This document shows positions 1-26,243 of a stretch of DNA of 26,243 nt, piece by piece. The notes below the pieces were generated by a model. It made no database searches. It had not been told where the DNA came from and worked only from the letters and a program-made list of their open reading frames with translations. This stretch comes from a virus. Each line of letters begins with the position of its first letter. Positions within the stretch are counted from its first letter, which is position 1. A program made the translations under genes and the position numbers. Location: positions 1 through 26,243 of IMG/VR virus record IMGVR_UViG_3300035670_001115; one strand, given 5' to 3'.

Positions 1-8
1 CCCAATAA

Positions 9-419
9 ATGAGCACTACAATAATTACGGGGCGCGATGTAACCTTCACTCTTGATACGAAGCCATACGACGCTCAAACAACTTCAGCAACTTTGTCTGC
101 TGAAACAATTATCGAGACCTATCAAACTCTTGATGGTCGCGCTTATAAGTCAGTTGATAAGCAATGGACTTTCACAATTGAATTACTTCAGGACTGGGGT
201 GCTTCTGGCGCTCACGGTTCCCTATTTGAGTCAATGTGGAATAACGCTGAGCAAAACCCAAATAGCACAGTTCAGGTAGTTTTTACCGCAGTAACTGGAG
301 CAGTATTTACTTTCAATGTATTACCTATCTTCCCAACAGCTGGCGGAGCAGCACCAGGAGCTCTAACCGACACTTGGGCTCTTACAGTAGTTGGAACACC
401 TTCAGAGTCTTACACCTAA
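9..419 (+). CDS. Major tail (tube) protein, unit A
   Basis: This 136-aa protein would form the stacked rings of the tail tube. The assignment rests on its position directly before a two-frame tail chaperone and a tape measure gene, on its usual length for small siphovirus tube proteins, and on its beta-rich sequence (ITGRDVTFTLD near the N-terminus, ending in TDTWALTVVGTP). The unit B copy at 15812 matches over most of its length, with a three-residue gap near residue 67 (GASGAHGSLF against GAASSLF). The most conserved stretch is around residues 34-62. The window starts only eight bases upstream, so the SD is cut off, but the visible CCCAA matches the bases before the unit B start. The family is inferred from context and similarity of pattern, not from a search. 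Confidence 0.85.
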   Translation: MSTTIITGRDVTFTLDTKPYDAQTTSATLSAETIIETYQTLDGRAYKSVDKQWTFTIELLQDWGASGAHGSLFESMWNNAEQNPNSTVQVVFTAVTGAVFTFNVLPIFPTAGGAAPGALTDTWALTVVGTPSESYT

Positions 420-440
420 TAGATCGGAGCATCGGGAGCT

Positions 441-707
441 ATGAAGTCGCAAATAAAAATTGAATATAACTCGGGCGAGGAAGCAACTTATATTGCCCAA
501 CCGCCCGAGTATGCCAAATGGGAGAAAGCAACTGGCAAGACGATTGGCGAATTAGGCGGTGTCTGGGACATTATGTTTCTGGCATATAACGCAATGAAAC
601 GCGAAGCGGCTGGCAAGCCAGTTAAATCTTTCGAAATATGGATGGAGACAGTTGCCGACATTGATGTGGTGAACGAAAACCCAAAAGCCACAGCGCTGGA
701 AGCCTAA
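441..707 (+). CDS. Tail assembly chaperone, short (0-frame) form, unit A
   Basis: This 88-aa product corresponds to lambda gpG: a cytoplasmic chaperone that coats the tape measure protein during tail assembly. It lies between the tube protein and the tape measure and ends just after a CCCAAAA slippery heptamer at 680-686 that would give a longer form. A good SD (GGGAGC) precedes the ATG. The unit B copy is clearly diverged, including a different central part, but both keep KYNSGE/EYNSGE at the N-terminus, FxxKREAAGKP in the middle and the PK residues at the slip site. No catalytic motif is expected. Confidence 0.8.
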   Translation: MKSQIKIEYNSGEEATYIAQPPEYAKWEKATGKTIGELGGVWDIMFLAYNAMKREAAGKPVKSFEIWMETVADIDVVNENPKATALEA

Positions 708-823
708 ACTATCTTCTAACGCTTCTGGCAATTGAGACGCGGATTCCTAAACAATATTGGGATGATGCCGAAGATGTCTTAACAGCCTTGGAAATACTAA
801 AGGAGAGAAACGGTGGCAAGTGA
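441..823 (+). CDS. Tail assembly chaperone, long (-1 frameshift) form, unit A
   Basis: This product is made by a -1 ribosomal slip: bases 441-686 are read first, then reading resumes at 686 and continues to a TGA at 821-823. It equals lambda gpGT, and the T-like extension is thought to recruit tube subunits to the tape measure. The extension has 45 residues (starting SHSAGSLNYLLTLLAIETR and ending LEILKERNGGK) and has no start of its own. Unit B has an extension of exactly the same length and the same ending pattern (AIEILKERSGGR). Such conservation in a non-initiating frame is strong sequence evidence. The stop overlaps the GTG start of the next gene. Confidence 0.82.
680..686 (+). promoter_or_regulatory. 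-1 frameshift slippery site CCCAAAA, unit A
   Basis: This heptamer has the X XXY YYZ form read as C CCA AAA in the chaperone frame, which lets both tRNAs re-pair after slipping back one base. It lies 19 bases before the 0-frame TAA. The same heptamer is in the same codon phase in unit B. Confidence 0.82.
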
Positions 824-1274
824 TCCGATTACTTATGATCGTAGTGAGCTACGCGATATTCTCAAAGCCTTTAAAGCAATGGATGAGCAAGCAATCCAAG
901 AAGCTAGAACCGAAAGTAGCGCCCTTGCAACCTACGCAGCCAATCAAATTAAAGTCAGCGCTCTGGGACGAACAGTCGCGGGTGCTGGTGTTCGCAGAGT
1001 TGCCGAAGGTGTCCGCATCAGCAAGTCATCCAAGATTGGCGAATTCTCTTATGGATTTGCATCTCAAAGGTTTTCTGGTGGCGCAACGACGCAGAAGCTC
1101 TGGGCAGGACTTGAATTTGGAAGTAACCGCTATCGCCAGTTCCCCAGACGCACTCCCAACAGAGGACGCGGCAATTCTGGCTATTTCATCTACCCAACAC
1201 TTCGCAAGATTCAGCCTGAATTAGTGCGCAAATGGGAAGAAGCTTTTGCTGCAATTGTAAAGAAATGGGGATAA
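813..1274 (+). CDS. HK97 gp10-like head-tail joining / tail protein, unit A
   Basis: This 153-aa protein resembles the HK97 gp10 family, known for head-tail joining or tail completion. It has an N-terminal helix (ELRDILKAFKAMDEQAI), an AAxYAANQIK helix and the late motif GYFIYPTLRKIQPELVRKW typical of actinophage members. It starts at GTG with SD AAGGAGAG, and overlaps the end of the frameshifted chaperone. The usual place for gp10-like genes is before the tube protein; here it sits between chaperone and tape measure in both units. The unit B copy at 16622 keeps the FGSNRxRQFPRRTP and FSYGFASQRFSGG motifs. The exact assembly step is inferred. Confidence 0.7.
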   Translation: MASDPITYDRSELRDILKAFKAMDEQAIQEARTESSALATYAANQIKVSALGRTVAGAGVRRVAEGVRISKSSKIGEFSYGFASQRFSGGATTQKLWAGLEFGSNRYRQFPRRTPNRGRGNSGYFIYPTLRKIQPELVRKWEEAFAAIVKKWG

Positions 1275-1277
1275 CTA

Positions 1278-2801
1278 ATGGCTGGTAATAGAACGCTCAA
1301 GTTATCCATCCTTGCGGATGTTGACGATTTAAAGAAAAAGCTTGGTCAAGGTGAAAAAGAAGTTGAAGGCTTTGGCAACAAGCTAGGAGAATTTGGAAAG
1401 AAAGCCGCTGCTGCCTTTGCTGTTGCTGCTGCTGCAGCAGCTGCTTATGCTGGTAAATTGTTAGTAGATGGCGTTAAAGCAGCTATTGAAGATGAAAAGG
1501 CCCAAGTCAGGCTGGCCCAGACTTTGGAAAATACAACTGGTGCTACCAAAGAACAGATAAAAGCGGTAGAAGATCAAATTCTAAAAATGTCTTTGGCTAC
1601 TGGTGTGGCCGATGACAAACTAAGACCTTCTTTTGAAAAGCTAGTCAGAGCAACTAATGATGTTGAAAAAGCGCAGAAATTACAGACTTTAGCTCTGGAT
1701 ATTGCTGCTGGTTCTGGTAAAGATTTAGAGACAGTAAGCATTGCTTTAGCTAAGGCCTATGATGGAAATAATTCCTCATTAACTAGACTTGGCGTTGGTT
1801 TATCATCAGCTGAATTAAAGTCATTAAGTTTTGACCAAGTTACCAAAAAATTATCTGAAACTTTTGGTGGTCAAGCTTCACTTCAGGCAGATACTTTTAG
1901 TGGCAAGATGGCAAGAATGCAGGTTGCCTTTGATGAGGCTAAAGAATCTGTGGGCGCTAGATTATTGCCTATTCTGACTCAATTGCTAGATGCTTTCAAT
2001 ACTAAAGTAGGCCCAGCGGTTCAATCAATTCAAGATAAGTTAAAACCTTTGACTAAAGCTATTGATGATAATAAAGAGGAATTTACCGCGCTTTGGAACT
2101 TTCTAAATAAATATATTGTCCCTATAATGACCGGTGCTTTAAAAACAGCTTTTAGCGGCATAGTAACTGGCATTACCGCAGTAGTTAATATCGTAGGCAA
2201 AGCAGTCAATTTCTTTAAAGATTTATATGATGCTTATAAGAAAATTGTAGATTTTATAAAAAATAATCCATTAACTAACCTTCTGGGCAAATTGAATCCT
2301 TTTAGCAATTCTAGCTTTGGTGGAGCAGATTTTTCAATTGGCGGCGGTGGTAAGGAAGTAGATGAGTTAGGTCGCCCAGTTGTGGTCAATGCTGGCGGTG
2401 GAGGTGCTGGTGGCGGTGCTGGTGGCGGTGCTGGTGGCGGTGGCAGTTCTACAACGCCTAGAGGTGGCACACTTGATGGCGCTAAAGTTTATGAAGTTAA
2501 TGGCAGAAAAATATTGGTTCCCGCTGGTTTAGATGAGGATCAAGCCCAAGCTTATGCGGAACGAGTAGCTGCATCAATACAAAGAAAAGAAGATTTGATT
2601 GCCGAGACTGCAAGAATCCGCGAAGGAATAGCAGCTCGTAATGCTGGAAATACTACTGCCACAGATGCTGGGAGCCAAGCTATAGTCATCAATGTAAATG
2701 CTGCTTCGGTAATTGATAGCGAAGGATTTACCAGAGCAGTTATAGATGCTTTGAATGAAAGCCAAAGCAGAACTGGCGCACTAGATAATTTGGCAATATG
2801 A
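1278..2801 (+). CDS. Tape measure protein, unit A
   Basis: This 507-aa protein sets tail length and may help DNA entry. Residues 1-60 combine a charged start (LKLSILADVDDLKKKLGQGEKEVEGFG) with an Ala-rich hydrophobic stretch (residues 45-60). Residues 70-240 are helical and close to unit B. A hydrophobic segment lies near residues 275-305. A Gly-rich linker (about 370-395) is followed by a charged helical end. It is short for the family, so the tail should be short; by the usual rule of about 0.15 nm per residue it would be roughly 75 nm. Unit B's copy (459 aa) shares the N-terminal half and the last 35 residues, but has a Pro/Ser/Thr-rich segment instead of the Gly linker. The gene's TGA overlaps the next ATG. 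Confidence 0.9.
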   Translation: MAGNRTLKLSILADVDDLKKKLGQGEKEVEGFGNKLGEFGKKAAAAFAVAAAAAAAYAGKLLVDGVKAAIEDEKAQVRLAQTLENTTGATKEQIKAVEDQILKMSLATGVADDKLRPSFEKLVRATNDVEKAQKLQTLALDIAAGSGKDLETVSIALAKAYDGNNSSLTRLGVGLSSAELKSLSFDQVTKKLSETFGGQASLQADTFSGKMARMQVAFDEAKESVGARLLPILTQLLDAFNTKVGPAVQSIQDKLKPLTKAIDDNKEEFTALWNFLNKYIVPIMTGALKTAFSGIVTGITAVVNIVGKAVNFFKDLYDAYKKIVDFIKNNPLTNLLGKLNPFSNSSFGGADFSIGGGGKEVDELGRPVVVNAGGGGAGGGAGGGAGGGGSSTTPRGGTLDGAKVYEVNGRKILVPAGLDEDQAQAYAERVAASIQRKEDLIAETARIREGIAARNAGNTTATDAGSQAIVINVNAASVIDSEGFTRAVIDALNESQSRTGALDNLAI

Positions 2802-4045
2802 CAATTTGGAGCCCAACTTATCGGGTCAAGGTAAATGGCTCGACAGTTACTAACACCACTCTTAGTGGGTTAAGCATCACCTCTGGTCGCACCGATATTT
2901 ATACTCAGCCCCTTGCTGGATACTGCAACCTAACCCTGATTGAGACTGCTCAAGCTTCTATACCCTATGATATTAATGATGCGGTAACAGTAGAAGTCCA
3001 AAACTCAAGCAATGCTTATGTAACATTATTTGGCGGATTTATTACCGATTTAAATGTAACGGTCCAGACTTCTGGCTCTACTGCTACCAGCCAACAAATC
3101 AAAATAACCGCTGTTGGAGCCCTAGCTCGATTGGCCAGAGCAGTATATACAGGCAACTTTGCTCATCAATTTGATGGCGACCGAATTGCTGAATTGCTTG
3201 AAGGGGTCCTATTTGACCAATGGAATGAAGTGCCAGCAGCTGAATCTTGGAACGCTTATGATCCAGCAGTTCAATGGCTCGATGCTGAAAATACTGGATA
3301 TGGAGAAATCGATACCCCAGGAGATTATGAGCTTCATTCCGAAAGTAATCTAAACGATACAGTTTATAACCTAGCTTCCCGCTTTGCTACCAGCGGACTC
3401 GGTTATTTATATGAGGATTCTTCGGGCCGCATTTCTTATGCAGACTCAACTCATCGAGCCCAATATCTTGGCCTAAATGGATATGTTGATTTAGATGGCG
3501 CTCACTCAATCGGCCCGGGATTATCAATCGTTAAACGCGCTGGAGATGTTAGAAACTCTATAACTATTGCTTATGGCTCAAATGGAAGCCAAAGCGTTAC
3601 TGATGAAGATGCCAGCTCAATCACAGCCTATGGAGAATTGGCGACCACAATTTCCACTACTCTTAGAAATCAAAGTGATGCCGAGGATCAAGCTGCTTTC
3701 TATCTACTTATCAGAGCCTTCCCTCAATTTGGGCTAAGACAGATAACCTTCCCAGTCGGGAGCCCCGAGATTGATAATACTGACCGAGATGCCCTTCTAG
3801 GGGTCTTTATGGGTATGCCTATCAATGTCATTAACCTGCCAGCCAATATGGTAAATGGCGAGTTTCAAGGATTCGTAGAAGGTTGGACTTGGACAGCCAG
3901 CCTTAATCGGTTAAATCTAACTATGAATATATCGCCAGTAGCATTCTCGCTACAGGCTTTCAAGTGGAGCGATGTGCCAGCCACAGAGCTCTGGAATACA
4001 ATTAACCCAGCTTTGGACTGGCTTAACGCTACAATAGTTGCCTAA
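2798..4045 (+). CDS. Minor tail protein (distal tail / baseplate), unit A
   Basis: This 415-aa protein follows the tape measure with an ATGA overlap, which is the place of distal tail and baseplate-hub proteins in siphoviruses. It is beta-rich, begins YRVKVNGSTVTNTTLSGL, and has a conserved EGWTWTASLNRLNLTM motif near the C-terminus, a pattern common to actinophage minor tail proteins. Unit B's copy (414 aa) is alignable from end to end. Two imperfect internal copies of a W-N/A-D-P motif (near residues 147-157 and 400-410: ESWNAYDPAVQWLDAE and ELWNTINPALDWLNAT) may be structural repeats. No enzymatic domain is evident. Confidence 0.8.
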   Translation: MTIWSPTYRVKVNGSTVTNTTLSGLSITSGRTDIYTQPLAGYCNLTLIETAQASIPYDINDAVTVEVQNSSNAYVTLFGGFITDLNVTVQTSGSTATSQQIKITAVGALARLARAVYTGNFAHQFDGDRIAELLEGVLFDQWNEVPAAESWNAYDPAVQWLDAENTGYGEIDTPGDYELHSESNLNDTVYNLASRFATSGLGYLYEDSSGRISYADSTHRAQYLGLNGYVDLDGAHSIGPGLSIVKRAGDVRNSITIAYGSNGSQSVTDEDASSITAYGELATTISTTLRNQSDAEDQAAFYLLIRAFPQFGLRQITFPVGSPEIDNTDRDALLGVFMGMPINVINLPANMVNGEFQGFVEGWTWTASLNRLNLTMNISPVAFSLQAFKWSDVPATELWNTINPALDWLNATIVA

Positions 4046-4054
4046 GGAGAATAG

Positions 4055-5485
4055 ATGCCAACGACAAGTAATTTCGGATGGACAACCCCAGCCGATACAG
4101 ATTTAGTTAAGGATGGAGCCGCTGCTATCCGCACATTGGGTAATGGCGTAGATGCTTCATTAGTTGATCTTAAAGGTGGCACAACTGGTCAAGTATTGAG
4201 CAAAGCCACAAATACCGATTTAGATTATACTTGGATTACTCCAAATGTTGGAGATATAACTGAAGTCCAAGCTGGAACAGGTATTTCAGTAGCTTCAGGA
4301 ACTGGCCCAATTCCTGTAATTACTAATACAGCAACTACCACAATTGATGCTGAGGGAGATTTATTAGTTGGAGATGCCGCCGATGCATTACAAAGATTGG
4401 CAATAGGATCTAATGGCAATGTCTTGACAGTTGATACAGCCGTAGATGGCAAAATAAAGTGGGCCGCGCCTGCTGCTGGCGGTGTGAATAAGAACTACCT
4501 AATCAATGGTGGTTTTGCCATTGCTCAACGAGGCACTTCTTTTACTGCTTCGGCTAACAATGATGATGCCTATACTTTGGATCGCTGGTATATTCTTTCA
4601 GACACCAATGATGTTATTGATGTTACTCAGGATACTTCCACAGTTCCCACTAATGGACAGTTTGCTATTGCTTTAGATGTAGAAACAGTAAATAAGAAGT
4701 TTGGCATAGCAACAATTATAGAAAACAAAGATTGTGTTGGTTTAATCGGCAACACAGTTACCTTTAGTTTCAAGGCTAAAGTATCTGCTACTACTAAACT
4801 AGACAATGTTAAAGCTGCTATTGTGGCTTGGTCAGGCACAGCCGATACAGTAACAAGCGACATCATAAGTGCTTGGAATGTTGAAGGCACTAACCCTACT
4901 CTTATCGCCAATGCTACTTATGAGAACAGCCCAGTAAATCTAAACCTAACTACGTCATACGCTAGTTATTCAGTATCGGCAGCAGTAGATACAGCCAGCA
5001 CAAAGAACATTATTTTGTTTATTTGGTCAGATGTAACTGATACAACACTTGGAGATTTTCTTTATATTGCTGAAAGCAAATTGGAGCTTGGATCAACTGC
5101 TACAGCTTTTGAATATGCAGGCGGCACACTCGAAGGCGAGTTAGCCGCTTGCCAGAGGTATTATTATTTGGTGGTTAGTAATGATAGCCGAGGTTTAATT
5201 GCTTTAGGAACCTATGATGGGGCAACAGTAGTATCCGCGCCTATTAAGTTGGCAGTAACAATGAGGACAGATCCAAGCCTTTCAATAACAACTGGGTCAA
5301 ATTATTATGTTTTTAGAGCGAACGCTTCAGACGATACTTTTGACAGCCTACTGTTAATGGGAGAAGTCACAACTAATACAGCTGGAGTTTATACAACTAG
5401 CGGCGTATCTGGAACTGGCGGACACGCTGGTAATTTATATACTAACAATGCTTCTGCTTCATTAGCCTTTAGTGCGGAGTTATAA
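4055..5485 (+). CDS. Tail fibre / receptor-binding protein, unit A
   Basis: This 476-aa protein is the likely host-recognition fibre. The first 30 residues (TTPADTDLVKDGAAAIRTLGN) are an attachment tip shared with the unit B fibre gene. Residues 50-140 look like a repetitive beta shaft. Residues 147-360 begin KNYLINGGFAIAQRGTSF, include LDRWYI, and end with KLELGSTATAFE and ACQRYYY, a pattern seen in many phage fibres with a carbohydrate-binding-like beta domain. The C-terminus has a Gly/Ser/Asn-rich tail. Apart from the attachment tip it has no match in unit B, where three genes take its place. SD AAGGAGAA precedes the ATG. Confidence 0.75.
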   Translation: MPTTSNFGWTTPADTDLVKDGAAAIRTLGNGVDASLVDLKGGTTGQVLSKATNTDLDYTWITPNVGDITEVQAGTGISVASGTGPIPVITNTATTTIDAEGDLLVGDAADALQRLAIGSNGNVLTVDTAVDGKIKWAAPAAGGVNKNYLINGGFAIAQRGTSFTASANNDDAYTLDRWYILSDTNDVIDVTQDTSTVPTNGQFAIALDVETVNKKFGIATIIENKDCVGLIGNTVTFSFKAKVSATTKLDNVKAAIVAWSGTADTVTSDIISAWNVEGTNPTLIANATYENSPVNLNLTTSYASYSVSAAVDTASTKNIILFIWSDVTDTTLGDFLYIAESKLELGSTATAFEYAGGTLEGELAACQRYYYLVVSNDSRGLIALGTYDGATVVSAPIKLAVTMRTDPSLSITTGSNYYVFRANASDDTFDSLLLMGEVTTNTAGVYTTSGVSGTGGHAGNLYTNNASASLAFSAEL

Positions 5486-5659
5486 ATGAGAATATATAAT
5501 GTGATAAACGATGAACTGAACAACTGCCAAATTATCTGGTATGACGAAAACGGATTCCGTATTTCATTCACCAATAAAGACCCTGCCAACTCAGACTACC
5601 AACGCTATCTGCGCTGGCTAGAAAATCCAGAGGCAGAAGAAAACGGCACAATCTCGTAG
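5486..5659 (+). CDS. Small protein after tail fibre, unknown function
   Basis: This 57-aa ORF (MRIYNVINDELNNCQIIWYD...) begins directly after the fibre TAA and ends four bases before the M15 peptidase gene. It is acidic with several aromatic residues. Its place corresponds to the 112-aa gene at 21007 in unit B, though I see no clear similarity. Small proteins in this place are often fibre chaperones or accessory tail proteins; that role is inference from position only. Confidence 0.55.
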   Translation: MRIYNVINDELNNCQIIWYDENGFRISFTNKDPANSDYQRYLRWLENPEAEENGTIS

Positions 5660-5663
5660 GAAT

Positions 5664-6203
5664 ATGGCAAAACTTTGCAAAGCAGGCCTCCAGCTCAGGG
5701 AGCAGATAGATGACGATTATCCTGATCGCGATAGGAAGTCTGATGGGTGGATTGCTGATTCTCGGCATCTTGCTAAAGGCACTTCTGACCATATACCAGT
5801 CGATGGAATCGTTAGAGCTTTAGATATTGATGCTGATTTATCAGCTCACAAAGAAGAGGCTTACGCGCTAGTTGAGAAGATTCGCAAATTAGCCAAGAAA
5901 GGCGATAAGCGGATTAAATATATTATTTTTGATGGAAAGATTATGAGTCCGATACTGGGATGGAAGCGCAGAACTTACAAAGGTTCTAACCCACACCGGT
6001 CTCATTTTCATATTTCATTTACAACTTTGGGAGACAAAGATGGCAGTTATTTCAACCTCGAAGGAGAAGCTAATGAGCGACCTAAAGAAAATGGCAGAGA
6101 GCTGGGCCAAGACATTTCTAGCAACGGCACTAGCGACTTATCTAGCAGTCGGCTTAGATGTCGATGCAATTGCCAATGCAGCTCTAGTATCAGTCTTGCC
6201 TAG
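5664..6203 (+). CDS. M15-type peptidoglycan peptidase (endolysin), unit A
   Basis: This 179-aa protein is a likely cell-wall endopeptidase of the M15 (VanY/L-Ala-D-Glu or D-Ala peptidase-like) group. Visible zinc-site candidates are H43 in GTSDHIPVDG, D54 or D56 in RALDID, and H114/H116 in NPHRSHFHISF, followed by GDKDG. The domain ends near residue 130. The remaining 49 residues are low-complexity, with a Cys cluster near residues 166-172, and are mostly read through the holin gene in another frame. The same stop position is kept in unit B. There is no signal peptide, so holin-dependent release is expected. Confidence 0.75.
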   Translation: MAKLCKAGLQLREQIDDDYPDRDRKSDGWIADSRHLAKGTSDHIPVDGIVRALDIDADLSAHKEEAYALVEKIRKLAKKGDKRIKYIIFDGKIMSPILGWKRRTYKGSNPHRSHFHISFTTLGDKDGSYFNLEGEANERPKENGRELGQDISSNGTSDLSSSRLRCRCNCQCSSSISLA

Positions 6204-6255
6204 CATAATCAACTGGCTCAACCCCAACTATGAGCGTTACGGTAAAGTCCGTTAA
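6073..6255 (+). CDS. Holin-like small membrane protein, unit A
   Basis: This 60-aa protein would permeabilise the membrane for the M15 lysin. It has a charged start (MSDLKKMAESWAK), a hydrophobic stretch from about residue 15 to 48, and a charged end (NPNYERYGKVR). I chose ATG 6073 and not the in-frame ATG at 6040 because AAGGAGAA lies just before 6073 and because the unit B copy has the same SD and start. It overlaps the 3' end of the M15 gene by 131 bases in another frame. Residues from IANAALVSVLPS to the end are identical in both units. Confidence 0.7.
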   Translation: MSDLKKMAESWAKTFLATALATYLAVGLDVDAIANAALVSVLPSIINWLNPNYERYGKVR

Positions 6256-6446
6256 TGCCAGCGGCTGAATTGGCCACCTTAGTAGCTTCAGTCTTAGGCT
6301 CAATAGCCTTGCTGATTGCTGGCCTTCGCTACATAATTAAATTGGAAAATATCCCCATAGTGTCGCGCCTTGATAAGATGGAGTCTCAGCTAGAATTAGC
6401 CCTAGCGAAGGGAGTCCGAAATGGCAACGCGAAAGCGCGTAAGTAA
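6255..6446 (+). CDS. Small membrane protein with C-terminal coiled coil, unit A
   Basis: This 63-aa protein has one N-terminal membrane segment (LATLVASVLGSIALLIAGL), followed by a charged helical tail (KMESQLELALAKGVRNG). It shares one base with the holin stop (TAATG) and could be a second holin, antiholin or spanin-like partner; there is no proof. The protein is identical in unit B although the DNA has many synonymous changes. The 3' end overlaps the next gene by 26 bases. Confidence 0.65.
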   Translation: MPAAELATLVASVLGSIALLIAGLRYIIKLENIPIVSRLDKMESQLELALAKGVRNGNAKARK

Positions 6447-6681
6447 GAAGCCAGTCAAGCGTCCAAAGAGACGCAGGACTACTAAAGAAACCCCATTAAC
6501 AAAGCTTGATTTCTGGGCTATTGCTGCCAATGAAGTTTATAAAGCTTGTCGCAGAGCAGGAATGGATGAGGGAACTGCTTTAGCCTTTGCTATGGATCGT
6601 AGCTCTTATCCCGATTGGATAGTGCCACTCGATGACCCAATGAGGAAGATTGGTTGGGAAGATGGAGAAGAGGACAACTAA
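6421..6681 (+). CDS. Basic-tailed conserved protein, unknown function, unit A
   Basis: This 86-aa protein has a strongly basic N-terminus (RKRVSKKPVKRPKRRR, residues 3-18) followed by a compact helical domain (LDFWAIAANEVYKACRRAG) and an acidic end (EDGEEDN). The basic arm suggests nucleic-acid contact. Position after the lysis genes and before a nuclease-like gene suggests a late packaging or DNA role, but I do not recognise the family. All 86 residues match unit B in spite of synonymous changes. Confidence 0.6.
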   Translation: MATRKRVSKKPVKRPKRRRTTKETPLTKLDFWAIAANEVYKACRRAGMDEGTALAFAMDRSSYPDWIVPLDDPMRKIGWEDGEEDN

Positions 6682-7064
6682 TCTACTTTCGAGAGGTTGA
6701 ACTCTTTGAGGCTCTTAAGTCGCTTTATCCAGACTTAACGCCCCTATCAGCGACCGACCGAGCAGATGGCATAACCCACAATTCCTATATAGAGCTTAAA
6801 TGCCGAAGAACCCACTACGATACTTTGATGATTGAGAAGAAGAAGTGGGATTATCTGGCCGATATAAGGGCTAGAACGGGCGCTAAAACCCTTTATATCA
6901 ATTCAACCCCTCACGGGGTCTATCAGTTCGATTTAGGGGCTCTAATCGAGCCTGAGTGGGCTTTGAAGCGGTTGCCTATAACTACTGACTTCGGCAATAA
7001 AGCCACCAATGAGCGACTTGCTGGTTTTTTAGATATACGACTCGCCGACTTATTGCTGGTCTAA
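6654..7064 (+). CDS. PD-(D/E)XK-like nuclease, unit A
   Basis: This 136-aa protein carries a nuclease-type core: D48 in RADGITHNS, then IELKCRRTHYD (E57, K59) and a following IEKKKWDYL helix, as in small PD-(D/E)XK resolvase-like and restriction-like enzymes. The substrate is unknown; debranching of replication or packaging intermediates, or host DNA damage, would fit. The start is uncertain: ATG 6654 overlaps the upstream gene, but in unit B a stop blocks the same region and GTG 22367 is the first usual start. The clear homology starts at FREVELFE. The protein is far less conserved between units than its neighbours. Confidence 0.6.
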   Translation: MGRWRRGQLIYFREVELFEALKSLYPDLTPLSATDRADGITHNSYIELKCRRTHYDTLMIEKKKWDYLADIRARTGAKTLYINSTPHGVYQFDLGALIEPEWALKRLPITTDFGNKATNERLAGFLDIRLADLLLV

Positions 7065-7126
7065 ATAGATTTAATCAAATACATTTAGCCCGTTAATCCA
7101 TTTAGGGATTACAGAACGGGAGCAAA
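7065..7126 (+). promoter_or_regulatory. Putative early control region: paired ATASATTTA repeats and hairpin, unit A
   Basis: One of the few non-coding gaps in the unit. It holds ATAGATTTA (7065-7073) and ATACATTTA (7079-7087), 14 bases apart. A hairpin follows: CCCGT (7089-7093) with ACGGG (7116-7120), and TAATCC (7094-7099) with GGATTA (7106-7111). The hairpin's right arm leads into the SD GGGAG at 7118-7122, so it could hide the ribosome site of the 66-aa gene. Unit B keeps paired repeats and a hairpin. A promoter is likely here but I cannot fix its -35/-10 boxes. Confidence 0.5.
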
Positions 7127-7327
7127 ATGGTAAATAAAGTAGCTCTTATTCGATTTGACTCGCAAGCTGGTGCTTGGACTGATGAGACAAATTGGGTTAA
7201 GGGATCAATAATCAGACGATTCGCTAAAGAGCGGATGGGTAAGAAACAACTCAGAGGCCGTTTATCTAAGGCTGAAATCTCTGCATACTGGCTTGATAAA
7301 TATGGGGTGAGCGCAGATGTTGCCTAA
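7127..7327 (+). CDS. Conserved 66-aa early protein, unit A
   Basis: This is the first gene of the early operon. The 66-aa protein is basic in the middle (RRFAKERMGKKQLRGRLSK) and may be helical. It has a V-to-I change at residue 2 as its only difference from unit B. I do not recognise the family. Its place behind a repeat/hairpin control region suggests an early regulator or host-takeover protein; this is inference. Confidence 0.6.
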   Translation: MVNKVALIRFDSQAGAWTDETNWVKGSIIRRFAKERMGKKQLRGRLSKAEISAYWLDKYGVSADVA

Positions 7328-7481
7328 TTTATCTGATGAAGCAGTAGTAGGAATAATCATTGGAGTTCCATTTATCGGCCTTTATATCTGGAGTTTATTT
7401 ACTTCAGCCAAAGCCAAAGCTTTTAATGAAGGCTATAAGAGAGGCAGGTCAAGTGTCCGATACACAGAAATCGTTAAGTGA
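7317..7481 (+). CDS. Small single-pass membrane protein, unit A
   Basis: This 54-aa ORF begins with ATG inside the 3' end of the 66-aa gene. It has an N-terminal hydrophobic segment (VVGIIIGVPFIGLYIWSLF, residues 10-28), followed by a basic tail (KAKAFNEGYKRGRSSVR). The GYKRG/FNEGYKRGR pattern after a membrane segment is common in small actinophage early membrane proteins of unknown role. The unit B copy at 23017 differs at only a few residues, so it is most likely a true gene. Confidence 0.6.
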   Translation: MLPNLSDEAVVGIIIGVPFIGLYIWSLFTSAKAKAFNEGYKRGRSSVRYTEIVK

Positions 7482-7770
7482 ATGGCTTGAAGAAGCTGGT
7501 GCTACCTTATTCGACCGAGGGATTGAGTATGGAGACCCGAGGCACAATTTTCTACGCATTTACAAAATCGCGAGAGCACTCGGTATTCAGCTCAGAGACC
7601 CATCTGAATTGGCAATTATTGCTATTGCAACAAAACTCTCAAGAATGGTGGAAAGTCCAGAGCGCGAGGATTCGTATCTCGATCTCATTGGATACGCCGC
7701 TATCTTGGGTCGATGCAGATTTTCTACACCAGAAGATTGGGACGACATTGAGTCTGACTCGCAATCATAA
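7453..7770 (+). CDS. DUF6378-like protein, unit A
   Basis: This 105-aa protein has the DUF6378 pattern: DRGIEYGDPRHNF (YGDP box), then a helix, IAIATKLSRMVESPEREDSYLDLIGYAAIL (K-R...D...D-GY). The family is common in phage early regions and of unknown role; the helical E/D layout resembles MazG-like nucleotide hydrolases. I chose GTG 7453 because AGGCAGG precedes it and unit B has the same GTG; an upstream start at 7426 is possible. It overlaps the membrane protein gene (29 bases) and probably the next one. A second frame stays open along it. Confidence 0.68.
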   Translation: MSDTQKSLSEWLEEAGATLFDRGIEYGDPRHNFLRIYKIARALGIQLRDPSELAIIAIATKLSRMVESPEREDSYLDLIGYAAILGRCRFSTPEDWDDIESDSQS

Positions 7771-8032
7771 TCAAAATCAATACTGCGATTACTGCAAATA
7801 TCGCTGGGGAGCAAATAAGAACGGCTGGGATTTAAGAGCTATGACTCCAGCAGTTTGGAAAGTCCAGAGCGAGACACCACTTCGAAAAGCACAGGTTAGG
7901 TTTTATTGCCAGCCTTGCGCCGATGAAGTTCAAAACTGGCCAGATGGCACATTTTATTCATTAAAAGAACAGTTAGACGATGCGATAAATGATTTCGCAG
8001 GGAGAGAGAAGTTAAATGTCGAATTACCTTGA
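7748..8032 (+). CDS. Zinc-ribbon protein 1, unit A
   Basis: The supported part is a Cys4 module: CDYC just after the DUF6378 stop and CQPC about 40 residues later, followed by a short acidic helix. The frame remains open upstream to GTG 7478. I place the start at TTG 7748, which would give 94 aa, because it is near the DUF6378 stop and is conserved; there is no strong SD, so the start is a guess. A DNA- or protein-binding role is likely; the family is unknown. The protein ends inside the start of the next gene. Confidence 0.5.
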   Translation: MSLTRNHNQNQYCDYCKYRWGANKNGWDLRAMTPAVWKVQSETPLRKAQVRFYCQPCADEVQNWPDGTFYSLKEQLDDAINDFAGREKLNVELP

Positions 8033-8603
8033 TGATTATGTTTCAGTTCAAGACCGATTAAAGGAGTTTATAAATGCTTATCCAGATTATCGAATCAAGA
8101 CTCATATCTTGGCGGAGTCGCTTGTGGCTAATTGTGATGTCTATATCATTAAAACTGAGTTATATCGCACTGAAGCTGACGCACACCCTTGGACTACAGG
8201 TTTATCCAGTGAGTCTAAATCCAAGCAATATGCACTCGAGCTTGCGGAAACTGGATCGCTGGGACGCGCACTTAACCTCGCTGGATACTTCGCTAAGACT
8301 AAACCGAGCCCAAAGAAGGCAATTGAAACGACTAAGCCAGCTCTTGCGGAATTCATAAAAGAGCAACGCCCTAATGATCCTGAGCCAATTGTTTGGGATG
8401 TAAGTGCAATCGCAAATCAATTAGGTGCAGAGATAATTGATGAGATACCGCTTTGCTCTGGTGGCGATGGTCCAATGGTGCTAAAGACTGGCACTAAAGA
8501 AGGCAAAGAATATAGGGGCTGGGTATGTCCAACACCTAAATCTGGTCATCCTGCTAAATGGATGCGTATTGGTTCAGATGGGCATTGGGTCTTTCAGAAA
8601 TGA
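8016..8603 (+). CDS. Rad52/Erf-like single-strand annealing protein candidate, unit A
   Basis: This 195-aa protein begins YLDDYVSVQDRLKEF and has a core with YRTEADAHPWTTGLSSES, KSKQYALELAETGSLGRAL and LAGYFAKT. The D-E-AETxxxGRAL arrangement is typical of actinophage proteins often linked to Erf/Sak/Rad52-like annealing proteins. A C-terminal domain (residues 150-195) has KTGTKEGKEYRGWVCPTP and ends HWVFQK, probably a small binding tail. As the only visible recombination protein, it could promote concatemer formation. I see four residue changes against unit B. The role is inferred from pattern and place. SD GGGAGAGAG. Confidence 0.55.
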   Translation: MSNYLDDYVSVQDRLKEFINAYPDYRIKTHILAESLVANCDVYIIKTELYRTEADAHPWTTGLSSESKSKQYALELAETGSLGRALNLAGYFAKTKPSPKKAIETTKPALAEFIKEQRPNDPEPIVWDVSAIANQLGAEIIDEIPLCSGGDGPMVLKTGTKEGKEYRGWVCPTPKSGHPAKWMRIGSDGHWVFQK

Positions 8604-8935
8604 AGCAAGATGCTCATCCATTTATCTGCTCAAATTGCAAGCTAGTTACTCCGCATATTGAGTTGCATAAATACGATTCAACAGATATTGCTGAAGCACC
8701 TGAGGAAGTTTGGCTAGTTGAGTGCCAAAGGTGTTTTATGCAAAGAATCATTTATCCATCAGATCGCGTAACTGCCAAAGAGGACGATATTGTCCGGTGC
8801 GACCAATGCGGTAAATGGAAGATGAAGGCAGCAAAGTGTCGAATATGCCGATTAGCTGCTGGATTGGAAGAAATATCAGAACGCTATTGGACTGGTAATG
8901 AGACGAAAGAAAGACCTTATAATGCCGCTTTATGA
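8600..8935 (+). CDS. Multi-zinc-ribbon protein 2, unit A
   Basis: This 111-aa protein begins with ATGA overlap of the annealing-protein stop. It has four Cys pairs (C10/C13, C42/C45, C67/C70, C80/C83), which would give two zinc sites, of which the last (RCDQCGKWKMKAAKCRIC) is the clearest. All eight Cys are kept in unit B. It may bind DNA, RNA polymerase or another protein; the family is not known to me. I rejected the upstream ATG at 8558 because it is inside the preceding gene and the ATGA start is shared. Confidence 0.62.
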   Translation: MKQDAHPFICSNCKLVTPHIELHKYDSTDIAEAPEEVWLVECQRCFMQRIIYPSDRVTAKEDDIVRCDQCGKWKMKAAKCRICRLAAGLEEISERYWTGNETKERPYNAAL

Positions 8936-9095
8936 ATATCGCTGCGATAAATGCGATGCGACAAAAGAGCAATACCAGCCTATAACCCTAAGAAATCTAG
9001 TAATCTGCGATAATTGCAGTGTTGCAATGTGGAGAGTTTGGAGACCCAATCCAATCCACTTCAAAGGCGAAGGCTGGGCAGGGAAGGACAAATGA
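8922..9095 (+). CDS. FmdB-like zinc-ribbon protein, unit A
   Basis: This 57-aa protein begins MPLYEYRCDKCD, the FmdB/CxxC-CxxC zinc-ribbon start, with C8/C11 and C29/C32 and an end rich in Trp/Gly (FKGEGWAG), typical of the family. FmdB-like proteins are putative regulators; the phage role is unknown. I chose ATG 8922 because the family starts here and unit B agrees. Both ends overlap neighbours. Confidence 0.72.
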   Translation: MPLYEYRCDKCDATKEQYQPITLRNLVICDNCSVAMWRVWRPNPIHFKGEGWAGKDK

Positions 9096-9274
9096 GCAAA
9101 CCCCATTCTATTAGATATATCCGTCAGCTGATGGAATGGGGATTTGATAAGGAGTTTATTGCTAAGGATTGCGGTATCAACCTGGAATCGCTTGAAACTA
9201 GGTTAAGAAGAGCTAAGGAAAGGGAGCGCAGGAATGGGAATCAAGGAACTGAGTCTGGAACTAGCGGCAGTTAG
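9092..9274 (+). CDS. Small helix-turn-helix protein, unit A
   Basis: This 60-aa protein has an HTH-like pattern: IRYIRQLMEWGFDKEFIAKDCGINLESLETRLRR (residues 8-41), followed by a charged tail. It is probably a DNA-binding early regulator; sigma-like or WhiA-like families are not excluded. The start is an ATGA overlap; unit B uses GTG at the same place. Its 3' end overlaps the next gene by 41 bases. Confidence 0.6.
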   Translation: MSKPHSIRYIRQLMEWGFDKEFIAKDCGINLESLETRLRRAKERERRNGNQGTESGTSGS

Positions 9275-9710
9275 TCTAATAGCTGATGAGGCTAAGAAGG
9301 CTAAAGATAGGCTGAGAGCGGCTTTACAGGCCGAAATGGACGCTATTGGGGCAGATAGGGTGAAGGCTGAATATGGCGATGATGTTATTGCCTATGTAAC
9401 TACTACTAAGCCTAAATTCAAGTGGGTTATCAAGTCAGATAAGCGATTTGTTGATTGGGTTAAAACTAATATCCCAAGCGAAATAGTTGAATCGGTAAGA
9501 GAGTCATCAGTTGATGCGATATTGGATAAGTTCAATTATCTGGACGATATAGTTATTGATCCGAATGGTGAAGTAATTGATTGGTTAGAAGGCAGTCAGT
9601 CAGAGCCTTATCTAATGACCAAGTTTCATAGTGATGGCAAAGAAACGCTGAAGAACGCGTTTCAATCAGGCCAGTTAGAATTTAAGAAGATATGGGAGTT
9701 AGAAGGATGA
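9234..9710 (+). CDS. Conserved actinophage early protein, unit A
   Basis: This 158-aa protein has an N-terminal helix (LAAVSLIADEAKKAKDRLRAALQ), then ADRVKAEYGDDVIAYVTTTKPKFKW, and a helical C-terminal half with SEIVE and KIWELE. The shape, a helical start followed by a beta domain and a short W-containing motif, is common in proteins beside recombination genes of actinophages. The function is unknown; host nuclease inhibition or DNA binding would fit. SD GGGAGCGCAGG precedes the ATG. The unit B copy is similar through its length. Confidence 0.6.
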   Translation: MGIKELSLELAAVSLIADEAKKAKDRLRAALQAEMDAIGADRVKAEYGDDVIAYVTTTKPKFKWVIKSDKRFVDWVKTNIPSEIVESVRESSVDAILDKFNYLDDIVIDPNGEVIDWLEGSQSEPYLMTKFHSDGKETLKNAFQSGQLEFKKIWELEG

Positions 9711-9784
9711 TTTGGTTTTGTATAGCTCTTATCCTGCTTGGTATTTATGTGCTTTATAAGGCAGGTGAGGCATTAGATGATTAA
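9707..9784 (+). CDS. Tiny membrane peptide, unit A only
   Basis: A 25-aa ORF begins with an ATGA overlap and is almost wholly a membrane segment (IWFCIALILLGIYVLYKAG). Unit B has no matching ORF: there the next gene starts directly. It has a good SD (AGAAGG) and its stop overlaps the next start, so it is probably translated. The role is unknown. Confidence 0.45.
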   Translation: MIWFCIALILLGIYVLYKAGEALDD

Positions 9785-9878
9785 TGATATATATCCAATC
9801 TTTAGAACGATTGATGATCATATGGATATGCCAGATGGGGTAGATATGAAACACCGCTCTGAACAGGACTTATGTTAA
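9777..9878 (+). CDS. Small acidic protein, unit A
   Basis: A 33-aa ORF (MINDIYPIFRTIDDHMDMPDGVD...). The unit B counterpart at 25404 shares DIYPI-R--DDHMD-PDGVD, so the short frame is under selection. It is acidic; the function is unknown. Overlap with both neighbours supports coupling. Confidence 0.5.
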   Translation: MINDIYPIFRTIDDHMDMPDGVDMKHRSEQDLC

Positions 9879-10291
9879 ATCGACTTGACTTAGGTGCTAC
9901 ACTCTCGCCACAGTGCGGGCGCGCAGCTGGCCCTGCAACAGAGGTTGAGGGGGGCCATTGCCTTCGCTTGATAGCGACAGGCGTTATAGCTGCTTTACTA
10001 TTGATATTTAATCCAAAGCCAGCAAATGCAGATATGAATCTTAAGCTTTATGCTTACAATAAAATGGATTGGTCAGAATTCCAATGTTATAACTGGTTAA
10101 TTTATAAAGAGAGTAGATGGAATCCAAAGGCTCGTAATGGATCACACTATGGCCTTGGTCAGATGCGTTCTACTTGGTATAGAGACCTTAGCCCTAAGAA
10201 GCAAATAGATGCACATATTAAATATATAAGACATAGATATAAATGCGCTTGCGATGCTTTGCATCACCTAGAGACTAAGGGCTGGCATTGA
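9872..10291 (+). CDS. Secreted lytic transglycosylase-like protein, unit A
   Basis: This 139-aa protein has a signal peptide (hydrophobic ATGVIAALLLIF, residues 36-46; likely cleavage after ANA at 53). A short lysozyme-like domain follows with catalytic Glu candidate E80 in YKESRWNPKARNG and then GLGQMRSTW, the SLT signature. The end ARNG...HHLETKGWH is typical of actinobacterial members. It would cut glycan strands after Sec export, helping entry, lysis or superinfection control. Unit B's mature part is almost identical but its signal peptide is quite different. Confidence 0.72.
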   Translation: MLNRLDLGATLSPQCGRAAGPATEVEGGHCLRLIATGVIAALLLIFNPKPANADMNLKLYAYNKMDWSEFQCYNWLIYKESRWNPKARNGSHYGLGQMRSTWYRDLSPKKQIDAHIKYIRHRYKCACDALHHLETKGWH

Positions 10292-10581
10292 GCAGACGCT
10301 ATAACTCCAGCTACTATCAGAAGACAAGACTTCAAGTATTACAAAGAGACTACAACACCTGCCACTACTGTGGCCTTGAAGCCAATACAGTTGATCACCT
10401 AATACCTATCAGCAAGGGTGGAACTGATGAAGCTTCTAATATGGTTGCTTGCTGCTCTCAATGCAATAGTTCTAAGCGAGATCGTATGACCCCCACCTTT
10501 TTTGAGCGCGCATCCAGACCCACGACCCCCATTGGGAAGATTTTCCCTGAAAATGGCTCGGCTAGGCACTATTCAGAATGA
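10288..10581 (+). CDS. HNH endonuclease, unit A
   Basis: This 97-aa protein has a zinc-bound HNH fold: C25/C28 in CHYCG, the D36-H37 in VDHLIPISKGG, N51 in ASNMVACCSQCN (C56/C59) and K63. HNH proteins next to the large terminase take part in cos cleavage and packaging in HK97-like phages. It starts at TTG in a TTGA overlap, and the same is seen in unit B. Its last 29 codons are identical in DNA to the unit B copy. No small terminase is seen, so HNH or another small protein may fill that role. Confidence 0.85.
   Translation: MSRRYNSSYYQKTRLQVLQRDYNTCHYCGLEANTVDHLIPISKGGTDEASNMVACCSQCNSSKRDRMTPTFFERASRPTTPIGKIFPENGSARHYSE
10486..10572 (+). repeat. 87-bp block identical in both units, candidate cos site, copy A
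   Basis: This block is identical to 26125-26211, although the flanks differ. It carries two GACCCCCA copies and one GACCCACG, and overlapping inverted repeats: GGGAA gatt TTCCC (10534-10547) and ATTTTCcctGAAAAT (10540-10554). It sits in the HNH 3' end, directly before the terminase. A cos/packaging site is the leading idea. Other explanations are recent recombination or an assembly/ligation joint. Confidence 0.55.
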
Positions 10582-12059
10582 AAGAGATTGCTCTGGCTGA
10601 ATTGGGTGAGATTGTCCGAATTAGGGACGAATCGACTTACCGAGGTGTGCCAGAACCCAGAATCCACACTAAACTCAATGATTACCCCTCATATGGCGAG
10701 CAAATGATTAAATTCTGCGAGGAAATTGGCTTTACTTTGATGCCTTGGCAACAATGGCTGGCTCACCATACTTTAAAATACAAACCCGATGGCCGATGGG
10801 CTCATCCAGTAGTCACCTTGCTATGCGCTCGGCAACAAGGTAAATCAACCTTTATGGCGCTTCAAATCTTATTTAGAATCTATGTTTTAAAGGAAAAGCT
10901 GCAAGTTCATACGGCTCATAAGCTAACTACTTCAGCGGAGCTATTCTATAAAATCTATGGAATTATTGAACAGAATCCAAGGCTAGCTGCTGAATTTACC
11001 AAGAAGCTGGAAAGTAAAGGCTTTCAAGAGCTTCAATTTACTGAAGGTCGCCGATATATCGTTCGAGCCAATAACTCGGCTGGTAGAGGCATCGCAGCCC
11101 CTGAAACGATACACCTAGACGAAGCTAGAGAGTATAAAGATGAGGATGTTTGGTCTGCCTTGCGATATACGCAAATGGCTTCAGCAAATCCTCAAATATG
11201 GGTTTATTCAAATGCTGGAGATCAACACAGCATAGTTTTAAATAAACTTAGGGAAAGAGCTATGGCTGCCATTTTCGGTGGCAATGATGATATTGGTTGG
11301 TTTGAATGGTCAGCTCCTATTGGTATTAAATTCGATAACTCACCAGCCTTCTGGCTAGGTGTCTGTCAAGCTAATCCGTCATTAGGTATAACAGTTCATC
11401 CAGATAATATCCGAGCTGTCTTATCAGACCCCGAGGACATTGTGCGCACAGAAGTTTTATGTCAATGGGTCGATACCATAAACCCAGTTATCAATCCGTC
11501 TCAGTGGGAGAGTTGCAAAGTTGAGGGACTTCGACTCAACCCTGAATCTGATACTTGGTTGGCTATTGATCTAAGCCCTAGTAGAAAAGAAGCGGCGTTA
11601 GTCGCTAGCCAAAGACTTGAGGGCGATAAGTTCCAAGTCATACTTCTTCAGACTTGGCATAACCCTGCCAATCTGGACGATAAAGCAATGGCTAATGATG
11701 TAGCAGAATGGGTGCGAAAGTATCCAGTTCAGCTGGTTGCCTATTCAGCCAGAACCGCTTCGGCAGTAGCTGCGCGATTAGCTCCTGCTGGTATTAGGGT
11801 TGAGCCGATAGATGGCCTTGACTATGCACAAAGCTGCGATGAGTTACTGGGAGCTATCTCATCACAGCGGTTGGCTCACTCGGGACAAGATGAGCTGACA
11901 AAGCAATGCCTATCCGCCGTCAAACTCCCTTTCGGTGACGGCGGCTGGGTAATGGGTCGCAAGGTAAGTAATACGACAATTTGCGGAGCAATTGCTTCAG
12001 CTTTAGCAACACACTATGCAACTATGGCTGAAAGTAGCGTTGATATTCAAATAGTGTAA
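10578..12059 (+). CDS. Terminase large subunit
   Basis: This 493-aa protein is the packaging motor and nuclease. The ATPase domain has W57-Q58 (adenine/Q region), Walker A CARQQGKST (83-91), Walker B TIHLDEA (177-183, D181/E182), and the coupling motif SNAG (211-214). The nuclease domain starts near 325 with AIDLSPSRKEAALV (D331). The length is normal for terminases of the HK97-like actinophages. It starts by ATGA overlap with HNH-A. The terminase starting at 26217 after HNH-B begins with other residues (MKQIEMAQL against MKEIALAEL). Confidence 0.95.
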   Translation: MKEIALAELGEIVRIRDESTYRGVPEPRIHTKLNDYPSYGEQMIKFCEEIGFTLMPWQQWLAHHTLKYKPDGRWAHPVVTLLCARQQGKSTFMALQILFRIYVLKEKLQVHTAHKLTTSAELFYKIYGIIEQNPRLAAEFTKKLESKGFQELQFTEGRRYIVRANNSAGRGIAAPETIHLDEAREYKDEDVWSALRYTQMASANPQIWVYSNAGDQHSIVLNKLRERAMAAIFGGNDDIGWFEWSAPIGIKFDNSPAFWLGVCQANPSLGITVHPDNIRAVLSDPEDIVRTEVLCQWVDTINPVINPSQWESCKVEGLRLNPESDTWLAIDLSPSRKEAALVASQRLEGDKFQVILLQTWHNPANLDDKAMANDVAEWVRKYPVQLVAYSARTASAVAARLAPAGIRVEPIDGLDYAQSCDELLGAISSQRLAHSGQDELTKQCLSAVKLPFGDGGWVMGRKVSNTTICGAIASALATHYATMAESSVDIQIV

Positions 12060-12080
12060 GTCGGCTCGCTTACAATGTAA
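12055..12080 (+). promoter_or_regulatory. Palindromic gap between terminase and portal
   Basis: TGTAAG (12055-12060) pairs with CTTACA (12069-12074), which in turn is part of the palindrome TTACA-A-TGTAA (12070-12080). The three half-sites could form two competing small hairpins or an operator just before the portal gene. It also contains TACAAT, a possible -10 box, without a convincing -35. Confidence 0.3.
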
Positions 12081-12083
12081 ACA

Positions 12084-13211
12084 ATGGGTGCTATAAGAGA
12101 TTTCCTATTTCCAGCAGTTGAGGCCAATCGCCCTATTGCCGTTACTGATGTTCAAGCAGCTTTAACACCAGTTCAGATTTCAGATTCAGTTTATAATATT
12201 CTCGGCGGTGCAACTAATACCACTCGCCAATTAGCAATGAGCGTTCCATCCGTTGCAAGAGCTCGCAATATTATTTGCGGAACTATCGGCTCATTACCTT
12301 TAACGACTTTTAACCGTATAACTGGCCAATATGTTGATCCACACAGAGTTATCAATCAGCCAGACCCAAGAGTTGCAGGATTTGTAATCTATTGCTGGCT
12401 TGCAGAAGATATATGGTTATATGGCGCTGGTTATGGTCAAGTCCTTGAGATGTATAGCGCAACTGATGGCGGTCGAGTAAGAGCTTGGACTCGCGTTAGC
12501 CCAGACCGCGTTACAGTTGATACAGATTTCCTTAACACCACAATTACTGGATATAAAGTTGATGGTAAGTCAGTTCCTCTTAGTGGCGTAGGTTCAATTA
12601 TAAGATTTGATGGCGGAGATGAAGGATTGCTTCACAGAGCTGGCAAAACAATTGCTGCAGCGGTATATCTTGAAAACGCAGCAGTAAATTATGCTAAAGA
12701 GCCTGCCCCTTCAATGGTATTAAAGTCTAATGGCACTAACTTAACTGCCGAAAGAATTTCATCCTTGCTAACTGCTTGGAAAACTGCTCGCCAATCTCGC
12801 TCAACTGCATTTCTAAATGCTGATGTGGATTTGCAGCAATTTGGTTTTGATCCTAAATCAATGCAACTTGCCGAAGCGCGTCAATATGTAGCACTAGAAT
12901 TAGCTCGGGCTTGTGGAATCCCTGCCTACTTCTTGAGCGCCGAAACGACTTCGATGACTTATTCAAACGCTGTGTCCGAGCGGCGCTCATTAGTAGATTT
13001 CTCACTTCGCCCAATACTTAAGGCAATTGAGGAACGCCTATCGTTACCGGACTTCACACCCAATCCAGTAATGACGCGCTTTGCACTTGATGACTTCCTA
13101 CGCGGTAACGCATTAGAGAGAGCTCAAGTTTATGAAATTCTAAACCGCATTGGCGCAATGAGCGTTGAGCAAATTCAGCGAGAAGAGGATCTAATCCCAA
13201 ATGAAGGTTAA
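12084..13211 (+). CDS. Portal protein (HK97 family)
   Basis: This 375-aa protein would form the dodecameric portal for DNA entry at one capsid vertex. It is slightly shorter than typical HK97-type portals. Supporting features are its place between terminase and protease-capsid gene, SVPSVARARNIICGTIGSLPL at residues 53-73, the DPRVAGF and LYGAGYGQVLEMY motifs, SRSTAFLNADVDLQQFGF (about 238-255) and ELARACGIPAYFL. The C-terminus overlaps the start of the next gene by 11 bases. SD is weak. Confidence 0.92.
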   Translation: MGAIRDFLFPAVEANRPIAVTDVQAALTPVQISDSVYNILGGATNTTRQLAMSVPSVARARNIICGTIGSLPLTTFNRITGQYVDPHRVINQPDPRVAGFVIYCWLAEDIWLYGAGYGQVLEMYSATDGGRVRAWTRVSPDRVTVDTDFLNTTITGYKVDGKSVPLSGVGSIIRFDGGDEGLLHRAGKTIAAAVYLENAAVNYAKEPAPSMVLKSNGTNLTAERISSLLTAWKTARQSRSTAFLNADVDLQQFGFDPKSMQLAEARQYVALELARACGIPAYFLSAETTSMTYSNAVSERRSLVDFSLRPILKAIEERLSLPDFTPNPVMTRFALDDFLRGNALERAQVYEILNRIGAMSVEQIQREEDLIPNEG

Positions 13212-14766
13212 TATGCCAATGGCAGTTACAGCTGCCGACACAATAAAGAGAACAATTACTGGAACTATTGTTACTTGGAATGAGCAAGGCAATACCTCAG
13301 TAGGCCCAACAGTATTCGCAGCAGATTCAATTGAAATGAAGCCAGTCAAGTTGCTTCTTGAGCACGACCGCACTCGCCCTATTGGCAAAATGGTCTCTCA
13401 CAACTTAACTGCTAATGGCATTGAAGCCACTTTTAAGATTGCAAATACTATGGCTGGAGAAGATGCTTTAGTAGAAGCCACTGAAGGCTTGCGCGATGGA
13501 TTTAGCGTTGGAGCCCAGATTAACGAATGGACAAACAACAAAGGCGTTATGCAGATTACCTCAGCAACCCTAGATGAAGTATCTCTAGTTACTGATCCTG
13601 CAATTGATTCTGCTCGCGTAAGCGAAGTAGCAGCATCAGAGAACGAAGCACCAAAAGAAGATTCTGATTTAGCAACCGCTGATTCAGAGAAACCAAACGA
13701 AGGAGACCAAGTGTCTGACACTACCGCTCCTGCTCCTGCCGTTGAAGAAGCGGTTGAAGCAGCTAAAGCAAATATGGTTGAGGCAGCTCGCCCAGCCTTT
13801 TACACAGCACCTCGCCTTGAGTTCACCAAGGCAAAATATCTTGAGAATAGCGTTCGCGCTAAACTTGGTGATGACGCAGCTCGCCAGTATGTTATGGCAG
13901 CAGATGACACCACCAGCAACAACGCTGGCTTAATTCCAACCCGCCAGCTAACTGAGGTTATCAATCCTCTATCAAATGCTGACCGCAGCACCATTGATGC
14001 AATTTCAACTGGAGTTCTACCAGATGCTGGAATGTCTTTTGAGATTCCAAAGATTACAGCTGTTCCAGTAGTTGCAGATGTAGATGAAGCATCAGCAATT
14101 GGCGAAACTGGAATGACCAATAACTTCCTAACAGTAAATGTTAATAAGTATGCTGGTGGCCAAACTTTCTCCGTTGAACTTCTTGACCGGAGCAATCCAG
14201 TATTCTTCGATGAGCTAGTTCGTCAAATGGAATATGCTTATGCTTTAGCAACAGATAAGTTCGTTGCTAACGCATTGCTTTCAAATGGACAAGCAGCTGC
14301 TACAGCAGCTGATAACACAGCCGCTGGAATTCTTACTTTCGTATCCGAAGCAGCCGCTGAGGTTTATAAGGATTCTTTAGGATTTGCTAGAAATCTTATT
14401 GTTACACCTGAGCAATGGGCAAAAATTATGAGTTACAACGATTCAGGTCGTCCGATTTATACTGCATCACAGCCACAAAACGCAGCTGGCGTAGCTAGCC
14501 CACAAACCCTTCGCGGAAATGTTGCTGGACTTGGACTCTATGTATCTCGCGCTCTTGGATCATTAACTGCTGAACATCCATCTTTGCCTCTTGGCGATGG
14601 TTCGATGATTGTAGTAAATCCAGATTCTTACACTTGGTATGAATCAAGCAGATTCCGCCTACAGACCAATGTAGCTCTTAATGGTCAAATTGAAGTTGCT
14701 TACTACGGCTATGGCGCACTTGCAGTCAAGGTCGCTGATGGAGCTTGCTACTTCAACAAAAACTAA
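13201..14766 (+). CDS. Prohead protease - major capsid protein fusion
   Basis: This 521-aa protein joins two head proteins. Residues 1-140 are an HK97-type (S78-like) prohead protease with H55 (LLEHDRTRPIG), S102 (DGFSVGAQI) and E126 (LDEVSLVTDPA), the expected catalytic triad. Residues 141-200 are an acidic, Pro/Ala-rich delta/scaffold-like linker. Residues from about 200 on are a HK97-fold capsid protein (GLIPTRQLTEVINPL, FARNLIVTPEQWAK, LRLQTN-like RFRLQTNVALNG). A start at ATG 13213 is also possible. Self-cleavage should separate the parts during maturation. An internal GTG (13711) may give extra capsid subunits. Confidence 0.9.
   Translation: MKVNMPMAVTAADTIKRTITGTIVTWNEQGNTSVGPTVFAADSIEMKPVKLLLEHDRTRPIGKMVSHNLTANGIEATFKIANTMAGEDALVEATEGLRDGFSVGAQINEWTNNKGVMQITSATLDEVSLVTDPAIDSARVSEVAASENEAPKEDSDLATADSEKPNEGDQVSDTTAPAPAVEEAVEAAKANMVEAARPAFYTAPRLEFTKAKYLENSVRAKLGDDAARQYVMAADDTTSNNAGLIPTRQLTEVINPLSNADRSTIDAISTGVLPDAGMSFEIPKITAVPVVADVDEASAIGETGMTNNFLTVNVNKYAGGQTFSVELLDRSNPVFFDELVRQMEYAYALATDKFVANALLSNGQAAATAADNTAAGILTFVSEAAAEVYKDSLGFARNLIVTPEQWAKIMSYNDSGRPIYTASQPQNAAGVASPQTLRGNVAGLGLYVSRALGSLTAEHPSLPLGDGSMIVVNPDSYTWYESSRFRLQTNVALNGQIEVAYYGYGALAVKVADGACYFNKN
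13711..14766 (+). CDS. Possible separate major capsid protein from internal GTG
   Basis: Inside the fusion gene, GTG 13711 is in frame and is preceded by AAGGAGA with GGAG five bases before the start, which is a better SD than that of the whole fusion gene. It would make a 351-aa scaffold-linker plus capsid protein (starting VSDTTAPAPAVEE) without the protease. This would let the phage make many capsid subunits for each protease, as is needed (hundreds of capsid copies against few proteases). Inferred from sequence only. Confidence 0.5.
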   Translation: MSDTTAPAPAVEEAVEAAKANMVEAARPAFYTAPRLEFTKAKYLENSVRAKLGDDAARQYVMAADDTTSNNAGLIPTRQLTEVINPLSNADRSTIDAISTGVLPDAGMSFEIPKITAVPVVADVDEASAIGETGMTNNFLTVNVNKYAGGQTFSVELLDRSNPVFFDELVRQMEYAYALATDKFVANALLSNGQAAATAADNTAAGILTFVSEAAAEVYKDSLGFARNLIVTPEQWAKIMSYNDSGRPIYTASQPQNAAGVASPQTLRGNVAGLGLYVSRALGSLTAEHPSLPLGDGSMIVVNPDSYTWYESSRFRLQTNVALNGQIEVAYYGYGALAVKVADGACYFNKN

Positions 14767-14778
14767 AAAACTCAAAAA

Positions 14779-14813
14779 GTGAGGGCCAGTCCGCTCCCGA
14801 GCTGGCCCCTCAC
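14779..14813 (+). terminator. Strong hairpin after the capsid gene
   Basis: GTGAGGGCCAG (14779-14789) pairs with CTGGCCCCTCAC (14802-14813), with one bulged C and a 12-base loop. This is a GC-rich stem in an AT-rich genome. No U-tract follows, so it could be a partial terminator, an RNA-processing or stabilising hairpin that raises capsid mRNA. Confidence 0.6.
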
Positions 14814-14837
14814 CTAACTGCTTGAAAGGATGACGAA

Positions 14838-15410
14838 ATGCCTACAATAGTTACGGCTGCAGAGCTTAGGACGATTCTTGGCGTTTCGTCATCCCTATAT
14901 TCAGATGCTTATCTAGGCGATATTGTCGATGCGTCCGAGAATCTAGTCTTGCCAATGTTAGTTACTTTCCAAAGCAAAATTAACAAAGTAAAGCTGACCA
15001 ATAATGTTGCTTACTTTGAAACTGCAACAATTCAAGAATTTACCGAAGGCCAATCCGTAATTATTACTGGCTGCGGAGCTCCTTTTAATGGCACTCACAC
15101 AGTAAGCGATGACGAAATTTCAGATTATGTATTCACAGTCGCAATCACCAATGCAGACATATTGGAAAAAAATATCATCCCAGCAGGAAACGCTGCGCTA
15201 TCTGGATTATCGACCTATGTCGGAAACCCCAATGCTGAAGCTGCTATTTTGGCTATCTCCGTTGAAATCTTCCAATCCAGAACCGCCGCTGGTGGATCAA
15301 TCGAAGGCGTAGATTTTGCAGTTACCCCTTACCGCCTATCTAAGAATTTACTTGCCAAAGTAACTGGCTTACTTGGCCCTTATCTTGATGTTGAAACTAT
15401 GGTGGGTTAA
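14838..15410 (+). CDS. Head-tail connector (adaptor) protein
   Basis: This 190-aa protein is directly after the capsid gene, where gp6/gp15-like adaptors are usually encoded. It begins TAAELRTILGVSSSLYSDAYLGDIVDASENLV, an N-terminal helical pattern typical of the family, has a beta insert in the middle (VIITGCGAPFNGTHTV), and a helical end (AAILAISVEIFQSRTAAGG). SD AAAGGATGA. It shares one base with the next gene. Confidence 0.72.
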   Translation: MPTIVTAAELRTILGVSSSLYSDAYLGDIVDASENLVLPMLVTFQSKINKVKLTNNVAYFETATIQEFTEGQSVIITGCGAPFNGTHTVSDDEISDYVFTVAITNADILEKNIIPAGNAALSGLSTYVGNPNAEAAILAISVEIFQSRTAAGGSIEGVDFAVTPYRLSKNLLAKVTGLLGPYLDVETMVG

Positions 15411-15802
15411 TGCCTGCATCAACAATTGCCACAGATGTTAGAGGCGCGCTTAAAACTGCTTTAGCAGGATGCACCGCTAATATTTATGACTCAGTTCCAG
15501 AAGCGCCAATAGTTCCAGCAATTATTTGCATCCCAGATTCACCCTATATGGAGCTTGAAGTTCTAGGCAAATCAACTACTCGCGTCAAATTAAATTACAC
15601 CATAACCGCTTGCGTTGCGTATTTCAGCAACGCCGCTGCTCTTGATAATTTAGAGCAATTAATCATTAGTATTCTTGGAGCGCTAAACGCTTCCAAGTAT
15701 GAATTATCGGTAGTCGAAAGGCCATCGGTAACAGAAGTAGGAACTACAACCCTGCTAGTTTCAGATATACGCTTGAGCGTCCGCTACGAGCAAACCGCAT
15801 AG
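15410..15802 (+). CDS. Tail terminator-like protein
   Basis: This 130-aa protein lies between the connector and the major tail protein, the place of tail terminators. Its layout fits: an N-terminal helix (STIATDVRGALKTALAG), then a strand (CIPDSPYMELEVLG), KLNYTITACVAYFSN, a helix (LDNLEQLIISILGALNAS), and a last strand (LLVSDIRLSVRYEQ). It would cap the tube and dock it to the head. A start in TAATG overlap. The unit A equivalent would lie left of the window. Confidence 0.65.
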   Translation: MPASTIATDVRGALKTALAGCTANIYDSVPEAPIVPAIICIPDSPYMELEVLGKSTTRVKLNYTITACVAYFSNAAALDNLEQLIISILGALNASKYELSVVERPSVTEVGTTTLLVSDIRLSVRYEQTA

Positions 15803-15811
15803 GAGACCCAA

Positions 15812-16213
15812 ATGCCAACTACAGTAATAACTGGGCGCGATGTAACCTTTACACTCGATAGCGCTGCTTATGACGCCCAGGCAACTAGCGCAGTCCTAAG
15901 CTGCGACACAATTATCGAGACCTATCAAACTCTTGATGGTCGCGCTTATAAGTCCGTTGATAAGCAATGGACATTCACAATTGAATTGCTACAGGATTGG
16001 GGAGCTGCTAGCTCACTATTCGAGGCAATGTGGGCTGATGCTGAATCAGCACCAAACACCACACTTGCAGTTTCATTTACTGCCGTAACTGGCGCAGTAT
16101 TTGCTTTCAATGTATTGCCAGTCTTTCCAGCAGCAGGCGGCGCAGCTCCAGGAGCGCTAACTGATACTTGGACGATGACTGTCGTTGGAACTCCAACAGA
16201 GACTTTCAGCTAA
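15812..16213 (+). CDS. Major tail (tube) protein, unit B
   Basis: This 133-aa protein is the second copy of the tail tube subunit at position 9. Residues IIETYQTLDGRAYKSVDKQWTFTIELLQDWG (about 34-64) are identical, and the rest is alignable. An SD (AGGAGACC) stands before the ATG. Here the head-tail genes in front are visible, so this copy confirms the expected connector, terminator, tube, chaperone order. It is intact. Confidence 0.87.
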   Translation: MPTTVITGRDVTFTLDSAAYDAQATSAVLSCDTIIETYQTLDGRAYKSVDKQWTFTIELLQDWGAASSLFEAMWADAESAPNTTLAVSFTAVTGAVFAFNVLPVFPAAGGAAPGALTDTWTMTVVGTPTETFS

Positions 16214-16234
16214 GAGATCGGAGCATCGGGAGCT

Positions 16235-16525
16235 ATGAAAATATCCATCACAATTAAATATAACTCTGGCGAATCAGTTACTTATCAGGCTGGCTTACCA
16301 GAATGGGCTAAGTGGGAACGCAAAACTGGTAAGTCGATTTATTCGATGAAAGATATTTCGGCTTATCAGCAAGCGGACTTCTTAGATCTTGCTTATTTTG
16401 CGTATAAGCGCGAAGCAGCTGGAAAGCCAACCAAGCCTCAAGAGATTTGGGAGCTAACAGTTGAAGAGATGACGATTGGAGATGAAAGCCCAAAAGTTAC
16501 GAGCCAGGAAGCATCAACCGACTAA
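16235..16525 (+). CDS. Tail assembly chaperone, short form, unit B
   Basis: The 0-frame 96-aa product of the second chaperone gene (gpG-like). It is longer than the unit A form by an insert around SMKDISAYQQADFLD. It keeps the YNSGE, KREAAGKP and PK-slip residues. The non-coding gap in front, with its doubled GGAGC/GGGAGC, is nearly identical to that before position 441. Confidence 0.8.
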   Translation: MKISITIKYNSGESVTYQAGLPEWAKWERKTGKSIYSMKDISAYQQADFLDLAYFAYKREAAGKPTKPQEIWELTVEEMTIGDESPKVTSQEASTD

Positions 16526-16632
16526 TAGTCGAAATAGCGATAGCAACTGGCATACCGATGACTTACTGGACAGACATCGACCAAGTTCTAACGGCGATAG
16601 AGATATTAAAGGAGCGTAGCGGTGGCAGATGA
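16235..16632 (+). CDS. Tail assembly chaperone, long (-1 frameshift) form, unit B
   Basis: Reading 16235-16495, then resuming at 16495, gives a 132-aa protein ending at TGA 16630-16632. The 45-residue extension (SYEPGSINRLIVEIAIATG...LTAIEILKERSGGR) has exactly the unit A length, and the same end pattern. It has no own start or SD. This is the gpGT-type form that connects tape measure and tube subunits. Confidence 0.82.
16489..16495 (+). promoter_or_regulatory. -1 frameshift slippery site CCCAAAA, unit B
   Basis: The heptamer is in the phase C CCA AAA and lies 27 bases before the 0-frame stop (16523-16525). It is conserved although the surrounding gene is diverged. Confidence 0.82.
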
Positions 16633-17089
16633 GTTACCAATCAGTTACGACAAACGCGAGCTCCGCTCCATCATTACTGCTTTTAAAGCGATGGATGACG
16701 AAGCCGTTAGCCAAGCTAAACGAGAATCTAGCGCTCTGGCTACTTACGCAGCAAATGAAATTAAAGCCTATGGACTTACTAGAACCTTTGGCCAAGAAGC
16801 AGTCCGCAGAATCACATCAGGCGTTAAAATCTCAGCAAGTTCCAAAATTGGCGAGTTCTCATACGGATTTGCTAGTCAGCGCTTTTCTGGTGGCGGTAGC
16901 ACAAAAGAACTCTGGGCAGGTTATGAATTTGGATCTAATCGCTTGCGTCAGTTCCCGAGAAGAACACCCAGCAAAGGTCGCGGCAATGCTGGCTACTTTA
17001 TCTACCCAACCCTTCGTAAGATTCAGCCTGAATTGATTAAGAAATGGCAAGAAGCATTTTCAAAGATATTGAAAGAATGGGATAAGTAA
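16622..17089 (+). CDS. HK97 gp10-like head-tail joining / tail protein, unit B
   Basis: This 155-aa protein is the second copy of the gp10-like gene (unit A at 813). It has the same GTG start behind AAAGGAGCG and the same conserved parts: RELRSIITAFKAMDDEAV, KIGEFSYGFASQRFSGG, FGSNRLRQFPRRTP and GYFIYPTLRKIQPEL. The last base is shared with the tape measure ATG (TAATG). Confidence 0.72.
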   Translation: MADELPISYDKRELRSIITAFKAMDDEAVSQAKRESSALATYAANEIKAYGLTRTFGQEAVRRITSGVKISASSKIGEFSYGFASQRFSGGGSTKELWAGYEFGSNRLRQFPRRTPSKGRGNAGYFIYPTLRKIQPELIKKWQEAFSKILKEWDK

Positions 17090-18468
17090 TGGCTGGCAGT
17101 AGAACACTTAAACTTTCAATTCTTGCTGATGTCGATGATTTAAAAAAGAAACTTGATACTGGCTCCAAAGAGGTTGAAGGCTTTGGCGGCAAAATGGAGA
17201 AATTCGGCAAAGTCGCAGCAGCAGCATTTGCAGCAGCAGCTGCAGCAGCTGCGGCTTATGCAGTCAAGCTAGCCGTTGATGGCGTCAAGGCAGCTATTGA
17301 AGATGAGGCTGCTCAGCTTCGTTTAGCTAATGCCCTTAAGAATGTTACTGGCGCAACTGAAGCCCAAATTTCAGCAATTGAAGAGCAAATACTCAAGACC
17401 TCTTTGGCTACTGGAGTTGCAGATGATGAATTGCGTCCAGCGCTTCAGCGCCTAGCAACTGCTACAGGATCTGTAACTAAGTCCCAAGATTTATTAAACC
17501 TAGCCTTAGATATTTCAGCTGCTACTGGTAAGAGCGTTGAAACAGTATCCAATGCCTTAGGTAAAGCCTATGAAGGCAATACAAGCTCTTTAACGCGTCT
17601 AGGTGTTGGTTTATCAGCTGCCGAGATAAAGACCCTTGGATTAGAAGGCACAGTAAAACAATTAGCCGAAACCTTTGGTGGCGCTGCAACAGTCCAAGCC
17701 AATACCTTTGAAGGTCAAATCCAAAGACTCAAAGTGGGTTTTGATGAGGCCAAAGAATCAGTAGGAGCTGCTTTGCTGCCTACTTTGCAAAGGCTTTTAG
17801 ATTATTTTATTAACACAGTTATTCCGAAGTTTATTGAATTTAAGGATGCAGCACTAAAGCCAGTTACCGATGCGATTGGTCGCAACAAAGATTCTTTGAC
17901 TACGCTTTATAACTTTATTAAAGATTTTGTTGTCCCAGTATTAATCAATAATCTTGGCGCAGCACTTAGCTTTATTGGAAAGGTCGCAGGTGGGGTTCTT
18001 GATGTTATTGGCTTTGTAGTCAATGGAATAAAGAGCGCAGTCAATTTTGCTATAGATGCAATTAATGTCTTAATTCGCGCTTATAATGCAGTTCCACTTT
18101 TGCCTAATGTTGCTACAATTTCTAAGCCATCATTCTCAGCTCCCAGCACTCCTAGCAGTTCTAGCGTTCCAAAAGTAGCAACTGCTCCAAGCCCAAGCGT
18201 TCCAGTAGCCCCTAAACCTTCAACAACACCTACTGCTCCTTCCGCATCTACGCCAAGTGCTCCATCAACCTTAGTTCCAAGCGGTAATGCAATTCCTTCT
18301 GGATTTAATGTTGCTGGCACTGTTGCAGCGAATCAGCAAGGCAATGTTGTAATCAATGTAAATGCTCCATCCGCTATTGATGAAGAAGGATTCACCAGAG
18401 CAGTTATTTTGGCCCTTAATCAGACTCAAGCCAGAACGGGTGGCGGCGCAAGCCAGCTAATTCTATGA
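17089..18468 (+). CDS. Tape measure protein, unit B
   Basis: This 459-aa protein is the second tape measure. The first 240 residues match unit A, including LSILADVDDLKKKL, the Ala-rich stretch and the VSNALGKAYEGNTSSLTRLGVGLS region. The middle is different: a hydrophobic segment (VLDVIGFVVNGIKSAVNFAIDAI, about 304-328) and then a Pro/Ser/Thr/Ala-rich linker (about 345-405). The last 35 residues (VVINVNAPSAIDEEGFTRAVI) again match unit A. It would give a tail slightly shorter than unit A's. Confidence 0.9.
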   Translation: MAGSRTLKLSILADVDDLKKKLDTGSKEVEGFGGKMEKFGKVAAAAFAAAAAAAAAYAVKLAVDGVKAAIEDEAAQLRLANALKNVTGATEAQISAIEEQILKTSLATGVADDELRPALQRLATATGSVTKSQDLLNLALDISAATGKSVETVSNALGKAYEGNTSSLTRLGVGLSAAEIKTLGLEGTVKQLAETFGGAATVQANTFEGQIQRLKVGFDEAKESVGAALLPTLQRLLDYFINTVIPKFIEFKDAALKPVTDAIGRNKDSLTTLYNFIKDFVVPVLINNLGAALSFIGKVAGGVLDVIGFVVNGIKSAVNFAIDAINVLIRAYNAVPLLPNVATISKPSFSAPSTPSSSSVPKVATAPSPSVPVAPKPSTTPTAPSASTPSAPSTLVPSGNAIPSGFNVAGTVAANQQGNVVINVNAPSAIDEEGFTRAVILALNQTQARTGGGASQLIL

Positions 18469-19709
18469 CCCTTTGGAATCCCGTATATCGCGTTAAGGTT
18501 AATGGATCAACAGTAACAAGCTCGACCCTTAGCGGACTTACTATTACTTCAGGCCGTCAAGATATTTATTCGCAGCCAACTGCAGGATATTGCAATTTGA
18601 CGCTGATTGAAACTAATGAATCAGCAGTCCCATTTGAAATTAATGACGCGGTTACAATTGAGGTTAAAGACTCAACTGCAACTTATGTAAATCTATTTGG
18701 TGGATTTATAACTGACCTAAATATCACAGTCCAGAATTCTGGCTCAACTGCGACCAGTCAGCAAATACGAATAACCGCCGTAGGGGCTTTAGCCCGACTT
18801 AATCGCGCCGTCTATATTGGCAACTTTGCTCATCAATTTGATGGAGACCGCATAGAAGAATTACTTAGCACAGTTCTATTTGACCAATGGAATGAAGTGC
18901 CAGCTGCCGAAACTTGGAACGGCTATGACGCGACTACTCAATGGCAAGATGCAGAAAATAGCGGATTAGGTGAGATTGATACTCCGGGCGATTATGAGCT
19001 CCATTCAGAAAATGGTTTAGACGATACAGTTTATAATTTGGCTTCTCGCTTTGCCACCAGCGGACTTGGCTACCTTTACGAAGATTCTCAAGGCCTCATT
19101 GGTTACGCTGATTCGACCCATAGATCCGAATATCTAGTTGCTAATGGCTATGTTGATTTAGACGGCAATCACTCTATCGGCCCTGGACTCTCGATTATTA
19201 AAAGGGCTGGAGATGTAAGAAATTCAATAACCTTGAATTACGGCACTTCAGGAGCAGAGGTTACAGATGAAGATTTGCAATCAATTCAGGATTATGGACT
19301 TCTAGCTTCTACCATATCCACCACACTTCGCAATCAAGGCGATGCCGAAGATCAAGCAGCCTTCTATCTGACTATTAGAGCCTACCCTCAATTTGCCTTA
19401 AGACAGATAACCTTTCCGCTAGCCAGCTCTGAAATTGATAATACTGATAGGGACAATTTATTAGGCGTATTTATGGGGATGCCTTTGAGCGTCAATAATC
19501 TGCCATCAAATATGGTTAATGGGACTTTTTTAGGATTTGTCGAGGGTTGGACTTGGACTGCCAGTTTAAATCAACTTAATCTTACAATGACGGTTTCACC
19601 GCTGGAATTTTCATTGCAAGCCTTCCGTTGGACTTCAGTCCCTTCGACCGAGTATTGGGCGTCAATTGACCCTAATTTGGACTGGGCCAACGCTACAATA
19701 GTGAGCTAA
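18465..19709 (+). CDS. Minor tail protein (distal tail / baseplate), unit B
   Basis: This 414-aa protein matches the unit A copy from end to end, except a one-residue gap near residue 265. Both keep the FDQWNEVPAAE and EGWTWTASLN motifs. An ATGA overlap links it to the tape measure. It should form the tail tip on which the fibres below are mounted. Confidence 0.8.
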   Translation: MTLWNPVYRVKVNGSTVTSSTLSGLTITSGRQDIYSQPTAGYCNLTLIETNESAVPFEINDAVTIEVKDSTATYVNLFGGFITDLNITVQNSGSTATSQQIRITAVGALARLNRAVYIGNFAHQFDGDRIEELLSTVLFDQWNEVPAAETWNGYDATTQWQDAENSGLGEIDTPGDYELHSENGLDDTVYNLASRFATSGLGYLYEDSQGLIGYADSTHRSEYLVANGYVDLDGNHSIGPGLSIIKRAGDVRNSITLNYGTSGAEVTDEDLQSIQDYGLLASTISTTLRNQGDAEDQAAFYLTIRAYPQFALRQITFPLASSEIDNTDRDNLLGVFMGMPLSVNNLPSNMVNGTFLGFVEGWTWTASLNQLNLTMTVSPLEFSLQAFRWTSVPSTEYWASIDPNLDWANATIVS

Positions 19710-19718
19710 AGGAGAACG

Positions 19719-20153
19719 ATGACTACCACCGCAATTTTAGGTATTACCATTCCAGATGATACCGATCTAGTTAAAGACGGCGCTTCGGCAATGAGGACAA
19801 TAGGCAATGGATTTGATGATGCTCTAGCGAAATTGACCTTAAACGCCCAGACTGCTACTTATACCGCAGTTTTAACAGACAACAGAAACAAGCTAGTAAC
19901 GATGTCCGTTGCTGGCGCTAATGATTTTTTAATACCAACAAATGCAACAGTTGCCTTTCCAATTGGGTCGGTAATTAATGTTATTCAAATTGGCGCTGGT
20001 CAAACAACTATTAAAGCCGTTACACCAGCAACTACTACAATTGCTTCAACTGGTGCTACTTCTACTGCGCCAAAATTAGCGGTGCAGTATTCGGCAGCTT
20101 CTTGCATTAAAGTTGCAACTGATACTTGGTATGTAGTCGGAGATATTGCGTAA
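19719..20153 (+). CDS. Short tail fibre / adhesin base, unit B
   Basis: This 144-aa protein shares only its N-terminal attachment part with the unit A fibre (TIPDDTDLVKDGASAMRTIGNGFDDAL, residues 10-36). The remainder is a short beta domain (TAVLTDNRNKLVTMSVAGAND...GSVINVIQIGAGQTTI...YVVGDIA), a pattern seen in small fibre tips. It probably links the tail tip with the Gly-rich adhesin encoded next (one-base overlap). Confidence 0.65.
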   Translation: MTTTAILGITIPDDTDLVKDGASAMRTIGNGFDDALAKLTLNAQTATYTAVLTDNRNKLVTMSVAGANDFLIPTNATVAFPIGSVINVIQIGAGQTTIKAVTPATTTIASTGATSTAPKLAVQYSAASCIKVATDTWYVVGDIA

Positions 20154-21007
20154 TGACCGTTCTCGGGATTATTGGTTCAATAAAAAAAATTCCAGTTGAT
20201 TACTTAGTTGTAGCTGGTGGCGGTGGCGGTGGTAATGATGCTGCTGGCGGTGGCGGAGCTGGCGGTCTGCGATCAACATTAGATGCAACTGGCGGTGGGG
20301 GAACATTAGAGAAATCTTTATTTATACGGCCTAAGCTTAATTTCACCGTAACAGTTGGCGCTGGTGGCGCGATTGGGGCAAACGGAAATAATTCCGTTTT
20401 TGCAACAATTACTTCAACTGCTGGTGGTGCTGGTGCTTCTTTTGATTTAAATGGTAGTGCTGGTGGCTCAGGTGGCGGTGGAGCTTGGTCAAATAACAAT
20501 GTCGTTAATAGAACAGGTGGCGCTGGAACTGCAAATCAAGGTTACGCAGGTGGCAATGGAACTACTGGTGTTGGGACAACTGGCGGTGGTGGTGGCGGCG
20601 GTGCTAATGCAGTTGGCGGCAACGCAGCTTCGCCTAATGGTGGCGGTGGCGGTAATGGAGTTGCTACTTCAATTTCTGGTTCTTCAGTAACTTATGCAGG
20701 TGGCGGCGGCGGCGGTGGGGGTAATAGTGGCTCACCAGCTTCTGGTGGAACTGGTGGCGGTGGAAATGGTCAAGGCCCATCAACTGCCGCAACTGCTGGA
20801 ACGGCTAACACAGGCGGAGGTGGCGGTGGCGCTAAAGCAGGTGGCGGCGGCGCAGGAGCAGCTGGTGGATCAGGCATTGTAATTCTTCGTTATCCAAATA
20901 CTTATACAATAACAATTGGTGCTGGATTAACGGCATCAACAGTAACAAGTGGGGCTAACAAAATTACTACAGTAACTGCTGGCACAGGAAATGTGAGCTG
21001 GTCATAA
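20153..21007 (+). CDS. Glycine-rich tail adhesin, unit B
   Basis: This 284-aa protein starts MTVLGIIGSIKKIPVDYLVVAGGGGGG. Residues 25-240 are rich in GGGG/GGxGG runs, and the domain ends GGSGIVILRYPNTYTITIG, as in the Gly-rich domains of many phage adhesins (polyglycine sandwiches such as that of S16 gp38). Between the Gly runs, variable loops could bind the receptor. The last 40 residues form a Thr-rich beta tail. ATG 20153, in TAATG overlap with the fibre base, is preferred over the upstream ATG/GTG. Nothing like it occurs in unit A. Confidence 0.7.
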   Translation: MTVLGIIGSIKKIPVDYLVVAGGGGGGNDAAGGGGAGGLRSTLDATGGGGTLEKSLFIRPKLNFTVTVGAGGAIGANGNNSVFATITSTAGGAGASFDLNGSAGGSGGGGAWSNNNVVNRTGGAGTANQGYAGGNGTTGVGTTGGGGGGGANAVGGNAASPNGGGGGNGVATSISGSSVTYAGGGGGGGGNSGSPASGGTGGGGNGQGPSTAATAGTANTGGGGGGAKAGGGGAGAAGGSGIVILRYPNTYTITIGAGLTASTVTSGANKITTVTAGTGNVSWS

Positions 21008-21345
21008 TGGCGCATTACGCTTTTTTAGATAAAAACAATTTGGTAACTGAAGTTATCGTAGGCGTAGATGAAGATGAACTAATTGACGGTTTAAATCCTG
21101 AAATATGGTATGCGAATTTTAAAGGACAAACCTGCAAGCGGACTTCATACAATAATAAAATTCGGAAACAATATGCTGGTATTGGATATAAATATGATGA
21201 AATCGCTGATGTATTTATAGCTCCTAAACCTTATGACTCTTGGTCATTAAATGAAAATTTTGATTGGGAAGCACCCGTTGCAAAGCCAGACGGTTTTTAT
21301 GTCTGGGATGAAAATAACCTAAATTGGGTAGAAATAGATGGCTAG
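21007..21345 (+). CDS. Tail accessory / fibre-associated protein, unit B
   Basis: This 112-aa protein (MAHYAFLDKNNLVTEVIVGVDEDE) has the pattern of a family of small proteins encoded after phage fibres: F-LD-NN-V--VIVG at the start, RTSYNNKIRKQYAGIGYKYDEIADVFI in the middle, and W-DENNLNWVE at the end. The function is unknown; a tail or virion component is likely. It overlaps the adhesin (TAATG) and the M15 gene (8 bases). Confidence 0.6.
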   Translation: MAHYAFLDKNNLVTEVIVGVDEDELIDGLNPEIWYANFKGQTCKRTSYNNKIRKQYAGIGYKYDEIADVFIAPKPYDSWSLNENFDWEAPVAKPDGFYVWDENNLNWVEIDG

Positions 21346-21877
21346 ATTATGCGCAGCAGGTATTCAACTTCGGGAGCAAATTGATGACGATTATCCTGAT
21401 CGCGATAGGAAGTCTGACGGCTGGATTGCTGATGCTCGTCACCTCGCTAAGAGCACTTCTGACCATATACCAAGAGATGGAATCGTTAGAGCTATAGATA
21501 TTGATTCTGACCTATCGGCACATAAAGAAGAAGCTTATGCGCTGGTCGAGAAGATTCGCAGGTTAGCAAAGAACGGCGACAAAAGAATTAAATACATTAT
21601 CTTTGATGGCAAGATAATGAGTCCAATATTGGGATGGAAGCGCAGATCTTACAGAGGCGCAAATCCGCACCGCTCACATTTCCATATTTCATTTACAACC
21701 TTGGGAGACAAAGATGGCAGTTATTTCGAACTCGAAGGAGATACTAATGAAAGACCTAAAAAAAGCCGCCGAAAGCTGGGGCAAAGCATTTCTAGCAGCA
21801 GCACTAGCGACTTATCTAGCGGTGGGATTCGACCCTGCTGCCATTGCAAATGCAGCTCTAGTATCAGTCTTGCCTAG
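21338..21877 (+). CDS. M15-type peptidoglycan peptidase (endolysin), unit B
   Basis: This 179-aa protein is of the same length as the unit A enzyme and keeps the putative zinc residues (H43 in TSDHIPRDG, D54/D56, H114/H116 in NPHRSHFHIS). The tail beyond residue 140 differs at about a third of positions, but keeps the Cys cluster and the same end SSSISLA. It overlaps the holin gene by 131 bases, as in unit A. Confidence 0.75.
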   Translation: MARLCAAGIQLREQIDDDYPDRDRKSDGWIADARHLAKSTSDHIPRDGIVRAIDIDSDLSAHKEEAYALVEKIRRLAKNGDKRIKYIIFDGKIMSPILGWKRRSYRGANPHRSHFHISFTTLGDKDGSYFELEGDTNERPKKSRRKLGQSISSSSTSDLSSGGIRPCCHCKCSSSISLA

Positions 21878-21929
21878 CATCATCAACTGGCTCAACCCTA
21901 ACTACGAGCGTTACGGCAAAGTCCGTTAA
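21747..21929 (+). CDS. Holin-like small membrane protein, unit B
   Basis: This 60-aa protein starts at ATG 21747 behind AAGGAGATACTA. It has the same layout as the unit A copy: a charged start, a hydrophobic body and a charged end. Differences occur only in the first 30 residues; the second half is identical. It is the frame better conserved in the overlap with the M15 gene. Confidence 0.7.
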   Translation: MKDLKKAAESWGKAFLAAALATYLAVGFDPAAIANAALVSVLPSIINWLNPNYERYGKVR

Positions 21930-22120
21930 TGCCAGCGGCTGAATTGGCCACCTTAGTAGCTTCAGTTCTAGGATCTATAGCCTTACTGATTGCTGGCCTT
22001 CGCTACATCATCAAATTGGAGAATATTCCAATAGTGTCGCGCCTTGATAAAATGGAGTCTCAGTTAGAATTGGCCCTAGCGAAAGGGGTCAGAAATGGCA
22101 ACGCGAAAGCGCGTAAGTAA
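21929..22120 (+). CDS. Small membrane protein with C-terminal coiled coil, unit B
   Basis: This 63-aa protein is identical to the copy at 6255, although codons differ at many third positions (for example in VLGSIALL and IIKLENIP). One membrane segment is followed by a charged helix. It may act with the holin. The gene overlaps the next by 26 bases, as in unit A. Confidence 0.65.
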   Translation: MPAAELATLVASVLGSIALLIAGLRYIIKLENIPIVSRLDKMESQLELALAKGVRNGNAKARK

Positions 22121-22355
22121 GAAGCCAGTCAAGCGTCCTAAAAGACGCAGGACTACTAAAGAAACGCCTTTAACAAAGCTTGATTTCTGGGCTATTGCTG
22201 CCAATGAAGTTTATAAGGCTTGCCGTAGAGCTGGTATGGATGAAGGAACTGCTCTGGCCTTCGCTATGGATCGTAGCTCTTATCCTGATTGGATAGTGCC
22301 ACTCGATGACCCAATGAGGAAAATTGGTTGGGAAGATGGCGAGGAAGATAACTAA
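22095..22355 (+). CDS. Basic-tailed conserved protein, unknown function, unit B
   Basis: This 86-aa protein is identical to the unit A copy at 6421. Basic N-terminal arm, helical middle and acidic C-terminus. The identity at protein level with synonymous DNA change shows that the exact sequence matters. I do not know the family. Confidence 0.6.
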   Translation: MATRKRVSKKPVKRPKRRRTTKETPLTKLDFWAIAANEVYKACRRAGMDEGTALAFAMDRSSYPDWIVPLDDPMRKIGWEDGEEDN

Positions 22356-22366
22356 TTTTCCGCGAA

Positions 22367-22762
22367 GTGGAGCTATTTGAATGGTTGAAGGAGAGAGTCC
22401 CAGACCTAGAACCTAGCCGACCCACCGAGAAATTCGATGGCATATCGATGAACCTTCGAGCCATATTTGAACTAAAATGCCGTAGGACTCACTACGATGA
22501 TTTAATGATTGAGCAGACCAAGTGGGCTAGCTTGGCCGAATACGCGGTTCTAAGGGACTTTAGAGCCTTCTATATCAGTTCTACACCTCTCGGTATCTAC
22601 TGCTGGCAGATAGACCCTCTAACACCCCCTGAATGGCAGATAAAGAGCCTTCCTACAAAGACCGACTTCGCAGGCAGTAAGACCACAAATAGGCCAGTTG
22701 GCTTCCTGCATATTGATACAGCTAATGATTTATTGCGACACTCCGAAAATCTATTTGCCTAA
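22367..22762 (+). CDS. PD-(D/E)XK-like nuclease, unit B
   Basis: This 131-aa protein has the same core as the unit A copy (D-GISMN, FELKCRRTHYDDLMIEQTKW), but otherwise is much changed, mainly in the C-terminal half. The start at GTG 22367 is forced: the frame is closed by TAA at 22349-22351. SD is GAGGAAG, rather far away. If so, the first residues are MELFEW; a non-standard ATT start at 22355 cannot be excluded. Confidence 0.6.
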   Translation: MELFEWLKERVPDLEPSRPTEKFDGISMNLRAIFELKCRRTHYDDLMIEQTKWASLAEYAVLRDFRAFYISSTPLGIYCWQIDPLTPPEWQIKSLPTKTDFAGSKTTNRPVGFLHIDTANDLLRHSENLFA

Positions 22763-22826
22763 ATACATTTACCTTTAATACATTTAACCTACTAAATCCA
22801 TTTCGAGGGTTTAGAAGGGAGCATAA
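22763..22826 (+). promoter_or_regulatory. Putative early control region: paired ATACATTTA repeats and hairpin, unit B
   Basis: ATACATTTA occurs at 22763-22771 and 22778-22786, 15 bases apart. A hairpin follows: CTAAATCC (22792-22799) with GGGTTTAG (22807-22814), with one T-G pair. The SD AAGGGAG (22815-22821) is directly behind it. Layout is the same as in unit A, but stem bases differ in a pairing-preserving manner. Confidence 0.5.
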
Positions 22827-23027
22827 ATGATAAATAAAGTAGCTCTTATTCGATTTGACTCGCAGGCTGGAGCTTGGACTGATGAGACAAATTGGGTTAA
22901 GGGATCAATAATCAGACGATTTGCTAAAGAGCGGATGGGTAAGAAGCAGCTTAGAGGCAGATTATCTAAGGCTGAAATCTCTGCATATTGGCTCGATAAA
23001 TATGGGGTGAGTGCAGATGTTGCCTAA
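22827..23027 (+). CDS. Conserved 66-aa early protein, unit B
   Basis: This copy differs from the unit A protein only at residue 2 (I for V). It is the first gene behind the control region. Basic central region (RRFAKERMGKKQLRGR); function unknown. Conservation suggests a host-interacting or regulatory protein. Confidence 0.6.
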   Translation: MINKVALIRFDSQAGAWTDETNWVKGSIIRRFAKERMGKKQLRGRLSKAEISAYWLDKYGVSADVA

Positions 23028-23181
23028 TTTATCTGATGAAGCAGTTGCAGGAATAATCATTGGAGTTCCATTTATCGGCCTTTATATTTGGAGTCTTTGG
23101 AACTCATCTAAAGCCAAAGCCTTTAATGAAGGTTATAAGAGAGGAAGGTCAAGTGTCCGATTCACAGAGATCGTTAAGTGA
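23017..23181 (+). CDS. Small single-pass membrane protein, unit B
   Basis: This 54-aa ORF starts within the preceding gene and reads MLPNLSDEAVAGIIIGVPFIGLYIWSLW at its start in two parts: a short polar head and a membrane segment. The tail KAKAFNEGYKRGRSSVRFTEIVK is as in unit A. It is topped by a different residue pair (WNSS for FTSA) after the membrane segment. Confidence 0.6.
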   Translation: MLPNLSDEAVAGIIIGVPFIGLYIWSLWNSSKAKAFNEGYKRGRSSVRFTEIVK

Positions 23182-23470
23182 CTGGCTCGAAGATGCTGGA
23201 AACACATTACTCGACAGGGGCATCGAGTATGGTGACCCGAGGAGTAATTTTCTACGCATTTACAAAATCGCGAGAGCACTCGGTATTCAGCTCCGAGACC
23301 CAGCTGACTTGGCGCTTATTGCTATCGCGACCAAACTCTCAAGAATGCTGGAGAGTCCAGAGCGCCAAGATTCGTATCTCGATCTCATTGGGTATTCCGC
23401 TATCTTGGGTCGATGCAGATTTTCTACACCAGAAGATTGGGACGACATTGAGTCTGACTCGCAATCATAA
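23153..23470 (+). CDS. DUF6378-like protein, unit B
   Basis: This 105-aa copy has the same GTG start (behind AGGAAGG) and the same family pattern (RGIEYGDPRSNF, ATKLSRMLESPERQDSYLDLIGY). Changes are concentrated in the first 30 residues. The last 35 codons are almost unchanged at DNA level. The role is unknown; a nucleotide-metabolism role has been guessed for such helical phage proteins. Confidence 0.68.
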   Translation: MSDSQRSLSDWLEDAGNTLLDRGIEYGDPRSNFLRIYKIARALGIQLRDPADLALIAIATKLSRMLESPERQDSYLDLIGYSAILGRCRFSTPEDWDDIESDSQS

Positions 23471-23735
23471 TACGAATCAATACTGCGACTACTGCAAATA
23501 TCGCTGGGGACAAAATAAGAATGGCTGGGATTTAAGAGCTACAACACCAGCAGTCTGGAAAGTCCAAAGCGAGACACCGCTTCGTAAAGCAGAGGTTAGG
23601 TTTTATTGCCAGCCTTGCGCAGATGAAGTTCAAAACTGGCCAGATGGCACATTTTACTCATTAAAAGAACAGTTAGACGATGCGATAAGTAATTTCGCAG
23701 GGAGAGAGAAGTTAAATGTCGAATTACCTAGATGA
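23448..23735 (+). CDS. Zinc-ribbon protein 1, unit B
   Basis: This copy (95 aa from TTG 23448) keeps CDYC and CQPC pairs and the C-terminal helix KEQLDDAISNFAGREKLNVELP. The true start is uncertain, as in unit A, because the frame is open upstream to GTG 23178. The one extra residue at the end comes from a base change in the old stop. Confidence 0.5.
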   Translation: MSLTRNHNTNQYCDYCKYRWGQNKNGWDLRATTPAVWKVQSETPLRKAEVRFYCQPCADEVQNWPDGTFYSLKEQLDDAISNFAGREKLNVELPR

Positions 23736-24303
23736 TTATGTAAGTGTTCAAGACCGATTAAAGGAGTTTATAAATGCTTATCCAGATTATAGAATCAAGA
23801 CTCATATCTTGGCGGAGTCGCTTGTGGCTAATTGCGATGTCTATATCATTAAAACTGAGCTATATCGCACTGAAGCTGACACACACCCTTGGACTACAGG
23901 TTTATCCAGTGAGTCTAAATCCAAGCAATATGCACTGGAGCTTGCGGAAACTGGATCGTTGGGACGCGCACTTAACCTCGCTGGATACTTCGCTAAGACT
24001 AAACAAAGCCCAAAGAAGGCAATTGAAACGACTAAGCCAGCTCTTGCGGAATTCATAAAAGAGCAACGCCCTAATGATCCTGAACCAATTGTCTGGGATG
24101 TAAGCCAGATAGCAAATCAATTAGGTGCTGAGATAATTGATGAAATCCCATTATGTTCTGGTGGAGATGGGCCAATGGTCTTAAAGACTGGCACTAAAGA
24201 AGGCAAAGAATATAGGGGCTGGGTATGTCCTACTCCTAAGTCTGGTCATCCTGCAAAGTGGATGAGAGTTGGTTCAGATGGGCACTGGGTCTTTCAAAAA
24301 TGA
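23716..24303 (+). CDS. Rad52/Erf-like single-strand annealing protein candidate, unit B
   Basis: This 195-aa copy differs from the unit A protein at four positions that I can see (A/T in EADxHPW, P/Q in KxSPKK, A/Q in DVSxIAN, I/V in MRxGS). In the first 130 codons the DNA is nearly unchanged as well. The core pattern ALELAETGSLGRALNLAGYF is kept. It may anneal single strands in replication or recombination. Confidence 0.55.
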   Translation: MSNYLDDYVSVQDRLKEFINAYPDYRIKTHILAESLVANCDVYIIKTELYRTEADTHPWTTGLSSESKSKQYALELAETGSLGRALNLAGYFAKTKQSPKKAIETTKPALAEFIKEQRPNDPEPIVWDVSQIANQLGAEIIDEIPLCSGGDGPMVLKTGTKEGKEYRGWVCPTPKSGHPAKWMRVGSDGHWVFQK

Positions 24304-24635
24304 GAAGTGACGCTCATCCATTTATCTGCTCAGGTTGCAAGTTAGTTACTCCGCATATTGAGTTGCATAAATATGATGCTAGTGATATTGCTGAAGCACC
24401 CGAGGAAGTCTGGCTAGTTGAGTGCCAAAGGTGCTTTATGCAAAGAATCATTTATCCAGCAGATCGCGTAACGGCCAAAGAGGACGATATTGTCCGGTGC
24501 GACCAATGTGGTAAATGGAAAATGAAGGCGGCTAAATGTCGAATATGCAGATTAGCTGCTGGACTTGAGTCAATATCTGAACGCTACTGGACTGGTGGCG
24601 AGACCCTGGAAAGGCCATACAATGCCAATTTATGA
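24300..24635 (+). CDS. Multi-zinc-ribbon protein 2, unit B
   Basis: This 111-aa copy starts with ATGA overlap and keeps all eight Cys of the unit A copy (ICSGC, ECQRC, RCDQC, KCRIC). Residue changes are mostly at the N-terminus and C-terminus. The function is unknown, presumably binding nucleic acid or protein through its zinc sites. Confidence 0.62.
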   Translation: MRSDAHPFICSGCKLVTPHIELHKYDASDIAEAPEEVWLVECQRCFMQRIIYPADRVTAKEDDIVRCDQCGKWKMKAAKCRICRLAAGLESISERYWTGGETLERPYNANL

Positions 24636-24792
24636 ATATCGATGCGACAAATGCGATAAATCAAAAGAGCTAGTTGCATCAATAGTCCAGAAATATGAAG
24701 TAACCTGCGATAATTGCAATGTGCCTATGTGGCGCGTATGGCATCCAACGCCAGCAATATTCAAAGGAGAAGGATGGGCAGGGAAGAAGTGA
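24622..24792 (+). CDS. FmdB-like zinc-ribbon protein, unit B
   Basis: This 56-aa copy starts MPIYEYRCDKCDKSKE and keeps C8/C11 plus CDNC and FKGEGWAGK. The part between the Cys pairs is different from unit A (LVASIVQKYEVT against QYQPITLRNLVI). The family is FmdB-like zinc ribbon; the phage role is unknown. Confidence 0.72.
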   Translation: MPIYEYRCDKCDKSKELVASIVQKYEVTCDNCNVPMWRVWHPTPAIFKGEGWAGKK

Positions 24793-24983
24793 GCAAGCCC
24801 CACTCTATTAGATATATCCGTCAGCTGATGGAGTGGGGATTTGATAAGGAGTTTATCGCCAAGGATTGCGGTATCAATCTGGCATCACTTGAGACCAGAT
24901 TAAGAAGGCAAGAAGAAAGGGAGCGCAGGAATGGGAATCAAGGAACTGAGTCTGGAACTAGCGGCAGTCAGCCTAATAGCTGA
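24789..24983 (+). CDS. Small helix-turn-helix protein, unit B
   Basis: This 64-aa copy starts at GTG overlapping the FmdB stop. The HTH part (IRYIRQLMEWGFDKEFIAKDCGINLASLETRLRR) differs from unit A at one residue. The end is four residues longer. It overlaps the next gene by 53 bases. A DNA-binding role is likely. Confidence 0.6.
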   Translation: MSKPHSIRYIRQLMEWGFDKEFIAKDCGINLASLETRLRRQEERERRNGNQGTESGTSGSQPNS

Positions 24984-25407
24984 TGAGGCTAAGAAGGCCA
25001 AGGATAGGCTAAGAGCTGCACTACAGACAGAGATGGACAAGATAGGTGCAGACAGAGTAAAGGCTGAATATGGTGATGATGTTATCGCCTATGTGACTAC
25101 CAGTAAGCCGAAGTTCAAGTGGGTAGTCAAGAACGAGCGCGAGTTCGTTAAATGGGTAAAGAGCAATATATCTAGCGAGATAGTTGAGACAGTAAGAGAA
25201 TCGTCAATTGATGCGATACTAGATAAGTTCCACTATATCAATGGCGATGATGTTATTGATCCAAATGGTGAAAGAGTTGAATGGCTAGAAGGCACAATAG
25301 CTGAGCCTTATCTGGTTACTAAATTCCATAGTGATGGCAGGGAAAGGCTGAAAGACGCCTTTCAGTCAGGCCAGTTAGAGTTTAAGAAGATATGGGAGTT
25401 AGAATGA
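24931..25407 (+). CDS. Conserved actinophage early protein, unit B
   Basis: This 158-aa copy keeps the N-terminal helix and ADRVKAEYGDDVIAYVTT, and is changed in the middle (KNEREFVKWVKSNISSEIVETVRESS and HYINGDDVIDPNGERVEW). The end SGQLEFKKIWELE is conserved. The function is unknown. The stop overlaps the next start. Confidence 0.6.
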   Translation: MGIKELSLELAAVSLIADEAKKAKDRLRAALQTEMDKIGADRVKAEYGDDVIAYVTTSKPKFKWVVKNEREFVKWVKSNISSEIVETVRESSIDAILDKFHYINGDDVIDPNGERVEWLEGTIAEPYLVTKFHSDGRERLKDAFQSGQLEFKKIWELE

Positions 25408-25481
25408 AAGATGATATATACCCAATCTGGAGAGATGTAGATGACCATATGGACCAGCCAGATGGGGTTGATTTCCAGTAA
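25404..25481 (+). CDS. Small acidic protein, unit B
   Basis: This 25-aa ORF (MKDDIYPIWRDVDDHMDQPD) corresponds to the 33-aa ORF at 9777. It starts directly in the stop of the preceding gene, so the 25-aa membrane peptide of unit A is absent here. The conserved core suggests a true peptide; the function is unknown. Confidence 0.5.
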   Translation: MKDDIYPIWRDVDDHMDQPDGVDFQ

Positions 25482-25525
25482 ATACTAATAAAACTTGTCC
25501 AAATAGTGAGATGAGGGGTAAGTCA

Positions 25526-25930
25526 ATGCGTAGAAAATTTGACAAAGGCATTACCATAACGCCAAAGCGCGGGCGCATAGCTGGCCCTTTAGCGAAGGTG
25601 AGGCCAGCCTATTGCCTTTCGCTGATGCTACTGGCCTTGCAAGCTATATCTATTGAATCATCAAAAGCAGATATGAATCTTAAACTCTATGCTTACAATA
25701 AAATGGATTGGTCAGAATTCCAATGTTATAACTGGCTAATTTATAAAGAGAGTAGATGGAATCCCAAGGCTCGCAATGGATCTCACTATGGCCTTGGTCA
25801 GATGCGTTCTACTTGGTATAAAGACCTTAGCCCTAAGAAGCAAATAGATGCACATATTAAATACATAAGGCACAGATATAAAGATGCTTGCGATGCACTT
25901 CATCACCTTGAGACTCGGGGCTGGCATTGA
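25526..25930 (+). CDS. Secreted lytic transglycosylase-like protein, unit B
   Basis: This 134-aa copy starts at ATG 25526 behind GAGGGG; an upstream in-frame ATG at 25511 has no SD. A twin-basic N-terminus (MRRKFDKG) and hydrophobic segment (YCLSLMLLALQAIS) form a signal peptide, likely cut after SKA. The mature part is nearly the same as in unit A, with the ESRWNPKARNG catalytic Glu and GLGQM. The C-terminus reads HHLETRGWH. Confidence 0.72.
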   Translation: MRRKFDKGITITPKRGRIAGPLAKVRPAYCLSLMLLALQAISIESSKADMNLKLYAYNKMDWSEFQCYNWLIYKESRWNPKARNGSHYGLGQMRSTWYKDLSPKKQIDAHIKYIRHRYKDACDALHHLETRGWH

Positions 25931-26220
25931 GTAGAAGATACAACTCAACCTACTACCAGCGCACTAGATTGCAAGTGTTACAAAGAGATTACAACACTTG
26001 TCATTACTGCGGACTAGAAGCCAATACAGTTGATCACTTGATACCGATAAGCAAAGGTGGAACTGATGAAGCTTCTAATATGGTGGCTTGCTGCACTCAA
26101 TGCAATAGTTCTAAGCGCGATAGGATGACCCCCACCTTTTTTGAGCGCGCATCCAGACCCACGACCCCCATTGGGAAGATTTTCCCTGAAAATGGCTCGG
26201 CTAGGCACTATCAGGAATGA
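25927..26220 (+). CDS. HNH endonuclease, unit B
   Basis: This 97-aa copy starts at TTG (TTGA overlap) and keeps the zinc and active-site residues (CHYCG, VDHLIP, SNMVACCTQCNSSK). It differs from HNH-A at few residues, all before the last 30 codons except one near the end. It is directly followed by a terminase gene, as in unit A. Confidence 0.85.
   Translation: MSRRYNSTYYQRTRLQVLQRDYNTCHYCGLEANTVDHLIPISKGGTDEASNMVACCTQCNSSKRDRMTPTFFERASRPTTPIGKIFPENGSARHYQE
26125..26211 (+). repeat. 87-bp block identical in both units, candidate cos site, copy B
   Basis: The second copy, 15,639 bases after the first. It has the same inverted repeats GGGAAgattTTCCC (26173-26186) and ATTTTCcctGAAAAT (26179-26193) and the GACCC repeats. 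Bases directly upstream and downstream differ from copy A. Confidence 0.55.
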
Positions 26221-26243
26221 AACAAATTGAAATGGCTCAACTG
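26217..26243 (+). CDS. Terminase large subunit, second copy, 5' end only
   Basis: The window ends after nine codons (MKQIEMAQL). The ATGA overlap with HNH-B and the match to MKEIALAEL of the terminase at 10578 show a second terminase gene that is related but not identical. It shows that the contig does not simply close back on the first terminase. Confidence 0.75.

Follow-up and report, generated by a model that had tools for sequence, protein, structure and literature searches.

The window, which is the entire record IMGVR_UViG_3300035670_001115 (26,243 bp; hereafter the contig), most likely reflects co-occurring strains joined end to end rather than a phage carrying two genomes. We consider it quite probable that it chains together, via the packaging site, different strains of a cos phage with a genome of 15-16 kb, and is neither a two-copy phage nor a tandem prophage. 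The first-pass annotation had described two diverged phage genome copies; what is new here is that the longest identical block between them is the packaging site, and that comparable contigs change strain there. The chain would run from the right arm of strain A through a whole genome at 10,531-26,169 to the start (74 bases) of one more left end. We would place the contig's own strain switch at 10,520, within the interval of about 4,371-15,148 to which the sequence brackets it; how the joint arose is likewise something we infer.

Layout of the contig

Self-comparison confirmed the two diverged head-to-tail copies: the sequence at 9-10,581 occurs again at 15,812-26,220, with direct repeats at 7-1971/15810-17782 (68%), 2685-4154/18349-19818 (71%), 5656-9707/21328-25407 (85%) and 9906-10604/25560-26243 (85%). 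The offset between copies, previously given as 15.64-15.81 kb, was measured as 15,639-15,803 bp. Proteins of 63 and 86 aa are identical between the copies, and the start of the terminase at 26,217 is unlike that at 10,578, both as first described. Identity by 200-column bin ranged from 44% in the fibres up to 97%, which does not fit a homotypic replication concatemer, where the units would be identical. The GC content is 44%, and self-comparison found no exact terminal repeat of 10-2999 bp. A circular molecule of 26 or 31 kb is unsupported, as there is no terminal repeat and the contig is about 5 kb short of a 31-kb circle. Arms are labelled A (right arm, 1..10519), M (left arm from 10531), B (right arm to 26169) and C (left-end type at 26170).

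1..10519, + strand: strain A genome, right two thirds, from the major tail gene to the right terminus (by tandem similarity)
10486..10572, no strand: 87-bp block identical to 26125-26211, the longest run identical between copies, extending over cos, with 34 nt ahead of it and 53 nt counted from its first base
10520..10530, no strand: first cos, 11-nt cohesive end CCACGACCCCC
10531..26169, + strand: a whole genome from cos to cos with left arm M and right arm B; its 15,639 bp count the 11 nt once (by cos positions)
26159..26169, no strand: second cos, the identical 11 nt CCACGACCCCC (by cos positions)
26170..26243, + strand: left end of type C, opening 74 bases; unlike the left end at 10531

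The gene order repeats as annotated earlier, but the repeat unit is the one that runs from cos to cos (10,531-26,169), and the head module seen between the copies is merely the left arm of this unit. A separate record, L328, equals 15148-22539 at 100% along its full 7,392 bp; that M-left and B-right form one genome is supported, though not proven. The record L252, a 98.9% relative of 1-4371, extends 653 bp upstream of contig base 1, and these 653 bp differ from 15145-15803 at many sites, so that in L252 the sequence preceding the A tail gene is not 15145-15803.

Gene content

PHROGs scans covered 30 contig proteins, 10 in each of three scans, with the small copy-A ORFs mostly outside. The assigned genes are listed below.

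9-419, + strand: major tail protein, copy A (by similarity to copy B)
10288..10581, + strand: HNH endonuclease, copy A, with a reading frame that runs through cos and into the start of the terminase
10578..12059, + strand: terminase large subunit (phrog_9, 7.2e-66)
12084..13211, + strand: portal protein (phrog_12, 6.4e-41)
13201..14766, + strand: fused prohead protease and major capsid protein (phrog_2263, 4.3e-72; Peptidase_S78, 5.5e-10; Phage_capsid_4, 1.9e-7)
15812..16213, + strand: major tail protein, copy B (phrog_4574, 5.5e-5)
17089..18468, + strand: tape measure protein, copy B (phrog_991, 1.3e-12, scored on this copy); its counterpart in copy A spans 1278-2801
25511..25930, + strand: transglycosylase-like protein, copy B (phrog_35836, 1.3e-8, scored on this copy); its counterpart in copy A spans 9872-10291
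25927..26220, + strand: HNH endonuclease, copy B, likewise crossing cos (Pfam HNH_5, 5e-12; HNH, 5.5e-11)

The sole transcription-regulation match among the 30 proteins was a weak FmdB-like one at 24565-24792. No integrase family was found among them, in agreement with the absence of an integrase reported earlier. The HNH frame was open through cos in all 88 crossings with enough upstream sequence, 17 shorter ones being left out.

Packaging site and genome termini

Relative scans retained the best 80 loci or the matching rows, and all counts refer to loci fetched. The set of 360 sequences used for the termini consists of those fetched, a part of the full collection; it includes near-duplicates and excludes relatives first fetched in the last scan with the A right arm. 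Fifty of the 360 started exactly at the left end, just after the first cos, and 12 stopped exactly at the right end, 11 nt before, i.e., just in front of that cos. Both termini were exact in six, which are complete linear genomes of 15,041-16,087 bp. The terminase scan alone, with loci picked without the cos sequence, gave 22 exact left-end starts among its best 80 loci. The 360 sequences thus contain fixed linear termini, as in cos-type tailed phages, and exact starts and stops are the pattern expected of trimmed 11-nt cohesive ends. The 11 nt are missing at free contig ends and present in crossings, as would be expected if a 3' overhang was trimmed in library preparation.

The identical 11-mer was found at 78 of 81 cos sites in protein-scan loci, counting matches with at most 3 changes in the 26 positions of the flanking motif; 26 matches with 7-8 of 26 changes were set aside as chance. 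Among fetched loci including those picked by cos-region patterns it occurred in 102 of 105 crossings, a figure which, like the codon invariance, is partly built in because some loci were chosen by such patterns, so both were redone on the protein-scan loci. The crossing pattern itself fixes the 11-nt spacing, and one crossing analysis left out 32 of the 105 for short flanks.

Other contigs longer than one unit

We examined 31 records whole, the contig and 30 picked for length, counting overlaps more than 12,000 bp apart at E 1e-8 or better. Exact terminal repeats were present in eight (127 bp in six of these), non-identical laps in ten and no overlap in 13. Four of the ten with non-identical laps (G003, G005, G008 and G030) start or end on a 127-bp block common to both laps. 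Since 127 bp is also the length of the circle-closing repeats, it presumably represents the assembler's k-mer, and the block would be an assembly signature. The special two-genome molecule of the first-pass annotation is weakened accordingly, since non-identical two-lap contigs recur with other strain pairs, some with this assembly signature; its disfavour of prophages stood.

The contig, G002 and G004 have no 127-mer common to their laps (longest 87, 59 and 44 bp, respectively). The signature of an assembly spiral, a k-mer shared by the laps at a contig end, is thus absent in the contig, where the longest common block is 87 bp; the signature would also be missing after an assembly path via a third strain. 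The clearest case is G002, whose unit at 3370-18436 is flanked by other strains on either side and matches the linear monomer G016 over 15,067 bp at 100.000%. Since the middle unit is a separate monomer, G002 switches strain exactly at cos. Both of its flanks have G007, then G012, as best matches among the fetched sequences. In addition, the loci L063 and L083 share 5,553 bp at 100% and diverge just past cos. One record of 20,637 bp, G022, is longer than one unit with neither overlap nor recognised cos, and is unexplained by the strain-chain reading.

Where near-identical strains part

Breaks between pairs at least 99.5% identical fell at cos in 4 of 26 cases versus 34 of 4,305 per 100-bp step elsewhere (p 6.6e-5, the pairs not being independent), and single non-cos bins at this threshold reach 4/41 and 4/47. 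One non-cos bin stands at 8/23 at 99%, and at 98% bins elsewhere (35/82 and 49/130) equal cos (36/111). Indeed, cos is not the sole place where near-identical pairs separate.

Left-end types and right arms were combined in several ways across cos. Type-M left ends (15 crossings) were joined to B-like right arms in nine, an A-like one in one and neither in five, and type-C left ends (21 crossings) were evenly divided at seven each; the association is weak (Fisher p 0.08). The best relatives of the A right arm among the loci listed were L128, L010, L461, L212 and L153. Their left arms were M-like in L010, C-like in L212 and L153 and neither in L128, L461 being outside the comparison. Relatives at 93% or more cover parts of the contig, and among the loci compared no same-strain relative spans 4,371-15,148.

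Origin of the joint

For the cause of the joint we give assembly, including walks through a third, recombinant strain, about an even chance. Physical joining of cohesive ends comes somewhat below, at rather less than even, its version in cells being doubtful and that in extracted DNA more so; some other cause has a small chance. The common blocks around cos are only 87 bp in the contig and 41 bp in G002, which by themselves should be too short for an assembler with k=127 to cross, and there may thus be genuine reads over the joint or strains recombined at cos. The explanations below overlap one another and the preferred reading, and joining at co-infection is its physical version.

A true heteroconcatemer, in which the linear genomes of two strains sharing their cohesive ends became ligated in a co-infected cell and replicated as a mixed chain or 31-kb circle, is possible, though we lean against it. 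Ends of different strains would anneal, given the same 11-mer at nearly all cos sites, and the common best relatives of both G002 flanks are as for X-right, Y whole, X-left. By the crossing counts given above, the partners in A|M and B|C seem to have been exchanged, but the M/C association behind them is weak. Concatemers were reported in cellular DNA of marine samples, in the part of PMC3861242 consulted. A homotypic chain would collapse to a circle in assembly, which leaves heterotypic chains as the only ones that can appear as contigs beyond unit length, and the number of long mixed contigs is therefore uninformative on their frequency.

It is unlikely, to a slightly greater degree, that a natural recombinant has A|M as its normal junction, after crossing over within the conserved block at cos, with the strain change of the contig elsewhere. 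L010 pairs an A-like right with an M-like left arm, and A|M may thus be nothing unusual; moreover, in the arm comparison across cos eight contig pairs had one near-identical arm and the other different, five agreed on both sides and one was unclassed. On the other hand, G002 would presumably require two reciprocal recombinants.

Ligation after extraction, with virion DNA of different strains annealing at the cohesive ends, seems more doubtful still. In its favour, exact free termini are common and G002 switches at cos, but random joining among many strains should produce unrelated flanks, and both sides of G002 match G007 and G012 best.

That the contig represents tandem prophages, or an element stably carrying two genomes in the chromosome of a bacterium, can practically be dismissed in spite of two complete-looking modules in tandem, as phage genes at both record ends leave no host flanks, the 30 scanned proteins include no integrase family, linear monomers with exact ends exist, and no relative was confirmed in the bacterial genome collection.

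Returning to the joining of strains at the packaging site, cos-phage contigs longer than one unit can be mixed-strain chains with the seam at that site, for which free contig ends, a common 11-mer and a k-mer block are simple tests. If such chains are real in cells, the near-universal cohesive end would let phage strains meet and recombine, and long reads could measure this directly. We think it improbable that this end, kept across a widespread group of small phages, leads to routine mixed concatemers in co-infected cells, with the joint-spanning HNH gene whole only once joined and taking its last codons from the next genome. A paper search for chimeric contigs linked to cohesive ends found none. 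The phage concatemers described from metagenomic fosmids (PMC3861242, as far as consulted) likewise exceed one unit through head-to-tail chains; completeness was judged there by identical end repeats or overlapping near-identical clones, whereas the laps of the contig differ.

Comparison with known phages

The closest parallel is Arthrobacter cluster AN (Decurrovirus, e.g., Courtney3, KX443695), with genomes of 15.3-15.6 kb and an 11-base 3' extension (PMC5679792). Common to both are a genome of 15-16 kb, the order terminase, portal, fused protease/capsid, an HNH endonuclease as last gene and no integrase, in the contig among the 30 proteins scanned (PMC5679792 for cluster AN). The overhang is CCCGCGCCACC in cluster AN and CCACGACCCCC in the contig, GC is about 60% versus 44%, and protein identity is 24-41% in the segments found. 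Cluster AN members share more than 85% nucleotide identity (PMC5679792), and megablast of contig positions 1-24000 against 50,697 phage records gave no match. The contig phage works in the manner of cluster AN phages, yet does not belong to the cluster. From the phages matched, the host is probably actinobacterial, and the samples are probably from lakes.

Other small genomes are those of Gordonia phage Schiebs (14,646 bp), Microbacterium phage PoRanda (17,510 bp) and Rhodococcus phage RRH1 (14,270 bp), with capsid identities to the contig of 25-34% (a short segment for RRH1). A fused protease/capsid is annotated in Schiebs and PoRanda, as in the contig; a terminase small subunit, annotated in Schiebs and RRH1, is a difference. 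HNH is the last annotated gene in all three, as in the contig, but it ends 31 (Schiebs), 74 (PoRanda) and 86 bp (RRH1) before the right record end, and 27 bp before the right end in the cluster AN annotation, whereas the HNH gene of the contig crosses cos.

Tandem copies and genome termini

The window (26,243 bp, the entire record; 43.9% GC) had been described in the first-pass annotation as two diverged copies in tandem, and self-comparison bore this out, with an offset of 15.64-15.80 kb. The copies were indeed not identical: identity ranged from 44 to 97% in 200-column bins, and the longest block identical between them was 87 bp (10486-10572/26125-26211). The reading under study is that the window is a chain of different co-occurring strains of a 15-16 kb cos phage, joined at cos. 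A terminase scan, from which the best 80 of at least 596 confirmed relatives were kept, gave 22 sequences that shared an exact start, 47 bp before the terminase gene begins. After further scans the comparison set, drawn from the matches listed, comprised 360 sequences, none contained in another. Fifty started exactly at ATTGGGAAG or ATCGGGAAG, with a further eight having that start within 30 bases, while ..AGAC or ..AAAC formed the exact end of 12, and one more ran 4 bases further. Six had both exact termini and were complete linear genomes of 15,041-16,087 bp. Contigs that ran across the junction (crossings) had 11 extra bases, CCACGACCCCC, in 102 of 105 cases, although the search pattern biased this figure; among loci chosen by protein scans the proportion was 78 of 81 crossings. 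The pattern would fit an 11-nt 3' cohesive end, the overhang being trimmed in library preparation. A cohesive end of the same length and kind has been reported for Arthrobacter cluster AN (PMC5679792); the window's group works alike, yet by identity is not a member. A variant 11-mer was seen in three crossings (G011, L030 and L212), CGACGACCCCC once and CATCGACCCCC twice, and these could serve to test whether variant 11-mers join only to themselves.

Features at the genome ends in the window
10,520-10,530: cos, first copy
26,159-26,169: cos, second copy
10288-10581 and 25927-26220: HNH endonuclease gene, both copies, crossing cos

With cos at these positions, the window begins with 10,519 bp of one strain (A), which run to that strain's right terminus; a complete genome of 15,639 bp follows, and the final 74 bp belong to yet another left end.

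HNH gene across cos

The HNH frame ran through cos in all 88 crossings with enough upstream sequence and was open for at least 75 codons in 87; the remaining copy, in the long contig G001, was open for 62 codons to the contig end. Past cos there were 15-20 codons (three copies ran off their contig), and in none of 180 left-end copies did the peptide stop before 15 codons. In linear DNA the last 15-20 codons therefore lie at the opposite genome end. No Pfam HNH match extended past residue 71 of the 97, short of the codons removed by cos, so the enzyme encoded on linear DNA may retain activity. In four known small actinophages that were compared (Arthrobacter phage Courtney3, Gordonia phage Schiebs, Microbacterium phage PoRanda and Rhodococcus phage RRH1), in contrast, the annotated HNH gene stops 27-86 bp before the right end. 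The 26 nt after cos (window 10531-10556) had at most three changes in 113 left ends from protein-scan loci, and none in 98 of them. This near-invariance, even at third positions, suggests that not only the protein but also the DNA is under constraint, in keeping with a packaging recognition site lying within the gene. In HK97 the HNH protein GP74 is reported to promote cos cleavage (PMC9410871).

Where strains switch

In the long contig G002, the unit at 3370-18436 was identical over 15,067/15,067 bp to G016, which is a complete linear monomer in a separate record, whereas the sequence on either side was only 71-75% like the corresponding unit parts; both switches in G002 are thus at cos. Both flanks had the same best matches, self excluded, namely G007 and then G012, which suggests the order X-right, Y, X-left for two strains X and Y. 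Loci L063 and L083 were 100% identical over 5,553 bp and diverged just past cos. Among pairs with a near-identical arm (at least 99% over at least 300 bp) and room on both sides of cos, five agreed across cos, eight differed and one was unclassed. Counted in 100-bp steps, pairs of at least 99.5% identity (at least 600 bp) broke in 4/26 cases in cos bins vs 34/4,305 elsewhere (p 6.6e-5, the pairs not being independent). The contrast was weaker at laxer thresholds, with 9/47 at cos vs 286/6,638 overall at 99%, and 36/111 vs 1,678/13,186 at 98%. Other single bins were also hot (4/41 and 4/47 at 99.5%; 8/23 at 99%; 35/82 and 49/130 at 98%), so strain switching is not limited to cos.

For the window itself, all 7,392 bp of locus L328 were 100% identical to positions 15148-22539. 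Locus L252 was 98.9% identical to window 1-4371, and the part of it that precedes window base 1 differed at many sites from 15145-15803. If L252 represents strain A, one switch would fall somewhere from about 4,371 to 15,148, an interval within which cos lies. The two loci, from other records, start at most 3 bases apart at about 15145-15148, a likely strain branch point. Arm association was counted in 72 crossings with flanks of at least 250 bp, a right arm being called like B, the arm that ends at the second cos, at 82% or more. The left end was of the 10,531 type (M) in 15, with right arms like B in nine, like A in one (L010) and like neither in five. It was of the 26,170 type in 21, split 7, 7 and 7 (A, B, neither), and of neither type in 36, with six right arms like A, five like B and 25 like neither. 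The counts (Fisher p 0.08) weakly favour the middle unit as one intact genome, with A|M as the odd joint.

Other long contigs and origin of the joint

Thirty-one records were examined whole, 30 picked for length plus the window. Eight had exact terminal repeats, 127 bp long in six, which would fit circularisation by an assembler run at k=127; ten had non-identical overlaps and 13 had no overlap. A homotypic chain would collapse to a circle in assembly, and the count of heterotypic long contigs is therefore uninformative on their frequency.

Records with non-identical overlaps (identity)
Window
G001: 97.3%
G002: 71-75%
G003: 93%
G004: 82%
G005: 97%
G008: 95%
G010: 98.8% over 81 bp
G024: 98%
G030: 95%

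The shared stretch around cos, in the two pairs of laps (corresponding passes over the unit in one contig) measured, was 87 bp in the window and 41 bp in G002. Together with the nearly universal 11-mer, this means that genomes of different strains could anneal by their ends, in the cell or in the tube, and equally that the assembler had a conserved bridge there. We favour joining during assembly over physical joining, with low certainty and at about an even chance. In G003, G005, G008 and G030 the longest block common to both laps was exactly 127 bp and lay at the contig end, as if the assembly walk had rounded the circle and exited via another strain's branch; this signature argues for assembly. 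However, no 127-mer was common to the laps in the window, G002 and G004, where the longest blocks were 87, 59 and 44 bp, respectively, and such short blocks point to real joint reads. Physical joining of the ends, which they support, we consider possible at less than an even chance. One record longer than a unit, G022 (20,637 bp; loci L448 and L449), had neither a lap overlap nor a recognised cos, with a partial terminase match only, and its length is not accounted for by a chain of strains.

In VIRE, contigs are excluded via CheckV kmer_freq as possible concatemeric repeats (PMC12807717); laps that differ this much may slip past such a k-mer measure. Among its warnings, Phables lists contigs whose length exceeds 1.5 times that expected (PMC10563150).

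Relation to known phages and gene content

No nucleotide match was found in 50,697 phage records. The terminase matched 1,558 records, mostly phages of Actinobacteria and in every case at less than 60% identity, and the capsid matched 88, including small phages of Arthrobacter, Gordonia and Microbacterium. The genes were those of a small siphovirus: terminase, portal, fused protease-capsid, major tail, tape measure, tail fibre, transglycosylase-like protein and HNH endonuclease. For the copy A tape measure protein (1278-2801), the phage collection yielded just two matches, of which the stronger was to EBPR siphovirus 6 (38.7% identity over 38% of the protein's length). The region 23060-23470 matched PHROG families named phosphofructokinase (best 2.6e-15), a name ill-suited to a 136-aa protein.

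Follow-up and report, generated by a model that had tools for sequence, protein, structure and literature searches.

The protease-capsid fusion gene

The window, which is the whole stretch of 26,243 nucleotides analysed here (positions 1 to 26,243 of IMG/VR virus record IMGVR_UViG_3300035670_001115), carries a protease-capsid fusion gene flanked by genes for the portal and the head-tail connector. The phage genome unit to which it belongs is about 15-17 kb long, and the genomes of isolated relatives measure 14.3-17.7 kb. The fusion gene begins inside the end of the portal gene, with an overlap of 11 nt, and the features of the locus are collected in Table 1. The frame is free of stops from end to end and both Pfam domains were found in it, in agreement with the single frame of 521 codons for protease and capsid described in the initial annotation. 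The protease residues named there also hold: across 46 diverse homologues H55 and S102 never vary, and conservation of E126 is at least 90%. PHROG 2263 (major head protein) spans residues 11-513 of the fusion protein.

Table 1. Features of the portal and protease-capsid fusion genes, in positions of the window
Feature	Position	Strand	Details
Portal gene	12084-13211		Basis PF04860
Weaker Shine-Dalgarno (SD) of the full-length start (13201), AGAGGA	13184..13189	+	11-nt spacing; -6.1 kcal/mol
Protease-capsid fusion ORF	13201..14766	+	521 aa, 55.3 kDa
Peptidase_S78 prohead protease domain, residues 18-146	13252..13638	+	Pfam PF04586, E 5.5e-10; compact in AF2 model
Predicted catalytic residues	H55 13363-13365; S102 13504-13506; E126 13576-13578	+	
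Disordered linker, residues 146-205	13636..13815	+	Acidic, then Pro/Ala/Glu-rich; pLDDT <50 (AlphaFold model)
Internal SD, AAGGAG	13700..13705	+	SD energy -9.6 kcal/mol; conserved in relatives
Internal in-frame GTG start, codon 171	13711..13713	+	Conserved in relatives
Predicted second product, scaffold-capsid protein	13711..14766	+	351 aa, 37.3 kDa; inferred from conserved start
Two predicted helices, residues 210-221 and 225-235	13828..13905	+	AF2 model
HK97-fold major capsid domain, residues 259-507	13975..14721	+	Phage_capsid_4, PF25209

An AlphaFold model of the fusion protein, built from 38 sequences and with a mean pLDDT of 72.8, presents a compact protease (residues ~15-145), a disordered stretch (146-205), helices (210-235), a disordered arm and, from residue ~257, an HK97-type capsid. 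In Foldseek, the capsid part of the model matches the capsids of HK97 (1ohg, E 1.7e-11) and D3 (9ous, E 3.4e-12). Residues 146-234 have a pI of 4.4, and the modelled helices at residues 210-235 are a possible delta or scaffold segment. A sequence search of solved structures returned no close relative giving a mature N-terminus for the fusion capsid.

A predicted internal start within the linker

The initial annotation had placed a GTG at 13711, five bases behind GGAG, and this was confirmed: the sequence is ACGAAGGAGACCAAGTGTCT, bases 13698-13715 read CGAAGGAGACCAAGTGTC, and the GTG is in frame. It had also been placed exactly at the start of the linker, which needs correction, as codon 171 falls within the disordered segment of the AlphaFold model. 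SD pairing reaches -9.6 kcal/mol at the internal site versus -6.1 kcal/mol at the annotated start, and the other in-frame internal candidates are weaker, the next best being codons 5 and 7 (-4.2), followed by -3.3. Folding of the -30..+30 region amounts to -11.7 kcal/mol around the internal start versus -5.9 kcal/mol around the main start, and this stronger fold could lower initiation there. The window contains 11 instances of the pattern AAGGAG-N4-8-RTG, whereas shuffles predict 2.7; many of these instances are real gene starts and a few are intragenic. A single site is weak evidence because of this over-representation, and its significance was therefore judged by conservation in relatives.

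In a close family of 81 sequences, 73-97% identical to the window, the string GAA GGA GA[CA] CAA GTG is retained, with GAA in 80/81, GGA in 81/81 and GTG in 81/81. The codon for Val171 is GTG in all 71 distinct full-length close relatives, while at 20 other invariant valine columns of these relatives GTG is rare and never fixed, the codons being mostly GTT, GTA or GTC; GTG is the least used valine codon in the fusion gene. When a broader set of 45 sequences was compared with the window at the nucleotide level, identity over the five SD-start codons came 8th among 519 windows, despite their position in the disordered linker. The close set is strong but not decisive by itself, because several neighbouring linker codons are likewise invariant among the closest relatives.

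The amino acids EG[DE]QVSDTT at this place are also conserved among close relatives, as expected if the gene produced only a 1:1 polyprotein, whose protease withstood full occupancy and removed itself by cleavage, and if this peptide served for cleavage or docking. Large head polyproteins are known elsewhere, the Gifsy-2 protease-scaffold-capsid protein being one. The HK97 scaffold-capsid protein is another (PMC5513430). An exclusively 1:1 polyprotein is nevertheless unlikely, given that the codon for Val171 is fixed as the rarest valine codon of the gene, and given that in relatives beyond the close family the peptide is replaced completely while the SD and start are kept.

Conservation of the internal start across distant fusions

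A wide sample of 181 complete fusions, including those of annotated phages, was sorted into 20 clusters at 50% identity, which are phylogenetically not fully independent. A canonical SD with an in-frame ATG or GTG lies within the protease-capsid linker of 173 of the 181 fusions; retention of the internal SD in relatives, the check put forward with the initial annotation, is thus borne out near and far. The family of the window has GTG as start codon, while ATG stands in this place in Decurro, PoRanda, RRH1, GMA5 and others; the site shifts from +9 to +77 codons past the protease as linker length and sequence differ, and the peptide at the site changes fully among relatives (RKEAVM, EDTPNM, EEDVTM, EGTPAM, IEEIEM). 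A capsid precursor from this start would begin at Met160 in Decurro (MTVEEM) and at Met166 in PoRanda (MNDEQE). Since position, start codon and peptide vary and the SD-start pair stays, it is the start that is conserved and not the peptide. A constant SD-start arrangement is what selection for initiation would predict from these sequences, and is not what selection for a peptide would predict.

The best in-frame linker site outranks all other in-frame sites of the gene in 15 of 20 cluster representatives. Strong canonical sites occupy 19/2043 linker codons versus 3/7998 codons elsewhere in the genes, a 25-fold difference in density (Fisher p 5.5e-11), and the best in-frame site is stronger than those of the +1 frame (p 1.9e-6) and the +2 frame (p 8.6e-5). 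Permutation of the linker codons gave a combined p of 3.6e-9, but strictly synonymous re-drawing gave a combined p of only 0.01. The synonymous test is weak because methionine has a single codon and Glu-rich linkers readily yield SD-like strings, and as it left the matter undecided, the assessment was based on codon permutation together with controls in the other frames and elsewhere in the genes.

Wherever a cluster has the motif, it stands at a domain boundary, which would also suit a slowing of elongation at an SD-like sequence, giving the protease time to fold ahead of capsid synthesis, with no initiation taking place. Such pausing is very improbable, as it would have no need of an in-frame start codon at 5-8 nt spacing, whether a fixed GTG or an ATG in its stead, and out-of-frame starts are not enriched. 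Chance resemblance of acidic linkers rich in GAA, GAG and GGA to SD sites is the least credible reading of all, for although synonymous re-draws often recreate the site and the window has an overall excess of such motifs, it is opposed by the composition-preserving codon permutation, by the excess over the rest of the gene that the +1 and +2 frames lack, and by the GTG common to all 71 relatives.

The internal site is not universal, because no site above threshold was found in the linkers of 8 of the 181 fusions (L157, L159, Emperor, SallySpecial, Yavru, BlueFeather, Whytu and L144). Weaker linker sites are present in BlueFeather (GGAAACACCCGCA-ATG, -5.8) and in Yavru and Whytu (-4.0). The fusions of the Gordonia phage Emperor (L172:1051-2910) and of L177 have no capsid start in the linker; instead, a strong SD-ATG (GAAAGGACCCCACC-ATG, -9.5) comes immediately ahead of the protease and follows an N-terminal extension. 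This pre-protease site matches an ATG noted ahead of the protease in EpicDab, a relative whose N-terminal extension has been proposed to be holin-like (PMC9671378). Scans of genome contigs gave one prophage only. In a Corynebacterium senegalense prophage (L161:2856-4577, L188), the protease and the capsid occupy separate frames, and the protease ORF runs on to end in an ATGA overlap at the first start of the capsid frame; this may be a decayed prophage, a natural split or a frameshift.

A second superfamily of fusions, of about 650-750 residues, occurs in Arthrobacter cluster AU, Gordonia, Streptomyces, Curtobacterium and Lactococcus 1706 (L189:1009-3165 and L190-L275), and is reported to have little or no similarity to the AN type (PMC5513430). 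Among 87 members, the best site lies mostly where the capsid domain begins (QEGxxM, about codon 306), and a second frequent site lies near codon 240; in ScienceWizSam gp14 the strongest internal site is codon 241. At the 306 site the glutamate codon is GAA in 44/45 genes versus 17.1 expected from codon usage, and 2-4 residues separate Gly and Met. Near codon 240, 16/27 representatives have a strong in-frame site versus 8 in the +1 frame, an excess that is less clear-cut. Nested translation might be the rule for protease-capsid fusions in both superfamilies, and the ORF of AU, Streptomyces and 1706 phages might give three nested proteins (protease-scaffold-capsid, scaffold-capsid and capsid) through the conserved starts at ~240 and ~306, as placed in ScienceWizSam gp14, with SD strength alone setting the ratios of protease, scaffold and capsid; this extension is tentative, and we hold it somewhat less probable than its opposite.

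Two probable nested products and comparison with known systems

The conservation of the internal start makes it very probable that one message of the window gene specifies two nested in-frame proteins, the full protease-linker-capsid protein and, in excess, a scaffold-capsid protein from GTG 13711. An internal start for the capsid alone had been suggested in the initial annotation; its SD and start codon are conserved, but the product would not be a bare capsid, having ~64-86 extra N-terminal residues. As these residues include two predicted helices before the capsid fold, the internal product probably includes the delta or scaffold segment. Relief of the stoichiometry problem posed by a 1:1 fusion, the rationale originally offered, is plausible. 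Ribosomes entering at 13201, where the start overlaps the portal gene and the SD is weaker, would make few protease-linker-capsid molecules, and independent entry at GTG 13711 through AAGGAG would make many scaffold-capsid molecules without protease. Because the stronger internal SD would favour the capsid form, the prohead would consist mainly of capsid-only subunits with a protease-bearing minority, and because the capsid domain is common to both products, the protease would be built into the shell lattice. It would then be held inside the shell until it cut itself and the N-terminal segments away.

The arrangement resembles HK97 gp4 and gp5, in which an S78-type protease is followed by an N-terminally extended HK97-fold capsid (with the delta segment in gp5); HK97 uses two genes, whereas the window has one open frame with a start embedded where the start of a capsid gene would be. 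In Gifsy-2, a tripartite capsid gene joins protease, scaffold-like and capsid regions, as does the fusion gene of the window, although the Gifsy-2 protease is ClpP-like. Phage lambda makes nested protease products, C and Nu3, with an internal in-frame start for the scaffold. The likeness to C/Nu3 (described in part in PMC5513430) lies in two nested in-frame products, of which the short one lacks the protease, so dosing the head protease. It differs in that the internal product of lambda is a scaffold, capsid E has a separate gene and the protease family is another; a lambda-like stand-alone scaffold with a separate capsid gene was not found at this locus, where the internal frame continues through the capsid domain to 14766.

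Protease-capsid fusion in actinophages is already known (PMC5513430). The fusions of Arthrobacter AN/AM/AU, Gordonia, Microbacterium and Rhodococcus RRH1 phages share gene and domain order and PHROG 2263 with the window, whose protein aligns to those of Decurro (41% over residues 3-150), Schiebs and PoRanda, but each is annotated as a single CDS without an internal capsid start. No such start is annotated in the fusion records searched, and no paper on one in these fusions was found among open-access articles (subscription literature lay outside the search), the closest being the ATG of EpicDab (PMC9671378). Within these papers and records, the conserved internal capsid start appears to be new. 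Hundreds of sequenced phages carry the single-fusion annotation. Use of the internal start would mean that their most abundant virion protein is mis-annotated, and would remove the puzzle of a shell assembled from subunits that each carry a protease. It also suggests a way for such fusions to originate, through loss of a stop codon with the capsid's start retained.

Most of the window is made up of a tandem pair at 9-10581 and 15812-26220, which are diverged copies (71-92% identical, at a spacing of about 15.7 kb) of a tail-to-HNH module, with a single TerL-portal-capsid block between them. The tandem unit is as long as one genome of related phages, so that two readings of the record are left: a chimera of strains joined at the head block they share, or a genuine dimer or tandem provirus. 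AAGGAG stands 6-7 nt before the in-frame ATGs at 6073 and 21747 (window 6061-6075 and 21735-21749), suggesting that the small holin-like ORFs, mechanically called from 6040 and 21714, in fact begin at these ATGs, inside the upstream endolysin-like ORF.
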